Shown: one piece after another, positions 1 to 64,000 of the stretch | How positions within the stretch are numbered: position 1 is the first letter of the stretch | How the letters are laid out: each line of letters begins with the position of its first letter | Origin: Formosa agariphila KMM 3901 | Lineage (GTDB): Bacteria > Bacteroidota > Bacteroidia > Flavobacteriales > Flavobacteriaceae | Reading direction: 5' to 3' | Assembly: GCF_000723205.1 (NCBI RefSeq) | Contig: NZ_HG315671.1 | Span: 2,267,351-2,331,350, forward strand | DNA length: 64,000 nt | Position numbers and translations under genes: made by a program | The notes under the pieces: generated by a model | Seen by the model: only the letters and a program-made list of their open reading frames with translations | What the model was told of the DNA's origin: nothing | Database searches by the model: none

Positions 1-2466
1 TATAGTTACAACACTGGTGAACAAATGGTAAGTTATAGTGATGAGCAAATCAAAGATTTAATTACACAAGACTATCAAGGAAAACGTATTAATATACTTG
101 CTCCTGTTATTCGTTCTAGAAAGGGACACTATCGCGAATTATTCGAACAAATTGCCAAACAAGGTTTTGTAAAAGTAAGAACAGATGGGGAAATTCGTGA
201 CCTAGTAAAAGGCATGAAACTAGATCGCTATAAAACACATGATATAGAAATTGTTATCGATCGTTTAAAAATCGATACGACTGCCGACAATGACAAAAGA
301 CTTTCCGAAACCATAAAAACAGCCATGTATCATGGCGATGATATTTTAATGGTTATTGATCACGACACCCAAGAAGCACGTTATTTTAGTCGTTTGCTTA
401 TGTGTCCATCAACCGGAGTTTCTTATCCAAATCCAGAACCTAATAATTTTTCATTTAATTCCCCAAAAGGTGCTTGTCCAAAATGTAATGGTATTGGTCA
501 ATTGTATCAGGTTAATGAATCTAAAATTATTCCAGACCCAACATTATCGATTAAATCTGGAGCGTTAGCACCACACGGTCCCGAGAAAAATAGTTGGATT
601 TTCAAGCAATTGCAACTTATCGCGCAGCGTTTCAATTTTAATTTAACCGATGCGTATAAAGACATTCCTGAGGCTGCTAAACACATGATTTTATACGGCG
701 GAAAAGAAAAGTTTTCTGTTGAAAGTAAAACTTTGGGAATTACACGCGATTATAAAATAGATTTTGAAGGTGTTGCTAATTTTATTGAAAGTCAGTACGA
801 AAATGCTCAAACCACATCATTAAAACGTTGGGCTAAAGACTATATGGACAAAGTGGATTGTGGCGAATGTCATGGCACACGACTTAGAAAAGAATCGCTT
901 TATTTTAAAGTCAATGGCTTAAACATAGCTGAATTAGCAAATAAAGATATTAGCGATTTATCTGTTTGGTTTAAAGATTTAAACACACACTTATCTTCTA
1001 AACAATTACAAATTGGAGAAGAAATTATAAAAGAGATTACCACACGTCTTCAGTTTTTATTAGATGTTGGTTTAGATTATCTATCATTAAACCGAAGTTC
1101 TAAATCACTTTCTGGTGGAGAAGCACAACGTATTCGATTAGCAACCCAGATTGGTTCTCAATTGGTTGGTGTACTCTATATTTTAGACGAACCTAGTATT
1201 GGGTTACATCAGCGTGACAACGAAAAATTAATAAATTCTTTAGTTGCACTTCGTGATGTTGGGAATTCTGTTATCGTAGTTGAACACGATAAAGACATGA
1301 TAGAACGTGCAGATTACGTGATTGATATCGGACCAAAAGCAGGGCGTTATGGTGGTGAAATAATTAGTGAAGGTACGCCTGCCGAATTATTAAAACAACA
1401 TACCTTAACTGCAGATTATCTAAACGGCACCAAAGAAATTGAAGTTCCTAAAAAACGTCGTGAAGGTAACGGACACCTATTAACCTTAAAAGGATGTACA
1501 GGAAATAACTTAAAGAACGTAAGCGTTTCATTTCCTTTAGGAAAAATGATTGGTGTAACAGGTGTTTCAGGAAGTGGTAAATCCACATTAATTAATGAAA
1601 CCTTATACCCTATTTTAAATGCGTATTACTTTAATGGCGTAAAAAAACCAATGCCTTATAAAAGCATAAAAGGTTTAGAACATTTAGATAAAGTTATCGA
1701 TATTAATCAATCGCCAATTGGTAGAACACCACGTAGTAATCCGGCAACGTACACTGGTGTTTTTGGAGAAATTAGAAGTTTGTTTGCAAAGATTCCCGAA
1801 GCCATGATTCGTGGCTATAAACCAGGTCGTTTTAGTTTCAACGTTAAAGGTGGACGTTGCGAAACGTGCCAAGGTGGAGGTTTACGCGTAATAGAAATGA
1901 ACTTTCTTCCCGACGTTTATGTGGAGTGCGAAACATGTCAAGGAAAGCGTTTTAACAGAGAAACTTTAGAGATTAGATATAAGGGAAAATCGATTAGTGA
2001 TGTACTTAACATGACGATAAACGATGCCGTTCCGTTTTTTGAGAATATTCCTAAAATTCATAAAAAAGTAAAAACCATCCAAGATGTTGGATTGGGATAC
2101 ATCACCTTAGGACAGCAAAGTACAACCCTCTCCGGAGGAGAAGCACAACGTATTAAATTAGCAACAGAATTAAGTAAACGCGATACCGGAAACACATTTT
2201 ATATTCTAGATGAACCTACTACCGGACTTCATTTTGAAGATATACGTGTGCTTATGATTGTATTAAATAAACTTGCAGACAAAGGCAACACAGTGTTAAT
2301 TATAGAACACAATTTAGATGTTATAAAAACTGTAGACCACATTATAGATATTGGTTACGAAGGCGGAAAAGGTGGTGGAAAAGTGATTGTTGAAGGCACT
2401 CCTGAAGAAGTCGCAAAACACAAAAAAAGTTATACAGCACAATTCCTAAAAAAGGAATTACATTAA
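1..2466 (+). CDS. uvrA: UvrA, excinuclease ABC subunit A (5' end cut by window edge)
   Basis: ATPase subunit that recognises DNA damage and loads UvrB in nucleotide excision repair. The reading frame is open from base 1, with no stop before the internal ATG at 25, so the true start and first Walker A lie upstream. Visible parts in order: a CxxC pair of the first zinc module (C-P-K-C near base 475), its partner C-G-E-C near 858, ABC signature LSGGEAQRIR near 1110, Walker B LDEPSIGLHQRD near 1185, second Walker A GVSGSGKST near 1560, zinc finger CETCQGGG...CETCQGK at about 1858-1941, second signature near 2130 and second Walker B LDEPTTGLH near 2205. About 821 codons are present against roughly 940 in full UvrA. 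The LOG-family gene follows 20 bp downstream in the same direction and is probably cotranscribed. Identification is secure. Confidence 0.97.
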   Translation, partial: YSYNTGEQMVSYSDEQIKDLITQDYQGKRINILAPVIRSRKGHYRELFEQIAKQGFVKVRTDGEIRDLVKGMKLDRYKTHDIEIVIDRLKIDTTADNDKRLSETIKTAMYHGDDILMVIDHDTQEARYFSRLLMCPSTGVSYPNPEPNNFSFNSPKGACPKCNGIGQLYQVNESKIIPDPTLSIKSGALAPHGPEKNSWIFKQLQLIAQRFNFNLTDAYKDIPEAAKHMILYGGKEKFSVESKTLGITRDYKIDFEGVANFIESQYENAQTTSLKRWAKDYMDKVDCGECHGTRLRKESLYFKVNGLNIAELANKDISDLSVWFKDLNTHLSSKQLQIGEEIIKEITTRLQFLLDVGLDYLSLNRSSKSLSGGEAQRIRLATQIGSQLVGVLYILDEPSIGLHQRDNEKLINSLVALRDVGNSVIVVEHDKDMIERADYVIDIGPKAGRYGGEIISEGTPAELLKQHTLTADYLNGTKEIEVPKKRREGNGHLLTLKGCTGNNLKNVSVSFPLGKMIGVTGVSGSGKSTLINETLYPILNAYYFNGVKKPMPYKSIKGLEHLDKVIDINQSPIGRTPRSNPATYTGVFGEIRSLFAKIPEAMIRGYKPGRFSFNVKGGRCETCQGGGLRVIEMNFLPDVYVECETCQGKRFNRETLEIRYKGKSISDVLNMTINDAVPFFENIPKIHKKVKTIQDVGLGYITLGQQSTTLSGGEAQRIKLATELSKRDTGNTFYILDEPTTGLHFEDIRVLMIVLNKLADKGNTVLIIEHNLDVIKTVDHIIDIGYEGGKGGGKVIVEGTPEEVAKHKKSYTAQFLKKELH

Positions 2467-2486
2467 TAATAGAAGATTAAATTATC

Positions 2487-3176
2487 ATGAAAACAGAACA
2501 ACATCCAAAAGGTTGGAATGAAATAAAAACAAACGATTCTTGGGCCATATTTAAAATTATGGGTGAATTTGTTAGTGGTTTTGAAAAGATGAGTACTGTA
2601 GGTCCCTGTATTTCAATTTTTGGATCAGCACGAACAAAACCAGAAGACCCTTACTATAAATTAGCAGAACGCGTAGCGCATAAAATTGTAGACGCTGGTT
2701 TTGGTGTTATTACAGGTGGTGGTCCTGGAATTATGGAAGCCGGAAATAAAGGTGCACATTTAGCTGGTGGAACTTCTATTGGATTAAATATAGAGTTACC
2801 CTTCGAGCAACACGACAATCCATATATAGACCATAATAAAAGCTTAGATTTTGATTACTTTTTTGTTAGAAAATTAATGTTTGTAAAATACTCTCAAGGC
2901 TTTGTTGTCCTTCCTGGAGGATTTGGAACTTTAGACGAATTGTTTGAATCGATAACACTTATACAGACTGGAAAAATTGAACGTTTTCCGGTTATTTTAG
3001 TTGGAAAAGAATACTGGGAAGGTTTATTCGATTGGATTAAATCGACCATGCTAGCTAAAAACGGTACCATTAGTCCAAAAGACTTAGACTTAATCAACAT
3101 TGTAGACACTGAAGATGAAGTTGTTGACGTGCTAAATAAGTTCTATAACGAATCTAATTTTAGTCTAAATTTTTAA
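2487..3176 (+). CDS. LOG family protein (TIGR00730-type nucleoside monophosphate phosphoribohydrolase-like)
   Basis: A 229-residue Rossmann-fold protein of the LOG / 'lysine decarboxylase-like' family. Biochemically studied members hydrolyse nucleoside 5'-monophosphates, or cytokinin riboside monophosphates, to free base and ribose 5-phosphate. The two diagnostic motifs are present: GGGPGIMEAGNKGA near residues 76-89 and PGGFGTLDELFE near residues 143-154, which together form the phosphate-binding and catalytic site. There is no signal peptide, so it is cytosolic. It starts 20 bp after uvrA. The family call is strong. The physiological substrate cannot be read from sequence, and the old name lysine decarboxylase is misleading because no PLP site is present. 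Confidence 0.9.
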   Translation: MKTEQHPKGWNEIKTNDSWAIFKIMGEFVSGFEKMSTVGPCISIFGSARTKPEDPYYKLAERVAHKIVDAGFGVITGGGPGIMEAGNKGAHLAGGTSIGLNIELPFEQHDNPYIDHNKSLDFDYFFVRKLMFVKYSQGFVVLPGGFGTLDELFESITLIQTGKIERFPVILVGKEYWEGLFDWIKSTMLAKNGTISPKDLDLINIVDTEDEVVDVLNKFYNESNFSLNF

Positions 3177-3215
3177 CACAATTAAAGTGAGAAAATTACT
3201 TTAAAAATCTATCTT

Positions 3216-3267
3216 TCAAACGCTATCGCAATAAACACCAACACCAAGCTAATCCGATAGCGTTTGA
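3216..3267. repeat. Perfect 13-bp inverted repeat in intergenic DNA
   Basis: Arms TCAAACGCTATCG (3216-3228) and CGATAGCGTTTGA (3255-3267) are exact reverse complements around a 26-nt A/C-rich loop. It lies 40 bp after the LOG gene stop and 40 bp before the TTG start of the next gene. No T-run follows either arm, so it is not a typical intrinsic terminator. It could be a Rho-independent barrier, a mRNA-stability hairpin or a small repeat unit. Confidence 0.55.
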
Positions 3268-3306
3268 CTTTAGAATATTGTAAAATACAAAATTTGAACA
3301 CCCACA

Positions 3307-6138
3307 TTGAGATTTCGACATAGTTGCTACATTCTTTTTCTATTAATACATATGGTTACTTTTGGTCAGAATAAAACCGACCTAAAAGCTACCTTCGATG
3401 TTGCGACTAAACAAATTAAAATTTCTCAAACCATTCAATATAAAAACACGACGCAAGACACGCTTCATGCCATATATTTAAACGATTGGCCAAATAGTTT
3501 TTCTACAAAATCTACACCTCTTGCAAAACGTTTTACCGAAGAATATAAAACTAATTTTCATTTCGCAAAAAGCGAAGACCGTGGTTTTACAGCTGTAACC
3601 AGTATTACGCAAAACAACGACGAACTAGAATTTAGTCGTGTTAAAAATCATCCCGATGTTATAAAAGTCAAACTTCCTAAACCATTACAAGGAAGCGAAA
3701 CGTACACCATAAATCTTCAATATATTGTTCAAGTTCCCAACGATAATTTTACACGGTATGGTTGGACTAGCAACAACGATTTCAACTTAAGGTACTGGTA
3801 CATAACACCTGCAGTTTACAACGGAACCTGGAACTACTATAGCAATAAAGATTTAGATGATTTATTTATACCTGTAGCCGATTTAAATTTAGAAATCGAA
3901 TTTCCAAGCTATTACTCACTTATTTCAGAGTTATCGGTTGCCGACACCAAAGTTAAAGACGGAAATACTATTGTGACTTTACAAGGTAAAAACAGTATAA
4001 ATTCAAAATTATTTCTAAAAACTAAATCCGATTTTAATTCAACTGGAAACGAATCCTTTTCGATAGTTACCAATATTAATGAAGAGAATTTAAATGAAAT
4101 AGAACGCATTATAATCACCGATAAAATCATCACGTTCATAACCGATAATTTTGGCGAATATCCACATGAAAAACTACTGTTAACAGAAATCGATTATAGA
4201 AAGAATCCCATTTATGGTCTTAATCAATTGCCTAATTTTATACGACCGTTTCCAAATCATTTTCAATACGAATTAAAACTTATAAAAACCGCTTTAAACA
4301 ACTATTTTGAAAACATATTGTTAGTTAACCCAAGGGATGATTATTGGTTGAATGACGGACTACAAGTCTATTATTTAATGAAATATGTAGACGAACATTA
4401 TCCGAATATGAAACTTTTCGGAACACTTTCAAATATTTGGGGAATTCGTGCTTTTCACGCCACACAGCTTCAATTTAATAACCAATACACTTTTTTATAC
4501 ATGCATATGGCACGCTCTAATTTAGATCAGCCATTAGCTATGCCTAAAGATTCGTTACTAAAATTCAATTCAAATATTGCGAATAAATATAAGGCAGGAC
4601 TGGGTTTAAAATATTTAGAAGATTATTTAGATGATAATGTCGTACAAGAATCTATAGATGGCTTTATTTCATTAAACAAATTAAAGCAAACTTCTACAGA
4701 AGACTTCGAAACGCTTTTACGCTGTAACACCACTAAAGATGTCGATTGGTTTTTTAATGATTACATACAGACCCGTAAAAAAATAGATTATAAAATTAAA
4801 GGCTACGACGTTGTTGGAGACTCACTAGAAGTTACCATAAAAAACAAGCGAAAAAACAATATGCCAATCTCATTATTTGGTATTCAGAACGACAGCATTG
4901 TATATAAAACGTGGATTAATAACATTACCGAAACTGAAAAGGTAAACATTCCAAAAGCAGGCATAGATAAACTCGTTTTAAACTACGATATGCGTGTTCC
5001 TGAATTTAATTTAAGAGACGATTGGAAATCTTTAAAAGGATTTATTTTCAACAACAAACCCTTACAATTTAGATTATTTAAAGATATTGAAGACCCGTAT
5101 TACAATCAGGTCTTTTTTATGCCCGATTTTACCTATAATTATTACGATGGTTTTGCTCCTGGAATTCGTTTATATAACAAAACAGCGCTCCCTAAAGAAT
5201 TTTTATACAGTTTAAGACCTAGATATGCTATAAAAAGTAAACAGCTTATTGGAAATGTAAGTTTAAGCTATACTCACCAATTCGAGAATAAAAATTTATA
5301 TTACATTAAATACGGATTTTCTGGAGAGTATTCTAATTACGCTCCTAACCTATCTTACACCTCATATACACCATATGTAAATATTGGGTTTAGAAATAGC
5401 GACGACTTTAGAGATAACAAAAAACAATCTTTAACGTTACGATATATTAGTATTTCTAGAGAAGACGACCCTTCAAATATTTACAATAAAGAAACCCAAC
5501 CGGATTACGATGTTTTTAATATCCGTTATGGAAATACAGACCCAAATTTAAAAAACCATATTACCGGATTTGCAGATTTTCAATTGGCTAAAAACTTTGG
5601 AAAAATAGCTGTAAATTTTGAATATAGAAAGCTAACAGAAAACAACAGAAATTACAACCTTCGTTTATTTGCTGGTACATTTCTATACAATAACACCTAC
5701 GAAACTTCAGACTATTTTAGCTTTGCTTTAGATAGACCAACAGATTATTTATTCGATTACAATTACTTGGGACGTTCGGAAGAGTCCGGAGTTTTAAGTC
5801 AGGAATTAGTAATTGCTGAGGGTGGATTTAAATCGAAATTAGATCCTGCCTTTGCCAATCAGTGGATGACCACTTTAAATGGAGGAACAACCATTTGGAA
5901 ATATATCGAGCTTTATGGAGACCTTGGTTTAGTGAAAAACCATGGACAATCTGCTAAGTTTGTTTACGATACAGGATTCCGTTTAAACCTGATTGCCGAT
6001 TACTTCGAGTTATATTTTCCTGTTTACTCTAATTTAGGATGGGAAATTTCGCAACCACAATATGCTGAAAAAATTAGGTTTATAGTCACTCTTTCCCCAA
6101 AAACCTTATTAGGACTATTTAAAAGACGTTGGTATTAA
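3307..6138 (+). CDS. Secreted M1-aminopeptidase-like protein with C-terminal outer-membrane barrel; catalytic zinc motif lost
   Basis: A 943-residue envelope protein. The TTG at 3307 is chosen as start because it is the first start codon after an in-frame TGA at 3295 and gives a signal peptide ending ...HMVTFGQ; the next ATG (3352) would remove most of it. Residues ~25-520 resemble the N-terminal and peptidase domains of M1 (gluzincin) aminopeptidases. The zinc site is degenerate: where HExxH is expected there is K-T-A-L-N (residues 327-331), and the third ligand Glu of N-E-G-F is Asp in WLNDGLQVY. From ~580 onward, alternating aromatic-rich segments end in ...KRRWY, with the terminal aromatic typical of outer-membrane beta-barrels. 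It is probably a catalytically dead scaffold or binding module on a barrel. The barrel assignment is inference. Confidence 0.7.
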   Translation: MRFRHSCYILFLLIHMVTFGQNKTDLKATFDVATKQIKISQTIQYKNTTQDTLHAIYLNDWPNSFSTKSTPLAKRFTEEYKTNFHFAKSEDRGFTAVTSITQNNDELEFSRVKNHPDVIKVKLPKPLQGSETYTINLQYIVQVPNDNFTRYGWTSNNDFNLRYWYITPAVYNGTWNYYSNKDLDDLFIPVADLNLEIEFPSYYSLISELSVADTKVKDGNTIVTLQGKNSINSKLFLKTKSDFNSTGNESFSIVTNINEENLNEIERIIITDKIITFITDNFGEYPHEKLLLTEIDYRKNPIYGLNQLPNFIRPFPNHFQYELKLIKTALNNYFENILLVNPRDDYWLNDGLQVYYLMKYVDEHYPNMKLFGTLSNIWGIRAFHATQLQFNNQYTFLYMHMARSNLDQPLAMPKDSLLKFNSNIANKYKAGLGLKYLEDYLDDNVVQESIDGFISLNKLKQTSTEDFETLLRCNTTKDVDWFFNDYIQTRKKIDYKIKGYDVVGDSLEVTIKNKRKNNMPISLFGIQNDSIVYKTWINNITETEKVNIPKAGIDKLVLNYDMRVPEFNLRDDWKSLKGFIFNNKPLQFRLFKDIEDPYYNQVFFMPDFTYNYYDGFAPGIRLYNKTALPKEFLYSLRPRYAIKSKQLIGNVSLSYTHQFENKNLYYIKYGFSGEYSNYAPNLSYTSYTPYVNIGFRNSDDFRDNKKQSLTLRYISISREDDPSNIYNKETQPDYDVFNIRYGNTDPNLKNHITGFADFQLAKNFGKIAVNFEYRKLTENNRNYNLRLFAGTFLYNNTYETSDYFSFALDRPTDYLFDYNYLGRSEESGVLSQELVIAEGGFKSKLDPAFANQWMTTLNGGTTIWKYIELYGDLGLVKNHGQSAKFVYDTGFRLNLIADYFELYFPVYSNLGWEISQPQYAEKIRFIVTLSPKTLLGLFKRRWY

Positions 6139-6257
6139 AAACCCAATTTTATTTATTAGATTATCAGTAGAATTATTTTTTTTATTAATTCAATATAAAA
6201 ACACTCATAATCATTGATTTTCGTAGAAATAGTATATTCTATTAAGTCCTTTTTCAA

Positions 6258-6288
6258 TTGTTAAAACCATTTAAATTCCATAAATTTG
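6258..6288 (+). promoter_or_regulatory. Predicted Bacteroidota promoter of the E1 dehydrogenase gene
   Basis: TAAATTTG at 6281-6288 is an exact TAnnTTTG -7 box. A TTG at 6258-6260 sits 20 nt upstream in the -33 position. It would start transcription about 20 nt before the ATG at 6314. Confidence 0.6.
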
Positions 6289-6313
6289 TACTTAAATTCA
6301 ATCCCAAAAAAAC

Positions 6314-8725
6314 ATGCAAATAGAACCTGAAACTATGAAAGGACTTTCTTTTGAAGACTTTAAAGCCGAAGTTTTAAATGATTACAAAATTGCAGTTACC
6401 TCTCGGGAGTGTAGTTTACTTGGACGAAGAGAAGTACTTACAGGAAAAGCAAAATTCGGAATTTTTGGAGATGGAAAAGAAGTTGCTCAATTAGCAATGG
6501 CAAAAGCGTTTAAAGACGGAGACTTCCGTTCTGGTTACTATCGCGACCAAACCTTTATGATGGCCATAGGCGAACTTACTGTAGAACAATTTTTCTCTGG
6601 TTTATATGCCAATACAGACATAGAAATAGAACCCATGTCTGCTGGTAGACAAATGGGTGGTCATTTTGCAACACATAGTTTAGACGAAAATGGACATTGG
6701 AAAAACTTAACAGAACAGAAAAATTCTAGTGCAGATATTTCACCTACAGCTGCACAAATGCCTAGACTTTTAGGTTTAGCTCAGGCTTCTAAAATCTACA
6801 GACATGTAAAAGGAATTTACACCAAAAACTTTTCGAATAACGGAAATGAAGTGGCTTGGGGAACCATTGGAAATGCTAGTACTAGCGAAGGTGTGTTCTT
6901 CGAAACCATAAACGCTGCAGGTGTATTACAAGTACCAATGATTATTAGCGTTTGGGATGACGAATACGGTATTTCTGTACACGCTAAACACCAAACAACT
7001 AAAGAAAATATTTCTGAAATCTTAAAAGGGTTTCAAAGAGATGAACATACTAAAGGATACGAAATATTACGTGTTAAAGGTTGGGACTATCCTGCCCTAA
7101 TTGAAACCTACCAAAAAGCAAGTAAGATTTCTAGAGAAGAACATGTACCTGTTTTAATACACGTAAACGAAATTACTCAGCCACAAGGACACTCGACTTC
7201 AGGATCTCATGAACGCTATAAAGACGGGAATCGTCTAGCTTGGGAAATTGCCAACGATTGTAATACCAAAATGAGAAAATGGATTATTGCAAATGGTTTT
7301 GCTACCGATGAAGAACTAACCGAACTCGAAAAAAGCATTAAAAAGGTCGTTAGAATTGGTAAAAAAACATCTTGGTCCCTTATTGTAGACCCTATTAATA
7401 AAGATAAAACAGAAGCCTTAAACATATTAAAACTTGTAGCTAACAAAAGTCCTAACAAGGCATTTATTCTTAAATTAGCACAAGATCTTGAAGCTATAGA
7501 CGAACCTGTAAAACGAGATATTATTGTAGCTGCTCGTAAAGCGCTACGTTACATTATTAATGATAATTCTCCAGAAAAAGACAGACTGCTGCAATGGATT
7601 GAAAAATACTTCGAAAAAGTACAACCACAATACAGCTCGCATTTATATAGTGAAGGTAATAAATCTGTAAAGTATATAGCCGAAGTTAAACCTATCTATA
7701 CAGAAAACACTGAAAGCGTAGACGGACGTTTAATTTTAAGAGATAATTTTGATGCGATATTTAGTAAATATCCTGAAACATTAATTTTTGGTGAAGACTC
7801 TGGAGCCATTGGAGATGTAAACCAAGGTCTTGAAGGCATGCAAGAAAAATATGGCGAATTAAGAGTAGCCGATGTTGGTATTCGTGAAGCAACTATTCTT
7901 GGTCAAGGTATAGGAATGGCAATGCGAGGGCTTCGTCCAATTGCAGAAATTCAGTATTTAGATTACTTATTATATGCTATTCAAATTATAAGTGATGATT
8001 TAGCAACATTACAGTACAGAACAAAAGGGCGCCAAAAAGCTCCTTTAATTATAAGAACACGTGGTCACCGTCTTGAAGGTGTTTGGCACTCTGGATCGCC
8101 AATGGGAGGTATAATTAATCTTGTTCGAGGGATACATGTTTTAGTGCCAAGAAACATGACTAAAGCCGCAGGGTTTTATAATACGTTATTAGAGTCTGAC
8201 GAGCCTGCTTTAATCATAGAGTGTTTAAACGGTTACCGATTAAAAGAAAAGAAGCCAGCTAACTTTGGGTTATTTAAAACACCTATCGGAGTTGTCGAGA
8301 AACTGCGTGAAGGATTAGATATTACTTTAGTATCGTACGGTTCTACACTACGTATTGTAGAGCAAGCTGCTAAAGATTTAATGGAAGTTGGTATACAAGC
8401 AGAAGTTATCGATGTTCAATCGCTTTTACCTTTCGATGTTAATCATGATATTGTAAAAAGTGTACAAAAAACAAATCGTTTATTAATTATAGATGAAGAT
8501 GTTCCTGGTGGTGCTTCAGCATATATTTTAAATGAAATTTTAGATAACCAAAATGCTTACCAATTTTTAGACAGTAAACCTAGAACGCTTACCGCTAAGG
8601 CGCACCGACCTGCTTATGGTACAGATGGCGATTATTTCTCTAAACCTTCTTTAGAAGATGTTTTTGAAACTGTTTACAAAATTATGCACGAGGCAAATCC
8701 TAATAAGTATCCTAAACTAAGATAA
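6314..8725 (+). CDS. Fused E1 alpha/beta of a branched-chain-type 2-oxoacid dehydrogenase complex
   Basis: 803-residue thiamine-diphosphate enzyme that decarboxylates 2-oxo acids, most likely 2-oxoisovalerate type, and passes the acyl group to lipoyl-E2. Residues ~10-390 form the alpha half: SGYYRDQT near residue 75, and the ThDP/Mg region reading GNASTSEG followed by ISVWDDEYGIS near 190-220. Residues ~465-803 form the beta half: FGEDSGAIGDVNQGLEGMQEKYG, then RVADVGIREATILGQGIGMA and the SGSPMGG loop. The ~70-residue linker is charged and helical in look. Alpha and beta are separate chains in most bacteria; the fusion is common in Bacteroidota. No E2 or E3 gene lies nearby. It has its own promoter and is followed 34 bp later by rlmH. 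Whether the substrate is branched-chain or pyruvate cannot be settled by eye. Confidence 0.9.
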   Translation: MQIEPETMKGLSFEDFKAEVLNDYKIAVTSRECSLLGRREVLTGKAKFGIFGDGKEVAQLAMAKAFKDGDFRSGYYRDQTFMMAIGELTVEQFFSGLYANTDIEIEPMSAGRQMGGHFATHSLDENGHWKNLTEQKNSSADISPTAAQMPRLLGLAQASKIYRHVKGIYTKNFSNNGNEVAWGTIGNASTSEGVFFETINAAGVLQVPMIISVWDDEYGISVHAKHQTTKENISEILKGFQRDEHTKGYEILRVKGWDYPALIETYQKASKISREEHVPVLIHVNEITQPQGHSTSGSHERYKDGNRLAWEIANDCNTKMRKWIIANGFATDEELTELEKSIKKVVRIGKKTSWSLIVDPINKDKTEALNILKLVANKSPNKAFILKLAQDLEAIDEPVKRDIIVAARKALRYIINDNSPEKDRLLQWIEKYFEKVQPQYSSHLYSEGNKSVKYIAEVKPIYTENTESVDGRLILRDNFDAIFSKYPETLIFGEDSGAIGDVNQGLEGMQEKYGELRVADVGIREATILGQGIGMAMRGLRPIAEIQYLDYLLYAIQIISDDLATLQYRTKGRQKAPLIIRTRGHRLEGVWHSGSPMGGIINLVRGIHVLVPRNMTKAAGFYNTLLESDEPALIIECLNGYRLKEKKPANFGLFKTPIGVVEKLREGLDITLVSYGSTLRIVEQAAKDLMEVGIQAEVIDVQSLLPFDVNHDIVKSVQKTNRLLIIDEDVPGGASAYILNEILDNQNAYQFLDSKPRTLTAKAHRPAYGTDGDYFSKPSLEDVFETVYKIMHEANPNKYPKLR

Positions 8726-8759
8726 TCCAATTATCTATTTAATATCCAATTGAAACATT

Positions 8760-9233
8760 ATGACCATTAAACTATTGGCCATTGGAAAAACAGATAGTAA
8801 ACTTTTACAAGGTTTAATCGATGATTACCAAAAACGTTTAGGGTTTTACATCAAGTTTGAATTTGAAATTATTCCTGACTTAAAAAAGATTAAAAATTTA
8901 AGTGAAGAACAACAAAAACAAAAAGAAGGTGAGCTTATTCTTGGCAAATTAAACTCTACAGATGCGTTAATTTTATTAGATGAAAACGGAAAGCAAATGG
9001 ATTCTGTAGGCTTCTCTAATTACCTTCAGAAACACATGAATTCGGGGATTAAACAATTAGTATTTGTTATTGGCGGACCTTACGGATTTTCGCAAGAAGT
9101 TTATGCAAAGGCATTAGGTAAGATATCATTATCTAAAATGACATTTTCTCATCAAATGATTCGACTATTTATTATCGAACAACTATATCGCGGTTTTACT
9201 ATACTTAAAAACGAACCTTATCACCATAGATAA
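8760..9233 (+). CDS. rlmH: RlmH, 23S rRNA pseudouridine-1915 N3-methyltransferase
   Basis: 157-residue SPOUT methyltransferase that uses SAM to methylate pseudouridine 1915 in helix 69 of 23S rRNA on assembled 70S ribosomes. The C-terminal knot motif VFVIGGPYGFS (residues ~100-110) and the terminal YHHR tail, which enters the active site in this family, are both present, as is LDENGKQMDS near residue 75. The length equals the family norm. It is 34 bp after the E1 gene and convergent with the DUF4421 gene, whose stop lies only 9 bp away; no hairpin separates them. Confidence 0.96.
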   Translation: MTIKLLAIGKTDSKLLQGLIDDYQKRLGFYIKFEFEIIPDLKKIKNLSEEQQKQKEGELILGKLNSTDALILLDENGKQMDSVGFSNYLQKHMNSGIKQLVFVIGGPYGFSQEVYAKALGKISLSKMTFSHQMIRLFIIEQLYRGFTILKNEPYHHR

Positions 9234-9242
9234 ACCTTAATG

Positions 9243-10247
9243 CTATCTCGTAGGTTTAGGTTTTATGGTTCCTAACTTATATCCGAATGCAATCTTAGCT
9301 TTTGTTAGATTAAAACTATAAGTATTGTCGAAATCTAAATCGCTAGAATACACTCCTCCTCCATATATTAAACTTACGTAATATTGCGGAACATTATACC
9401 CTAAAGCAAAAGTGTAATCCATTTTATAAATCATAGGATTAGACGGTTTATAAGTATTATCCTCTAAAGTCACATGTTTGTACATTAACCCTACTCCAGG
9501 CATAATATTACACGAGGCTGTAAAGTTTTGCGGCAACCTAAACACAGACATTAGACCACCTAAAATACCTAAAGCACTACTGTTATACCGTTTAACATGC
9601 GCTTGTTCGTTAAAGTAAATGTTAGATGGGTCTTCTAAAATATTGTCATCTGCAGAAAAATAATCATAAAAACCAAAAGCTCCAAAACCACCCGTTATAT
9701 ACACTTTACGATTTAAATTATCTACACCAGCTTTTAACATAGAATACGAAAATTCTATATCTGGTATGGTACGTAAATAATTAAAACCTACGGTAACAGA
9801 TCTAATATCGTCTCGAAATACAAAAGGTTCATCAAAATTATTTCTCACATTAAAACCTTTATAGGTCTGTACATAAAAATTTATATAATTTTTTTTACCA
9901 ACTATAGATGTGCCCTGCATATCGAACCTATGCGTAATGTGTTTTTTATTGGTTTTTAAATTAAAAGCAATATCTATTAACAGCTTACTGCTGGCAAAAC
10001 CAAAACCTAAACCAAACTTATTATTTGGGGAATATTTAGATTTAAAATCATCTTCATTCTTGATTCGGAATTGTTTTACTTTATAATTACTAAAAAAACG
10101 AAGGGAATAATTATCTATATCATGGTCTATAAAAACTTTATCAATCAGTTTAATAACATCTAAAGTATCTAAATTCTTGATAATCTGAGATTGTGCAGTC
10201 CAAGAAACCGTGAAAAATATAAATAAAATAATCGTTTTCTTTACCAT
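9243..10247 (-). CDS. DUF4421 family envelope protein
   Basis: A 334-residue protein of unknown function if the ATG at 10247 is used. That start gives a clean signal peptide, MVKKTIILFIFFTVSWTAQSQ, whereas the longer frame from 10325 adds 26 residues with no signal logic. The body has the DUF4421 look: YSPNNKFGLGFGFASSKLLIDIAFNL near residue 85, then alternating aromatic beta strands and glycine turns, suggesting a periplasmic or outer-membrane beta-barrel. The C-terminus ends IKPKPTR, not an aromatic. It is convergent with rlmH and lies downstream of the hpf terminator, so it should have its own promoter. Function unknown. Confidence 0.7.
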   Translation of the reverse strand: MVKKTIILFIFFTVSWTAQSQIIKNLDTLDVIKLIDKVFIDHDIDNYSLRFFSNYKVKQFRIKNEDDFKSKYSPNNKFGLGFGFASSKLLIDIAFNLKTNKKHITHRFDMQGTSIVGKKNYINFYVQTYKGFNVRNNFDEPFVFRDDIRSVTVGFNYLRTIPDIEFSYSMLKAGVDNLNRKVYITGGFGAFGFYDYFSADDNILEDPSNIYFNEQAHVKRYNSSALGILGGLMSVFRLPQNFTASCNIMPGVGLMYKHVTLEDNTYKPSNPMIYKMDYTFALGYNVPQYYVSLIYGGGVYSSDLDFDNTYSFNLTKAKIAFGYKLGTIKPKPTR

Positions 10248-10377
10248 GTAATTTTCGCCTACACACTTGACTTGGTTATAAAGTATTATTGGAGTTTGCC
10301 AAAAATACATTAATTCTTGAAACAAACAATTAATGCTAATTTATAAGCATTTTAAGTCTATTATAGCATTTATAAAA

Positions 10378-10414
10378 AAACGGATGATACACTTTAAAAT
10401 TGTATCATCCGTTT
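10378..10414 (-). terminator. Intrinsic terminator after hpf
   Basis: Perfect 14-bp stem, arms 10378-10391 and 10401-10414, with a 9-nt loop. Read on the minus strand it ends in a run of six to seven T, 20 bp after the hpf stop. It separates hpf from the DUF4421 gene. Confidence 0.85.
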
Positions 10415-10434
10415 AAATTATAAATTCTTATAGC

Positions 10435-10734
10435 CTAAGAATGGGCAAATGTTTGTTTACGTTTTTTAAGTTGAATTTCTAAATCATTAATCGTGTTTTT
10501 TACAGCGCCTTCGTACGTTCTTTCTTGAGAAGAAGCAAAAATTCTAGGCCCAGGTGCACTCAATTCAATTTTGCATATTTTACCTTCTTCTTTCTCTTTT
10601 TGAATATTTTCAAAAATAACCTGTGCAGAAATTATCCAATCGTATTTTAAAGCTAATTTATTAAGTTTTTCGGTTACGTGTTCATTCATTGCTTCGCTAG
10701 TCGTCATATGAATGTATTGAATGTTTATAGTCAT
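10435..10734 (-). CDS. hpf: Short-form ribosome hibernation promoting factor (HPF/RaiA family)
   Basis: 99-residue protein that binds the 30S decoding site and stabilises inactive 100S ribosomes in stationary phase. The S30AE-like pattern is visible: MTINIQYIHMTTSEAMNEHV at the N-terminus, LNKLALKYDWI in the middle, then CKIELSAPGPRIFASSQERTYEGAV and a basic Arg/Lys-rich C-terminal helix ending KKRKQTFAHS. The length fits short HPF, without the C-terminal dimerisation domain of long HPF. It is monocistronic: own -7 box upstream, strong terminator downstream. It is divergent from rdgB. Confidence 0.9.
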   Translation of the reverse strand: MTINIQYIHMTTSEAMNEHVTEKLNKLALKYDWIISAQVIFENIQKEKEEGKICKIELSAPGPRIFASSQERTYEGAVKNTINDLEIQLKKRKQTFAHS

Positions 10735-10759
10735 AGATTAATATTTAAATGTTCTATTC

Positions 10760-10767
10760 CAAATTTA
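10760..10767 (-). promoter_or_regulatory. Predicted -7 box of hpf
   Basis: On the minus strand this reads TAAATTTG, an exact TAnnTTTG match, about 26 nt upstream of the hpf ATG. No clear -33 TTTG was found at the usual distance. Confidence 0.5.
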
Positions 10768-10992
10768 AAAATAAAGCCTATTATATCATATGATTTTAAT
10801 CATAAATAATTGTGAAATTATCAGTTTTAAGCCCGTAAATTTTTAAATAATAATCTATTTAACTAAATACCAAACTATTAATCAATTTTAAATCAAAAAC
10901 TGGTGTATTACAAATTGAACAGTCTTTTATTAAGAGTTCTGAAAATTGTTTTAAAAGCTTATTTTAGCATTCCAAAACTTAAACCTAAAGTC

Positions 10993-11574
10993 ATGAAACT
11001 TGTATTTGCTACCAACAATAAAAATAAAATAAAGGAAGTTCAAGGCTTAATTCCTAGTTATATCACACTCTTAAGTTTAGAAGATATTAACTGTTTAGAA
11101 GATATTCCAGAAACACAACCTACTATAGAAGGCAATGCAAAGCAAAAAGCAGAATATGTAAAAGACAAGTATGGTTTCGATTGTTTTGCAGACGATACAG
11201 GTTTAGAAGTCGATGCTTTAGATGGCGCTCCTGGGGTGTATTCGGCACGTTTTGCTGGACCACAACGCGATGCCAAAGACAATATGAACAAACTTTTAGA
11301 GGATTTAAAAGATACCACTTATAGAAATGCGCAATTTAAAACCGTAATCGCATTATCTCTTCAAAATAATATTCAAACATTTACGGGCATTTGCGAAGGG
11401 GAAATTACTAAAACCCAACATGGCACAGATGGTTTTGGATACGACCCTATTTTTAGACCTAAAGGATTGAAACAGACCTTTGCAGAAATGCCACTTAGCG
11501 AAAAAAACACCATTGGTCATCGTGGAAAAGCAGTTTCTTTATTGGTTAAATATTTAAACAGTTTAGAAGCATAA
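10993..11574 (+). CDS. rdgB: RdgB/HAM1-type non-canonical purine NTP pyrophosphatase (dITP/XTP)
   Basis: 193-residue housecleaning enzyme that hydrolyses dITP, XTP and ITP to monophosphates, keeping deaminated purines out of DNA. The start is ATG 10993 because the family begins MKLVFATNNKNKIKEV; the upstream 30 codons of open frame from 10903 have no homology logic. Visible motifs: TNNKNK (substrate loop), FADDTGLEVDALDGAPGVYSARFAG near residue 68 with the catalytic Asp pair, FGYDPIF near residue 148, and SHRGKA-type NTIGHRGKA near residue 175. The length matches the family. It is divergent from hpf, with 258 bp between them. Confidence 0.95.
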   Translation: MKLVFATNNKNKIKEVQGLIPSYITLLSLEDINCLEDIPETQPTIEGNAKQKAEYVKDKYGFDCFADDTGLEVDALDGAPGVYSARFAGPQRDAKDNMNKLLEDLKDTTYRNAQFKTVIALSLQNNIQTFTGICEGEITKTQHGTDGFGYDPIFRPKGLKQTFAEMPLSEKNTIGHRGKAVSLLVKYLNSLEA

Positions 11575-11631
11575 ATTAAACCATTGATTTACAATAAATT
11601 AATCAAAATTAGTTTATTCGGAATAAAACAC

Positions 11632-11639
11632 TACCTTTG
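11632..11639 (+). promoter_or_regulatory. Predicted -7 box for the DEAD-box helicase transcript
   Basis: TACCTTTG is an exact TAnnTTTG match in A/T-rich DNA after rdgB. It predicts transcription starting near 11645 and therefore an untranslated leader of a little over 100 nt before the ATG at 11752. Confidence 0.65.
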
Positions 11640-11650
11640 CAGCTTGAAAT

Positions 11651-11742
11651 TCCTCAGAGAGAGGATGTGTTACTTGGAAGTTTAAGGTTAAGTATGTCGA
11701 TTCCCTTCTTATGTAACACTTACATAGTTTAATCGAATACTT
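11651..11742 (+). promoter_or_regulatory. Structured 5' leader of the DEAD-box helicase mRNA
   Basis: Three helices can be drawn by eye: TCCTC/GAGGA (11651-11655 with 11661-11665, loop AGAGA); a 12-bp stem with one bulged G, arms 11690-11702 and 11731-11742; and inside it a perfect ATGTAA/TTACAT hairpin (11711-11716 with 11720-11725). A competing helix is possible: GTGTTAC (11667-11673) pairs exactly with GTAACAC (11713-11719), which would destroy the inner hairpin. The large stem ends 9 nt before the start codon, so its folding would affect ribosome access. Long regulated leaders are known for cold-shock DEAD helicases such as csdA/deaD; that this one is a thermosensor or autoregulatory is inference. 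Confidence 0.6.
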
Positions 11743-11751
11743 ATTACAAGA

Positions 11752-13587
11752 ATGAACACATTCCAAGATTTAGGTCTTAATGACGACCTATTGCGTGCTA
11801 TTACCGATATGGGTTTTGAAACTCCAAGTGAAGTCCAAGACAAAGCCATCCCATTATTATTAGAAAGTGAAATAGATTTAGTTGCATTAGCACAAACAGG
11901 AACAGGTAAAACTGCTGCGTTTGGTTTCCCAATGCTTCAAAAAATTGATATCGATAGTAGAACCACTCAAGGATTAATCTTATCGCCTACTCGCGAACTT
12001 TGTTTACAAATTACTAACGAACTTAAAGCTTACGGTAAATACTGTAAAGGTTTAAACGTTGTTGCTATTTACGGTGGATCTAGTATCCAAGACCAAGCAA
12101 GAGAAGTAAAACGTGGTGCACAAATTATTGTTGCAACGCCAGGTCGTATGAAAGATATGATTAGCCGTAACATGGTTGATATTTCTAAGATTACCTATAG
12201 CGTACTTGATGAAGCAGATGAAATGCTTAACATGGGTTTCAAAGAAGATATTACAGATATTTTATCGCATACACCTACAGATAAAAACACATGGTTATTT
12301 TCTGCAACTATGCCAAAAGAAGTTGCAACTATAGCTAAAAAATTCATGCATAATCCTACCGAAATTACTGTAGGAAATAAAAACGAAGGTAGTACTCAAG
12401 TATCTCACGAATATTATTTAGTGAACGCTAGAGACCGTTACCAAGCTTTAAAACGTTTAGCAGATGCTAACCCAGATATTTTCTCTGTTATTTTCTGTAG
12501 AACGAAGCGTGATACTCAAAAAGTAGCAGAACAACTTATAGAAGATGGTTATAACGCTGGAGCACTTCATGGTGACTTAAGTCAAAACCAACGTGATTTA
12601 GTAATGAAATCGTTTAGAAATCAGCAAATCCAAATGCTTGTTGCAACAGATGTTGCTGCACGTGGAATTGATGTAGACGATATTACTCACGTTATCAATT
12701 ACCAATTACCTGACGAAATCGAAACGTATAATCACCGTAGTGGTCGTACTGGACGTGCTGGTAAAACAGGAATCTCTATGGTAATTGTGTCTAAAAGTGA
12801 AGTTAGAAAAATTAAAAGTATAGAGCGTATCATTAAAAAAGATTTCATCAAAAAAGAAATTCCAGACGGAATGGAAATTTGTGAAGTTCAATTAATGTCT
12901 CTTGCTAACAAAATACACAGTACCGAAATCAATCCTGAAATTGATAAGCATTTAGATAGTATTAATACATTATTTGCAGATACAACTAAAGACGAATTAA
13001 TTCAGAAATTTTTCTCTGTAGAATTTACAAGATTCTTTAACTACTACCAGAAATCTAAAGATTTAAATGTAGCTGAAGGAAACTCTAGAGAAAGAGAAGG
13101 AAGAGAACATGTAGGTAACGATAATGCTGCTCGTTTCTTTATTAACGTAGGTAGCCGTGATGGTTTCGACTGGATGAAACTAAAAGATTTCTTAAAAGAA
13201 GTTTTAGAATTAGGTCGTGACGATGTCTTTAAAGTAGATGTTAAAGAGAGTTTCTCTTTCTTTAATACAGAAAAAGAACTTAAAGAAAAGGTTTTAGCAT
13301 TCTTTACAGATTACAAGCACGATGGTCGTTTTGTTAATGTTGAAGAAACAGAAAACAAAGGCGGCGGCGGTGGTCGCGGCGGAAACAGAAGTCGTGGTGG
13401 CGGCGGTGGTCGTAGAGATAGAAAAGATGGTGGATTTAGAGGCGACAGACGTTCAAAATCTGGAGGAGAAGGAAGAAGAAGAAATTCTGATTCAGACTCT
13501 AAACCAAGACGCTCTAACTCTAGCACTAGTTCTGAAAGAAGAAGTGATTCATCATCTTCATCAAGACCTAGACGTTCTAGACGCTAA
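11752..13587 (+). CDS. DEAD-box ATP-dependent RNA helicase, DeaD/CsdA type, with RGG/SR-rich tail
   Basis: 611-residue RNA helicase for ribosome biogenesis or mRNA unwinding, probably in the cold. Motifs in order: Q-motif region at the N-terminus, AQTGTGKT (Walker A, ~residue 46), SPTRELCLQ, TPGRM, LDEADEML (~152), FSATMP, then helicase C with ATDVAARGID and HRSGRTGRAGKTG (~331-343). Residues ~460-535 fit the DbpA-type RNA-binding domain (FFINVGSRDGFDW...LKDFLKEV). The last ~65 residues are low-complexity: glycine/arginine (GGGGRGGNRSRGGGG) then serine/arginine, a likely disordered RNA-binding tail. It follows a structured leader with its own promoter. The DeaD family call is strong; the exact target RNA is unknown. 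Confidence 0.93.
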   Translation: MNTFQDLGLNDDLLRAITDMGFETPSEVQDKAIPLLLESEIDLVALAQTGTGKTAAFGFPMLQKIDIDSRTTQGLILSPTRELCLQITNELKAYGKYCKGLNVVAIYGGSSIQDQAREVKRGAQIIVATPGRMKDMISRNMVDISKITYSVLDEADEMLNMGFKEDITDILSHTPTDKNTWLFSATMPKEVATIAKKFMHNPTEITVGNKNEGSTQVSHEYYLVNARDRYQALKRLADANPDIFSVIFCRTKRDTQKVAEQLIEDGYNAGALHGDLSQNQRDLVMKSFRNQQIQMLVATDVAARGIDVDDITHVINYQLPDEIETYNHRSGRTGRAGKTGISMVIVSKSEVRKIKSIERIIKKDFIKKEIPDGMEICEVQLMSLANKIHSTEINPEIDKHLDSINTLFADTTKDELIQKFFSVEFTRFFNYYQKSKDLNVAEGNSREREGREHVGNDNAARFFINVGSRDGFDWMKLKDFLKEVLELGRDDVFKVDVKESFSFFNTEKELKEKVLAFFTDYKHDGRFVNVEETENKGGGGGRGGNRSRGGGGGRRDRKDGGFRGDRRSKSGGEGRRRNSDSDSKPRRSNSSTSSERRSDSSSSSRPRRSRR

Positions 13588-13672
13588 ACTTTCTGTTAAT
13601 TTTTAGTCAAAAGAATAGGTCTTTTTCTAAATTGTGCTTTAGTTTGCTACTTTTACGTCTAACAATATTATA

Positions 13673-14446
13673 ATGAAATATACATTTTTACTTTTTACCT
13701 TATTATTAATGTCTACTGCTGTCTTCGCTCAAGAAGAGGCTAACACTAATGTAATGGGGGTAATTATTAACGGTTCTAACGATGAACCTTTAGAAGGTGT
13801 AAATATTGTAAACATAAATCAAGTCTCTGGAAGCACAACAAATACTAAAGGTGAATTTCAAATCGCTGCGCGAGCAAACGACACCCTTCACCTATCTTAT
13901 TTAGGTTTTAAATCTATTAAAGTAAGAGTAACAAACGACTGGATAAAATTCGGAAGTTCTACAATTGCCTTAACAGAATTAGCATTAGCATTAGAAGAAG
14001 TTATTGTAAATCAATTTAGATTAACAGGTTATTTAGAAGTAGATATTGCACAAGTACCTATAAACAATAATTATCAGTATAGTATTTCTGGATTACAAAA
14101 CGGATATGAAGCTGGTAAAAGTACAGGTGTTAATAAAATTTTAAGTTCTATATTTAATCCTGCCGATTTCTTATATAATACCTTCGGAAAGAAGCCTCAG
14201 GAAATGAAAAAGCTGAAGCAAATGAAACAGAGCGACGAAATTCGAAACTTATTATCCTCCAGATTCGACCGCGAAATGTTAATGGTATTATTACAAGTAG
14301 ATCGAGTCGATTTAGATGAAATTGTAAGACAGTGCAACTACTCTAAAGACTTTATTAATACAGCAACGGATCTTCAAATACTTGATGCTATAAGCGGATG
14401 TTATGAAGAATACAAAGTTCTCAGCCGAGGGCGAGGTAAATCCTAA
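13673..14446 (+). CDS. Carboxypeptidase-like regulatory domain protein, secreted
   Basis: 257 residues. A signal peptide MKYTFLLFTLLLMSTAVFAQ precedes a CarboxypepD_reg-like beta domain (residues ~28-100): VMGVIINGSNDEPLEGVNIVNI, STTNTKGEFQI and HLSYLGFKSIKVRV, the same fold that heads SusC proteins. Residues ~150-257 are alpha-helical, charged and unassigned, including LSSRFDREMLMVLLQVDRVDLDEIVRQC. No TonB plug or barrel follows, so it is a stand-alone periplasmic or outer-membrane-associated protein. A strong terminator follows immediately. The precise role is unknown. Confidence 0.75.
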   Translation: MKYTFLLFTLLLMSTAVFAQEEANTNVMGVIINGSNDEPLEGVNIVNINQVSGSTTNTKGEFQIAARANDTLHLSYLGFKSIKVRVTNDWIKFGSSTIALTELALALEEVIVNQFRLTGYLEVDIAQVPINNNYQYSISGLQNGYEAGKSTGVNKILSSIFNPADFLYNTFGKKPQEMKKLKQMKQSDEIRNLLSSRFDREMLMVLLQVDRVDLDEIVRQCNYSKDFINTATDLQILDAISGCYEEYKVLSRGRGKS

Positions 14447-14466
14447 TACTAATAAATTTCAAAAAA

Positions 14467-14495
14467 AGACTGTCTATATAGACAGTCTTTTTTTT
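14467..14495 (+). terminator. Intrinsic terminator
   Basis: A perfect 22-nt palindrome (14467-14488, AGACTGTCTAT and its complement) preceded by A-run and followed by a T-run to 14495, 20 bp after the preceding stop. The A and T runs make it functional in both directions. Confidence 0.9.
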
Positions 14496-14575
14496 GCACT
14501 AATTATATCTACAAGAATTAGAGCAGATTCTTTAAAAAAAACATCCGAATTCATAAAAAAATGCTAAATATTTTA

Positions 14576-14614
14576 AATTGAAGATTGAAAGTTATCAAAA
14601 AACAATCTTCAATT
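14576..14614. repeat. 12-bp stem-loop in the 299-bp gap before the acyl-CoA synthetase gene
   Basis: Arms AATTGAAGATTG (14576-14587) and CAATCTTCAATT (14603-14614) are exact reverse complements with a 15-nt A-rich loop. No T-run follows. The rest of the 14496-14745 gap is A/T-rich; no gene or convincing promoter was found in it. The stem lies 131 bp upstream of the next ATG and may belong to its leader or to an upstream control site. Confidence 0.4.
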
Positions 14615-14745
14615 ATTAAATTCTTACTATATTACCACTAAAATAATAATATTAACAATTAAATAGTTACTCAACCCTTAAAAATTCAGTAAACGCAATG
14701 TCTTTCAAAAAGAAGATTTTGTAATACTGATGCACTAAACAATAC

Positions 14746-16515
14746 ATGATAAACATAACACGACTATTTGACTTTCCTTATTATCAGTTGGAAAAGTATA
14801 ATTTAAATAAAGCTTTATCTACTAAGTACGGAAATAAATGGGTATCCATTTCTACACAAGAGTATATAAATCAAGCAAACGCTATAAGTAGAGGTTTACT
14901 TCGACTTGGAGTTAAACCAAACGATAAAATTGCAATTATATCAACAAATAACAGAACTGAATGGAATGTTATGGATATTGGTATACTTCAAATTGGTGCG
15001 CAAAATGTACCAATCTATCCAACAATTTCAGAATCAGATTATGAATATATTTTAAATCATTCAGAGTCTACATATTGTTTTGTTTCAGACCAAGATGTTG
15101 TAGATAAAATTAATGCAATTAAAAGAAATACACATTTAAAAGGTGTATACACGTTCGATGACATAAAAACCGAAAAGAACTGGAAAGAAATCTTAGAATT
15201 AGGTAAAGATAAATCTAATCAGCTTGAAGTTGAAGCTAAAAAGGCTAATGTAAAGCCAGACGATTTAGCTACCATAATATATACCTCTGGAACTACAGGT
15301 ACACCAAAAGGTGTTATGTTATCACATAACAATCTTGTAAGTAATGTTTTAAGTAGTGAAAAACGAGTGCCTTTCGATTACGGAAAATCAAGAGCATTAA
15401 GCTTCTTACCTATCTGCCATGTTTTTGAACGTATGCTTTTATATCTATACCAATATTGTGGCGTAGAAATTTATTTTGCAGAATCTATAGAAAAAATGAG
15501 TGATAACTTAAAAGAAGTTCATCCTCATGTCATGACTGCTGTACCTAGATTATACGAAAAGGTATACGATAAAATTGTAGCTAAAGGCGGTGAATTAACA
15601 GGTATAAAGAAAGCTTTATTCTTTTGGGCAATTTCTTTAGGACTTAGATACGAACCTTATGGTAAGAATGGTTGGTGGTACGAAAAGCAACTTAGTCTAG
15701 CCAGAAAACTAATTTTCAGTAAATGGAAAGAAGGTTTAGGCGGAGATATACAATTAATGGTTTCTGGGAGTGCACCTTTACAATCGCGATTAACACGAAC
15801 ATTTGCAGCAGCAGGAATGCCAATAATGGAAGGTTACGGCCTAACAGAAACTTCCCCAGTAATATCTGTAAACGATGAAAGAAATTTTGGTTTTAAAGTT
15901 GGAACTGTTGGAAAACTAATCGATAAAGTTGATGTTAAAATAGCAGAAGATGGTGAAATTCTTGTAAAAGGTCCAAATGTAATGTTAGGCTATTACAAAG
16001 ATCCGGTAAAAACTGCAGAAGTTATGACAGGAGAGTATTTCCATACTGGAGATATTGGAGAAATTGATAGCGAAGGCTTCTTAAAAATTACAGACCGTAA
16101 AAAAGAAATTTTTAAAACAAGTGGAGGTAAATATGTAGCACCAGCAGTATTAGAAAACCGATTAAAACAATCTCGTTTTATAGAACAAGTTATAGTAATT
16201 GGTGAAGGAGAGAAAATGCCATCAGCTTTAATTCAACCTAATTTCGATTTTATTAAAGAATGGGCTAAACGCCATGATATCGATTCTACTAATATTGTAG
16301 CCTTATGTAAAGACGAACGTTTATTAGATCGTATTCAATCGGAGGTTGATCATGCCAATAAGAAATTTGGAAAATGGGAACAAATAAAAGTGTTTAAATT
16401 AACACCAGAACTCTGGTCTATAGAAGATGGACACCTTACTCCTACTTTGAAGTTAAAACGAAAAAACATCAAAGAAATCTACAAAAATTTAATAGAATCG
16501 ATATATCGACCTTAA
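14746..16515 (+). CDS. Long-chain acyl-CoA synthetase (AMP-dependent, FadD type)
   Basis: 589-residue adenylate-forming enzyme that activates fatty acids to acyl-CoA with ATP and CoA. Motifs: IIYTSGTTGTPKGVMLSH (P-loop-like A3, residues ~177-194), FLPICHVFERM, MEGYGLTETSP (A5, ~364-374), GYYKDP, YFHTGDIGEID (A7, ~426-436) and ITDRKKEIFKTSGGKYVAP (hinge and CoA site, ~442-460). There is no signal peptide; cytosolic or peripheral on the inner membrane. The length is typical of the bacterial/eukaryal long-chain (Faa/ACSL-like) branch. It has its own terminator, but stands directly upstream of the MarR-led beta-oxidation operon and supplies its substrate. Confidence 0.93.
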   Translation: MINITRLFDFPYYQLEKYNLNKALSTKYGNKWVSISTQEYINQANAISRGLLRLGVKPNDKIAIISTNNRTEWNVMDIGILQIGAQNVPIYPTISESDYEYILNHSESTYCFVSDQDVVDKINAIKRNTHLKGVYTFDDIKTEKNWKEILELGKDKSNQLEVEAKKANVKPDDLATIIYTSGTTGTPKGVMLSHNNLVSNVLSSEKRVPFDYGKSRALSFLPICHVFERMLLYLYQYCGVEIYFAESIEKMSDNLKEVHPHVMTAVPRLYEKVYDKIVAKGGELTGIKKALFFWAISLGLRYEPYGKNGWWYEKQLSLARKLIFSKWKEGLGGDIQLMVSGSAPLQSRLTRTFAAAGMPIMEGYGLTETSPVISVNDERNFGFKVGTVGKLIDKVDVKIAEDGEILVKGPNVMLGYYKDPVKTAEVMTGEYFHTGDIGEIDSEGFLKITDRKKEIFKTSGGKYVAPAVLENRLKQSRFIEQVIVIGEGEKMPSALIQPNFDFIKEWAKRHDIDSTNIVALCKDERLLDRIQSEVDHANKKFGKWEQIKVFKLTPELWSIEDGHLTPTLKLKRKNIKEIYKNLIESIYRP

Positions 16516-16521
16516 ATTATT

Positions 16522-16552
16522 AAACTCTCTATCTATTTAGAGAGTTTTTTTT
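16522..16552 (+). terminator. Intrinsic terminator after the acyl-CoA synthetase gene
   Basis: A 9-bp stem AAACTCTCT/AGAGAGTTT (16522-16530 with 16539-16547), 8-nt loop and a run of eight T to 16552, starting 7 bp after the stop codon. Confidence 0.9.
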
Positions 16553-16582
16553 GTGATTAATTTTAGTTAAAATTATACTATT

Positions 16583-16600
16583 TATTATGCATGCATAATA
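16583..16600. promoter_or_regulatory. 18-bp perfect palindrome, candidate MarR operator
   Basis: TATTATGCATGCATAATA is identical to its reverse complement. Its right edge is 8 bp before the TATATTTG -7 box, so it covers the place where the -33 element must lie. MarR dimers typically bind 16-20 bp palindromes and repress their own operon, so autoregulation by the next gene is the natural reading (inference). Confidence 0.65.
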
Positions 16601-16608
16601 TTATTTCC

Positions 16609-16616
16609 TATATTTG
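16609..16616 (+). promoter_or_regulatory. Predicted -7 box of the marR/beta-oxidation operon
   Basis: TATATTTG, exact TAnnTTTG match, 19 nt before the ATG at 16636. It also argues against starting the regulator at the upstream ATG 16591, which would precede the promoter. Confidence 0.65.
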
Positions 16617-16635
16617 GATTAGACAAAAATTGGAA

Positions 16636-17088
16636 ATGAAAGATAAAACAATCGATTATGTTTTACGAACTACTTGGTTAGCTGTTACAAAAATGTACAA
16701 TGAACAAGGCGCAAAATTTGACAGCACCATGGCCACAGGTTTCGCATTACTAAGTATCGATCCCGAAAAAGGAACACCATCGACATCGTTGGGACCTAAA
16801 ATGGGAATGGAAGCGACTAGTTTATCCAGAATTATTAAAAACTTGGAAAAACAAGGACTTATAGAACGTAAGCCAAACCCCGAAGATGGTAGAGGCGTTT
16901 TAATTTACTTAACCGAAATGGGTAAAGAAAAAAGAGATTTCTCTAGAGATCGCGTTTTAATTTTTAACGAAGCAATTAAAAAGAACATTTCTGCCGAGAA
17001 AATTAACCATTTTTATGAAGTGGCAGAAGTTATAAACGATTTAATTTCAAACAAAAAAATATATACTAACGAAAGCATTTTAAAATAA
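16636..17088 (+). CDS. MarR-family transcriptional regulator of the beta-oxidation operon
   Basis: 150-residue winged-helix regulator; ATG 16636 fits the family N-terminus and the promoter position. The HTH and wing are visible: STSLGPKMGMEATSLSRIIKNLEKQGLIERKPNPEDGRGVLIYLTEMG (residues ~55-105), where the LSRIIKNLE recognition helix and DGRGV wing turn are standard. Its stop is one base before the ATG of the HCDH/ECH gene, so it heads a tight operon of fatty-acid degradation genes. Ligand is unknown; by context it may be an acyl-CoA or fatty acid (inference). An 18-bp palindrome over its promoter is the likely operator. Confidence 0.88.
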   Translation: MKDKTIDYVLRTTWLAVTKMYNEQGAKFDSTMATGFALLSIDPEKGTPSTSLGPKMGMEATSLSRIIKNLEKQGLIERKPNPEDGRGVLIYLTEMGKEKRDFSRDRVLIFNEAIKKNISAEKINHFYEVAEVINDLISNKKIYTNESILK

Positions 17089-17089
17089 A

Positions 17090-19498
17090 ATGAGTACACG
17101 TAGAATAAAAAAAGTAGCCGTTATTGGTTCCGGTATTATGGGTAGTGGTATTGCATGTCATTTCGCCAATATTGGTGTGGACGTACTATTACTAGATATT
17201 GTACCTCGCGAACTTAATGCTACCGAACAAGCAAAAGGATTAACATTACAAGATAAAGTTGTAAGAAACAGAATGGTAAACGATTCGCTTACCGCTGCTT
17301 TAAAATCTAAACCCTCTCCTATTTATCATCAAAAATTTGCAAGCCGTATTACGACTGGGAATTTAGAAGACGATATTGCGAAGGTTAAAGACGTAGATTG
17401 GATTATTGAGGTGGTTGTTGAACGCCTAGATATCAAAAAACAAGTGTTCGAAACGCTCGAGAAACACAGAACACCAGGAACTTTAATTACATCGAACACT
17501 TCGGGTATTCCAATTCACTTTATGAGTGAAGGACGTTCAGAAGATTTTCAGAAACACTTCTGCGGGACGCATTTTTTCAACCCTGCACGTTACTTAAAAT
17601 TATTCGAGATTATTCCTGGACCAGAAACGAGTCAAGACGTTTTAGACTTTTTAAATAGTTATGGTGAACAATTTTTAGGAAAAACATCTGTTGTTGCTAA
17701 AGACACGCCTGCTTTTATAGGAAACCGCGTTGGAATCTTCAGTATAATGAGTTTATTTCATGCTGTTAAAGACATGGATTTAACCATAGAAGAAGTCGAC
17801 AAATTAACAGGACCAGTAATTGGTCGTCCAAAATCCGCAACCTTCCGTACGGTAGATGTTGTCGGACTTGACACTTTAGTTCACGTCGCTAACGGCTTGT
17901 ATGAAAATGTTCCTAAAGACGAACGTCACGACCTCTTTAAATTGCCAGATTTCATTAGTAAAATGATGGAAAATAAATGGCTGGGAAGTAAAACAAAACA
18001 AGGATTCTATAAATTAGAACGTCATAAAGATGGCACTAAAGATATTTTGTCATTAGACTTAAATACTTTAGAATATCGTCCAAACAAAAAAGCAAATTTT
18101 GCAACTTTAGAATTAACGAAAACGATTGAAAAGGTTGTAGACCGTTTTAAAGTTTTAGTAGTAGGAAAAGATAAAGCTGGAGATTTTTATAGAAAAAACT
18201 TCGCGGCCTTATTTGCTTATGTTTCTAACAGAATTCCAGAAATAACAAATGAACTCTATAAAATTGACGATGCTATGAAAGCTGGTTTCGGATGGCAACA
18301 TGGTCCGTTTCAAATCTGGGATGCTATTGGTGTTGAAAAAGGAATTGAAATTATGAAAGCTGAAGGTTTTGAACCTGCTGCTTGGGTTAACGATATGTTA
18401 GCTTCTGGAGTATCATCCTTCTATGCTATAAAAGATGGCGCATCTTATTTTTATGATATCCCATCTAAAAAACAAGAAAAAGTGCCTGGTCAAGATGCCT
18501 TCATTATTTTAGATAACATTAGAAAATCAAATGAAGTCTTCAAAAACTCAGGTGTAGTTATAGAAGATTTAGGTGATGGTATTTTGAATTGCGAATTCCA
18601 ATCGAAAATGAATACCATTGGTGGCGATGTTCTAGCCGGAATTAATAAAGCTATAGATTTAGCTGAAAAAGATTTCCAAGGTTTAGTTGTCGGAAATCAA
18701 GGTGCGAATTTCTCTGTTGGTGCCAACATCGGAATGATTTTCATGATGGCCGCCGAACAAGAATACGACGAGCTTAATATGGCAATTAAGTATTTCCAAG
18801 ATACTATGATGCGTATGCGTTACTCATCTATCCCAACAATTTCTGCACCTCATGGCATGGCTTTAGGAGGTGGTTGCGAATTATCGCTACATGCCGACAA
18901 AGTAGTTGCTGCTGCAGAAACCTATATGGGACTTGTAGAATTTGGAGTTGGTGTGATTCCTGGAGGTGGCGGTTCTAAAGAAATGACTTTAAGAGCACAA
19001 GACACTTTTAAGAAAGGTGATGTAGAATTAAACACACTTCAAGAATACTTCTTAACAATAGGTATGGCTAAAGTATCTACCTCTGCTTACGAAGCTTTCG
19101 ATTTAGGTTTACTTCAACACGGAAAAGATGTGGTTGTAGTAAATAGAGACAGACAAATAGCAACAGCAAAAGCGCACGCTAAATTAATGGCTGAATCAGG
19201 TTACACCCAACCTATAAAACGTACCGATATTAAAGTTCTAGGAAAACAAGCCTTAGGAATGTTTTTAGTAGGAACAGATTCTATGGAAGCGAGTCATTAC
19301 ATTAGTGAACACGATCAGAAAATAGCTAATAAATTAGCATACGTAATGGCTGGTGGTGATTTATCTGAACCAACTTTAGTCAACGAACAATACTTATTAG
19401 ATTTAGAGCGTGAAGCCTTTTTAAGTCTATGTACTGAACGTAAAACTTTAGAACGAATTCAGCATATGTTGAAAACCGGAAAGCCTTTAAGAAACTAA
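17090..19498 (+). CDS. Bifunctional 3-hydroxyacyl-CoA dehydrogenase / enoyl-CoA hydratase
   Basis: 802-residue beta-oxidation enzyme that hydrates enoyl-CoA and oxidises the 3-hydroxyacyl-CoA with NAD. The dehydrogenase half is first: VAVIGSGIMGSGIACHFANIG (Rossmann loop, residues ~9-29), SNTSGIPI, HFFNPARYLKLFEII (~161-175, with the catalytic His) and a C-terminal HCDH domain with a second copy near 400. The crotonase half is last: GLVVGNQGANFSVGANIG, then HGMALGGGCELSLHADK (oxyanion hole, ~588-604) and EFGVGVIPGGGGSKEM with the catalytic Glu region. This order is the reverse of E. coli FadB/FadJ, where hydratase comes first. It starts 1 bp after marR; thiolase follows after 130 bp of palindromic DNA. 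Confidence 0.93.
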   Translation: MSTRRIKKVAVIGSGIMGSGIACHFANIGVDVLLLDIVPRELNATEQAKGLTLQDKVVRNRMVNDSLTAALKSKPSPIYHQKFASRITTGNLEDDIAKVKDVDWIIEVVVERLDIKKQVFETLEKHRTPGTLITSNTSGIPIHFMSEGRSEDFQKHFCGTHFFNPARYLKLFEIIPGPETSQDVLDFLNSYGEQFLGKTSVVAKDTPAFIGNRVGIFSIMSLFHAVKDMDLTIEEVDKLTGPVIGRPKSATFRTVDVVGLDTLVHVANGLYENVPKDERHDLFKLPDFISKMMENKWLGSKTKQGFYKLERHKDGTKDILSLDLNTLEYRPNKKANFATLELTKTIEKVVDRFKVLVVGKDKAGDFYRKNFAALFAYVSNRIPEITNELYKIDDAMKAGFGWQHGPFQIWDAIGVEKGIEIMKAEGFEPAAWVNDMLASGVSSFYAIKDGASYFYDIPSKKQEKVPGQDAFIILDNIRKSNEVFKNSGVVIEDLGDGILNCEFQSKMNTIGGDVLAGINKAIDLAEKDFQGLVVGNQGANFSVGANIGMIFMMAAEQEYDELNMAIKYFQDTMMRMRYSSIPTISAPHGMALGGGCELSLHADKVVAAAETYMGLVEFGVGVIPGGGGSKEMTLRAQDTFKKGDVELNTLQEYFLTIGMAKVSTSAYEAFDLGLLQHGKDVVVVNRDRQIATAKAHAKLMAESGYTQPIKRTDIKVLGKQALGMFLVGTDSMEASHYISEHDQKIANKLAYVMAGGDLSEPTLVNEQYLLDLEREAFLSLCTERKTLERIQHMLKTGKPLRN

Positions 19499-19507
19499 AA
19501 TCCCCTC

Positions 19508-19614
19508 TGCCTAAAGGCATCTCCCCAAAGGGGAGAAAAAAGAGCGGTATAATATAAAATGAAGTCTAAAATTTAAATAAAACTCCAAACAAACTCCCTC
19601 TCCTTCGGAGAGGG
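19508..19614. repeat. Cluster of three G+C-rich palindromes between operon genes
   Basis: The 130-bp gap holds TGCCT-AA-AGGCA (19508-19519), TCTCCCC-AAA-GGGGAGA (19520-19536) and CCCTCTCC-TTC-GGAGAGGG (19596-19614, with a C-UUCG-G loop), followed by CTGGGGAGAGG just before the thiolase ATG. Base composition is far above the surroundings. It resembles the C-T-C-C/G-G-A-G palindromic intergenic repeats found scattered in flavobacterial genomes (recollection, not searched). The first two have no T-run, so they are more likely mRNA-stability or REP-like units than terminators. Confidence 0.7.
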
Positions 19615-19628
19615 CTGGGGAGAGGATT

Positions 19629-20819
19629 ATGAAACAAGCATATATAGTAAAAGCATATAGAACCGCTGTAGGAAAAGCTCCTAAAGGCGTGTTCCGATTT
19701 AAAAGAACCGATGAATTGGCAGCAGAAACCATCAAATATATGATGAAAGAACTGCCAGAATTGGACCCAAAACGTATAGACGATGTTATTGTTGGTAACG
19801 CCATGCCAGAAGGCTCGCAAGGTTTAAACATGGCACGTTTAATCTCTCTTATGGGATTAGATATTGTAGATGTTCCTGGAGTTACCGTAAACCGTTTTTG
19901 TTCTTCTGGAATTGAAACCATTGGAATGGCAACAGCAAAAATTCAGTCTGGAATGGCCGACTGTATCATAGCAGGTGGTGCCGAAAGTATGAGCGCTGTA
20001 CCTATGACAGGTTTTAAACCTGAATTAAATTACGATATCGTAAAAGCAGGTCACGAAGATTACTATTGGGGCATGGGAAATACAGCTGAAGCGGTGGCAA
20101 ATCAATTTAATGTCTCACGCGAAGACCAAGATGAATTTGCTTTCAATTCACATATGAAAGCCTTAAAAGCACAAGCGGAAAATCGTTTTCAAGATCAAAT
20201 CGTTCCTATAGAAGTAGATGAAACCTATATCGATGCCAATGGTAAAAAAGCAACTAAAACCTATACGGTGACAAAAGATGAAGGTCCAAGAAAAGGAACA
20301 AGCATTGAGGCCTTATCTAAATTAAAAGCAGTATTTGCAGCAGGCGGAAGCGTAACGGCAGGAAACTCTTCGCAAACTAGTGATGGCGCCGCTTTTGTAA
20401 TGGTTATGAGTGAGGATATGGTAAAAGAATTAAATCTTGAACCTATTGCGCGTTTAGTAAATTATGCTGCTGCAGGTGTAGAACCTCGTATTATGGGAAT
20501 TGGCCCTGTTAAAGCCATTCCAAAAGCATTAAAACAAGCCGGTTTAAAACAAAGCGATTTAGACCTTATTGAATTAAACGAAGCATTTGCATCTCAATCT
20601 TTGGCGGTTATTCGTGAATTAGATTTAAATCCAGATATTATAAATGTAAATGGTGGTGCTATTGCATTAGGACACCCTCTTGGATGTACTGGAGCTAAAC
20701 TATCTGTTCAACTCTTTGACGAAATGCGTAAACGTGATATGAAAGGTAAATACGGTGCTGTAACCATGTGCGTAGGTACTGGGCAAGGTGCTTGTGGAAT
20801 TTTTGAATTCCTTAATTAA
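19629..20819 (+). CDS. fadA: Acetyl-CoA C-acyltransferase (3-ketoacyl-CoA thiolase)
   Basis: 396-residue thiolase that cleaves 3-ketoacyl-CoA with CoA to acetyl-CoA and a shortened acyl-CoA. All active-site elements are intact: [11 protein letters not shown] with nucleophile Cys91, NEAFASQ near residue 318, [17 protein letters not shown] with the catalytic His near 345, and [14 protein letters not shown] with the second Cys near 382. The length is typical. It works with the HCDH/ECH protein upstream as a two-protein trifunctional set, as FadB/FadA do. A 46-bp gap precedes the four-helix-bundle gene. Confidence 0.95.
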
Positions 20820-20865
20820 GATGAAAGATAACAGAGCATAGAAAATTGAAAAAAGGACACAATAG

Positions 20866-21225
20866 ATGAGTACTCGTCATAATTATAAGAATTTAAAAAT
20901 TTGGATACTAGGGTTGGAAATTGCTAATGATATTTCTGATTTATTGATAGATTTTCCAAAATATGAATTGTACAATTTAAGTTCTCAATTAAGCAGGTGT
21001 TCTATATCAATACCAAGCAACATTGCAGAAGGTTCGTCTAGAACAAACAAATCTTTTGGTCATTTTTTAAACATTTCTTTAGGCTCATCTTTTGAATTAG
21101 GAACGCAATTATTAATAAGACATCACAGACAATATATAAAACAAGAAAAATTAAAACAATTAGAAAATAAATTAGAAGAATTTCAGAGAATGACAATGAG
21201 TTTTCAAAACGGCTTAAGTCAATAA
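20866..21225 (+). CDS. Four-helix-bundle protein (23S rRNA-intervening-sequence family)
   Basis: 119 residues, all helical. The N-terminal YKNLKIWILGLEIANDISDLL and the core LSSQLSRCSISIPSNIAEGSSRTN are the hallmarks of the S23/'four helix bundle' family first seen in 23S rRNA intervening sequences and now common as free-standing genes in Bacteroidota. No enzyme activity is known. Here it sits between thiolase and acyl-CoA dehydrogenase with short A/T-rich flanks (46 and 50 bp) and no rRNA nearby. It looks like an insertion into the operon rather than a beta-oxidation component. The family call is strong; function unknown. Confidence 0.88.
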   Translation: MSTRHNYKNLKIWILGLEIANDISDLLIDFPKYELYNLSSQLSRCSISIPSNIAEGSSRTNKSFGHFLNISLGSSFELGTQLLIRHHRQYIKQEKLKQLENKLEEFQRMTMSFQNGLSQ

Positions 21226-21275
21226 TCTATACTCTTTATTCTATTATCTATTTTCTCTAATACAAACTACTAAAC

Positions 21276-23084
21276 ATGGAAACTACAGAAAAAGATATCC
21301 TTCGCGGCGGGCAATTCCTTATAAAAGAAACCTTAAGTGAAGATGTGTTTACTCCAGAGGATTTCTCTGAAGAACAAAACATGATGAAAGAGGCCGTTAT
21401 AGAATTTAACGACCGTGAAATAATTCCGAATAAGGCAAGATTCGAAGCTAAAGATTATGCACTTACCGAAGACGTTATGCGCAAAGCCGCAGAACTTGGT
21501 TTCTTAGGTGTTTCGGTACCTGAAGAATATGGTGGACTTGGAATGGGATTTGTATCAACTATGCTTACTTGCGATTATATCTCTAGTGGAACAGGATCTT
21601 TTAGTACAGCTTTTGGTGCACATACAGGAATTGGAACAATGCCAATCACCCTTTACGGAACAGAAGAACAAAAACAAAAATATGTCCCAAAATTAGCTAC
21701 AGGTGAATGGTTTGGTGCTTACGCATTAACAGAACCAGGTGCTGGTAGCGATGCCAACGCTGGAAAAACTACCGCAAAAGTATCTGACGATGGTAAATCG
21801 TACGTAATCAACGGACAAAAAATGTGGATTTCAAATGCTGGTTTTTGTAGTTTAATGATTGTGTTTGCGCGTATTGAAGACGATAAAAATATTACTGGTT
21901 TTATTGTTGAATATGATAAAGAAAATCCAAACGGAATCACTCTTGGTGAAGAAGAGCATAAATTAGGAATACGTGCATCATCTACACGTCAGGTATTTTT
22001 TAACGATACCGTAGTGCCTTCAGAAAACATGTTAGCAGCTCGTGGCGAAGGTTTTAAAATTGCCATGAATGCATTAAATATTGGACGTATTAAGCTTGCT
22101 GCAGCTTGTTTAGATTCGCAACGTCGAATTACCACACTTGCGGTACAATATGCTAACGAACGTAAACAATTTAAAACGCCTATTGCAGATTTTGGAGCTA
22201 TAAAACTAAAACTTGCTGAAATGACTACCAATGCTTACGCTGGTGAGTCTGCATCGTATAGAGCGGCTAAGAATATAGAAGACCGTATAGCTATGCGTCA
22301 AGCCGCAGGAAACTCGCATCAAGAAGCAGAGCTAAAAGGTGTTGAAGAATATGCTATTGAATGTTCTATTTTAAAAGTAGCTGTATCTGAAGATGTACAA
22401 CATTGTGCAGACGAAGGTATTCAAATTTTTGGTGGAATGGGATTCTCAGAAGACACGCCTATGGAAGCTGCTTGGAGAGATGCTAGAATTGCACGAATTT
22501 ACGAAGGAACTAACGAGATAAACCGTATGCTTTGCGTAGGAATGTTAGTTAAAAAAGCTATGAAAGGTCATGTAGATTTATTAGGTCCAGCAATGAAAGT
22601 TCAAGAAGACTTAATGGGTATTCCTTCTTTCGACACTCCAGATTTTTCTGAATTATTATCGGAAGAAAAATCAATGATTGCCAAGCTCAAAAAAGTATTC
22701 TTAATGGTGGCTGGTGCAGCTGTTCAAAAATTTGGACCAGCTCTAGAAGAACATCAGCAATTATTAATGGCTGCTTCAGATATCATGATTGAAATTTATA
22801 TGGCAGAATCTGCAATCTTAAGAACAGAAAAGAATGCTAAACGTTTTGGTGAAGATTCTCAGAAAGTACAAATCGCAATGTCTAAATTATACTTATACCA
22901 AGCGGTAGATATTATTGAGAAAAAAGGTAAAGAAAGTATTATTTCTTTTGCTGAAGGCGATGAACAACGCATGATGTTAATGGGACTTAAACGCTTTACA
23001 AAATATGTAAACTATCCAGACATAGTAGATTTAAGAAACGAAATCGCAGAAAAAGTAAAATCAGAAAACAAATATTGTTTCTAA
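21276..23084 (+). CDS. Acyl-CoA dehydrogenase, long-form (VLCAD/FadE-like)
   Basis: 602-residue FAD enzyme that makes trans-2-enoyl-CoA, first step of beta-oxidation. Motifs: GFLGVSVPEEYGGLGMGF (residues ~73-90), YALTEPGAGSDANAGKTTA (~149-167), KMWISNAGF (~182), RASSTRQVFFND (~234), and the FAD/catalytic region IFGGMGFSEDTPMEAAWRDARIARIYEGTNEI (~389-420), where the Glu of YEGTNE is the usual catalytic base. It is about 200 residues longer than medium-chain enzymes; the extra C-terminal helical domain fits the VLCAD/ACAD9-like branch that acts on long chains near membranes. Last gene of the operon, closed by a terminator. Confidence 0.93.
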   Translation: METTEKDILRGGQFLIKETLSEDVFTPEDFSEEQNMMKEAVIEFNDREIIPNKARFEAKDYALTEDVMRKAAELGFLGVSVPEEYGGLGMGFVSTMLTCDYISSGTGSFSTAFGAHTGIGTMPITLYGTEEQKQKYVPKLATGEWFGAYALTEPGAGSDANAGKTTAKVSDDGKSYVINGQKMWISNAGFCSLMIVFARIEDDKNITGFIVEYDKENPNGITLGEEEHKLGIRASSTRQVFFNDTVVPSENMLAARGEGFKIAMNALNIGRIKLAAACLDSQRRITTLAVQYANERKQFKTPIADFGAIKLKLAEMTTNAYAGESASYRAAKNIEDRIAMRQAAGNSHQEAELKGVEEYAIECSILKVAVSEDVQHCADEGIQIFGGMGFSEDTPMEAAWRDARIARIYEGTNEINRMLCVGMLVKKAMKGHVDLLGPAMKVQEDLMGIPSFDTPDFSELLSEEKSMIAKLKKVFLMVAGAAVQKFGPALEEHQQLLMAASDIMIEIYMAESAILRTEKNAKRFGEDSQKVQIAMSKLYLYQAVDIIEKKGKESIISFAEGDEQRMMLMGLKRFTKYVNYPDIVDLRNEIAEKVKSENKYCF

Positions 23085-23120
23085 ACATATTGCATTGACT
23101 AATTCAAATTCTTTTTAATT

Positions 23121-23157
23121 AAAAGGGCCAATTCATTATTTTGAATTAGCCCTTTTT
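23121..23157 (+). terminator. Intrinsic terminator of the beta-oxidation operon
   Basis: Long stem, AAAAGGGC-c-AATTCA (23121-23135) with TGAATT-a-GCCCTTTT (23142-23156), one mismatch, then T. It starts 37 bp after the acyl-CoA dehydrogenase stop. The IS element begins only 10 bp beyond it. Confidence 0.88.
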
Positions 23158-23166
23158 ACTTATTAG

Positions 23167-24506
23167 GACACTATCCTAAAAAGTGTGTAAGTTCAAAATT
23201 TCAGGGTTAGGTTATTTATAACTTAATCCTGTTTTCAAATATAGCTAAAAATTGATTTAGTATCACTCCCCAATTTCTGATTGGCATGGTCCATTTTTTA
23301 GTGCTTTCTCTCAAAGCTAAAAACACGGATTTCATAACTGCTTCATCGGTTGGAAACGAGAGTTTGTTTTTTGTGTATTTCCGTATCTTTCCATTTAGGT
23401 TTTCTATAAGATTTGTGGTGTAGATTATGGTTCTTATTTCAATAGGAAAATCAAAGAATACTGTAAGCTCATCCCAATTATTTTCCCAACTTTTAATGGC
23501 GTAAGAATATTTAGAATCCCATTTAGTTTTGAAGTCATTTAAAGCAGCTTTGGCAGCTTCTTTTGTAGGAGCAGTATAGATTTGCTTCATGTCACGAGTA
23601 AATTCCTTTTTGTCCTTCCAGACCACGTAACGACACGAATTTCTTATTTGATGCACAACACAAATTTGAGTCGTTGATTTCGGAAAAATAGTTTTAATAG
23701 TATCCGTAAATCCATTTAAATTATCGGTAGCTGTGATAAGTATATCTTGAGTTCCTCGAGCTTTAATATCGGTTAAAACACTCATCCAAAAGGCTGAAGA
23801 TTCATTTTTACCTAACCATAATCCTAGGACTTCCTTTTTGCCATCTGTTCTCAGGCCTACTGCAATATAAATAGTCTTGTTTATGACTTTAGAGTTTTCC
23901 CTAACTTTAAATACGATGCCATCCATCCAAACAATTAGGTAAGTGGCCTCCAAAGGCCTGTTCCGCCAAGCAATAACATCTTCTGTAATCTTATCTGTAA
24001 TCCTTGAAATAGTGGATGTAGAAATATTAAAATCGTACAGCTCACGTATTTGTTCTTCAATATCACTGTTACTCATGCCTTTGGCATAAAGCGATATAAT
24101 AATATTTTCGATGCCTTCTGTTGTACTTTCTCTTTTCTTTACAATTAAAGGATTAAAAGGAACTATCACGGTCTCGAGGAACTTGAATCTCTGTTTCTCC
24201 TAAAACGGATTTTAATTTCTTTTTAGTGTAACCATTTCGAAGGTTGGCTGCTTTACTTTTTTTGTGCTTATCGTAGTCTAAATGGGCATCTAGTTCCCCT
24301 TCTAGTAACTTCTCAATACCACGTTTGTGCAACTGTTCTAAAAAGGATGTTAGCTCTGGTGCATTCTTGAATTGTTTTAAAAAGTCTTCGTTTAATAAAT
24401 CTTCTGGTTTCATAAGTGTGTAAAAGTTAAAATTAATGAATAAAAAAATCTCAGATTAATATTTAACCTGAGATTTTAAAACTTACACAGTTTATGAGAT
24501 ACTGCC
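23167..24506 (-). mobile_element. IS256-family insertion sequence, copy 1 (inactivated, 1340 bp)
   Basis: Ends are inferred by aligning with the second copy at 31748-33086. Terminal inverted repeats GGCAGTATCTCATAAACTG... (right end here, reverse strand) and GACACTATCCTAAAAAGTG... (left end here) match at about 20 of 27 positions, both running into GTGTAAGTT. Flanks are CTTATTAG (23159-23166) and CTTATGAG (24507-24514), an 8-bp target duplication with one mismatch. It is one base longer than copy 2 because of the inserted C that breaks its transposase. It carries the same internal hairpin before the transposase (about 24449-24484). Confidence 0.92.
23216..24413 (-). pseudogene. IS256-family transposase, frameshifted
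   Basis: Mutator-type transposase in two frames: 24413-24153 gives the first 86 residues ([14 protein letters not shown]...RDRDSSF) and 24169-23216 the remaining 311 or so. The break is one extra C: GATAGTTCCTTTTAAT here against GATAGTTCTTTTAAT in the intact copy at 31841. The rest of the protein is identical to that copy, including D-D-E region residues ([29 protein letters not shown]). The identity shows that the mutation is recent. The C-terminal piece could only be made from a GTG and lacks the DNA-binding N-terminus, so no active enzyme is expected from this copy. It could still be mobilised in trans by copy 2. Confidence 0.93.
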
Positions 24507-24543
24507 CTTATGAGAATCTATATATAATATGATTAAAGTAATT

Positions 24544-26370
24544 TTATAAATTATCACTTTCGTCTACATGCTCACGCATAGACTCCATAACTTTCTCTTC
24601 ATCTGTTACTGTAGATAAATTAATAGCGGTCTCAATTAGCGCTAAGTGAGAATAAGCTTGTGGGAAGTTCCCTAACAATCTTTTGGTTTCAAAATCGATA
24701 TCTTCACTAAACAATCCTAAGTGGTTACTATACGACAAAAGTTGATCAAACAGTGTTTTTGCTTTTTGCTCCTCACCTATTTTATATAAACTATTTATAA
24801 ACCAGAATGTACAAATTGTAAACGACGATGATGGTAATCCGAAATCATCTTTGTTTTTATAACGATACAGTAATCCATCGTTGCTTAAGTCGCGTTCAAT
24901 TCCTTTTACAGTACTTACATATTTAGGATCTTTAGCATCAATAAATCCGTAAGGTTCCATTAATAATACAGAAGCATCTAAATCGTCTGAACCATAAGAT
25001 TGCGTAAAAGCTTGAACTTTATCGTTCCAAGCATTCGTCATAATATCAGCCTTAATTTCTTGTTCTAAAGGAATCCATTTTTTCAACTTAGCCGTTTTTC
25101 CTAAAATTTCTGCAACCTTAATTGCCTTATCTATGGCAACCCAACACAACACTTTAGAGAATGTAAAATGACGTTCTTCTGTTCTAAACTCCCATATCCC
25201 TTTATCGGCTTCTTTCCAGTGCTTGTTAACCACCCAAACAATACCTTTTGTAATGGTCCAAATTTCTTCACCGTTTTCAATATCGGTACTAAAACTAACC
25301 AATTGTTGGTGAATCACATCCATTAAAATACCATAGATATCGTTCTGTCTTTGCTCGTAAGCTGCATTTCCAACACGTACGGGTTTAGACCCTTTGTAAC
25401 CACTTAAATGGTCTAACGTTTCTTCGGTTAACTTCTTTTCTTTATTAATTCCATACATGATTTGAAGTTTCTCATCCTTATCTGGAATTAAATCAATAAT
25501 GAATTTTAAATAACGTTTTGCAATATTTTTATGTCCTAAATGCGACACAACTTTTACAACCATAGAAGCATCTCTAATCCAACAAAAACGATAATCCCAA
25601 TTACGAACTTCGCCTATAGTTTCTGGTAAAGAGGTTGTTGCTGCTGCTAAAACAGCTCCAGATTTATCGTAAGTTAAAAGTTTTAATGTAATTGCACTTC
25701 TGTTAATTTCTTGAGTATATCGTTCGTAAGCTGGAGTTTTACTCATCCAATTTAACCAATACACTTTGGTGCGTTCAAACTCAATATAAACCTTCTCTAC
25801 ATCGGGTTTAAAAATTTTCTCGTTATAACCCAGAACAAAATAAGCGTCTTTAGTCAGTTCTATTTCATCTGCATTTACAACTGCATTTTTGTCTAAATCG
25901 GTGTACAAAAATAAAGTGTCAAATTTTTCCTTATCGGTTAAACTAACAATAAAATCATCTTTAATATAGGTATTCGTTTCTCCTAAAGCATATTCTAGTT
26001 TCGGGTTATAATCTACAGTGAATTTTGGACTACCACTTTTATATTTTATAAATCGAATAATTTCTGGTGGCGATTGATAACCGCCTGCAGTTTTATGGTA
26101 TCTAGGCATAAAATCGAAAATATCGAACGCATCATTACCGTTATTAAACGACGTTACTAATATTGCTGTATTACTAAGATACTCTTGTGTAACCGTATAA
26201 CTGTCGTCTACAGAAATCCCAAAATGACCTCCAATATTTTCATCTAAAAGTTTCGCAAAAACGGAACTTGAGTCGAATTCTGGCAAACAACACCAATCAA
26301 TAGAACCTGTTTTAGAGATGAGTGCAGCACTTCGGCAATTTCCTATAATTCCATAATCTAAATTATTCAT
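24544..26370 (-). CDS. Glycoside hydrolase family 15 protein (trehalase- or glucoamylase-like)
   Basis: 608-residue cytosolic inverting alpha-glycosidase of the GH15 (alpha/alpha)6 fold. The N-terminal trehalase/glucoamylase-like beta domain reads MNNLDYGIIGNCRSAALISKTGSIDW; the catalytic barrel includes RNWDYRFCWIRDASMVVKVV near residue 255, and FTICTFWFINSLYKIGEEQKA near 520. No signal peptide, so the substrate is internal. It is divergent from the trehalose-6-phosphate synthase/phosphatase gene, separated by 80 bp, which suggests a trehalose link: either GH15-type trehalase, as known in mycobacteria, or an alpha-glucan hydrolase. Substrate not decidable from sequence. The 3' end lies 38 bp from IS copy 1 but is intact. 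Confidence 0.85.
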   Translation of the reverse strand: MNNLDYGIIGNCRSAALISKTGSIDWCCLPEFDSSSVFAKLLDENIGGHFGISVDDSYTVTQEYLSNTAILVTSFNNGNDAFDIFDFMPRYHKTAGGYQSPPEIIRFIKYKSGSPKFTVDYNPKLEYALGETNTYIKDDFIVSLTDKEKFDTLFLYTDLDKNAVVNADEIELTKDAYFVLGYNEKIFKPDVEKVYIEFERTKVYWLNWMSKTPAYERYTQEINRSAITLKLLTYDKSGAVLAAATTSLPETIGEVRNWDYRFCWIRDASMVVKVVSHLGHKNIAKRYLKFIIDLIPDKDEKLQIMYGINKEKKLTEETLDHLSGYKGSKPVRVGNAAYEQRQNDIYGILMDVIHQQLVSFSTDIENGEEIWTITKGIVWVVNKHWKEADKGIWEFRTEERHFTFSKVLCWVAIDKAIKVAEILGKTAKLKKWIPLEQEIKADIMTNAWNDKVQAFTQSYGSDDLDASVLLMEPYGFIDAKDPKYVSTVKGIERDLSNDGLLYRYKNKDDFGLPSSSFTICTFWFINSLYKIGEEQKAKTLFDQLLSYSNHLGLFSEDIDFETKRLLGNFPQAYSHLALIETAINLSTVTDEEKVMESMREHVDESDNL

Positions 26371-26390
26371 TAAATCTTCTTTTTATATGG

Positions 26391-26435
26391 TTAGCAACCT
26401 ATTTTTCTTTAAATTAACGAAAAACTTATTGCTAA
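26391..26435. promoter_or_regulatory. Dyad in the divergent GH15 / trehalose synthase promoter
   Basis: TTAGCAA (26391-26397) and TTGCTAA (26429-26435) are exact reverse complements 31 nt apart. They bracket a TATTTTTC (26400-26407), a 7/8 match to the -7 box for the rightward gene. It could be a shared regulator site; no regulator gene is adjacent. Confidence 0.4.
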
Positions 26436-26450
26436 TCAAAATCGAACTTC

Positions 26451-28661
26451 ATGAATAAGACTATTATAGTCTCGAATAGACTCCCTTTACAAGTAAAATT
26501 AGAAGATTCTAAGCTAGAAATTAAACCAAGTATTGGCGGTTTGGCAACAGGAATGAAATCTGTACATGCCGAAGGCAATGGTATTTGGATTGGTTGGTCT
26601 GGATTAACAGAAGAAGAACTTACTCCTAAATTAAAAAAAGAAATAAAAAAAGAGGTTACTAAAGAAAAATGTGTAACTGTACCTCTAACAACCGAAGACA
26701 TAGATAATTTCTACCTCGGTTTCAGTAATAAAACCCTTTGGCCATTGTTTCATTATTTTATGGAATACACCTCTTTTGAGAGTTCGGAATGGGAATCTTA
26801 TAAAGAAGTAAATCAAAAATTTGCCGATGCGGTCCTTGAAAATGTTAACGATGGCGACACCGTTTGGGTGCACGATTATCAGTTACTATTACTTCCAAAA
26901 TTAATTAGAGATAAAAAACCGAATATATCTATAGGTTTCTTTTTACATATCCCTTTTCCATCTTTCGAAATTTTTAGAACGTTTCCTTGGCGTGAAGAAT
27001 TATTGGAAGGTATGCTTGGAGCCGACTTAATTGGATTCCACACCTATGATTATGAACGACACTTTTTAAGCTCTATTAAACGTATTTTAAGACTTGATGT
27101 CAATTTTAATAATATCGATTATCTAGATCGTACAGTTAAAGTAGACTCCTTCCCTATGGGAATTGATTATGATAAATTCTACAAGGCTGCTTTAGCAAAT
27201 AATAGCCAACTAAAAAAAGAACGTACAGAATTACAGCGCCGATTAGACGAGCATATAAAATCTGCTTCCGATGCTAAAATCATATTATCAATAGATCGAT
27301 TAGATTATACCAAAGGAATTCCTAACCGATTAAAAGCTTTCGAATATTTTTTAAATAAATATCCTCAGTTTAAGGAAAAAGTACGCTTAATATTATTAGC
27401 TGTACCATCGCGATCAAATGTACCTCAATACCAAAAATTAAAACGAGATACAGACGAATTGGTTGGCCGAATTAATGGTGAATTTTCAACAGTAAGCTGG
27501 ACACCAATCTGGTATTTTTACCGTTCAATGCCTTTCGAAAATTTAATAGATTTATATACCACTTCAGATATCGCATTAATTACACCGGTAAGAGATGGAA
27601 TGAATTTGGTTGCTAAAGAATACGTAGCCACAAGAACCAATCAAGATGGTGTGTTAATTTTAAGTGAAATGACGGGAGCTTCTAAAGAAATGAATGAAGC
27701 CCTTTTAATTAACCCGAATAATTTCGATCAACTTGCTGATACCATTAAGCAAGCCATTGAAATGCCGCTTGAAGAACAACAAAATAGAATCAAAATTCTT
27801 CAACAACGTTTAGAACGTTATAGTGTTGAAAAATGGGCAGAAGAATTCTTAAAAGCCTTAGACTCTACTAAAAACAAAGAAGATATATTTATTTCTAAGC
27901 GTTTGGATAAATCTTTAAAAAAGGACATTTCTAAAACCTTTAAAAAAGCTAAAAAGAAACTATTATTACTAGATTTTGATGGCACATTAGTCGGTTTTAA
28001 AGATAATCCAAAAGATTGCAAACCCGACACTGAATTATTGAATTTACTAGATAAATTACATGCTATAGAAGGTGTTAAACTGGTTATTATTAGCGGAAGA
28101 GACCGTGAAACTTTCGAAGAATGGTTCGCAGGAAAAGACTATACGTTAGTTACAGATCATGGTGTTTGGCTTAAAGAAAAAGACAAGGATTGGATGATGC
28201 TAGAACATCTTAAAAACGATTGGATGGAAAACATTCTACCTGTTTTAGAAACCTTTGTAGATAGAACACCAGGAACATTTGTTGAAAAGAAAAAATATTC
28301 CTTGGCTTGGCATTACAGAAAAACCGATCCCGAATTAGGACAAGTTAGAAGTATAGAGCTTAATACGGTACTTAATAGTTTAATTGAAAACCATGGGCTT
28401 ACAGTTCTAAAAGGTAATAAGGTTACAGAAATTAAAAGTAGTAATGTAAATAAAGGTCGTGCCGCATCGCGTTTATTAACACAAGAAGAATACGATTTTA
28501 TGTTTGCTATTGGAGATGACTGGACAGACGAATATATGTTTGAAGAATTACCAGAAACTGCTTGTACCGTAAAAGTTGGCTTTAAGAAAACAAGTGCTAA
28601 ATATCACATTAAAAACACCGATGAAGTTCGTGAATTATTAAACATGTTTACGAAATCTTAA
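26451..28661 (+). CDS. Fused trehalose-6-phosphate synthase/phosphatase (OtsA-OtsB)
   Basis: 736-residue enzyme making trehalose from UDP-glucose and glucose 6-phosphate, then dephosphorylating it. Residues ~1-465 are GT20: IVSNRLPLQVKL at the start, SIGGLATGM, VWVHDYQLLLLPKLIR (~134-149), SIDRLDYTKGIPNRL (~278-292) and PVRDGMNLVAKEYVATR (~378-394). Residues ~500-736 are a HAD phosphatase: LLLLDFDGTLVGF (nucleophile Asp, ~503-515), LVIISGRDRETFEEWF, and IGDDWTDEYMFE (~685-696). Both active sites look intact. E. coli has separate proteins; the fusion is common in Bacteroidota and eukaryotes. It provides an osmoprotectant and stress solute. The M28 peptidase gene follows after 8 bp. Confidence 0.95.
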   Translation: MNKTIIVSNRLPLQVKLEDSKLEIKPSIGGLATGMKSVHAEGNGIWIGWSGLTEEELTPKLKKEIKKEVTKEKCVTVPLTTEDIDNFYLGFSNKTLWPLFHYFMEYTSFESSEWESYKEVNQKFADAVLENVNDGDTVWVHDYQLLLLPKLIRDKKPNISIGFFLHIPFPSFEIFRTFPWREELLEGMLGADLIGFHTYDYERHFLSSIKRILRLDVNFNNIDYLDRTVKVDSFPMGIDYDKFYKAALANNSQLKKERTELQRRLDEHIKSASDAKIILSIDRLDYTKGIPNRLKAFEYFLNKYPQFKEKVRLILLAVPSRSNVPQYQKLKRDTDELVGRINGEFSTVSWTPIWYFYRSMPFENLIDLYTTSDIALITPVRDGMNLVAKEYVATRTNQDGVLILSEMTGASKEMNEALLINPNNFDQLADTIKQAIEMPLEEQQNRIKILQQRLERYSVEKWAEEFLKALDSTKNKEDIFISKRLDKSLKKDISKTFKKAKKKLLLLDFDGTLVGFKDNPKDCKPDTELLNLLDKLHAIEGVKLVIISGRDRETFEEWFAGKDYTLVTDHGVWLKEKDKDWMMLEHLKNDWMENILPVLETFVDRTPGTFVEKKKYSLAWHYRKTDPELGQVRSIELNTVLNSLIENHGLTVLKGNKVTEIKSSNVNKGRAASRLLTQEEYDFMFAIGDDWTDEYMFEELPETACTVKVGFKKTSAKYHIKNTDEVRELLNMFTKS

Positions 28662-28669
28662 ATTAATTT

Positions 28670-30010
28670 ATGAAATACCGTATATATTTATGTCTAATTT
28701 TAGGCATTAATACCCTATTGGTCTCAGGTCAGAACCTGCAGCAAATTTATAATATTATTGATGCTGTTTCGGCAAATCGGATAAAACAAGATGTAAAAAC
28801 ACTTACCGAGTTTGGTACCCGTAACACCTTTAGCGATACCGTTTCTAAGACCCGAGGTATAGGTGCTGCTAGACGTTGGATTAAAAGTGAATTCGATGCT
28901 ATTTCTAGCACCTGTAACTCGTGTTTAAATGTTTTTTATCAAAAAGATTTGGTGACTAAAAAAGGAAACTCGAGAGTACCACATGATGCCTGGGTGGTAA
29001 ACGTTGTAGCGGTACAAAAAGGGACAAAATATCCAAACCGCTATATTATTATGAGTGGAGATATCGATTCTCGTGCTAGCGATACTATGGATTTTACTAC
29101 AGACGCCCCTGGAGCTAATGATAATGCGTCTGGAATGGCAGGAACCATCGAAGCCGCTCGGGTGTTATCTCAATATACCTTTGAAAATAGTATAGTTTAT
29201 CTGGGCTTATCTGGTGAAGAACAAGGTTTATTTGGAGGTGCAGGTTTTGCTGCCTATGCTAAAGTTAACAATTGGGATATTATTGGCGTATTTAATAACG
29301 ATATGATTGGTAATATTGAAGGTGTTGATGGCGTTATTGACAATAGGTCGTTTAGAATATTCTCAGAACCAGTTCCCCCTACAGAAACTGAACAGGAACG
29401 CAAAATGCGTCGTTTTTATGGTGGTGAAGTCGATGGTATATCTAGACAATTAGCCCGGTACGTCTATAAAACTACCAAAACGTATATGCCAGAAATGAAC
29501 CCTATGATGATTTATAGATTAGATCGTTTTGGAAGAGGTGGCCATCACCGTCCGTTTAACGATTTAGGATTTGCGGGAATCCGAATTATGGAAGCTCACG
29601 AAAATTACACACAACAACATCAAGACGTTCGTACCGAAAATGGCATTAATTATGGCGATACTTTCGAACATGTAAATTTTGAATATAATAAAAAATTAAC
29701 CACTGTTAATGCCATAAATCTAGCCTCATTAGCCAATGCGGCACCTGCACCTACAACTGTTGCCATTGGTGGTATTGTTGAAGCTGCTGCTAAATTAAAA
29801 TGGAATGCAGTAGAAGGTGCTGTGGGTTACAAAATTTATTGGCGAGATACCACATCTCCAACTTGGGATTATAGTAGAACTGTTGGTAATGTTACGGCAT
29901 TTACTTTAGACGGTATTGTAATTGATAATTTCTATTTTGGTGTTGCTTCTATTAACGAAAATGGCTTTGAAAGCCCTGTAGTTTTCCCTAACAGTATTAT
30001 TAAGAACTAA
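28670..30010 (+). CDS. Secreted M28-family zinc peptidase with C-terminal fibronectin-III-like domain
   Basis: 446 residues. Signal peptide MKYRIYLCLILGINTLLVSGQ. The metallopeptidase core holds the M28 ligands: MSGDIDSRASD (where the first His of H-x-D is replaced by Asp in GDID), PGANDNASGMAG (bridging Asp), LSGEEQGLFGG (catalytic Glu pair) and NNDMIGN, then HHRPFNDLGF with a late His. Residues ~355-446 form an FN3-like beta domain (AAKLKWNAVEGAVGYKIYWRDT). It probably cleaves peptides as an aminopeptidase in the periplasm or outside. It starts 8 bp after otsAB and overlaps the next peptidase gene by 1 base (TAATG), so the two peptidases are translationally coupled. Confidence 0.88.
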   Translation: MKYRIYLCLILGINTLLVSGQNLQQIYNIIDAVSANRIKQDVKTLTEFGTRNTFSDTVSKTRGIGAARRWIKSEFDAISSTCNSCLNVFYQKDLVTKKGNSRVPHDAWVVNVVAVQKGTKYPNRYIIMSGDIDSRASDTMDFTTDAPGANDNASGMAGTIEAARVLSQYTFENSIVYLGLSGEEQGLFGGAGFAAYAKVNNWDIIGVFNNDMIGNIEGVDGVIDNRSFRIFSEPVPPTETEQERKMRRFYGGEVDGISRQLARYVYKTTKTYMPEMNPMMIYRLDRFGRGGHHRPFNDLGFAGIRIMEAHENYTQQHQDVRTENGINYGDTFEHVNFEYNKKLTTVNAINLASLANAAPAPTTVAIGGIVEAAAKLKWNAVEGAVGYKIYWRDTTSPTWDYSRTVGNVTAFTLDGIVIDNFYFGVASINENGFESPVVFPNSIIKN

Positions 30011-31671
30011 TGATTTTAAAATTTTCAACTTTGAAAAAAAGAACAATTCTATTACTTTCTTTTTTATGTTTAACAACCACTGCATTTAGTCAGTTATTAT
30101 CCGATAAAGAGAAGTTTACCCTTCAAGACACACTTCGCGGAAGTATTACTCCAGAACGTGCTTGGTGGGACTTAACATATTACCATTTAAATGTGGAAGT
30201 AAAACCAGAAGACAAATTTATTTTAGGTAAAAACACCATTCAATACACGGTTTTAAAACCTAATAAAGTATTACAAATAGATTTACAGACGCCCTTAAAA
30301 ATTACTAAAGCAATCCAGGATGGTGAGTCTTTACAAATCGTTACTAACGGAAATGCACATTTTATAACCCTTACAACACCTCAGCCAATAGGAAGTAGGC
30401 ATACAGTTGATGTATATTATGAAGGCAATCCTAAAGAGGCAATTAGAGCCCCTTGGGATGGTGGATTCTCTTGGAAAAAAGATGATAATGGAAATGATTT
30501 TGTTGCGACATCTTGTCAAGGTTTAGGTGCTAGTGTGTGGTGGCCATGTAAAGATCATATGTACGACGAAGTAGATAGCATGGACATTAGCATTACAACA
30601 CCTAAAGGATTAACCGATGTGTCTAACGGTAGACTTACCGATACAAAAACGTTACAAGATGGTAGAAAGACCTTTATATGGTCTGTGAAAAATCCGATAA
30701 ATAATTATGGTGTAAATGTAAATATTGGTGATTATGTACATTTTTCTGAAGTTTACCCTGGAGAAAAAGGACCTTTAACTATGGATTACTACGTGTTACG
30801 AGACAATCTTGAAAAAGCGAAGAAGCAATTTAAAGACGCACCTAAAATGATGAAAGCTTTCGAACATTGGTTTGGACCGTATCCGTTTTATGAAGATGGC
30901 TTTAAACTAGTAGAAGCCCCATATTTAGGCATGGAACACCAAAGTTCTGTAACTTACGGTAACAATTTTGAAAACGGTTATTTAGGAAGTGATTTATCGG
31001 ATACAGGATGGGGACTAAAATTCGATTTCATCATTATTCATGAAGCAGGTCACGAATGGTTTGCGAATAACATTACCAATATAGATATTGCAGATATGTG
31101 GATTCACGAAAGCTTTACAGCATATTCAGAAAGTCTGTTTCTGAATTATTATTACGGAGAGAAAGCTGCTTCAGAATATGTTATTGGAACTCGTAAATCA
31201 ATACTAAATGATAGACCATTAATAGGTGAATATAATGTAAATCATGAAGGTTCTGGAGATATGTATTATAAAGGAGCTAATATGCTTCATACCTTACGCC
31301 AGTTGATAGACGATGACGAAAAATGGAGACAAATTTTAAGAGGAATGAACAAAACCTTTTATCACCAAACTGTCAGCACTAAACAAATTGAAGATTATTT
31401 AAGCAAAGAAACAGGAATTGATTTAACCGAATTTTTCAATCAATATCTAAGAGACGTCCGTATTCCTACTTTAGAATATAAGTTAGAGCATAACACTTTA
31501 AAATACCGTTGGACTAATATTGTAAACGGTTTTGACATGCCTATTCAAGTAATTTTAGACGAAAAATCAGAATGGATACAGCCTACAAGCGCATGGAAAA
31601 CATTAACTCTTAAAAACACATTCAACTTTAAAATTGATGATGATTTTTATGTAGACTATAAGCAATTGTAG
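30010..31671 (+). CDS. M1-family metallopeptidase, secreted
   Basis: 553-residue zinc aminopeptidase. A signal peptide near MILKFSTLKKRTILLLSFLCLTTTAFSQ is followed by an N-terminal beta domain and the gluzincin core: GMEHQSS (the GAMEN-like exopeptidase loop, ~residue 310), HEAGHEW (residues 344-350) and the third ligand Glu367 in WIHESFTAYSE, giving the canonical HExxH-x18-E. YYKGANMLH near 425 contains the catalytic Tyr region. Unlike the 943-residue protein at 3307, all zinc ligands are intact. Its ATG overlaps the stop of the M28 gene. Confidence 0.92.
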   Translation: MILKFSTLKKRTILLLSFLCLTTTAFSQLLSDKEKFTLQDTLRGSITPERAWWDLTYYHLNVEVKPEDKFILGKNTIQYTVLKPNKVLQIDLQTPLKITKAIQDGESLQIVTNGNAHFITLTTPQPIGSRHTVDVYYEGNPKEAIRAPWDGGFSWKKDDNGNDFVATSCQGLGASVWWPCKDHMYDEVDSMDISITTPKGLTDVSNGRLTDTKTLQDGRKTFIWSVKNPINNYGVNVNIGDYVHFSEVYPGEKGPLTMDYYVLRDNLEKAKKQFKDAPKMMKAFEHWFGPYPFYEDGFKLVEAPYLGMEHQSSVTYGNNFENGYLGSDLSDTGWGLKFDFIIIHEAGHEWFANNITNIDIADMWIHESFTAYSESLFLNYYYGEKAASEYVIGTRKSILNDRPLIGEYNVNHEGSGDMYYKGANMLHTLRQLIDDDEKWRQILRGMNKTFYHQTVSTKQIEDYLSKETGIDLTEFFNQYLRDVRIPTLEYKLEHNTLKYRWTNIVNGFDMPIQVILDEKSEWIQPTSAWKTLTLKNTFNFKIDDDFYVDYKQL

Positions 31672-31686
31672 TATAGTATAAAAAAG

Positions 31687-31734
31687 CATTTACAATCAAT
31701 TTCTCTTTAAAACTATAAAAATTGATTGTAAATG
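31687..31734 (+). terminator. Long stem-loop after the peptidase pair, probable terminator
   Basis: Perfect 16-bp stem, arms CATTTACAATCAATTT (31687-31702) and its complement (31719-31734), 16-nt loop, 16 bp after the peptidase stop. The 3' side continues TTAAATTTTGAAA, only weakly T-rich. IS copy 2 begins 13 bp beyond the stem. Confidence 0.6.
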
Positions 31735-31776
31735 TTAAATTTTGAAAGGCAGTATCTCATAAACTGTGTAAGTTTT

Positions 31777-31812
31777 AAAATCTCAGGTTAAATATTAATC
31801 TGAGATTTTTTT
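31777..31812 (+). terminator. Terminator-like hairpin inside the IS, upstream of the transposase
   Basis: AAAATCTCAG (31777-31786) pairs with CTGAGATTTT (31800-31809), followed by a T-run to 31812, 29 bp before the transposase ATG. It would stop transcription entering from outside, a known way for insertion sequences to prevent activation by neighbouring promoters. The same hairpin is in copy 1. Confidence 0.7.
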
Positions 31813-31840
31813 ATTCATTAATTTTAACTTTTACACACTT

Positions 31841-33037
31841 ATGAAACCAGAAGATTTATTAAACGAAGACTTTTTAAAACAATTCAAGAATGCACCAGAG
31901 CTAACATCCTTTTTAGAACAGTTGCACAAACGTGGTATTGAGAAGTTACTAGAAGGGGAACTAGATGCCCATTTAGACTACGATAAGCACAAAAAAAGTA
32001 AAGCAGCCAACCTTCGAAATGGTTACACTAAAAAGAAATTAAAATCCGTTTTAGGAGAAACAGAGATTCAAGTTCCTCGAGACCGTGATAGTTCTTTTAA
32101 TCCTTTAATTGTAAAGAAAAGAGAAAGTACAACAGAAGGCATCGAAAATATTATTATATCGCTTTATGCCAAAGGCATGAGTAACAGTGATATTGAAGAA
32201 CAAATACGTGAGCTGTACGATTTTAATATTTCTACATCCACTATTTCAAGGATTACAGATAAGATTACAGAAGATGTTATTGCTTGGCGGAACAGGCCTT
32301 TGGAGGCCACTTACCTAATTGTTTGGATGGATGGCATCGTATTTAAAGTTAGGGAAAACTCTAAAGTCATAAACAAGACTATTTATATTGCAGTAGGCCT
32401 GAGAACAGATGGCAAAAAGGAAGTCCTAGGATTATGGTTAGGTAAAAATGAATCTTCAGCCTTTTGGATGAGTGTTTTAACCGATATTAAAGCTCGAGGA
32501 ACTCAAGATATACTTATCACAGCTACCGATAATTTAAATGGATTTACGGATACTATTAAAACTATTTTTCCGAAATCAACGACTCAAATTTGTGTTGTGC
32601 ATCAAATAAGAAATTCGTGTCGTTACGTGGTCTGGAAGGACAAAAAGGAATTTACTCGTGACATGAAGCAAATCTATACTGCTCCTACAAAAGAAGCTGC
32701 CAAAGCTGCTTTAAATGACTTCAAAACTAAATGGGATTCTAAATATTCTTACGCCATTAAAAGTTGGGAAAATAATTGGGATGAGCTTACAGTATTCTTT
32801 GATTTTCCTATTGAAATAAGAACCATAATCTACACCACAAATCTTATAGAAAACCTAAATGGAAAGATACGGAAATACACAAAAAACAAACTCTCGTTTC
32901 CAACCGATGAAGCAGTTATGAAATCCGTGTTTTTAGCTTTGAGAGAAAGCACTAAAAAATGGACCATGCCAATCAGAAATTGGGGAGTGATACTAAATCA
33001 ATTTTTAGCTATATTTGAAAACAGGATTAAGTTATAA
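31841..33037 (+). CDS. IS256-family (mutator-type) transposase
   Basis: 398 residues, the normal length of the family. The DDE catalytic residues fall in [10 protein letters not shown] (first Asp, ~residue 161), [11 protein letters not shown] (second Asp, ~226) and [17 protein letters not shown] (Glu, ~336). The Mutator signature with [12 protein letters not shown] lies near residue 252. The N-terminal ~90 residues, [31 protein letters not shown], form the DNA-binding part. It catalyses copy-paste transposition through a circular intermediate in studied relatives. Complete and likely active. Confidence 0.97.
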
Positions 33038-33113
33038 ATAACCTAACCCTGAAATTTTGAACTTACACACTTTTTAGGATAGTGTCTTTTGAAAGATTGT
33101 TTACTATCATTTT

Positions 33114-35042
33114 TTAAAAATGCCATCTCACAAAGGCTTCCATAGCCGCATAATGAGCTAACCCTAATAAATGATAAATCTCTGCTGTTTCGCCATTTCT
33201 ATCTTCTGCACGTTGCCAAAATTCTCTACTATCTGCCCCTTGAAACACGACACCATCCTTTTGAGATTGATGCTTAAATATTCCATGACGCTTTTCCAAT
33301 ACTTGGTCAGGACTCATTGGTACTGCCATTTCTATCTCATCTACATTCCACTCTTGCCATGCGCCTCTGTACAACCAAACCCAACAGTCTTTCATATACT
33401 TTTTTGGTTTTAGTGCTTTTACTGCTGTAAATATCGCATCTAAACAGACCTTATGCGTCCCGTGTGGATCGGCTAAATCGCCCGCTGCATAAATTTGATG
33501 TGGCTTTATCTTATCGATTAATGCCATTGTCAACTCGATATCTTCATCACCTAAGGGTTTCTTTTCTATTGCTCCGGTTTCATAAAATGGCATTTCCATA
33601 AAATGGATGTGGGCATCTGGTAAGCCAATAAATTTTGCTGCTGCATGAGCTTCTCCTTTTCGTATTAACCCTTTTATATAACGCACTTCTGGGATATCTA
33701 TCTCACTCCCTTTTTTATTCTCTAAAAAGGCAACTGCTTTTTTATAAATGTTCTCGGCCTCTAAACTTTCAATACCAAATTTAGCATTATAATCGCATAC
33801 AAATCCTGCAAAACGTAATGCCTCATCATCTGAGACAGCTATGTTTCCAGAAGTTTGATAACCAATATGTACTTCGTGACCTTGTTCTTGTAAACGCTTA
33901 AAGGTTCCTCCCATACTTATCACATCATCATCTGGATGCGGACTAAATATAAGTACACGTTTCTTTGCGGGTTCTGCACGCTCCGGACGTTTAGAATCGT
34001 CTGCATTGGGCTTGCCTCCTGGCCAACCTGTGATGGTATTTTGTAGTCTGTTAAAAATCTTAATATTTATATCGTAAGCAGGTCCTGAATCGGCTAATAA
34101 ATCACTCATACCGTTCTCTATATAATCGGCATCTGTAAGCATTAAAATCGGTTTCTTTAAATGTAATGCTAAGCCTAGAACTGCTTTTCTAATTAACTTA
34201 TCTGTCCAAACTATTTTCTCGACTAACCAAGGTGTATTGATACGTGTTAACTTTGATGATGCTTCTTTATCTAAAACAAACGTAACATTATCATGTTCTT
34301 GTAAGAATGATGCCGGAACGAGATTAGTTACTTGACCTTCTACCGATTGTTTTATAATATTAGATTTACCTTCTCCCCATGCCATTAAAATAACACGCTG
34401 AGATTCCATAATTATTTTAACTCCTAAAGTAATTGCGGTTCTTGGGGTATTATTTAAACCTAAAAAATCGCTACTTGCCGCTACTCTTGTAATGTGGTCT
34501 AAGGCTACTAATCGTGTTTTTGAATTTTGTAGTGAACCTGATTCATTAAAACCGATATGTCCATTTCCTCCAATTCCTAATATTTGTAAATCAATACCTC
34601 CTAAAGCTTCAATCTTAGATTCGTAAGCATCGCAATAATCAGCGATTTCCTCTTTTGATAAAGTACCGTCTGGAATATTACAGTTTTCTGGTAAAATATC
34701 GACATGATTAAATAGAAGCTCTTTCATAAATCGCACATAACTATTTACTGAATCTGGCTCCATAGGATAATATTCGTCCAAGTTAAAAGAAATCACATTC
34801 TTAAAACTTAATCCTTCTTCCTTGTGTAGACGCACTAATTCTGCATATAGCCCTTTTGGAGATGACCCTGTAGCAAGACCTAAAATACAAGGTTGCTTTT
34901 GTGATTGTTTAACCTTAATTAAATCGGCAATCTCCTTAGCTACTGCCTTTGATCCTGAATTAGAATTTTCGTAAACTACCGTTCCTATATTTTCAAATCG
35001 CTTTTCAAATCCTGTGGCTTTGTCTATATTACTTTTTAGCAT
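33114..35042 (-). CDS. nagB: Glucosamine-6-phosphate deaminase fused to a PIG-L/LmbE deacetylase-like domain
   Basis: 642 residues, two enzymes in one chain. Residues ~1-300 are NagB, converting GlcN-6-P to fructose 6-phosphate and ammonia: ILGLATGSSPKGLYAELVR, VISFNLDEYYPM, and GIGGNGHIGFNESG with the catalytic His. Residues ~365-642 are a PIG-L-type zinc de-N-acetylase: RVLIFSPHPDDDVISMGGT (H-P-D-D zinc motif) and AAGDLADPHGTHKVCLDA (late His ligands); both motifs are intact. No nagA is present nearby, so the second domain could remove acetyl from GlcNAc-6-P before the first deaminates it (inference). It is the last gene of the minus-strand amino-sugar locus; IS copy 2 inserted 27 bp past its stop. 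Confidence 0.9.
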   Translation of the reverse strand: MLKSNIDKATGFEKRFENIGTVVYENSNSGSKAVAKEIADLIKVKQSQKQPCILGLATGSSPKGLYAELVRLHKEEGLSFKNVISFNLDEYYPMEPDSVNSYVRFMKELLFNHVDILPENCNIPDGTLSKEEIADYCDAYESKIEALGGIDLQILGIGGNGHIGFNESGSLQNSKTRLVALDHITRVAASSDFLGLNNTPRTAITLGVKIIMESQRVILMAWGEGKSNIIKQSVEGQVTNLVPASFLQEHDNVTFVLDKEASSKLTRINTPWLVEKIVWTDKLIRKAVLGLALHLKKPILMLTDADYIENGMSDLLADSGPAYDINIKIFNRLQNTITGWPGGKPNADDSKRPERAEPAKKRVLIFSPHPDDDVISMGGTFKRLQEQGHEVHIGYQTSGNIAVSDDEALRFAGFVCDYNAKFGIESLEAENIYKKAVAFLENKKGSEIDIPEVRYIKGLIRKGEAHAAAKFIGLPDAHIHFMEMPFYETGAIEKKPLGDEDIELTMALIDKIKPHQIYAAGDLADPHGTHKVCLDAIFTAVKALKPKKYMKDCWVWLYRGAWQEWNVDEIEMAVPMSPDQVLEKRHGIFKHQSQKDGVVFQGADSREFWQRAEDRNGETAEIYHLLGLAHYAAMEAFVRWHF

Positions 35043-35135
35043 AATATTTTGTTTTATTGTGATTTGTATCTCTATTTATTTACTCTAATTTCTATTTTGT
35101 GTATGCTATAATTAAAGCCTATTTCAATTCCTTAA

Positions 35136-36365
35136 TTATTTATATAGCAAATATTTTACTCTTCTCTCTTTAAATTCATCTAATCCCAATTGCCAAATCT
35201 CTTTAATAGCACTAGCAGACAATCCGTTTTCTATTTCTTTTTGTAATCTTTTAGTTCCTGCCAATTTCGAAAAAAACGGATTAAAAAAAGAAGCTTTATC
35301 TAATGAAGAGTTATAAGCTGCCATTAACCAATCTAAATTTATAACATTGTATTTTTCTTCATTCATCAAATCCATCCCATAGCATAATTCACCGTTATAT
35401 TTTGGTGTTTTTGAGCCAAAATTTGGTCGTGGTGTAAAACTAAAATCGAAAGGTGAATTTGGAAGCGTAGGCGCTCCAAAAACCTGAAACTGCATTTCTG
35501 TACCTCTTCCACAACTAACTATTGTTCCTTCAAAAAAACAAAGACTTGGATATAAATTAACAGATACTGCATTTGGCAGATTTGGAGAAGGCTTTATAGG
35601 TAAAGCATATTCAGAATCATGTGTATATCCATTTAGCAAAACTACTGTCAAATCACACTGAACCTCATTATTCAACCATTTTTCACCGTTAATCATTTTT
35701 GCATATTCACCAATAGTCATTCCATAAACAACAGGAACAGGGTGCATCCCTACAAAACTTTTAAGTTCCGCTTCAAGTATTGGCCCATCTACATAATGTC
35801 CATTAGGATTTGGTCTGTCTAATACAACTACAGGAATATTCAACTCTGCACAAGCTTCCATTATATAATGTAATGTAGATATATAAGTATAGAAACGCAC
35901 CCCAACATCCTGGATATCGAAAATCATAATATCTATATCTTTTAAATTTTCTTTTGAAGGCTTACTATTTGTCCCATAAAGTGATACAATAGGTAGCCCT
36001 GTTGCAGCATCTACCCCATCAACTATATGCTCACCCGCATCTGCTCTACCACGAAATCCATGTTCTGGTGCAAACACTTTTTTTACATCAATATTTAATA
36101 GCATTAAAGAATCTACTAAATGGATTTACTGAGATTGATTATCTCCTTTAAAAATAACACTCGTTTGATTTGCAGTAACACCTACTTTTTTTCCTTTCAG
36201 TAAAGGTAAATACACATCGGTTTGATTTGCTCCAACACTAATTAACTCCTCTTTATCTTCCAACGCAGTCATCTTCACTTTAGTAACAGCTCTATTTATC
36301 TGTTCAGAATTACCGTTACAAGACAAACATGTAATAATTAAAATTATAAGACTAAAAATCTTCAT
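35136..36365 (-). pseudogene. namZ: DUF1343 / NamZ-type exo-beta-N-acetylmuramidase, interrupted by in-frame TAA
   Basis: A lipoprotein start MKIFSLIILIITCLSCNGNS (lipobox LSC) runs to residue 79, then TAA (36126-36128), then in the same frame IHLVDSL and MLLNIDVKKVFAPEHGFRG continue to 35136. There is no indel: the whole 410-codon frame aligns with the intact 413-residue paralogue at 48545, including FDIQDVGVRFYTY, VLDRPNPNGHYVDGP, MTIGEYAKMINGEKW and CGRGTE. The stop sits where the paralogue has Phe (SFEHLVDSL). A restart at ATG 36104 would give a 322-residue product without signal peptide. Family members (GH171) remove MurNAc from the non-reducing end of peptidoglycan fragments. Conservation past the stop suggests a very recent mutation or a sequencing error. 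Confidence 0.88.
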
Positions 36366-36392
36366 TATTATAAACTTTAATTAAATGAATTT

Positions 36393-38051
36393 TTATTTAA
36401 GTTCACTGTTAATAGATGCCGGCAACTTACCTAATGCTTCTTTTTCTCCTAAAACAATTAGAGCAGAAATACGTTGTGCAACATCTGTATTTTCATAAGA
36501 TACGATAACTCCCTCTATATTCTGAAAATGAATTTCTTTTAAGCTATACTGACTCGCAAAAACGCTTAAAATGACTTGATTATTATTTGCTATTTCCTCT
36601 ATTAACAAGGCTTTTTCAGAATCTATTTTCTTAACATCTCTATAATTTAATCGGTGATAGCTAATTATAACTTTATCGTATTTTTTAAGCTCTTTTAATA
36701 ATTGAGAAGGATTAATATTTGAAACATCAAAAATATTAACATGAAACTTTATTGCATTAAAAAACGAGTCAGAATTACCATCGCCTAATTTTAAGAAAGC
36801 TATTTTTTCGTTGTTATTAGTTTGAATGGGTAAAACTTGTTTTTCATTTTTAATAATTGTTATTGAATTAGTGAGTGCTTCTTCATTTAATAATACATTA
36901 GAATCAGGAGTTAAATCATCTACCAAACCTTCTATTTTAATAGGCTTAAATAGATTTAAATTAGCATTGTACTTAGCTGCTAATATTTTTTTAACAGAAT
37001 GAGCTAAACGTGCCTCTGTTATTTCTTTATTATTATAAGCTTCTACAATTTTAAAAATTCCTTTTGTAGAATTATTAGTAAAAAGTAATACATCATTCCC
37101 TGCTTTAAATGCAGCTAAATCTACATCGCCTGGCTCTTTATAATTCGCTACTCCTTTCATATTTAAAGCATCTGTAAACACTAAGCCTTTATAACTTAAT
37201 TGTCCTTTTAATATGTTGGTAACTATATTATAAGATAATGAAGAAGGCAATCCTTCTTTAGACTCTAAACTCGGAACATTTAAATGTGCTACCATAACAC
37301 CGGCAACCTCTTTTTTAAATAATTCTTTATACGGATAAAACTCTACATTATTTATTTGTTCTTTTGAAAAACTGACTGTAGGTAAAGTTTTATGTGAATC
37401 TTTAGCAGTATCTCCATGACCTGGAAAATGTTTAGCACAAGCTAAAACACCTTCACTTTGCATACCTTTTGTAAATGCCAAAGCCTTACTAGTAACGTTA
37501 AACTTATCTTCTCCAAAAGAACGTACTCCTATAATAGGATTATTAGCATTGGTATTAATATCTACAACGGGAGCAAAATTTAGATGTACACCTAAACGTT
37601 TTGAATTAATTCCTATCTGTTTTCCTATCTGTTCTATTATAGCGTCACCCTGTATTGCTCCTAACGTCATATTATAAGGAAATCCAGATGTACTATCTAA
37701 ACGCATATTTAGTCCCCATTCTGCATCCATGCCTATTAATAATGGTACTTTAGATAACGATTGGTACATGTTTGTTAATTTAGCCTGACGCACAGGACCG
37801 CCTTGAAAAAATATAAGTCCACCAATTCCATTTGTTTTAATTAAATTCTGAATAGAATCTACATGACTTTTAGGTCTATTAGAATATGCTGCCACCATAA
37901 ACAATTGTCCTACTTTTTCCTTTAAAGACATGCTGTTGTAAATACTATCTACCCACTTTTTTTTAGAATTATTAGTTTCAATTTTATAATCATGTGGTAG
38001 AAATCCAAGAGAAAGTAACGCTAGAATTCCTATAGCTAAAATCTTATTCAT
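36393..38051 (-). CDS. nagZ: GH3 beta-N-acetylglucosaminidase, NagZ type, exported
   Basis: 552-residue exo-hexosaminidase of glycoside hydrolase family 3. The NagZ signature KHFPGHGDTAKDSHKTLP (residues ~206-223, with the His/Asp general-acid dyad loop) is intact, and FTDALNMKGVANY near 290 holds the nucleophile Asp region. An N-terminal hydrophobic segment MNKILAIGILALLSLGFLP signals export, so it acts in the periplasm as in Bacillus, not in the cytosol as in E. coli. Residues ~360-552 form the second GH3 C-terminal domain. It overlaps murQ by 8 bp, so the two are coupled. With NamZ it would strip GlcNAc and MurNAc alternately from glycan chains. Confidence 0.92.
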   Translation of the reverse strand: MNKILAIGILALLSLGFLPHDYKIETNNSKKKWVDSIYNSMSLKEKVGQLFMVAAYSNRPKSHVDSIQNLIKTNGIGGLIFFQGGPVRQAKLTNMYQSLSKVPLLIGMDAEWGLNMRLDSTSGFPYNMTLGAIQGDAIIEQIGKQIGINSKRLGVHLNFAPVVDINTNANNPIIGVRSFGEDKFNVTSKALAFTKGMQSEGVLACAKHFPGHGDTAKDSHKTLPTVSFSKEQINNVEFYPYKELFKKEVAGVMVAHLNVPSLESKEGLPSSLSYNIVTNILKGQLSYKGLVFTDALNMKGVANYKEPGDVDLAAFKAGNDVLLFTNNSTKGIFKIVEAYNNKEITEARLAHSVKKILAAKYNANLNLFKPIKIEGLVDDLTPDSNVLLNEEALTNSITIIKNEKQVLPIQTNNNEKIAFLKLGDGNSDSFFNAIKFHVNIFDVSNINPSQLLKELKKYDKVIISYHRLNYRDVKKIDSEKALLIEEIANNNQVILSVFASQYSLKEIHFQNIEGVIVSYENTDVAQRISALIVLGEKEALGKLPASINSELK

Positions 38052-38877
38052 TACTAATTATATTAAATTCATTAATTACATTTCTAACACTTTTATGTTT
38101 AAGTAATAAACTTTTAGCCGTTTTTTCATCAATACCCAATTCATCCACAATCATCTTCACACCTCTTTTTACAAGTTTCTTATTAGATAATTGCATATTA
38201 ACCATCTTGTTTCCTTTTACACGACCAAGCTTAATCATAACCGTTGTAGAAATCATATTTAAGGCTAATTTCTGAGCTGTTCCAGCTTTCATTCTTGTGC
38301 TTCCTGTTATAAATTCCGGACCTACAACTAACTCAATTGGGTAGTCTACCTCTAAAGATAATGGAGAATCTAGATTACAGGTTACACATCCGGTTAAGAT
38401 ATTGTGTTCTTTAGCTTTTTTTACGCCTCCTATTACGTATGGCGTGGTTCCAGACGCTGCAATACCAACAAGCACATCGTTTTCGCTAATATTATATTTT
38501 TTTAAATCTTCCCAAGCTAACTCTGTATCGTCTTCAGCATTTTCTACTGCTTTTCTTAGCGCAAAATCACCACCAGCGATTAGTCCAATAACCCAGTCGT
38601 CTGGCACACCATAAGTTGGCGGGCATTCTGAGGCATCTAAAACACCTAGTCTTCCGCTTGTCCCTGCACCTATATAAAATAAGCGCCCTCCTGCTTTCAT
38701 TTTATCATAAATAACATCTACCAATTTTTCTATAGAAGGCACTGCTTTTTCTAAAGCGTTTGGTACTGTTTTATCCTCCACATTCATATTAGTGAGCAGC
38801 TCATTAGTGCTCATTTTTTCCAAATTATTATAGACTGATTCTTGCTCTGTTGTTAGCTTATTTTTCATGTTCAGCAT
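38044..38877 (-). CDS. murQ: N-acetylmuramic acid 6-phosphate etherase MurQ
   Basis: 277-residue SIS-domain enzyme that cleaves the D-lactyl ether of MurNAc-6-P to give GlcNAc-6-P. The signature GAGTSGRLGVLDASECPPTYG (residues ~70-90) is complete; VGIAASGTTPYVIGGVKKAKE (~135) and GPEFITGSTRMKAGTAQKLALNM (~183-205) follow. It is cytosolic. Either ATG 38877 or the ATG three codons later (38868, MKNKLTTEQE) may be used. It sits between the symporter and nagZ and shares 8 bp with nagZ. Its substrate needs a kinase or PTS, and neither is in this window. Confidence 0.96.
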   Translation of the reverse strand: MLNMKNKLTTEQESVYNNLEKMSTNELLTNMNVEDKTVPNALEKAVPSIEKLVDVIYDKMKAGGRLFYIGAGTSGRLGVLDASECPPTYGVPDDWVIGLIAGGDFALRKAVENAEDDTELAWEDLKKYNISENDVLVGIAASGTTPYVIGGVKKAKEHNILTGCVTCNLDSPLSLEVDYPIELVVGPEFITGSTRMKAGTAQKLALNMISTTVMIKLGRVKGNKMVNMQLSNKKLVKRGVKMIVDELGIDEKTAKSLLLKHKSVRNVINEFNIISNE

Positions 38878-38886
38878 TTTTTCAAT

Positions 38887-40347
38887 TTAATTTATATTTT
38901 TTTTATCTCTATAAAGGATTAAACATATTACTGTTAAAAAAGCATTAACAAAAATGTTCATAAATCCGAAATCGAAATCAAACAAAAGAATAAAATAATG
39001 GTTTAAAAGATAGGTTACCATAGGCATAACTATACATATAAAAGGTACTGCCGTGTCTTTTACTTTTATTTTAGTAAAAATTCCAAACAAATACAGTCCC
39101 AATAACGGACCATATGTATATCCTGCCACTTTAAATATTAGTGATATTACATTTCCTTTACTCTGAGAAAACACCATAATTATTATAAAAACAACTATTG
39201 AAAAACCAAATAACACACGATTTTTCATAATCTTTTTTTCTTTTGAATTCTTATGTTTAATATCTAGAAAGTCATGTGTAAATGAAGTTGTTAAGGCGGT
39301 TAAAGCAGAATCTGCACTTGAAAACGAAGCTGCTGTAATTCCCAAAATAAAACTTAGACTCGCAATTGTCCCAAAATGGTTTAAGGATAACATAGGGAAT
39401 AACGTATCTGTATTAATAAATTTCCCATTCTCTACATCTAGTTCTATTCCAAATTTTTCGGCATACATATACAGCATCACTCCCAATCCTAAAAACAGAA
39501 ATTGTGTAACTGCTAATACCAAACTAAAGGTTAAAATATTGCGCTGTGCTTCTTTCTTATTTTTACAGGTTAACGTTTTCTGCATCATGTTTTGATCCAG
39601 ACCAACCATGGCTACAGCGATTAGAACTCCTGAAATAAACTGCTTAAAAAAGTTACTTCCTGAATTAAAATCCCAATTAAAAATTTTAAAATAGTCATGA
39701 TTAACAACAGCAGAAGTCGTCTCTACCAAATTTAAATTTAAAGCATTTTTTATGACATAAATAGTTACGCCCACAGAGAGTAGCAAGAAAAATGTTTGCA
39801 ACGTATCTGTCCACACAATAGTTTTAATTCCAGATTTATGAGTGTACAACCAGATTAATGCTAGAATAACAAGTACCGTAACGAAGAACGGAATATGAAA
39901 AGCATCAAACACTGCATATTGTAAAATTTTTGCTGCAAGCAACAATCTAAGCGCTGCACCAAATGACTGTGATATTAGAAAAAAAAGCGAACCTGTTTTA
40001 TAAGATTTAATTCCGAATCGCGATTCTAAATACGTATAAATAGATACCAATTTTAAATCGTAATAAATAGGAACAAGCACATACGTTATAAACACATAAC
40101 CAACTACATTCCCGAAAACAAATTGTAAATAATAAAAATAATTAGTCCCTACCATACCTGGAATAGATACAAAGGTCACCCCAGATAGTACGGCTCCAAT
40201 CATTCCGAAAGCAACAACTTGCCATGGTGATTTACGATCTCCTGTATAAAAAGACTCGTCACTTGTATTTTTTGAAACTACATGAGAAATAAGGAGTAAT
40301 ACTCCAAAGTAAGATGCTATAATGAATAAGATAAGTGTTGCGCTCAT
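38887..40347 (-). CDS. Sodium:solute symporter (SSS family), candidate MurNAc/amino-sugar importer
   Basis: 486-residue inner-membrane transporter with about 13 hydrophobic segments by eye. SSS features: DESFYTGDRKSPWQVVAFGMIGAVLSGVTFVSIPG near the N-terminus, GIKTIVWTDTLQTF (~residue 173), VAMVGLDQNMMQKTLTCKNKKEAQRNIL (~245-272) and FSSADSALTALTTSFTHDFLD (~345-365), with the Ser/Thr-rich Na site. It is 9 bp upstream of murQ. In Tannerella forsythia a symporter of this superfamily (MurT) is linked to MurNAc kinase and MurQ, so MurNAc uptake is a reasonable inference; sequence alone cannot fix the substrate. Confidence 0.87.
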   Translation of the reverse strand: MSATLILFIIASYFGVLLLISHVVSKNTSDESFYTGDRKSPWQVVAFGMIGAVLSGVTFVSIPGMVGTNYFYYLQFVFGNVVGYVFITYVLVPIYYDLKLVSIYTYLESRFGIKSYKTGSLFFLISQSFGAALRLLLAAKILQYAVFDAFHIPFFVTVLVILALIWLYTHKSGIKTIVWTDTLQTFFLLLSVGVTIYVIKNALNLNLVETTSAVVNHDYFKIFNWDFNSGSNFFKQFISGVLIAVAMVGLDQNMMQKTLTCKNKKEAQRNILTFSLVLAVTQFLFLGLGVMLYMYAEKFGIELDVENGKFINTDTLFPMLSLNHFGTIASLSFILGITAASFSSADSALTALTTSFTHDFLDIKHKNSKEKKIMKNRVLFGFSIVVFIIIMVFSQSKGNVISLIFKVAGYTYGPLLGLYLFGIFTKIKVKDTAVPFICIVMPMVTYLLNHYFILLFDFDFGFMNIFVNAFLTVICLILYRDKKNIN

Positions 40348-40376
40348 TTATATTTTTTACTATTTATTTTATATTC

Positions 40377-41564
40377 TTAATATATTTTAACTTCATTAAC
40401 CTGAGAGCTGTATTCATTTAATATTTCAAAATCATCAAGAGATTCAATACTAGAATTACTTTCAACCCAATGCCTCAAAGCATCCGTACCATTAATTATA
40501 TCTATTGGTTTTTGATGATAATTATATTCAAAAGGTGGGTCTTTCCAAGCAAAACTACCCCCTAGGTACTGATATAATTCTCTTAGTATAAATTGCCCTA
40601 CCCGCCAAGGTTTATATGTTTTTCTATCAGTTATAAGAAGTTGAAAACCACCACAAACATGGTTTTTATATTTATCGAAGGTTGGTAAAAATGTCATTGG
40701 ACGTAATACAAATCCTTTTAATTTTGATTCTGTAATACGATCGAATAATCTATCATTATAAAACATATAAGGGTCTATTTTTGGAATCCCAAAAACCTCC
40801 AAAGGCTGTGTTGTTCCTCTCCCTTCACTTAATATAGTACCTTCAATCGCTACAATAGCAGGAAAAGTAAGCGCACTTTGTGACCTTGCTAAATTTGGAG
40901 AAGGCAAAATCCATGGTAATTTTGTATCTTCAAAATACATGTTACGATTCCAATTTTTCATTTTCACAACTTTTAATTGTGATTTCTCTTTAGTCCAAAA
41001 TTCTTGATGCATTAATGCCAACTCTCCTATAGTCAATCCATGACGAACAGGAATTTTATGCCTACCTATAAAAGATTCAAATTTTAAGTCTAAAATATTA
41101 CCTTCTATATCTACACCGTTTATTGGATTTGGCCTGTCTAAAACGACTACCTGAATATCTTTTCTACTGCATTTTTCTAATAAAAGAGTAAGTGTATAGA
41201 TATAAGTATACATTCTACACCCGACATCTTGTAAATCCACGAAAATATGATCTATACCTTCTAGCATTTCATCTGTTGGGATACGCGTTTCAGAATATAA
41301 AGAGTAAATGGGTATCTTAAAAAACGGATGTATATAATGATTCGTTTCTATCATATTATCTTGTGCATCTGTAGAAAACCCATGTTGTGGACCAAATAGT
41401 TTAACCAACCTAGTACCAAAAATTTCTTTAAACTTTAAAGCTGCATGAGTACAAGCTGAATCTATAGAAGCATTATGACAAAGTAGAGCTACATTTCCAG
41501 TGAATGATTCGTATAATTCCCGATGGTTTACAAGAACATCTAAACCTGTTATAACTTTTTTCAA
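40377..41564 (-). CDS. DUF1343 (NamZ-like) protein without signal peptide
   Basis: 395 residues starting MKKVITGLDVLVNHRELY, with no signal or lipobox, hence probably cytosolic, unlike its two paralogues at 35136 and 48545. The family core is present: LFGPQHGFSTDAQDNM (PxHGF), FVDLQDVGCRMYTYIYT, VVVLDRPNPINGVDIEGN, RHGLTIGELALMHQEFW, SPNLARSQSALTFPAIVAIEGTILSEGRGTTQPLEVFG. Sequence is clearly divergent from the paralogues (for example GRGTTQPLE versus GRGTE). It could hydrolyse MurNAc-containing disaccharides after uptake, or act on another sugar. It follows susD after a terminator hairpin and precedes the symporter by 29 bp. Confidence 0.85.
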   Translation of the reverse strand: MKKVITGLDVLVNHRELYESFTGNVALLCHNASIDSACTHAALKFKEIFGTRLVKLFGPQHGFSTDAQDNMIETNHYIHPFFKIPIYSLYSETRIPTDEMLEGIDHIFVDLQDVGCRMYTYIYTLTLLLEKCSRKDIQVVVLDRPNPINGVDIEGNILDLKFESFIGRHKIPVRHGLTIGELALMHQEFWTKEKSQLKVVKMKNWNRNMYFEDTKLPWILPSPNLARSQSALTFPAIVAIEGTILSEGRGTTQPLEVFGIPKIDPYMFYNDRLFDRITESKLKGFVLRPMTFLPTFDKYKNHVCGGFQLLITDRKTYKPWRVGQFILRELYQYLGGSFAWKDPPFEYNYHQKPIDIINGTDALRHWVESNSSIESLDDFEILNEYSSQVNEVKIY

Positions 41565-41589
41565 AACGATACATTAAATTACAAATACT

Positions 41590-41629
41590 AAAAAAAAGAG
41601 GTGAGTAAAGAAATAAACTTATCTCACCC
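41590..41629 (-). terminator. Terminator hairpin after susD
   Basis: On the minus strand GGTGAG (41628-41623) pairs with CTCACC (41605-41600), with partial pairing of ATAAG/CTTTA inside, then a run of seven or more T down to 41590. It lies 90 bp after the susD stop, so it would make downstream genes less expressed than susCD, a common arrangement in Sus-like operons. Confidence 0.7.
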
Positions 41630-41718
41630 CTGCTATCAACTTCAAAACAATTCAAAAAAATGAATATTATTTTACTTCTAATCAATACTAAAAGAACATA
41701 ATAATATAAAATCTAATT

Positions 41719-43206
41719 TTATTCAACATCCCACCACATTCTAGTTAAAAGCCCATCTGGACCTTGCTGCTCTATAGCTAATGCTACATTTTCAGGGTTA
41801 TTTAATTTTTCTGAAGATGGGTATATAAACCTTCTAGGTAAATTTCCTCCTGTAAGCGTTGCCGCAACATCTGCAGGCACTAATTCTGGATAACCTGATC
41901 TCTTCCAATTTGAGAATGTTTCTAAACCATTTCCAAATGTAGCTACCCAATACTGCTCGTTTATCATTTTCAAAGCCTGAGAAGCCTCAAAAGGATTAGC
42001 TACCAAATAATCATTTATTTGTTCTGGCGCTATATAACCTCCATCTCCATATAAGGATAAATATTCCATTGCAGCAATTACTCCATTGTTATAATGTTCT
42101 TCAACATCTCCTCCAGCTAATCCCCAACGTTCTGCTGCCTCAGCTAACATAAATTCTACTTCAGCATAAGTTTGAAAAAAATATGGAGCATCATAAACTA
42201 CCACTCCTGATCCACCAAAAATATTAATGTTTGGTTTTGAATTGGTTGGAATTCCTGCTGCTTCATTTATATCTTGACCAAATTGAAGCTCCGGATCTGT
42301 ATTTCCATCTACTGTAGAACACAATACAGAAACTCGTGGATCATTTCTATCTTTCATAAAATCTAAAAAAGTTTTAGAAATTTTTATTTGATTAACCCCT
42401 CTTGAAGTAAAACTCTTAGTTAACGGATTAACATTAGGTCCTCCATCATTTGCTGAATTTTCATATTTAGTGAATGCTATATCATCATTACTAGTCATAA
42501 CTCCACCACTAATAGCTTTAGAAGCCCATGATTCTGAAGCAGAATTATCTACTTTTACCATACGCATTGCCAAACGTAACATTAAAGAATTAGCAAATTT
42601 TTGCCATTTAAAATTATCTCCAGCAAATAATAAATCTGCAGATCCGTAAGAATTTGATCCAGCTGTTTCTAAAGTTAAAGCAGAAGCTTCTAAGGTTGCT
42701 AACATATCAAGATAGATATCACTTTGTTTGTCATATTTAGGAAACCGTATACCATTTAAAAAACCTAAACCGGCTTCTGTATATGGAATATCTCCATAAA
42801 GGTCTGTTATTCTACTAAATATTAAGACTTTTTGTATTCTTGCAATAGCCAAATCTGCAATTGCAGTTGGGTCCTCACTCGATTCTAATTGCGCTTCTAA
42901 ATCAATGATGTTTTTTACAGTATTAGAAAACTGTTCTTCAAAAAATTGATGTGTATTTCCCTCTTGGTATAGGAATGACACATATGAAGTATCATTAAGA
43001 TGTTGAATATTCTGCATTAAATGGATTACATTCCAAAATAAGCAAGCAACATAATTACTACCTCCTGTATACAACTGAATAAATGTTAATTTCGTTGCTG
43101 GTTCAAGCTGCGTAGGCTTAGTTGGATTTACATTAAGTTCTTCATAGCCTTTATCGCAAGATCCCAATGACAAAACTAGTACTGTTATAATTATTAATTT
43201 TTTCAT
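41719..43206 (-). CDS. SusD/RagB-family outer-membrane lipoprotein
   Basis: 495-residue glycan-binding lipoprotein that caps a SusC barrel. Lipobox: MKKLIIITVLVLSLGSCDKGYEELN, with the SusD-typical N-terminal NVNPTKPTQL. Typical later elements are KYDKQSDIYLDMLATLEA, LLFAGDNFKWQKFANSLMLRLAMRMV, PYFFQTYAEVEFMLAEAAERWG and QALKMINEQYWVATFGNGLETFSNWKRSGYPEL, matching the SusD-like_2 branch. 12 bp after susC. In context it would bind peptidoglycan fragments or chitooligosaccharide-like amino-sugar oligomers; ligand not provable here. Confidence 0.94.
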   Translation of the reverse strand: MKKLIIITVLVLSLGSCDKGYEELNVNPTKPTQLEPATKLTFIQLYTGGSNYVACLFWNVIHLMQNIQHLNDTSYVSFLYQEGNTHQFFEEQFSNTVKNIIDLEAQLESSEDPTAIADLAIARIQKVLIFSRITDLYGDIPYTEAGLGFLNGIRFPKYDKQSDIYLDMLATLEASALTLETAGSNSYGSADLLFAGDNFKWQKFANSLMLRLAMRMVKVDNSASESWASKAISGGVMTSNDDIAFTKYENSANDGGPNVNPLTKSFTSRGVNQIKISKTFLDFMKDRNDPRVSVLCSTVDGNTDPELQFGQDINEAAGIPTNSKPNINIFGGSGVVVYDAPYFFQTYAEVEFMLAEAAERWGLAGGDVEEHYNNGVIAAMEYLSLYGDGGYIAPEQINDYLVANPFEASQALKMINEQYWVATFGNGLETFSNWKRSGYPELVPADVAATLTGGNLPRRFIYPSSEKLNNPENVALAIEQQGPDGLLTRMWWDVE

Positions 43207-43218
43207 CTTATATTATTT

Positions 43219-46200
43219 TTAAAATTTAAAATTCATTGAAAAACCATAACTTTTCGTTGACGGCACTCCGAATCGTTCTATACCTTGTGAATTAAGATTG
43301 TTTAATGAAGCTTCTGGATCTACATTATCAATTGCTCTATAAAAGAAAAACAAGTTTCTAGCAATTAATGAGATTCTAATATCATTAATAAAAATCTTAT
43401 CTAAAGCCTTCTTTGGGAAGTTATATGACAAACTTAATTCTCTGAACTTTACAAAATCTGTACTATACACAAACTCTTCTGATATACCTGAACTCTCTGC
43501 TGCAATAAGACCATAATAAGTTCGTAAATTCTCTGGAGCTACTGTTGTAGTGAATGCTTCACCTGTAGCATCATCTATTCCAGATACAACCAAGCCAGTT
43601 TCTCGCCCTTCCAAAGTTTTTTCATGTAATCCTCTAATCATTAACTCTCTGTTTGTACCAGAGTGTACACTTCCACCATATTTGGCATCTATTAAGAATC
43701 CTAGTGATACACTTTTGTATCTAAAGGTGTTTGAAAAACCAAATGTATATGGTGCCACACCTTCTCCTAGTATTTTATATTCTCCTTGAATTGGTTTAGG
43801 TATTGTGCTATTAACATCATACATAATATTACCATCTTCATCTCGCTTATAAGAAGACCCATAAATTACCCCGTAGCGCTCACCTACTATATGAGAAATA
43901 ATTGCGGTTCTTGATCTCGTCTCACTACCATCAACATTAATTGGAGTATTCTCATCGTCAGTATGAACGATTTCACTATCATTAAAACTAAAATTAAAAG
44001 ATGTATTCCAAGAAAAATCATCTGTATATATCGGCGTACCACCTATTAGTAATTCAATTCCTTTGTTCTGTAACTCCCCAATATTAAGTACAGACGATGT
44101 AAATCCTGAAGATTGAGAAGCAGAAGCCTCTACAATATCATTTTGCGTTTTATTTTGATAATAAGCAACATCAAGGTTTAATCTATTACTAAAGAAACGT
44201 GTCTCAAATCCAACTTCTATTTCATCTTTTTGAAAAGGCACTAAATCTGGATTAGGAATAGAATTCCCATTTAATTGACCGAACGATTGCCCTTGAAAAG
44301 ATCCTGTAATAGCATAATCTAAATTTAAAGAGTAAGCATCACTTGCTCCACCTGCTACCTGTGCATAACTTGCTCTTAATTTTATATAATTAATAGCCTC
44401 AGGCATTTCAAAAGCCTCACTAATCAATAAACTACCACTTAAAGACCAATAGAAATCATTATTTGGTGTTGTTTTACCAGGGTATGACAATGTTGAAAAC
44501 CAGTCATTTCTACCTGTAAATGTTAGATATAAAAAGTTATCATAATCAAACTCAAAAGAACCATATATAGAACTCATTTTTGTTTTATAATAACTATTAT
44601 CAGGCTCTGGCAGTGTGGTATTATTTATATCCTCTAAACCAATTACAACAAATTCTCTACCTGTAGCACTTAGTCCTTCAAAACTATTAGTTCTTGTATT
44701 TGTCCCAATAATACTATTGGTTGAAATCTTACCTGTTAACGTTTTTTGTATTCCTAACATTATATCTGCATCAAACAACGAGTAAGTAAATTTACTTTGG
44801 GTTAACTCTCCTGTGGGACGATAAGCCGTACCATAAGGCGTAACTTTCTTTCTAGATAAATCATAAGTATCTATACCTGCTCTACCTGTAGCGTACAACC
44901 AATCTGTAAAATCGTATCTCAGAGTTGTAGAAGCTGTTAATCTATTTTTTTTATCATCTGAATTAAAGTTGTTCACTACCCAATATGGATTTTGAATAAA
45001 CTGACTCGGCTGAAACAAGAGTTCGGTACCCTCTTCATTTATCCCAGGTTTTAAATCGTTAATATCTAAACTAGTAGGTAAAACATATGCTACAGTATTC
45101 GCATTACCAGGAGTATCACCTAGATTAATTCGATTATGAACTTTTTCTATAACATATTTTGCATTCACCGTAGATTTTAATTTTGGAGTAATATCTGAAG
45201 AAACATTTAACCCAAAAGACTTTCTATTCAATGTAGATTCTGGAAAAATATCTTTATTTTCTAAATTTGAAAAAGACAAACGATAGTTATATGATTCTCC
45301 TCCTTTAGATACAGCAACAGAGTTAACAGCCGTCGAACCAGTATCATAAAACTTATCTAAATTATTTCCGGTATAAGAATATGGTCTTTTAACCCCATCC
45401 CAATTATAGACTAACGAACCATCCATTTTAGCCCCCCATGATAATAAAGAATTGGTAAAAGCTTCATCGGTAGCTAAAGCTGAATCAGCAATTTCAACAG
45501 CATTTCCATTATCATCATATTCATGCCCTGGTTTTAAATTATTCGTACCTGCTCCATAAATAGTTTGAAAATTTTGTAAATCAGTGTTAATTTCATCAAA
45601 CATATATGAAGTAGAATATTCAATACCAAAACCCTGACTTCCTTTACCTGATTTGGTAGTAATCATAATTACACCATTAGATGCTAAAGAACCATAAAGT
45701 GCAGCTGCAGAACTTCCTTTTAAAACAGAAACTGATGCAATATCATCAGGATTAATTGAAGATATATCATCCCCTCCATCTCCTGAACCAGTATTGGTAG
45801 CACCAACTACGGACCCATTTGTATTGTTAATAATAGGCACTCCATCTACAACATAAAGTGGTTGATTGTTCCCTGTTAATGAACTAGCTCCTCGAATAAC
45901 AACTCTACTCGACCCAGACGCACCAGAACTACTGGTAGAAATATTCACACCTGCAACCCTACCTTGCAAAGAATTCACTGCACTAGTAGTTTTTACTTGG
46001 GACATTTCGTCTCCATCAACCTCTGTCAATGAATACCCTAAGGCTTTAGATTCCCTTTTAATACCTAATGCTGTTACGACCACCTCATCTAGACTCGTAG
46101 CATCTTCTTCTAAAGATACATTTACAACCTGAGTTCCACCATTTAAAACAATCGAGACCATTTTAAAACCAAGTGAACTAAAGACTAATGATTTACCTGC

Positions 46201-46407
46201 AGCATCTTCTGTATTAATAGAATAGTTTCCATCAAAATCCGTCACAGCTCCTTTACTCGTTCCTTCAATAGAAACGTTAACACCTATTAAAGGCATATCT
46301 GTCTTTTTTTCCGTAACAGTTCCTGAAATAGTACCTGTTTGAGAAAAACCACTTTGCACAAAAAGCAAGACAACCATGGTAATTAATTGAAAATAATAAT
46401 TTTTCAT
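43219..46407 (-). CDS. SusC/RagA-family TonB-dependent outer-membrane transporter
   Basis: 1062 residues from ATG 46407, chosen because MKNYYFQLITMVVLLFVQSGFSQ is a clean signal peptide; 40 further codons upstream add a second hydrophobic stretch and are unlikely. Domains: CarboxypepD_reg (GTISGTVTEKKTDMPLIGVNVSIEG, residues ~26-105), TonB box-like VVVTALGIKRESKALGYS (~110-127), plug (SLQGRVAGVNISTSSSGASG, VVIRGASSLTGNNQPLYVVDGVPI, ISSINPDDIASVSVLKGSSAAALYG) and a 22-strand barrel ending FGVPSTKSYGFSMNFKF with C-terminal Phe. It imports oligosaccharides with TonB energy together with SusD. A promoter with the ACGCAA motif lies about 50 bp upstream. Confidence 0.95.
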   Translation of the reverse strand: MKNYYFQLITMVVLLFVQSGFSQTGTISGTVTEKKTDMPLIGVNVSIEGTSKGAVTDFDGNYSINTEDAAGKSLVFSSLGFKMVSIVLNGGTQVVNVSLEEDATSLDEVVVTALGIKRESKALGYSLTEVDGDEMSQVKTTSAVNSLQGRVAGVNISTSSSGASGSSRVVIRGASSLTGNNQPLYVVDGVPIINNTNGSVVGATNTGSGDGGDDISSINPDDIASVSVLKGSSAAALYGSLASNGVIMITTKSGKGSQGFGIEYSTSYMFDEINTDLQNFQTIYGAGTNNLKPGHEYDDNGNAVEIADSALATDEAFTNSLLSWGAKMDGSLVYNWDGVKRPYSYTGNNLDKFYDTGSTAVNSVAVSKGGESYNYRLSFSNLENKDIFPESTLNRKSFGLNVSSDITPKLKSTVNAKYVIEKVHNRINLGDTPGNANTVAYVLPTSLDINDLKPGINEEGTELLFQPSQFIQNPYWVVNNFNSDDKKNRLTASTTLRYDFTDWLYATGRAGIDTYDLSRKKVTPYGTAYRPTGELTQSKFTYSLFDADIMLGIQKTLTGKISTNSIIGTNTRTNSFEGLSATGREFVVIGLEDINNTTLPEPDNSYYKTKMSSIYGSFEFDYDNFLYLTFTGRNDWFSTLSYPGKTTPNNDFYWSLSGSLLISEAFEMPEAINYIKLRASYAQVAGGASDAYSLNLDYAITGSFQGQSFGQLNGNSIPNPDLVPFQKDEIEVGFETRFFSNRLNLDVAYYQNKTQNDIVEASASQSSGFTSSVLNIGELQNKGIELLIGGTPIYTDDFSWNTSFNFSFNDSEIVHTDDENTPINVDGSETRSRTAIISHIVGERYGVIYGSSYKRDEDGNIMYDVNSTIPKPIQGEYKILGEGVAPYTFGFSNTFRYKSVSLGFLIDAKYGGSVHSGTNRELMIRGLHEKTLEGRETGLVVSGIDDATGEAFTTTVAPENLRTYYGLIAAESSGISEEFVYSTDFVKFRELSLSYNFPKKALDKIFINDIRISLIARNLFFFYRAIDNVDPEASLNNLNSQGIERFGVPSTKSYGFSMNFKF

Positions 46408-46459
46408 ACGTGTTAATATTTTAGTTACAATGTTAAAACTATGAAAAATAAATACAAAA

Positions 46460-46465
46460 ACGCAA
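46460..46465. promoter_or_regulatory. ACGCAA motif at the susC promoter
   Basis: ACGCAA on the plus strand (TTGCGT toward susC). It overlaps the end of TTATTTTG, a 7/8 -7-like box for susC, so a bound regulator would block the promoter. The hexamer recurs three times in the nagX/deoR intergenic region. Confidence 0.4.
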
Positions 46466-46543
46466 AATAACAGTAAAAATATGCAGTTTTTACCCATTAA
46501 ACTCGAAAATAGACTATCAAATAACAATATGAAGTATTATAAT

Positions 46544-47653
46544 CTATATTTTTATGAATATCTTATTCTTATACAGAACAAGACAAATTAACCAAAAAAC
46601 AAAAACGTGAATCAAAGCAAACAATAAAGACCCATTCATATTACCAAAGACAGGAACTAACAGATGCTCATACATATATTTATAACCAGATATAGTGTCT
46701 CCTGATTCTCCAACATGTATTTTAATTAAATAACTAATAGTCTTAACATATAGTCCAGAAAACACAAAAATAAACAAAGGGTTAGTACCAAAATGAACAA
46801 AAGGTTTCGACCATCTACTAAACCCCTTATAATCAATAATAAAAATTAAAAGCGCTAACAATAAGATACACAAACCAGAGGTAAAAAGCACATAAGAACT
46901 TGTCCATAACGCCTTGTTAATTGGAAAAATAAAACTCCAAATCCATCCTAAAAATACGAACATACTACCATAAATCAACAACTTCCTTATTTTCCTCAAA
47001 ATAACACGCTCTTTATCAATAATTTGCCCTATAAAGAAACCAATAATGACAGTACCAACAGCTGGTATTGTTGACAATACACCTTCAGGATCAAATGGAA
47101 CACCAAACCCCTTATACACATGCTCTTCCTCAAAAAGAAAGATGTCAAATTCTCGAACAACATTACCTATTAATGCATAAGGTTCCATATCTGCTCCAAA
47201 TAACAGCAGTGCCCAGTACCCAATAAGAATCACACTCAAAACCAACAACAAATGATTTCTTTTGAAAGCCAAACAAAGAATAGAACCAACTCCATACGCT
47301 AGAGCAATACGCTGTAACACTCCCATAATTCTAACTGTACTGAAATCAAAAAATGGAAATAAATTCAAAACAAACCCTAGCAAAAATATTACGAATGTTC
47401 GTATTATGATTTTTAAAGCGGATTCCCTAGATAAACTAGTTTGATATTTCGAAAACGAAAACCATACAGACACTCCAACTATAAATAAAAAAAAAGGAAA
47501 AACTAAATCTGTTGGATTACAACCGTGCCATTTAGCATGCCTAAGTGGAGCATACACATAACTCCAACTTCCAGGAGTATTTACTAAAATCATAAGAGAG
47601 ATTGTGATTCCCCTCAATACATCTAAAGAAATAAGCCTATTTGAAACCTTCAT
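46544..47653 (-). CDS. NagX-like membrane acyltransferase (HGSNAT/DUF5009 family)
   Basis: 369 residues, about ten membrane spans. The N-terminus ISLDVLRGITISLMILVNTPGSWSYVYAPLRHAKWHGCNPTDLVFPFFLFIVGVSVWFS is diagnostic: the family related to human heparan-alpha-glucosaminide N-acetyltransferase, with the conserved W-H-G-x-x-x-T-D-L-V-F-P-F-F. Bacterial NagX genes occur in GlcNAc/chitin regulons of Xanthomonas and Shewanella. It may transfer acetyl groups across the inner membrane onto amino sugars. First gene of the minus-strand locus and divergent from the DeoR regulator; susC starts 137 bp further on with its own promoter. Role in the pathway is inferred from context. Confidence 0.82.
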   Translation of the reverse strand: MKVSNRLISLDVLRGITISLMILVNTPGSWSYVYAPLRHAKWHGCNPTDLVFPFFLFIVGVSVWFSFSKYQTSLSRESALKIIIRTFVIFLLGFVLNLFPFFDFSTVRIMGVLQRIALAYGVGSILCLAFKRNHLLLVLSVILIGYWALLLFGADMEPYALIGNVVREFDIFLFEEEHVYKGFGVPFDPEGVLSTIPAVGTVIIGFFIGQIIDKERVILRKIRKLLIYGSMFVFLGWIWSFIFPINKALWTSSYVLFTSGLCILLLALLIFIIDYKGFSRWSKPFVHFGTNPLFIFVFSGLYVKTISYLIKIHVGESGDTISGYKYMYEHLLVPVFGNMNGSLLFALIHVFVFWLICLVLYKNKIFIKI

Positions 47654-47679
47654 GTTTTTTTTATTTATAATTTATAAAT

Positions 47680-47777
47680 ACGCAACTATTTTCAAATATA
47701 TAAGTTTTACCAAACAATTGCATTTAAAAACACATTATCACGCAAAAAAATGCATATATTAGCTAATATATACGCAA
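47680..47777. promoter_or_regulatory. Three ACGCAA motifs in the nagX/deoR divergent control region
   Basis: ACGCAA at 47680-47685, 47740-47745 and 47772-47777. The first is just downstream of the predicted nagX -7 box; the third is 12 bp before the deoR ATG. TGCATTT and AAATGCA form an additional dyad around the middle copy (about 47719-47753). With the copy upstream of susC, these are candidate operators of the DeoR-type regulator (inference). Confidence 0.45.
47693..47700 (-). promoter_or_regulatory. Predicted -7 box of nagX
   Basis: Reads TATATTTG on the minus strand, exact TAnnTTTG, 40 bp upstream of the nagX ATG; an ACGCAA motif begins 8 bp downstream of it. Confidence 0.5.
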
Positions 47778-47789
47778 ATTATTTTCTTT

Positions 47790-48539
47790 ATGAAAAAAAA
47801 AGAGAGACAACAAAGAGTTTTAGATGAAGTTAGTATAAATAGAAAAGTTAGTTCAAATTTTTTATCTGAAAAGCTAAAAGTATCAGAAGACACTATCAGA
47901 AGAGACATTAAAGAACTAGACCAAAAAGGGATGTTGACTAAAATTCACGGCGGTGCTATTTCTAACATTCAAAAGCTATACCACTATAACGAAGATATTA
48001 TCTACAATAGAGAAGAAAAAATTCTCATTGCACGAAAAGCAATTTCTTTAGTTAAAAATAATATGGTGTTAGTTATGAGTGGAGGAACCACAAATTTAAT
48101 GCTCGCTAAATTATTACCAAAAGATATTAAACTAACAATTTACACTTACAGCCTACCGATTGCAATGCAATTAACAGAACTTCCACTGGCTGAAACCATA
48201 TTTATTGGAGGTAAAATACATAGAAGCTCCATGGTTACCATTGGTATTGATGTTATTCAATATGTTTCGAATATAAGAGCAAACATATGCTTCATGGGAG
48301 TAAGCGCAATACATCATAATACAGGCGTAACAGACGAAGGTTATGAAGTTTCTTTAATAAAAAAAACTATGATTAAAGCATCCGAAAAAATCGTCTATTT
48401 AACAACCTCCAATAAACTAAACTTAAGCCACAATTATGATGTATGTAATACTACAGAGATTGATACAATAATAACAAACCTTGATTTAAAAGACGAAAAA
48501 CTAAAACCCTATATATCCGCAGGCATTAACTTGATATAA
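47790..48539 (+). CDS. DeoR/GlpR-family transcriptional regulator of the amino-sugar locus
   Basis: 249 residues. The N-terminal HTH is textbook: KERQQRVLDEVSINRKVSSNFLSEKLKVSEDTIRRDIKELDQKGMLTKIHGGA (residues ~4-57). The C-terminal DeoRC sensor domain has VMSGGTTNLMLAKLLP (phosphosugar-binding loop, ~94-110) and FMGVSAIHHNTGVTDEGYEVSLIKKTMI. Members usually repress sugar operons and release DNA on binding a phosphorylated sugar. Divergent from nagX-susCD and 5 bp upstream of an intact namZ. A MurNAc-6-P or GlcN-6-P type inducer fits the context, but is inference. Confidence 0.92.
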   Translation: MKKKERQQRVLDEVSINRKVSSNFLSEKLKVSEDTIRRDIKELDQKGMLTKIHGGAISNIQKLYHYNEDIIYNREEKILIARKAISLVKNNMVLVMSGGTTNLMLAKLLPKDIKLTIYTYSLPIAMQLTELPLAETIFIGGKIHRSSMVTIGIDVIQYVSNIRANICFMGVSAIHHNTGVTDEGYEVSLIKKTMIKASEKIVYLTTSNKLNLSHNYDVCNTTEIDTIITNLDLKDEKLKPYISAGINLI

Positions 48540-48544
48540 ATTAT

Positions 48545-49786
48545 ATGAAAACACACAAATTATTATCTCGCATTTTATTAATTGTATTCTCTTTCTCCTT
48601 ATTAGCATTAAGTTGCAAAAACTCTAATAAAAATAAAAATTTCAAACTAACCACAGACGAACGAAAAACAGAAAACATTATTGTTGCAGCAAACCAAACA
48701 GAAAAATATTTAGAATTATTAAAAGGAAAAAATATTGCAGTAGCTGTAAATAACACTTCGGTAATATTTAAAAATGATAGTATAAATTCGTTTGAACATC
48801 TTGTTGACTCTCTTTTATCACTTGAAATTAAAATAAAAAAAATGTTTGCTCCTGAACATGGTGTAAGAGGTATTGTAAATGGAGGCAAAAAAATTGAAAA
48901 CGGGTTAGATGAAAAAACTGGACTTGAAGTTGTATCTCTTTATGGAGATAATTACAAGCCCAACAAAGAACAATTAAAAAATATTGACTTAGTACTATTC
49001 GATATCCAAGACGTTGGCGCAAGATTTTACACTTACCTATCAACGATGCATTATATTATGGAGGCTTGTGCAGAAAACAATATTCCTGTTATTGTTTTAG
49101 ATAGACCAAACCCAAATGGACACTATATTGACGGCCCCATAGTAGAACCTCAATTTAAAAGTTTTGTCGGACTTCATCCCGTACCTATTGTTTACGGTAT
49201 GACAATTGGCGAATATGCAAAAATGATTAACGGAGAAAAATGGCTTAAGAATAAAGTTCAATGCGACCTAACTGTAATTCCTTTACAAAACTACACTCAC
49301 AATTCAACCTACACACCTCCATTAAGACCATCTCCAAACCTACCGAACGACATATCTATTAATTTATACCCAAGCTTATGCTTATTTGAAGGCACTAATG
49401 TTAGTTGCGGGAGAGGAACAGAAACCCCCCTACAAATGTTTGGATCTCCTTTTTTAAATAAGGACAAATACACCTTCAGTTTTATACCTCAACCAAATTT
49501 TGGAGCAAACAATCCAAAGAACAAAAATCAAATATGCTTTGGTTTAGATTTGTCTAAAGAAAAAAGACTTAGTAGTTTAAACCTAAATTGGTTAATAAAT
49601 GCTTATCACGCAACAGATGATAAAGACCAATTCTTTTCAAGAACTGAATTCTTTAACAAACTAGCTGGAACTGATAAATTAAAAAAACAAATTGAAGAAG
49701 GATTAACTTTCGATCAAATAAAAGCTAATTGGCAAGATGATTTGATCGCTTTCAAAAAAATAAGAGAAAAATATTTAATTTACTAG
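48545..49786 (+). CDS. namZ: DUF1343 / GH171 exo-beta-N-acetylmuramidase NamZ, lipoprotein
   Basis: 413 residues. Lipoprotein signal MKTHKLLSRILLIVFSFSLLALSCKN with lipobox LSC. The family core is complete: FAPEHGVRGIVNGG (residues ~101-114), LFDIQDVGARFYTYLSTMHYIMEAC (~150-174), VLDRPNPNGHYIDGP, YGMTIGEYAKMINGEKW, RPSPNLPNDISINLYPSLCLFEGTNVSCGRGTE. Bacillus subtilis NamZ (YbbC) of this family releases MurNAc from the non-reducing end of peptidoglycan fragments. It is 5 bp after deoR and probably cotranscribed, so its expression is tied to the regulator. Closest relative in the window is the broken copy at 35136, which it may now replace. Confidence 0.92.
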   Translation: MKTHKLLSRILLIVFSFSLLALSCKNSNKNKNFKLTTDERKTENIIVAANQTEKYLELLKGKNIAVAVNNTSVIFKNDSINSFEHLVDSLLSLEIKIKKMFAPEHGVRGIVNGGKKIENGLDEKTGLEVVSLYGDNYKPNKEQLKNIDLVLFDIQDVGARFYTYLSTMHYIMEACAENNIPVIVLDRPNPNGHYIDGPIVEPQFKSFVGLHPVPIVYGMTIGEYAKMINGEKWLKNKVQCDLTVIPLQNYTHNSTYTPPLRPSPNLPNDISINLYPSLCLFEGTNVSCGRGTETPLQMFGSPFLNKDKYTFSFIPQPNFGANNPKNKNQICFGLDLSKEKRLSSLNLNWLINAYHATDDKDQFFSRTEFFNKLAGTDKLKKQIEEGLTFDQIKANWQDDLIAFKKIREKYLIY

Positions 49787-49809
49787 TAGAGTTTAACTTC
49801 AAAAGATAT

Positions 49810-49846
49810 ACTCAGGATTATTTCTAAAAAAATAACAATCCTGAGT
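49810..49846 (+). terminator. Stem-loop after namZ
   Basis: ACTCAGGATT (49810-49819) pairs perfectly with AATCCTGAGT (49837-49846) across a 17-nt A/T-rich loop, 23 bp past the namZ stop. No T-run follows, so termination is plausible but not certain. Confidence 0.5.
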
Positions 49847-49866
49847 AATTAAATCATCATCTTAAA

Positions 49867-50106
49867 TTATAGTCCACTTATATAACTACTATAAAAACCA
49901 CTAGACTGTATACCTTCGGTATATCGAAACTTATTTAATTTACCAAACTAAACTAAGCCCCAAAGCACAAACTCCATTACAAAGTAACGTTCATTTTCGT
50001 TTAAATCAGGTAGATATTTCACCAACACCGCTTTTAAAGGTATAATTTCATCTAAAATTCCTTTATAGGAAGCAGCCTCATCTAAATCATCTAAAAGTCT
50101 AAAACC
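49867..50106 (-). pseudogene. Decayed duplicate of the 3' end of the adjacent MoxR-type ATPase gene
   Basis: This part of the 382-bp gap reads, on the minus strand, as 79 codons that align with the last ~75 residues of the neighbouring ATPase: LLDDLDEAASY, DLNENERYFVMEFVLWGLV, then TAG, then FGKLNKFRYTEGIQSSGFYSSYISGL. In the intact gene the same places read LLDDLDEVAYQ, DLKENERYFVKEFVLWGLVQ, KYRYTEGIQFSDPYGSYIKGL. The TAG stands at the Gln codon (CAG to TAG). A TAA immediately precedes the homologous segment and there is no start, so it is a remnant. Divergence from the parent is considerable, so the duplication is old, or came from a lost paralogous gene. Confidence 0.85.
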
Positions 50107-50168
50107 TTATATAAATTGATGGATATAAGAGATTAATATTAGAAAAAAAATTACTCAAATATGATATA

Positions 50169-51635
50169 CTACAACCCTTTTATATAGCTCCCATAAGGAT
50201 CACTAAACTGAATACCTTCTGTATAACGATATTTACTTATTTTATTAAACTGTACTAATCCCCAAAGCACAAATTCTTTCACAAAATAACGCTCATTTTC
50301 TTTTAAATCGGGCTGATGCGTATTAATAAAATCATCTAATGGCGTAATCAAATCTAAAGTCGATTGATAAGCTACCTCATCTAAGTCGTCTAACAATTCA
50401 AAGTTATCATCAGAGTTGAAAAACCAAGATAAAATGTCGTCATACGGCGATTCTTCATTTTCTTTTTGTAATTTTTCTATCTTCGGAAAAAAGTTTGGGA
50501 ATAAGGTTTGTACAGCATCACCAATTAAATTAAAAGCCACAATTGATGCACCTTCTTGCTCGCCTTCGTAAACCAATTCTACTTTTCCGGTTATGGCTGG
50601 AATAATTCCAATAAAATCACTTAATCTAACTATTGTTTTAGAGTCGCCAGAGATTAAGGCTCTACGTTCGGCGGTGCTAACTAAATTCTCGAGTGCTGTT
50701 ATTCCCAAACGCGCACTTACTCCACTCTTAGAATCTATAAATTCGTTATCGCGAGCTTCAAAAACAATTTGCTCCAACATATCTTTAGCCAACTCAGGAA
50801 CCTCTACTAAAGCGGATTGCTCTGGATTTATTTTAGCTTCTTGCTGTGTTATTTTTTTAGCTGTTTCAATATCTACTGGATAATGTGTAATAATCTGAGA
50901 ACCAATTCTATCTTTTAAAGGTGTTACAATACTTCCTCTGTTGGTATAGTCTTCAGGATTTGCTGTAAACACAAACTGTATATCTAAAGGTAAACGCAGT
51001 TTAAATCCACGGATTTGAATATCTCCTTCTTGAAGAATGTTAAATAATGCGACCTGAATTCTAGCTTGTAAATCTGGGATTTCGTTAATTACAAAAATAC
51101 AGCGATTAGCCCTCGGAATCATTCCATAATGTATCACCCGATCATCTGCATAACTCAGTTTTAAATGTGCCGCTTTTATTGGATCTACATCTCCAATTAA
51201 ATCGGCAACCGTTACATCTGGCGTGGCTAATTTTTCGGCAAAACGCTCGCTTCTTGGTAACCAAGTTATTGGAGTCTCATCTCCTTTTTCTTCAATTAAT
51301 TCTAACGCAAATCTAGAAATAGGCTGCAACGGATCGTCATTAATTTCTGAACCTTCTACTACTGGAATATAATCGTCTAACAAATTCACCATTAATCGTG
51401 CTAAGCGTGTTTTTGCTTGTCCGCGTAATCCTAATAGATTAATATTATGTCTAGATAAAATAGCACGTTCTAACTCTGGAATTACTGTGTTTTCGTAACC
51501 ATGAACGCCTTCAAAAGCAACCTCATTCTTTTTTAATTTTTTAATGAGATTATCGCGTAATTCATCTTTAACCGATTTGCTTTTATATCCTGAAGCTTTT
51601 AGGGCTCCCAATGTTTTTATATTTTCAATATTCAT
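50169..51635 (-). CDS. MoxR/Mg-chelatase-like AAA+ ATPase
   Basis: 488 residues. Walker A is atypical but usable, GLRGQAKTR (residues 69-77). Walker B region is RCIFVINEIPDLQARIQVALFNILQEGDIQIRGF; a sensor/arginine region FVFTANPEDYTNRGSIVTPLKDRIGSQI follows. It belongs to the ChlI/MoxR-like group, annotated in Bacteroidota as magnesium chelatase, although no chelatase partner or tetrapyrrole gene is here. These ATPases act as chaperones with VWA proteins; such a protein is encoded directly upstream on the same strand (62 bp gap). Function of the pair unknown. Its 3' end is duplicated in degenerate form next to it. Confidence 0.85.
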   Translation of the reverse strand: MNIENIKTLGALKASGYKSKSVKDELRDNLIKKLKKNEVAFEGVHGYENTVIPELERAILSRHNINLLGLRGQAKTRLARLMVNLLDDYIPVVEGSEINDDPLQPISRFALELIEEKGDETPITWLPRSERFAEKLATPDVTVADLIGDVDPIKAAHLKLSYADDRVIHYGMIPRANRCIFVINEIPDLQARIQVALFNILQEGDIQIRGFKLRLPLDIQFVFTANPEDYTNRGSIVTPLKDRIGSQIITHYPVDIETAKKITQQEAKINPEQSALVEVPELAKDMLEQIVFEARDNEFIDSKSGVSARLGITALENLVSTAERRALISGDSKTIVRLSDFIGIIPAITGKVELVYEGEQEGASIVAFNLIGDAVQTLFPNFFPKIEKLQKENEESPYDDILSWFFNSDDNFELLDDLDEVAYQSTLDLITPLDDFINTHQPDLKENERYFVKEFVLWGLVQFNKISKYRYTEGIQFSDPYGSYIKGL

Positions 51636-51697
51636 AGTTGATGCTTTAAAAAAGTAATCTTAATGTTATCTTTTTTTTCTAATTTATAATTCGCTTT

Positions 51698-52822
51698 CTA
51701 ACCTTTAATTCGCTTTTTACGATTGGCTTCATAATCTTCAAAAATCATTTCACCAAGTCCTTTCAAGCCGGTATAAAACGCTTTTCCTTGATTTGCTTTT
51801 GTAAACTCTCTTACAAACTGTGTTAAGTACGGGTCTTTAGCAATCATAAATGTGGTGATTGGAATATGTAATCGTCTAGCTTGCTGTGCCGAATCGTAAC
51901 ATTTATTCACAATAAAATCGTCTAAGCCCATGCTGTTTTTATAATACTGTCCGTCTGGCATACGTAGGCAACTAGGTTTACCATCGGTAATCATAAAAAT
52001 TTGTTTATTGGTATGACGCTTTCTTCTTAATACATCCATGGCTAACTGTAAACCAGCAACAGTATTGGTATGATATGGTCCAACGGTTAAATAAGGTAAT
52101 TCTTTGATTTTAATTAGCCACGCATCGTTACCAAAAACTAAAATGTCTAAAGTGTCTTTTGGATAACGTGTCGTAATTAATTCGGCTAAAGCCATAGCCA
52201 CTTTTTTTGCCGGTGTTATTCGATCTTCTCCATAAAGAATCATACTATGACTAATATCAATCATGAGTACCGTACTCATTTGCGATTTGTGCAAGGTTTC
52301 TTCAACAACCAAGTCTTCTTCGCTAAGATTAAAATTCCCGATACCGTGATTTATTTGTGCATTTTTTAAACTTTCGGTTATAGACACTTTATCTAAAGCA
52401 TCTCCAAACTGATACGTTCTAAATTCGCCAGTATGTTCGTCTCCAACTCCTGGAGATTTACTTTTATGATTTCCAGAACCGTTACGTTTTAATTTTCCGA
52501 AGATTTGATTTAATGCTTGCTGCCTAATAGCACGTTCTGTTTTTGCAGTAATATGCATTCCGCGACCACCTTGTGGATCTACATCTTCTTTAATATAGCC
52601 ACGCTTTAAAAGGTCGTCAAGAAAATCGTCTATAGTATACTTGTCATCGGTTAGTTTGTATTCCTTATCTAATTCACGTAACCAACTAATAGCTTCTTCA
52701 AAATCGCCTGAAGTATGTGTAATTAGCTCTTTAAAAATATCTAAAAGTTTATCGAATGGCGACTCATTTTTCGCTTCGTAAGTCTTAAATACAAACCCTT
52801 TTTTGTGAATTGTTTTTTTCAT
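51698..52822 (-). CDS. VWA-domain protein paired with the MoxR-like ATPase
   Basis: 374 residues. The C-terminal VWA domain has the metal-ion-dependent adhesion site: VLMIDISHSM (DxSxS, residues ~187-196), then the conserved Thr region VGPYHTNTVAGLQ and FMITDGKPSCLR (~278-289). The N-terminal ~150 residues are charged and helical, with a Gly/Lys-rich linker (KRNGSGNHKSKSPGVGD). No signal peptide or membrane span, so cytosolic. It is cotranscribed with the ATPase downstream, the usual MoxR-VWA chaperone arrangement. Client unknown; proximity to the cbb3 cluster may or may not be meaningful. Confidence 0.85.
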   Translation of the reverse strand: MKKTIHKKGFVFKTYEAKNESPFDKLLDIFKELITHTSGDFEEAISWLRELDKEYKLTDDKYTIDDFLDDLLKRGYIKEDVDPQGGRGMHITAKTERAIRQQALNQIFGKLKRNGSGNHKSKSPGVGDEHTGEFRTYQFGDALDKVSITESLKNAQINHGIGNFNLSEEDLVVEETLHKSQMSTVLMIDISHSMILYGEDRITPAKKVAMALAELITTRYPKDTLDILVFGNDAWLIKIKELPYLTVGPYHTNTVAGLQLAMDVLRRKRHTNKQIFMITDGKPSCLRMPDGQYYKNSMGLDDFIVNKCYDSAQQARRLHIPITTFMIAKDPYLTQFVREFTKANQGKAFYTGLKGLGEMIFEDYEANRKKRIKG

Positions 52823-52889
52823 AGCATCATAAAAATAATAAAATTACATTATAACCTACAGGCTTTCACATAATATTATAATATGAAAA

Positions 52890-52923
52890 AAAGTTGAATC
52901 ACTTGTAATAGCCATTCAACTTT
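52890..52923 (-). terminator. Intrinsic terminator of the fnr-like gene
   Basis: AAAGTTGAAT/ATTCAACTTT perfect 10-bp stem with 14-nt loop, followed on the minus strand by a T-run of about eight, 32 bp after the regulator's stop. Confidence 0.85.
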
Positions 52924-52954
52924 ATATTATATAATAACAAGAATAATTTGTGAT

Positions 52955-53632
52955 TTATTCCATCATTTGTAAAGCATCATAATCCTTTATCTGAATACGC
53001 TTTCCAGAAGTTTTAATTAAATCCTCTTTTTTAAATTGAGACAATGTTCTAATTACAGATTCTGTTGCTGTACCTACTATACTTGCAAAATCATCTCGAG
53101 ACAAGGTTACCTTTAAATAGTTAGCATCGTCGACACCAAAATTATCATTTAAATACAAAATAATTTCAGCTAAACGATTTCTAACCGATTTTTGAGCCAT
53201 GTTGATAATGGCTGTTTCAGCCTCTTTTAAATCTTCTGCCATGGTTCTTAACACCTGAAACGAAAATTCGTTATTTTCCAATAAGTCTTTTACAATTTCT
53301 TGTTTAGGAATATAGCAATACTCCATATCGTTTAAAGCAGTAGCCGATAAATTTGCAACCTGATTAAGAATTACAGAACGTTGTCCTAAAAGTTCTCCTT
53401 TAACTACCAGTTTTACAACCTGTTCTTTTCCTTTTTCGGTTAATTTAGTTAATTTACAAACACCCGAGCTTATGCAATACACTCCATTAAGCATCTCGCC
53501 CTCTTTAAAAATAACTTCACCCTTTTTAATTCGTTTAGTTACTTTACAGCTCGATATGGATTTTATTTCTTCACCCTTCAGCACTTTTAGAGCACTTAGC
53601 TTCCTCACCATGCATTGTTCGCAATCTCCCAT
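52955..53632 (-). CDS. Crp/Fnr-family regulator, Fnr-like, linked to the cbb3 oxidase cluster
   Basis: 225 residues: N-terminal cyclic-nucleotide-binding fold (KGEVIFKEGEMLNGVYCISSGVCKLTK, residues ~37-63), dimer helix, and C-terminal HTH (LSRDDFASIVGTATESVIRTLSQFKKEDLIKTSGKRIQIKD, ~175-217). Cysteines at 4, 7, 29, 53, 59 and 106 are present; C4-x2-C7, C29 and C106 could hold an oxygen-sensing 4Fe-4S cluster, although spacing differs from E. coli FNR (x3 and x5 groups). It is divergent from the copper ATPase gene, and palindromes fitting a Crp/Fnr dimer lie before both cco transcription units. Role as microaerobic activator is inferred from that context. Confidence 0.88.
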   Translation of the reverse strand: MGDCEQCMVRKLSALKVLKGEEIKSISSCKVTKRIKKGEVIFKEGEMLNGVYCISSGVCKLTKLTEKGKEQVVKLVVKGELLGQRSVILNQVANLSATALNDMEYCYIPKQEIVKDLLENNEFSFQVLRTMAEDLKEAETAIINMAQKSVRNRLAEIILYLNDNFGVDDANYLKVTLSRDDFASIVGTATESVIRTLSQFKKEDLIKTSGKRIQIKDYDALQMME

Positions 53633-53654
53633 TCAATCAATATTAAATTAGAAA

Positions 53655-53662
53655 CAAAAGTA
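53655..53662 (-). promoter_or_regulatory. Predicted -7 box of the fnr-like gene
   Basis: Reads TACTTTTG on the minus strand, exact TAnnTTTG, 23 bp before the ATG. The palindrome at 53671-53684 overlaps its -33 region, so binding there would hinder this promoter (autorepression, inference). Confidence 0.5.
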
Positions 53663-53670
53663 GTGAAACT

Positions 53671-53684
53671 ATGACAATTATCAT
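53671..53684. promoter_or_regulatory. Fnr-like operator before the CcoI-type ATPase gene
   Basis: ATGACA-AT-TATCAT, one mismatch from a perfect dyad. Its centre (53677.5) is 36.5 bp from the last base of AACCTTTG (53707-53714), a 7/8 -7 box, predicting a site near -42 of a start at about 53720. The second site in this cluster has the same spacing. A TATTTTTG box directly abutting the operator (53684-53691) is an alternative promoter. Confidence 0.6.
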
Positions 53685-53725
53685 ATTTTTGTAGGCGCCT
53701 ATTTTAAACCTTTGACCTAAAAAAA

Positions 53726-56113
53726 ATGGATCAACTTTCCGAAGATAAAACCTGTTTCCATTGCGGTAATAGCTGTGATACTGTCGAAATTAAATTCGAC
53801 GACAAATCCTTCTGCTGTAACGGGTGCAAAACTGTTTTTGAAATTTTTTCGGAAAGCAATCTTACGGCTTATTACGAGATGCAGAATTCTCCAGGTGCTA
53901 TTCCTAAAATTAATGAGGGGAAATTCGATTTTTTAAAGGATGCACAAATTTTAGAAAAACTACTCGAGTTTAATGATGATGCCATTCAAATAGCCACATT
54001 ATATATTCCGCATATTCATTGTAGTTCTTGTATTTGGATTTTAGAAAATCTAAATAAATTAAGTCCTGAAATTACAAGTTCGCAGGTTAATTTTAATAAA
54101 AAAACAGTACGAATAACATATCAATCTCAAACCACAACGCTTAAAGACGTTGTTTTACTTTTAAGTAGAATTGGATACGAACCTTATATTAGTTTAGACG
54201 ATCATAGCGATGGTAAAACACATATAAACCGTTCTATAATTTACAAATTAGGTGTAGCAGGTTTTGCTTTCGGGAATGTTATGTTTCTGTCGTTTCCAGA
54301 ATATTTTGAAGTTAACGAATTTTGGTTAGATCAATATAAACCCATTTTTAGATGGATGATGTTCGCCTTCTCACTTCCAGTAGTATTTTATGCGGGACGC
54401 GATTATTTTATTTCGGCGTATAAAGGTCTTCGTGCAGGACTTTTAAATATTGATGTACCAATAGCTATTGGAATACTCGTCTTATTTTTAAGAAGTACTA
54501 TAGAAATTATATTCGACCTCGGACAAGGTTTTTTTGACAGTCTTACTGGTCTTGTATTCTTTTTATTATTAGGAAAATTTTTTCAACAAAAAACGTATTC
54601 TTTTTTATCTTTTGAACGCGATTATAAATCCTATTTTCCGATTGCGGTAACCAAAATTGTGTCGGAAACTGAAGAAATCCCTATTCAGATTTACGACATT
54701 AAAAAAGGAGACCGCTTACTGATAAGAAATGAAGAGTTAATTCCCGTTGATGGAATTCTAATTAAAGGAAAAGCAGCTATAGATTATAGTTTTGTTACCG
54801 GAGAATCGGAAACTATTAGTAAATTCTCTGGAGATAAATTATTTGCAGGCGGAAAACAAACGTCTGGAAGTATAGAAATGGAAGCTTTAAAGGAAGTAAA
54901 ACAAAGCTACCTGACACAACTTTGGAGTCATGATATTTTCAACAAAAACAAAGAGGATGCATTTGTTAATTTAACCAATACCATTAGTAAGCGATTTACT
55001 ATTTCTATTTTAAGCATTGCGGTAATCTCAACTATTTTTTGGTTATTTTACGATGCTAGCAAAGCCATGAATGTATTTACAGCGGTCCTTATTATTGCAT
55101 GTCCTTGTGCTTTAGCCCTAGCCGCTCCTTTTACATTTGGTAATATACTACGCATCTTCGGAAAACATAAATTCTATTTAAAAAATGCAAGTGTTATTGA
55201 ACAATTAGCAGCAATAAATACTATTATTTTCGATAAAACGGGAACCATAACCTCTAACAAAAAAAGTACCGCCACATACGACGGAATTCCATTAACATCT
55301 GATGAAGAGCGTCTATTGAAAAACACCTTACGGGGCTCTAACCATCCGCTAAGTAGAACACTTTACGATATTTTAAAAGTGAACGACATTGTTACTTTAG
55401 ATTCTTTTGAAGAACATATTGGGAAAGGTGTTCAAGCCTCACTAAAACAAAATGCAATAAAAGTAGGTTCTGCTAATTTTGTAGGACAACAAGAATTGCA
55501 GAAATCGCTAAAAACAAGTGTTCATATCAGTAGTAACGATATATATAAAGGGAAGTATACATTTTACAACAGTTACAGAACAGGACTATCTAAACTTTTT
55601 AACAACTTAAAACAGTATTACGATTTGGTTATCCTTTCTGGAGATAACGAAGGTGAGCAAGAAAATTTAAAAAAATTATTACCTACAAAAACCAAACTAT
55701 TGTTTAATCAGAAACCCGAGGATAAATTAGAATACATTAAATACCATCAAACCGAAGGTGCAAAAGTTCTCATGCTTGGCGATGGACTTAACGACTCTGG
55801 AGCTTTAGCACAAAGCGAAGTTGGAATCGCCCTTTCTGAAAACATTAATATATTTTCTCCTGCTTGCGACGGAATTATGGATGCCTCTGTTTTTCATAAA
55901 TTAGAACAATTCTTAATAACCTCAAAAAGGGCTATAAAAATTATAAAATGGAGTTTTTTATTATCTTTATTATATAATTGTGTAGGACTGTATTTTGCTA
56001 TAACTGGGCAACTTGTTCCTGTAGTAGCAGCAATTTTAATGCCTTTAAGCTCTATAAGCATTGTGGTATTTACAACCATTGCTTCTAATTGGGCCGGAAG
56101 AAAATTAGCTTAA
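53726..56113 (+). CDS. ccoI: CcoI/FixI-type copper-transporting P1B ATPase
   Basis: 795 residues. Exports or inserts copper for cbb3 oxidase assembly. The N-terminal cysteine-rich domain CFHCGNSC...FCCNGCKTVFEIF (residues ~10-43) is typical of FixI-like pumps; then an HMA domain with HIHCSSCIWILE (CxxC, ~91-102). Membrane and ATPase hallmarks: CPCALALAAP (Cu site, ~458-467), DKTGTIT phosphorylation motif (~503-509), GSNHPLSRTL (HP motif) and MLGDGLNDSGALAQSEVGIAL near 680-700. TGES-like VTGESE is at about residue 350. First gene of the rightward respiration block; ccoS follows after 75 bp with a separate Fnr-like site. Confidence 0.93.
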   Translation: MDQLSEDKTCFHCGNSCDTVEIKFDDKSFCCNGCKTVFEIFSESNLTAYYEMQNSPGAIPKINEGKFDFLKDAQILEKLLEFNDDAIQIATLYIPHIHCSSCIWILENLNKLSPEITSSQVNFNKKTVRITYQSQTTTLKDVVLLLSRIGYEPYISLDDHSDGKTHINRSIIYKLGVAGFAFGNVMFLSFPEYFEVNEFWLDQYKPIFRWMMFAFSLPVVFYAGRDYFISAYKGLRAGLLNIDVPIAIGILVLFLRSTIEIIFDLGQGFFDSLTGLVFFLLLGKFFQQKTYSFLSFERDYKSYFPIAVTKIVSETEEIPIQIYDIKKGDRLLIRNEELIPVDGILIKGKAAIDYSFVTGESETISKFSGDKLFAGGKQTSGSIEMEALKEVKQSYLTQLWSHDIFNKNKEDAFVNLTNTISKRFTISILSIAVISTIFWLFYDASKAMNVFTAVLIIACPCALALAAPFTFGNILRIFGKHKFYLKNASVIEQLAAINTIIFDKTGTITSNKKSTATYDGIPLTSDEERLLKNTLRGSNHPLSRTLYDILKVNDIVTLDSFEEHIGKGVQASLKQNAIKVGSANFVGQQELQKSLKTSVHISSNDIYKGKYTFYNSYRTGLSKLFNNLKQYYDLVILSGDNEGEQENLKKLLPTKTKLLFNQKPEDKLEYIKYHQTEGAKVLMLGDGLNDSGALAQSEVGIALSENINIFSPACDGIMDASVFHKLEQFLITSKRAIKIIKWSFLLSLLYNCVGLYFAITGQLVPVVAAILMPLSSISIVVFTTIASNWAGRKLA

Positions 56114-56120
56114 CAACATT

Positions 56121-56146
56121 CAAAACATGACAAATGTCATATTTTG
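56121..56146. promoter_or_regulatory. Fnr-like operator before ccoS (extended palindrome)
   Basis: CAAAA-c-ATGACA-AA-TGTCAT-a-TTTTG: perfect 14-bp core (56127-56140) with matching outer arms. Centre 56133.5 is 36.5 bp from the last base of TACTTTTA (56163-56170, 7/8 -7 box), the same spacing as at ccoI. This predicts an activator site near -42, as in class II Crp/Fnr activation. Confidence 0.7.
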
Positions 56147-56188
56147 AACAAAATGACCCTATTACTTTTACCGATTAATTGATAAAGA

Positions 56189-56374
56189 ATGAGCGTAATT
56201 TATATTTTATTAGGAGTGAGTGTAATCGTTGCATTAATATTTTTTGTTGCATTTATTTTTGCAGTAAAAAACGGACAGTACGATGATAGCTACACCCCTT
56301 CTGTACGCATGCTTTTTGAAGACGAATTAGTTTCTGAGAAACCTAACAAAACCATACTAACCAAAAAAGAATAA
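56189..56374 (+). CDS. ccoS: CcoS, cbb3 oxidase maturation protein
   Basis: 61 residues: an N-terminal membrane helix SVIYILLGVSVIVALIFFVAFIFAV followed by KNGQYDDSYTPSVRMLFED. The G-Q-Y/F-D-D motif after the helix is the CcoS hallmark. In Rhodobacter CcoS is needed to put haem b and copper into CcoN. It is 12 bp before ccoNO. Confidence 0.93.
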   Translation: MSVIYILLGVSVIVALIFFVAFIFAVKNGQYDDSYTPSVRMLFEDELVSEKPNKTILTKKE

Positions 56375-56386
56375 TTAACTCTCACT

Positions 56387-58567
56387 ATGGAAATTCAACA
56401 GTTCTACTACGATAATAAAATCGTAAAAAAATTCATTTATGCAACCATTTTTTGGGGTGTAATTGGAATGGTAGTAGGTTTACTACTTGCCTTCTTCTTT
56501 CTATACCCTAACCTTACCGACGGTATTTCGTGGTTAAGTTTTGGTCGATTAAGACCTTTACATACCAATGCTGTAATCTTTGCCTTTGTTGGTAATGCCA
56601 TCTTTGCGGGAATTTATTACTCTTCGCAACGTTTACTTAAAGCGAGAATGGCAAGCGACTTATTAAGTAGCATAAACTTTTGGGGGTGGCAATTAATTAT
56701 TGTTGCTGCTGCAATTACGCTTCCGCTTGGGTATACGTCTTCTAAAGAATATGCCGAATTAGAATGGCCTATAGATATTGCTATTGCTGTGGTTTGGGTT
56801 GTTTTTGGATGGAATTTAATTGCAACTATTTTAAAACGTAGACAACGTCACTTATATGTTGCTATTTGGTTTTATATCGCAACATTTGTAACCGTAGCTG
56901 TATTACATATTTTTAATAGTTTATCGTTACCAGTAAGTTTAGTAAAAAGTTACTCTGTATATGCAGGTGTTCAAGATGCCTTAGTACAATGGTGGTATGG
57001 ACATAATGCTGTAGCATTCTTCTTAACTACTCCGTTCTTAGGATTAATGTATTATTTTGTTCCTAAAGCAGCGAACAGACCAGTGTACTCTTACAAACTA
57101 TCTATTGTTCACTTCTGGTCATTAATCTTTATTTACATTTGGGCTGGACCGCACCACTTGTTATATACAGCTTTACCTGAATGGGCACAAAATTTAGGTG
57201 TTGCATTCTCTGTAATGTTATTAATGCCTTCTTGGGGAGGTATGATTAACGGACTATTAACTTTAAGAGGTGCTTGGGACAAAGTAAGAACCGACCCTGT
57301 TTTAAAATTTATGGTTGTTGCCATTACAGGTTATGGTATGGCGACTTTCGAAGGGCCTTTATTGTCACTTAAAAATGTAAATGCAGTTGGTCACTTTACC
57401 GATTGGATTATTGCACACGTACATGTTGGTGCTCTAGCATGGAACGGGTTCTTTACTTTTGGTATGATTTACTGGTTAGTACCACGATTATTCAAAACAA
57501 AATTATACTCAACTAAACTTGCAAACCTACATTTCTGGATCGGAACTTTAGGTATTGTAATGTATGCACTTCCATTATATGTTGCTGGATTTTTACAAGC
57601 GAGTATGTGGAAACAATTTAATGCAGATGGTACTTTAGTTTACGGTAACTTCTTAGAAACGGTTACAGAAATTATCCCAATGTATGCAATGCGTGCTATT
57701 GGAGGTACATTGTATTTAACAGGAATGATTGTATTAGTGTACAACATTTATGTAACTGTTAAACGTGGTTCTGATGTTACAGATGAATTAGCAGAATCCC
57801 CTGCTTTAGAGCGTGTATCTAAAAGACGTCTGGCAGGTGAAGGCTTCCATACTTGGTTAGAGCGTAAGCCTATTCAATTAACAGTATTAGCAACGATTGC
57901 TATTTTAATTGGAGGTATCATTCAAATTGTACCAACCATTATGGTAAAATCAAATATTCCAACAATTAGTAGCGTAAAACCTTACACACCTCTAGAATTA
58001 GAAGGTAGAGATATATACATTCGTGAAGGTTGTGTGGGTTGTCATTCACAAATGATTAGACCTTTTAGAAGTGAAGTAGAACGTTACGGAGAATACTCTA
58101 AAGCGGGTGAATATGTATACGATCATCCATTCCTTTGGGGAAGTAAACGTACCGGTCCAGACTTACACCGTATTGGAGGTAAATATTCAGACAACTGGCA
58201 CTTAAACCATATGTACGACCCACAAAGTACATCGAGTGGTTCTATCATGCCTGCTTACCAATGGATTGTAAGAGACGAATTGGATAAGTCTGATACAGAA
58301 ACTAAAATGGAAGTTATGGTTACCCTAGGTGTACCATATACAGAAGAAGACATTGCCAATGCGCAACAAAGTATGTTAGAACAAGGTACTGCTATAGAAA
58401 AAAATCTTTACAGCGATCCTGACTTTGCAGAAACATACGAAAACGACAAGAAATCTGCTGCCCAAAATGGTGAAGATTTTGTAGAGATGAGAAATCGTGA
58501 AATCGTGGCAGTAATTGCCTATTTACAACGATTAGGAACAGACATTAAAGTAAGCGACGTAGAATAA
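56387..58567 (+). CDS. ccoNO: Fused cbb3-type cytochrome c oxidase subunits I and II (CcoN-CcoO)
   Basis: 726 residues. Residues ~1-470 are CcoN, with about 12 membrane helices and the haem/CuB histidines in LRPLHTNAVIFAFVGN (~56-71), WWYGHNAVAFFLTTPFLG (~206), WAGPHHLLYTALPEW (~255) and DWIIAHVHVGALAWNG (~338). Residues ~500-726 are CcoO: membrane anchor, then EGCVGCHSQMIRPFRSEVERYGEYS with haem c ligands C549, C552, H553 and the axial Met in GSIMPAYQWI. It reduces O2 to water with high affinity while pumping protons. The one-chain N-O fusion is usual in Bacteroidota. Confidence 0.96.
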   Translation: MEIQQFYYDNKIVKKFIYATIFWGVIGMVVGLLLAFFFLYPNLTDGISWLSFGRLRPLHTNAVIFAFVGNAIFAGIYYSSQRLLKARMASDLLSSINFWGWQLIIVAAAITLPLGYTSSKEYAELEWPIDIAIAVVWVVFGWNLIATILKRRQRHLYVAIWFYIATFVTVAVLHIFNSLSLPVSLVKSYSVYAGVQDALVQWWYGHNAVAFFLTTPFLGLMYYFVPKAANRPVYSYKLSIVHFWSLIFIYIWAGPHHLLYTALPEWAQNLGVAFSVMLLMPSWGGMINGLLTLRGAWDKVRTDPVLKFMVVAITGYGMATFEGPLLSLKNVNAVGHFTDWIIAHVHVGALAWNGFFTFGMIYWLVPRLFKTKLYSTKLANLHFWIGTLGIVMYALPLYVAGFLQASMWKQFNADGTLVYGNFLETVTEIIPMYAMRAIGGTLYLTGMIVLVYNIYVTVKRGSDVTDELAESPALERVSKRRLAGEGFHTWLERKPIQLTVLATIAILIGGIIQIVPTIMVKSNIPTISSVKPYTPLELEGRDIYIREGCVGCHSQMIRPFRSEVERYGEYSKAGEYVYDHPFLWGSKRTGPDLHRIGGKYSDNWHLNHMYDPQSTSSGSIMPAYQWIVRDELDKSDTETKMEVMVTLGVPYTEEDIANAQQSMLEQGTAIEKNLYSDPDFAETYENDKKSAAQNGEDFVEMRNREIVAVIAYLQRLGTDIKVSDVE

Positions 58568-58583
58568 ACTAAAACGATTAATT

Positions 58584-58778
58584 ATGTTAAGCTTCGTAAA
58601 AAACTACATGGATAGTATCTCGGGTATAGAAATATACCCAATACTATCGCTATTAATATTTTTCGGTTTTTTTGTTGTCCTTTTTTGGTGGGTATTAACC
58701 GCAAAAAAAGACTACATCGACACCGTAAGCAACCTGCCTTTTGAAAACGATAACCACCAAACCGAAAACCAATTATGA
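58584..58778 (+). CDS. ccoQ: CcoQ/FixQ-like small oxidase subunit
   Basis: 64 residues with one membrane helix (YPILSLLIFFGFFVVLFWWVLTA) followed by KKDYIDTVSNLPFEND, the short polar tail seen in Bacteroidota CcoQ proteins. It lies between ccoNO (16 bp) and ccoP, whose ATG overlaps its TGA by four bases (ATGA). Probably stabilises the oxidase core complex. Confidence 0.85.
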   Translation: MLSFVKNYMDSISGIEIYPILSLLIFFGFFVVLFWWVLTAKKDYIDTVSNLPFENDNHQTENQL

Positions 58779-59665
58779 GAAAATTTATTCCAGCCTATAT
58801 AAGAGTACCCGTTCTATTTTTTTTAATAGCGGGATTAGTTGAATACTTTGTGGATTCTGGTAATGAACCTGCTTTTATAAAGTACCCAGCTGTTTTGTTA
58901 TTCTTACTTTTGGTCTTAGTAGTTATTATATCTATAGAAGGTATTGTTTCGGCTCTAGATAATGTATTATTCCAAAGTCTAAACGAAGATGAAAAAGCAA
59001 GATTTATAGTGAATAACGAACAAACACCTAAATTCATTCAATGGATTAAAGATACTTACATCAAGTTATTAGGTCAGAGACCTATCGCTGATGAGAGTGA
59101 AATTGTATTAGATCATAATTACGATGGTATTCGTGAATTAGACAATTCGCTTCCGCCATGGTGGAAATATGCGTTTTACATTTCTATAGTATTTGCTATA
59201 GTTTATATGCTAAAATACGAAGTATTTGATGGTGATTCTCAAATTGATGAGTACAATACAGAACTAGCAGAAGCTAAAATAGCTATTGAAGAATACAAGA
59301 AAACAGCTAAAGACTTAGTAGATGCTAATACCGTTACCGTATTAACCGATGCTTCCGATTTAAGCGCTGGTAAATCAATTTTCGAAACTAACTGTGTGGC
59401 TTGCCATATGGCTGATGGTGGTGGTGGTATTGGACCAAACCTTACCGATGATCATTGGATTTTAGGTGGAGGAATTAAAAATGTATTCCATACAGTTAGT
59501 GAAGGTGGTCGTGACGGAAAAGGTATGATTGCATGGAAACAAAGTTTAAAACCTGTACAAATCGCTCAAGTTTCTAGTTATATTTTAAGTTTACAAGGTA
59601 CAACACCAGCTAAACCAAAAGCTGCCGAAGGTGAGATTTGGGTTGAGGAAACTGCTGCCGAATAA
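58775..59665 (+). CDS. ccoP: CcoP, cbb3 oxidase subunit III (mono-haem)
   Basis: 296 residues. Two N-terminal membrane helices (residues ~8-50) then the CcoP N-domain YDGIRELDNSLPPWWKYAFYISIVFAIVYMLKYEVF (~111-146) with a third helix, and one class I cytochrome c domain: NCVACHMADGGGGIGPNLTDDHWILGG, haem ligands C207, C210, H211, axial Met in GKGMIAWKQ. Proteobacterial CcoP has two CxxCH haem motifs; only one is present here, so electrons must enter the complex by a shorter relay. Translationally coupled to ccoQ. Confidence 0.94.
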   Translation: MRKFIPAYIRVPVLFFLIAGLVEYFVDSGNEPAFIKYPAVLLFLLLVLVVIISIEGIVSALDNVLFQSLNEDEKARFIVNNEQTPKFIQWIKDTYIKLLGQRPIADESEIVLDHNYDGIRELDNSLPPWWKYAFYISIVFAIVYMLKYEVFDGDSQIDEYNTELAEAKIAIEEYKKTAKDLVDANTVTVLTDASDLSAGKSIFETNCVACHMADGGGGIGPNLTDDHWILGGGIKNVFHTVSEGGRDGKGMIAWKQSLKPVQIAQVSSYILSLQGTTPAKPKAAEGEIWVEETAAE

Positions 59666-59703
59666 AAATTTAACGCATTTAAGTAATTAATTATCCCTAA
59701 ATA

Positions 59704-61128
59704 ATGGAAACTCCAGAACACGAAGAATTTCGAGATTCAATTGGCACACTTACCGAAGATGGAAAAAGGGCCTGGGTATTTCCAAAAAAACCTAGTGGAA
59801 AATTCTACGATAAGCGTAAAATTGTTAGTTACATCTTATTAATCATTTTAATTGCTGCTCCATTTATAAAAGTAAATGGCAATCAATTTATGATGTTTAA
59901 TATTCTAGAACGCCGATTTAATATTTTCGGATTCCCGTTCTGGCCGCAAGACTTTAAACTCTTTGTCGTTTCGTTACTTATTGGTGTTGTCTTTCTATCG
60001 TTATTTACAGTTGCCTTTGGTCGGATTTTCTGCGGATGGATTTGTCCACAAACCATTTTTATGGAAATGGTTTTCCGAAGAATAGAATATTGGATTGATG
60101 GAGACCGTGGGAAACAAATGCGTTTAGACCGCCAATCTTGGGATGCCGAAAAAATTAGAAAACGTCTTTTAAAGTGGTTTCTTTTCATGCTAATTTCATT
60201 TATAATAGCAAATGTCTTCCTTGCCTATTTGGTTGGTGGGGATGAAGTTATTAAATACATAAAAGAAGGCCCTGCGGACCATCTTAGTACACTTATTTCA
60301 CTATTAATTTTTACAGCCGTATTTTTCTTTGTATTTGCTTGGTTTCGAGAACAAGTGTGTATAATTGCTTGTCCATATGGAAGACTTCAAGGTGTACTTC
60401 TAGACGATAAATCTATAATTGTAGCTTACGACCATAAACGTGGTGAAGGTGAAAATGGAAGAAAAAAATATCGTAAAAATGAAGACCGCGAAGCACTAGG
60501 TCATGGAGATTGTATAGACTGCTTTCAATGTGTTAACGTCTGCCCAACTGGAATAGATATTAGAAACGGAACACAATTAGAATGTGTTAACTGTACGGCC
60601 TGTATAGATGAATGCGATACGATAATGGATAGCGTGGGTTACCCACGTGGTCTAATTAGATATGCTAGTGAAGATGAAATTGAAAAGAAAGAAAAATTCA
60701 AGTTTACAGCTAGACTTAAAGGTTATAGTGCGGTTCTTATTATATTATTAATAGTTTGGGGAGGCATGCTGTTTTCTAGAAATGCTTTAGAAGCAACTGT
60801 TTTAAGACTTCCAGGACAATTATACGAACATAAAGAGAACAACGTTATTAGTAATGTATTTACCTATAAACTAATCAATAAGACTAATGATGATATAGAC
60901 GATGTATCATTTAAACTTGTAGGTTATCCTGGCGAAATTAAATTAGTATCTACTACAGATTCATTTACTGTAGCAGGACAAGGTTTAGCAGAAGGAACAT
61001 TGTTTATAGAAATTAAACAATCTGATTTAAAAGGTGATAAAAACGAACTGACTTTGGAAGTTTATAGTCACGATGAATTAATTGAAACCACCACAGTTAG
61101 TTTCTTAGGACCAAGAAGTTATAAATAA
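59704..61128 (+). CDS. ccoG: CcoG/FixG, cytochrome c oxidase accessory ferredoxin-like protein
   Basis: 474 residues, inner-membrane iron-sulfur protein. About five membrane helices, FCGWICPQTIFMEMVFRRIEYWIDGDRGKQM (residues ~101-135) with the C-x3-C motif, FREQVCIIACPYGR, and two 4Fe-4S clusters in DCIDCFQCVNVCPTGIDIRNGTQLECVNCTACIDECD (~265-302). The C-terminal ~130 residues are an Ig-like periplasmic domain. CcoG has been shown to reduce copper(II) during cbb3 assembly. It is 38 bp after ccoP. Confidence 0.95.
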   Translation: METPEHEEFRDSIGTLTEDGKRAWVFPKKPSGKFYDKRKIVSYILLIILIAAPFIKVNGNQFMMFNILERRFNIFGFPFWPQDFKLFVVSLLIGVVFLSLFTVAFGRIFCGWICPQTIFMEMVFRRIEYWIDGDRGKQMRLDRQSWDAEKIRKRLLKWFLFMLISFIIANVFLAYLVGGDEVIKYIKEGPADHLSTLISLLIFTAVFFFVFAWFREQVCIIACPYGRLQGVLLDDKSIIVAYDHKRGEGENGRKKYRKNEDREALGHGDCIDCFQCVNVCPTGIDIRNGTQLECVNCTACIDECDTIMDSVGYPRGLIRYASEDEIEKKEKFKFTARLKGYSAVLIILLIVWGGMLFSRNALEATVLRLPGQLYEHKENNVISNVFTYKLINKTNDDIDDVSFKLVGYPGEIKLVSTTDSFTVAGQGLAEGTLFIEIKQSDLKGDKNELTLEVYSHDELIETTTVSFLGPRSYK

Positions 61129-61145
61129 TTATAAAAGGTAACATT

Positions 61146-61592
61146 ATGAGAATAAATTGGGGAACAGGAATTGTTATTGCTTTTGTATGCTTTATTGCAT
61201 TTATCATGTATTTTGTTGTAAATATGATGGTTGGCGACAGATTTAATCACGATTTAGTGGTCGAAGACTATTATCAGCAAGAATTAACATTACAAGACGA
61301 TATCGATAAAGAAAAAAACTCGCAAACTTTAGAAGAGAACGTATCTTGGAAAAAAACTGCCGAAGGCATACTAATTCAATTTCCAAAATCGATAAACGAA
61401 ACTCAAATTTCAGGTATAGTATCGCTTTACAGACCTTCAAATAAAGCTTTAGATTTTGAATTACCTATTGCACTAAAAAACCACACCTTGTTAGTCCCTG
61501 AGGCAAACCTTGTAGATGGTCGTTGGAATTTAAAAGTAGACTGGACAAACAATGGTTCTAGCTATATCTATAAGCAATCCTTAACGTACTAA
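61146..61592 (+). CDS. ccoH: FixH/CcoH-family cbb3 assembly protein
   Basis: 148 residues: one N-terminal helix (GTGIVIAFVCFIAFIMYFVVNMM), then NHDLVVEDYYQQELTLQDDIDK, the conserved D-Y-Y-x-x-E/G-L FixH motif, and a periplasmic beta domain ending VDGRWNLKVDWTNNGSSYIYKQSL. CcoH/FixH stabilises cbb3 assembly intermediates. It ends directly against the next start: the stop (61590-61592) and ATG (61593) are adjacent, implying coupled translation. Confidence 0.92.
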   Translation: MRINWGTGIVIAFVCFIAFIMYFVVNMMVGDRFNHDLVVEDYYQQELTLQDDIDKEKNSQTLEENVSWKKTAEGILIQFPKSINETQISGIVSLYRPSNKALDFELPIALKNHTLLVPEANLVDGRWNLKVDWTNNGSSYIYKQSLTY

Positions 61593-62297
61593 ATGTTTAT
61601 TTCTGCCTTTATATTTGGCCTATTAGGTAGTTTTCATTGTATTGGTATGTGTGGTCCTATTGCATTTATGCTACCAGTAGACAGAAGCAATCCGGTTAAA
61701 AAAATAAGTCAGATATGTATTTATCATTTTGGTCGTCTTCTAGCCTATAGCATCATCGGTTTGGTTTTTGGGTTCTTAGGTAAAGGGTTATACATTTTCG
61801 GACTTCAGCAGAAGTTATCTATCATCATAGGAGTTTTATTAATCGTGATTGTACTACTCCCCTACAAAACTTTCAGCAAATACAATTTTTCGAAACCTGT
61901 ATTTAAAATCATTTCTAAAGTTAAAAAAGGAATGGGTACAGCTCTTCAGAAAAAAACAGCGGACACTTTTTTAACCATAGGCTTCTTAAATGGATTTCTT
62001 CCTTGTGGTTTAGTGTATATGGCCGTTTTATCATCTATAGCGACGGCAGAACCTTTACAAGGCGCATTATATATGGCTTTATTTGGATTAGGTACTATTC
62101 CGTTAATGACTACAGCCATATACTTTGGAAATATGCTAAGTAATTTAGCGAAAAAGCGTATTCAAAAATTAATCCCAGTATTTGTAATAATTATTGGAAT
62201 ACTATTCATTATTAGAGGACTTGGTCTAGGTATTCCGTATATGTCTCCAAAAATTAATCCAGATACTGTAGAAAGTACAATGGAATGTATAGAATAA
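61593..62297 (+). CDS. TauE/SafE-like (DsbD_2-type) membrane protein of the cco cluster
   Basis: 234 residues, six membrane helices. N-terminal FGLLGSFHCIGMCGPIAFMLP (residues ~8-28) and the mirrored LNGFLPCGLVYMAVLSSIA (~129-147) carry the paired cysteine/glycine-proline motifs of the family called sulfite exporter TauE/SafE or cytochrome-biogenesis membrane region. Position as last gene of a cco operon is typical; a role in copper or reductant supply to the oxidase is inferred from context, and sulfite export is unlikely. Zero-gap junction with fixH. Confidence 0.85.
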   Translation: MFISAFIFGLLGSFHCIGMCGPIAFMLPVDRSNPVKKISQICIYHFGRLLAYSIIGLVFGFLGKGLYIFGLQQKLSIIIGVLLIVIVLLPYKTFSKYNFSKPVFKIISKVKKGMGTALQKKTADTFLTIGFLNGFLPCGLVYMAVLSSIATAEPLQGALYMALFGLGTIPLMTTAIYFGNMLSNLAKKRIQKLIPVFVIIIGILFIIRGLGLGIPYMSPKINPDTVESTMECIE

Positions 62298-62299
62298 AA

Positions 62300-62334
62300 A
62301 AAGCAGTTGTTTTAACGTATAAAACAACTGCTTT
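62300..62334 (+). terminator. Stem-loop terminator of the cco operon
   Basis: Perfect 14-bp stem AAAGCAGTTGTTTT (62300-62313) with its complement (62321-62334), 7-nt loop, three bases after the stop. The 3' side is CTTTCTTAAA, a weak T-run; on the minus strand seven T follow, so it is at least bidirectional in form. Confidence 0.75.
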
Positions 62335-62493
62335 CTTAAACTAAAAATTAACTAACAAACTTTTTAATTCTATGTATAACCAACCAAAATTATTATAGAA
62401 TTGTTTTTGAAAAAAAACTAACTAACTATTTATACTTCAAATTTACGCTCTTAATTAGAGGTGGGCAAACTTGTATATCAACTTTACATTTTA

Positions 62494-62512
62494 TTTAACA
62501 GCAACTGTTAAA
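62494..62512. repeat. 19-bp palindrome in the 384-bp gap before yceI-like gene
   Basis: TTTAACAG-CAA-CTGTTAAA, perfect 8-bp arms. The surrounding 62335-62681 gap is A/T-rich and holds no gene that I can see. It could be an operator; its distance from the predicted promoter (about 110 bp upstream) makes a direct role uncertain. Confidence 0.35.
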
Positions 62513-62619
62513 GCATTCAAAAAAAACTAAAAACATAGAGACTATTCCCTTAAAATTTTAACACAGTTCTCCTACAAATCTTCATTTTCAATGTAATCTA
62601 TATTTAGATTAGACTATTA

Positions 62620-62650
62620 TTTGAATTTGGTTAAATATTCTGTAATTTCG
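62620..62650 (+). promoter_or_regulatory. Predicted promoter of the YceI-family gene
   Basis: TTTG at 62620-62623 and TAATTTCG (7/8 to TAnnTTTG) at 62643-62650, separated by the ideal 19 nt, 31 bp before the ATG. Confidence 0.6.
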
Positions 62651-62681
62651 AAGTCAATTATTAGTAATTAAAAAGTCAATC

Positions 62682-63308
62682 ATGAAAAAAATAACACTCT
62701 TAATGGCAGTATTTGCATTAGCATTTGCTACAAGTTGTAAATCTGATAAAAAAGAAACAACCGTCACTGAAACTCCAACTGAAAAAACGGAACAATTTGT
62801 TATAAAGCCAGCAGGTACGACTGTTAATTGGACGGCTTATAAAACCACAGCTAAAACCCCTGTTTCTGGTGTGTTTACCACCTTAAATTTTGAACCTCAT
62901 TCTGGTGCTTCTGTACAAGAAGCCTTGAATAATGTTGAATTTTCAATTCCTGTGAGTAGTATTTTCTCTAAAGATTCTATACGCGATGGAAAGTTGCAAA
63001 AATTCTTTTTTAACGTTATGGCAGATACAGAGCTTTTAAAAGGAATACTTAAAACAAATTCTGCTACTGAAGCTGTAGCAACTATTACAATGAATGGTGA
63101 AACTCACGATTTACCATTAACGTATACCGTTGCCGAAGACAGACGCGTTTCACTTACTGGAGTTATGCAATTAAAAGATTGGAATGCTTTAGATGCTTTA
63201 AGTACGTTACATGAAGCATGCGAGGTCTTACATACAGGTGCAGATGGTGTAAGTAAAACATGGGAAGAAGTTGCCATTACCATAGACACATATTTAAGAG
63301 AAAACTAA
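62682..63308 (+). CDS. YceI-family lipoprotein
   Basis: 208 residues. Lipoprotein signal MKKITLLMAVFALAFATSCKSDKKE (lipobox TSC), a short Thr/Glu-rich linker, then a YceI lipocalin-like barrel: FVIKPAGTTVNWTAYKTT (residues ~44-61), VSGVFTTLNF, VEFSIPVSSIFSKDSIRDGKLQKFFFNVM, LTGVMQLKDWNALDALSTLHEACEVLHTG. Family members bind isoprenoid-like lipids such as polyisoprenoid quinones, but the ligand here is unknown. Own promoter and terminator; the ECF sigma factor follows 92 bp later. Confidence 0.87.
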   Translation: MKKITLLMAVFALAFATSCKSDKKETTVTETPTEKTEQFVIKPAGTTVNWTAYKTTAKTPVSGVFTTLNFEPHSGASVQEALNNVEFSIPVSSIFSKDSIRDGKLQKFFFNVMADTELLKGILKTNSATEAVATITMNGETHDLPLTYTVAEDRRVSLTGVMQLKDWNALDALSTLHEACEVLHTGADGVSKTWEEVAITIDTYLREN

Positions 63309-63331
63309 AATCTTAAATTAATTTATATTTG

Positions 63332-63359
63332 AAAAAGCTGCTCTGTGCAGCTTTTTTTT
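63332..63359 (+). terminator. Intrinsic terminator after the YceI gene
   Basis: AAAAAGCTGC/GCAGC stem (63332-63341 with 63347-63351 and following T pairing), 5-nt loop TCTGT, run of eight T at 63352-63359. Confidence 0.88.
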
Positions 63360-63400
63360 ATGACTTTATTTAACTACTTTCATCCTTTACAAAACACTAT

Positions 63401-63931
63401 ATGCAATTAGAACTTCTTATTGAAAAATTTCAGAAAAAAGACGAAAAGGCTTTTGAAATCTTATACAACATGTACGCCACAAATATTCATGGTGTAATTT
63501 ATAATATAGTTCGAGACAAAGATATTGCAGAAGAAATTATGCAAGACGTGTTTATAAAAGCATGGCATAAAGCAGAAACTTATTCTGCAGAAAAAGGTCG
63601 GTTTTTTACTTGGATTTTAAACATAGCTCGTAATGCAGCAATAGATAAAACCCGCTCCAAATCTTTTAAAAATAAAAAGCAAAACCTTGATGCTCAATTT
63701 TTCGTAGATATCTTAGAACATGGAGATAACCTAAATACAAAGACAGATGCTATTGGCATTGAGAAATTTGTAAGCAAACTTGCTAAGAAATGTATCGAGG
63801 TTATAGAGTTATTATATTTTAAAGGTTATACACAAAAAGAAGCTTCAGAGTCTCTAGATATGCCTATTGGCACTATAAAAACGAGAAACAGAAATTGTAT
63901 TAATGAATTACGAACAATGGTCTTAAACTAA
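63401..63931 (+). CDS. ECF-type RNA polymerase sigma factor
   Basis: 176 residues, sigma-70 family group 4. Region 2: AFEILYNMYATNIHGVIYNIVRDKDIAEEIMQDVFIKAWHKAETYSAEKGRFFTWILNIARNAAIDKTR (residues ~17-85), region 4: KKCIEVIELLYFKGYTQKEASESLDMPIGTIKTRNRNCINELR (~129-171). Immediately followed by a gene whose start looks like an anti-sigma factor, the normal regulator of this type. Starts 41 bp after the previous terminator. Regulon unknown. Confidence 0.93.
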   Translation: MQLELLIEKFQKKDEKAFEILYNMYATNIHGVIYNIVRDKDIAEEIMQDVFIKAWHKAETYSAEKGRFFTWILNIARNAAIDKTRSKSFKNKKQNLDAQFFVDILEHGDNLNTKTDAIGIEKFVSKLAKKCIEVIELLYFKGYTQKEASESLDMPIGTIKTRNRNCINELRTMVLN

Positions 63932-63932
63932 T

Positions 63933-64000
63933 ATGGATATTAATAATTACATAAATTCTGGTATTTTAGAGCTGTATGTTGCTGGCGCACTTTCCGAAGC
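63933..64000 (+). CDS. Probable anti-sigma factor (RskA-like), 3' end cut by window edge
   Basis: Only the first 22 complete codons are in the window: MDINNYINSGILELYVAGAL and two more. Start is one base after the sigma-factor stop. The pattern I-x-S-G-I-L-E-x-Y-V-x-G-x-L matches the N-terminus of Bacteroidota anti-sigma-K-like (RskA) proteins. Confirmation needs the sequence to the right. Confidence 0.65.
   Translation, partial: MDINNYINSGILELYVAGALSE

Follow-up and report, generated by a model that had tools for sequence, protein, structure and literature searches.

Gene content of the locus

Within the window (the whole stretch of 64,000 nucleotides from Formosa agariphila KMM 3901 analysed here), positions 33114-49786 hold a minus-strand run in the order nagX-susC-susD-namZ2-SSS-murQ-nagZ-namZ3-nagB/PIG-L, from which deoR and an intact NamZ lipoprotein gene diverge (Table 1). 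Every gene named in the first-pass annotation is found there, in the arrangement it described. Spacing between the minus-strand genes is operon-like, at -8 to +154 bases. susC and susD adjoin with a 12-base gap, and GH3 and GH171-family enzymes share the locus with a DeoR regulator; these are features of a polysaccharide utilisation locus (PUL).

Table 1. Features of the locus (positions in the window)
Feature	Position	Strand	Evidence or context
nagB-PIG-L fusion	33114-35042	-	NF002557 1050 bits
namZ3, NamZ lipoprotein gene, broken	35136-36365	-	In-frame TAA at 36126-36128
NagZ-type GH3 beta-N-acetylglucosaminidase	36393-38051	-	PF00933 2e-74; NF003740 160.7 bits, under cut-off 207
murQ, MurNAc-6-phosphate etherase	38044-38877	-	TIGR00274 322 bits vs cut-off 302
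SSS sodium symporter, proposed MurNAc importer	38887-40347	-	PF00474
namZ2, GH171-family	40377-41564	-	PF07075 + PF20732
susD surface lipoprotein	41719-43206	-	PF12771 6e-79
susC TonB-dependent outer-membrane transporter	43219-~46407	-	TIGR04056 613.7 bits; translation
nagX-like membrane protein gene	46544-47653	-	NF046061 NagX 148.7 bits vs cut-off 480; first gene of minus-strand run
Possible DeoR operator CGCAAAAAAATGCA	47741-47754	.	deoR-nagX spacer
deoR, DeoR-family regulator	47790-48539	+	PF00455/PF08220; divergent
namZ1, intact NamZ with lipobox (by eye), PEHG motif	48545-49786	+	PF07075 2.6e-78

The first gene of the run is called only NagX-like because it scores under the NagX cut-off and has no Pfam match. 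The susC reading frame is open from 46527, with its likely ATG at 46407. The NagZ-type protein shows, by eye, an export signal at its N-terminus, and its closest solved structure is the GH3 beta-N-acetylglucosaminidase 6k5j, with which the KHFPGHGDT.DSH loop aligns; the symporter is closest to 5nv9, titled putative sodium:solute symporter, and NamZ1 to 4jja (E=9.5e-108). NamZ_N and NamZ_C domains are present in all three NamZ copies. One of these genes had been described as broken, and namZ3 does carry a single in-frame TAA at about codon 80, with no frameshift seen alongside it.

Conservation of the locus in relatives

A search for the syntenic block in relatives, proposed at first pass, recovers the gene content and, in part, the gene order. 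Loci were drawn from the best 60 of 69 other places and the best 80 of 183; removal of nine duplicates left 132, with 38, 70, and 24 per tier. Loci with less than 6.5 kb downstream of susD were left out of the main counts (8/38, among them L139, which has murQ; 6/70; 2/24). The close set comprises 30 loci with SusD 55-100% identical, the window included, duplicates dropped, and enough downstream sequence present; the distant tiers were not deduplicated and contain at least five apparent same-genome pairs (L059/L148, L060/L160, L063/L157, L065/L172, and L067/L177), which leave zero counts unaffected. Weak matches (nagZ below 40%, NagZ-beta-lactamase below 33%, symporter below 40%) were not counted.

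murQ is present in 27 of the 30 clade loci versus 0/64 and 0/22 of those with more distant SusD, and neither murQ nor NamZ occurs in any of these 86 distant loci (in each case among the matches listed). murQ, NamZ, and a NagZ-type gene occur together in 25/30. The contrast for murQ (27/30 versus 0/86) leads us to reject chance assembly, and recurrence of content and partial order in relatives likewise makes chance an implausible cause. The 30 loci share descent and do not count as 30 independent cases. deoR is found in 27 clade loci and a nagX-like gene in 18; nagB-PIG-L is not specific to the clade (6/30 versus 12/64 and 2/22 in the distant tiers, among the matches listed). Gene order can be rearranged while linkage is kept, for example in L056, L107, L113, L115, L123, and L171. 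Three clade loci are without murQ: in L128 the partner genes are missing altogether, L129 has just a weak GHL10+CBM9 gene, and L055 has a NagZ-type gene together with a distant deoR.

On a tree built from 37 clade members (all 38 except L139, which was too short) plus a sample of 30 others, to which a long-branch warning applies outside the clade, the SusD branch of the window has 100/100 support. The murQ label changes 4 times on this tree versus 21.5 times for shuffled labels; the clade rows without murQ are mostly cut contigs. Among 40 hand-chosen murQ neighbourhoods of other families, a SusC-like ORF appears in one (L206), not adjoining murQ. As a negative on general MurQ-SusCD adjacency this survey is limited by its queries (BLAST with the SusC and SusD of the window only, so that distant ones may be missed), by its sampling (without other families of the class to which Flavobacteriaceae belong), and by four neighbourhoods without a murQ ORF by BLAST (L208, L216, L226, and L228).

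Accessory genes and the choice of substrate

Several accessory genes of the relatives have peptidoglycan roles: GHL10 (5/30), AnmK (2/30), a dipeptide-epimerase relative (2/30), and NlpC/P60 (1/30) are each found in 0/86 distant loci, a comparison biased in favour of the clade by queries taken from clade loci. Together with the murQ distribution (27/30 versus 0/86), these genes support the peptidoglycan-directed PUL proposed in the first-pass annotation. A GlcD/YdiJ-like FAD/Fe-S oxidase, scoring under the curated cut-offs of the matched models, is present in 8/30 clade loci versus 0/86 and could use the D-lactate released by MurQ. GH20 (2/30 versus 11/86) and MFS (3/30 versus 16/86) proved useless as markers, and an AlphaFold model of DUF6259 was set aside as too poor (mean pLDDT 37).

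GH18 occurs in 13/30 clade loci versus 1/86 distant loci. A chitin or chito-oligosaccharide PUL with borrowed MurQ and NamZ would have room for these enzymes and for the GH20 of two clade loci, and nagX, nagB-PIG-L, and the GH3 NagZ would also be of use on GlcNAc polymers. We nevertheless consider this highly improbable and reject chitin as the target: GH18 and GH20 are absent from the operon proteins of the window; the GH18 of L046, the sole member searched, best matches the sporulation glycosylase YdhD among solved structures, with chitinases weaker; the closest solved relative of SusD by sequence is 5j5u (3.9e-69), with the chitin-binding AqSusD far weaker (6.6e-28); and chitin contains no MurNAc.

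MurQ, NagZ, and AnmK are classical enzymes of recycling, and NamZ has a role in the turnover of the Bacillus subtilis wall, so SusCD might instead regain turnover fragments of the cell's own wall as these leak through the outer membrane. Distribution makes this unlikely. Outside the locus the genome has another murQ and also a core NamZ, the latter in 6/6 genus genomes, so that the cell has no need of this locus to recycle its own wall; the PUL itself is patchy, with SusD at 65% identity or more in 13/397 family genomes. The T9SS tail on the L046 GH18 also points to action outside the cell.

The proposed route of MurNAc

The first-pass annotation led MurNAc to fructose 6-phosphate. The route as drawn is incomplete at the kinase and the deacetylase. 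murQ is linked to the SSS sodium symporter gene across a 9-base gap, as in systems of the MurT-MurK-MurQ type, but no kinase family is found among the locus proteins. Only one BadF-type kinase was found in the genome, and it lies away from the locus; by hand count on an alignment it has Lys-Ser-Leu at MurK Ser133-Pro134-Leu135 and Glu at MurK Thr94 (positions from passages of PMC10465942), residues from which specificity cannot be read. A relative of this kinase adjoins one SusD locus only, L064, in the distant tiers. Since no NagA scores over the cut-off in the genome, another enzyme must deacetylate, and the PIG-L half of NagB-PIG-L is perhaps a candidate.

A variant compatible with peptidoglycan import would also account for the absent MurNAc kinase. 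The chief imported unit would then be, in place of MurNAc-GlcNAc, the anhydro-disaccharide GlcNAc-anhMurNAc (or muropeptides); anhMurNAc would be released by NagZ, and AnmK, unlinked to the locus, would yield MurNAc-6P for MurQ. Unlike a proven MurNAc kinase, AnmK is clearly in the genome (206.6 bits versus a cut-off of 24), and it lies inside two of the clade loci. It is absent, however, from the visible stretch of the other 28, and the variant would presuppose an anhMurNAc transporter. Work by Mueller in 2021 reportedly has NamZ acting on non-reducing-end MurNAc, which suits non-anhydro fragments. We regard the variant as less likely than not.

Three NamZ copies

The exo-lytic role first assigned to NamZ does not simply extend to the middle copy. 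NamZ2 has no signal peptide, and PQHG replaces PEHG, with Gln in place of the putatively catalytic Glu. Gln stands at this position in all 15 readable copies (out of 17 NamZ2 ORFs, the other two being without that stretch); Glu is kept in 28/28 NamZ1-type ORFs of clade loci and in both solved relatives. Values of pN/pS between 0.16 and 0.30 indicate purifying selection on NamZ2, and in L123 the gene is divided between two ORFs. An AlphaFold model of the protein was too poor to use (mean pLDDT 55). NamZ2 was seen in few Flavobacteriaceae only (4/395 genomes of the class at E<=1e-70), mostly inside probable peptidoglycan PULs, and is found next to two unlike SusCD types. Speculatively, and with considerable doubt, NamZ2 might be a repurposed cytoplasmic GH171 protein rather than an ordinary exo-muramidase, one that may split a symporter-imported MurNAc disaccharide by other chemistry or may sense it; given its two unlike neighbours, two SusCD lineages may have become peptidoglycan-dedicated.

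A palindrome in the deoR-nagX spacer

A GCA-N6-TGC palindrome, a motif chosen after inspection of the spacers, is present in 25/30 of the deoR-divergent spacers, whereas shuffling gives a mean of 1.74 and at most 6. Across the genome GCA-W6-TGC has 41 sites versus 50 for the reversed control, and no site comes as close as 3 kb to the BadF kinase gene, anmK, the core namZ, or the second murQ, so support for the palindrome comes from its position only. Going by these spacers, the palindrome is perhaps the DeoR operator.

Proposed mechanism and known systems

Judged from gene identity, spacing, and conserved co-localisation, the locus is very probably a DeoR-controlled PUL for peptidoglycan. SusC and SusD would carry MurNAc-containing fragments through the outer membrane; lipoprotein NamZ1 would take MurNAc off non-reducing ends and exported NagZ would take off GlcNAc. 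MurNAc would reach the cytoplasm through the SSS symporter and be phosphorylated by a kinase encoded outside the locus; MurQ would convert MurNAc-6P to GlcNAc-6P and D-lactate, and deacetylation and deamination (NagB-PIG-L) would yield fructose 6-phosphate.

In Bacillus subtilis, a Gram-positive bacterium, NamZ, NagZ, and MurQ are likewise clustered, but with a PTS transporter and no known SusCD; the window combines them with susCD and an SSS symporter. Peptidoglycan-directed SusCD systems had been called little described at first pass, and they are indeed barely described, yet a counterpart has been published from a Urechidicola mussel symbiont (PMC10199937), and the Formosa locus joins this type of PUL. 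According to the sections of that paper available to us, most genes of the symbiont PUL are in murein metabolism and the substrate is left open by the authors; two of four SusCD pairs, not specified, are among the 50 most transcribed genes. deoR, susCD, a sodium co-transporter, murQ, nagB, GH3, and GH171 are common to both loci. The symbiont PUL has two susCD pairs, ampG, ampD, dacA, an epimerase, nhaC, GH18, and GH10; the Formosa locus contains a single susCD pair, nagX, and three NamZ genes, of which one is broken. In Tannerella forsythia, the MurNAc importer belongs to the sodium-symporter superfamily, and its gene accompanies murK and murQ (PMC5790795). This pairing of transporter and MurQ is shared with the window, but the accessible parts of PMC5790795 and PMC7670621 place the MurK kinase in the operon and name no SusCD, whereas the window has a susCD pair and no kinase.

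Implications

Most likely, this gene set lets a marine member of the Flavobacteriaceae (genus Formosa) take up and degrade cell-wall sugars from other bacteria, using an outer-membrane importer of its own. To our knowledge, there is no settled answer to how peptidoglycan fragments cross the outer membrane of Bacteroidota, even in Tannerella forsythia. That species depends on MurNAc from outside, as excerpts of PMC5790795 state. In the portions available of a PUL survey, the peptidoglycan families GH23, 24, 25, and 73 are under-represented in PULs, although present in several (PMC6499787); a count of that kind would miss loci whose enzymes are GH171, GH3, and GH18. With a nameable SusCD clade that has MurQ, NamZ, and NagZ as partners across many marine genera, several of them cultured, the idea that SusCD imports peptidoglycan can be put to a direct test, and the clade offers a marker for bacteria that live off other, dead ones.

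Locus organization

ORF and profile searches bore out every gene named in the first-pass annotation. The minus-strand run consists, in order, of nagX, susC, susD, namZ2, the SSS symporter, murQ, nagZ, namZ3, and nagB-PIG-L; its intergenic gaps measure -8 to +154 bases, deoR and namZ1 (the intact NamZ lipoprotein gene) are divergent to it, and the genome is a single contig of 4.23 Mb. The third NamZ gene, namZ3, is indeed broken, by one in-frame TAA; pN/pS beyond this codon is 0.24 and 0.21 against two relatives, which would fit a recent break. The Mutator-family element has imperfect (71%) 51-base inverted ends, and its edge lies some 20 bases away from the stop codon of nagB-PIG-L. Trehalose-type genes also lie in the window.

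Coordinates of features in the window
Feature	Position	Strand	Remark
Trehalose-type genes	24544-28661		GH15/TREH_N and GT20-trehalose phosphatase fusion
Mutator-family transposase	31841-33037	+	Within 31740-33094
TAA in namZ3	36126-36128		In frame
GCA-N6-TGC palindrome	47741-47754		deoR-divergent spacer

A SusD clade that travels with murQ

Querying 397 family genomes with the window SusD gave matches at E<=1e-60 in 60 of them and a SusD of at least 65% identity in 13. Neighborhoods were annotated for 60 of 69 other places and 80 named loci (the best 80 of 183), using BLAST against the window's own proteins plus a handful from relatives, and were tiered by SusD identity (>=55%, 40-55%, <40%). 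The >=55% tier, here the clade, comprises 38 loci once 9 duplicates are dropped; in 30 of them, the window included, the downstream sequence extends 6.5 kb or more beyond susD.

The window locus had been read as a polysaccharide utilization locus (PUL) for peptidoglycan, and the survey speaks for this: murQ accompanies 27/30 clade loci (all but L055, L128, and L129) vs 0/86 in the distant tiers. Neither murQ nor NamZ was found at 40-55% (0/64 each; symporter 2, nagB-PIG-L 12) or below 40% (0/22 each; nagB-PIG-L 2, GH18 1). Symporter and deoR each occur in 27 of the 30 clade loci, nagZ and namZ1 each in 23, nagX in 18, namZ2 in 15, and NagZ-beta-lactamase and nagB-PIG-L each in 6. The window locus is thus very probably a peptidoglycan PUL. 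A search for the set in other Flavobacteriaceae had been proposed as a check, and murQ, any NamZ, and a NagZ-type gene occur jointly in 25/30 clade loci; the proposed peptidoglycan PUL recurs across many genera of the family.

Thirty-seven clade members form one branch of the tree (100/100 support), and on the whole tree the murQ label needs 4 changes vs 21.5 with shuffled labels; the clade loci share ancestry. Gene order varies: in Gillisia (L115) murQ lies upstream of susC, in L123 it comes ahead of the symporter, and in L056 and L113 nagX has been relocated, so the partnership of murQ, NamZ, and NagZ with SusCD has survived rearrangement.

In the 40-55% tier (L057-L084 and others), a gene for an FG-GAP/ASPIC protein of ~1100 aa lies nearby in 44/64 loci; L057 also has PSD1 and DUF1501 proteins beside SusD.

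A candidate regulatory palindrome

GCA-N6-TGC is present in 25 of 30 deoR-divergent spacers from 29 loci (shuffled mean 1.74, maximum 6 in 300 rounds), a count to be read with the motif having been picked once part of the same spacers had been read, and with the spacers being related by descent. A half-site spacing of 6 is the outlier, occurring in 25 spacers, vs 10 for a spacing of 7 and at most 4 for other spacings tested. The AT-spaced form showed no genome-wide enrichment (41 sites vs 50 in the control).

Accessory genes

Further genes with peptidoglycan roles join the clade loci: GHL10, which we take to be the family of DigH, in 5/30 (L051, L113, L115, L123, L133), AnmK in 2/30 (L107, L108), an epimerase-family protein in 2/30 (L108, L115), and NlpC/P60 with SH3 in 1/30 (L115), each 0/86 in the distant tiers, counts biased toward the clade since the queries came from it. 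A weaker GHL10 adjoins SusD in L129. The nearest solved relatives of the L115 epimerase-family protein include dipeptide epimerases, e.g., L-Ala-D/L-Glu epimerase. PMC12288456 supports the action of DigH as a denuded-glycan hydrolase, and not its family assignment.

GH18 occurs in 13/30 clade loci, with the motif DGVN.DFE in 17/17 rows listed, duplicates counted. The one member searched (L046) carries a T9SS tail; its best solved match is YdhD, followed by chitinases, with SleL and YaaH lower. DUF6259 (~764 aa) lies between symporter and murQ in 7/30 (L047, L051, L052, L053, L105, L125, L130).

An FAD/Fe-S oxidase is found in 8/30; the L049 copy matched YdiJ and GlcD models below both cut-offs, and we infer that the oxidase would consume D-lactate released by MurQ. 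A relative elsewhere in the window's genome (L253, G000:C1:1945001-1957000) adjoins a GT4 gene and a NagZ-beta-lactamase fusion.

A proposed route from MurNAc to fructose 6-phosphate

The proposed route to fructose 6-phosphate stood in part. The genome encodes AnmK, two murQ over cut-off, and three NagB-PIG-L fusions; against this, nothing in it passes the NagA cut-off (top score 31.5 bits vs 225.65), and the one BadF-type kinase found is unlinked to the locus, beside a GAPDH-like gene as judged by eye. Among solved proteins, that kinase comes nearest to MurK-like and GlcNAc-kinase-like ones, and its sequence does not reveal its specificity. The PIG-L half of NagB-PIG-L may substitute for NagA. 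Given this inventory, the route is plausible, with two steps lacking an assigned enzyme.

An odd NamZ

NamZ2, the middle NamZ, is usually 394-396 residues long and by eye lacks a signal peptide. Across the 38 clade loci, the Glu of the PEHG motif is Gln in 15 of 17 NamZ2 ORFs (the other two lack that stretch) and Glu in 28/28 NamZ1-type ORFs; both solved relatives have Glu. The Gln is invariant across 12 aligned NamZ2, and 56 other positions are invariant both in NamZ2 and in 20 NamZ picked for the PEHG motif. Because pN/pS between NamZ2 pairs is 0.16-0.30, the gene is maintained.

At E<=1e-70, namZ2 occurs in 4/395 genomes of the class. It adjoins a different SusC/SusD pair in G123 (L249), and no SusCD lies beside it in G036 (L250). 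In Formosa algae (L251), an other-type SusCD pair, namZ2, murQ, and NagZ-beta-lactamase adjoin a window-type PUL copy. Second-type SusD proteins share 75% identity between L249 and L251, and relatives at 47-63% occur in L055 and L117. The two neighboring F. algae PULs (L251/L252) have unlike SusCD types, and the second extends onto a different contig, which carries its symporter, murQ, nagZ, and namZ1.

Relation to known systems

A SusCD system for peptidoglycan had been called little described. This holds insofar as the portions of open-licence literature searched yielded no experimentally proven peptidoglycan PUL; the kind has, however, already been glimpsed. In PMC10199937, passages on a Urechidicola symbiont describe a PUL that holds deoR, two susCD pairs, a sodium co-transporter, murQ, nagB, ampG, and GH3/18/171/10, most of its genes being for murein metabolism; two of the symbiont's four SusCD pairs, not named in those passages, are within its 50 most transcribed genes. 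Our Urechidicola MAG locus (L171) has the same core as that PUL, as far as described. Among tested systems, Tannerella forsythia MurTKQ comes closest for the inner-membrane part. What is newest is the SusCD clade as a marker, together with the palindrome that the spacers share and the unusual NamZ2.
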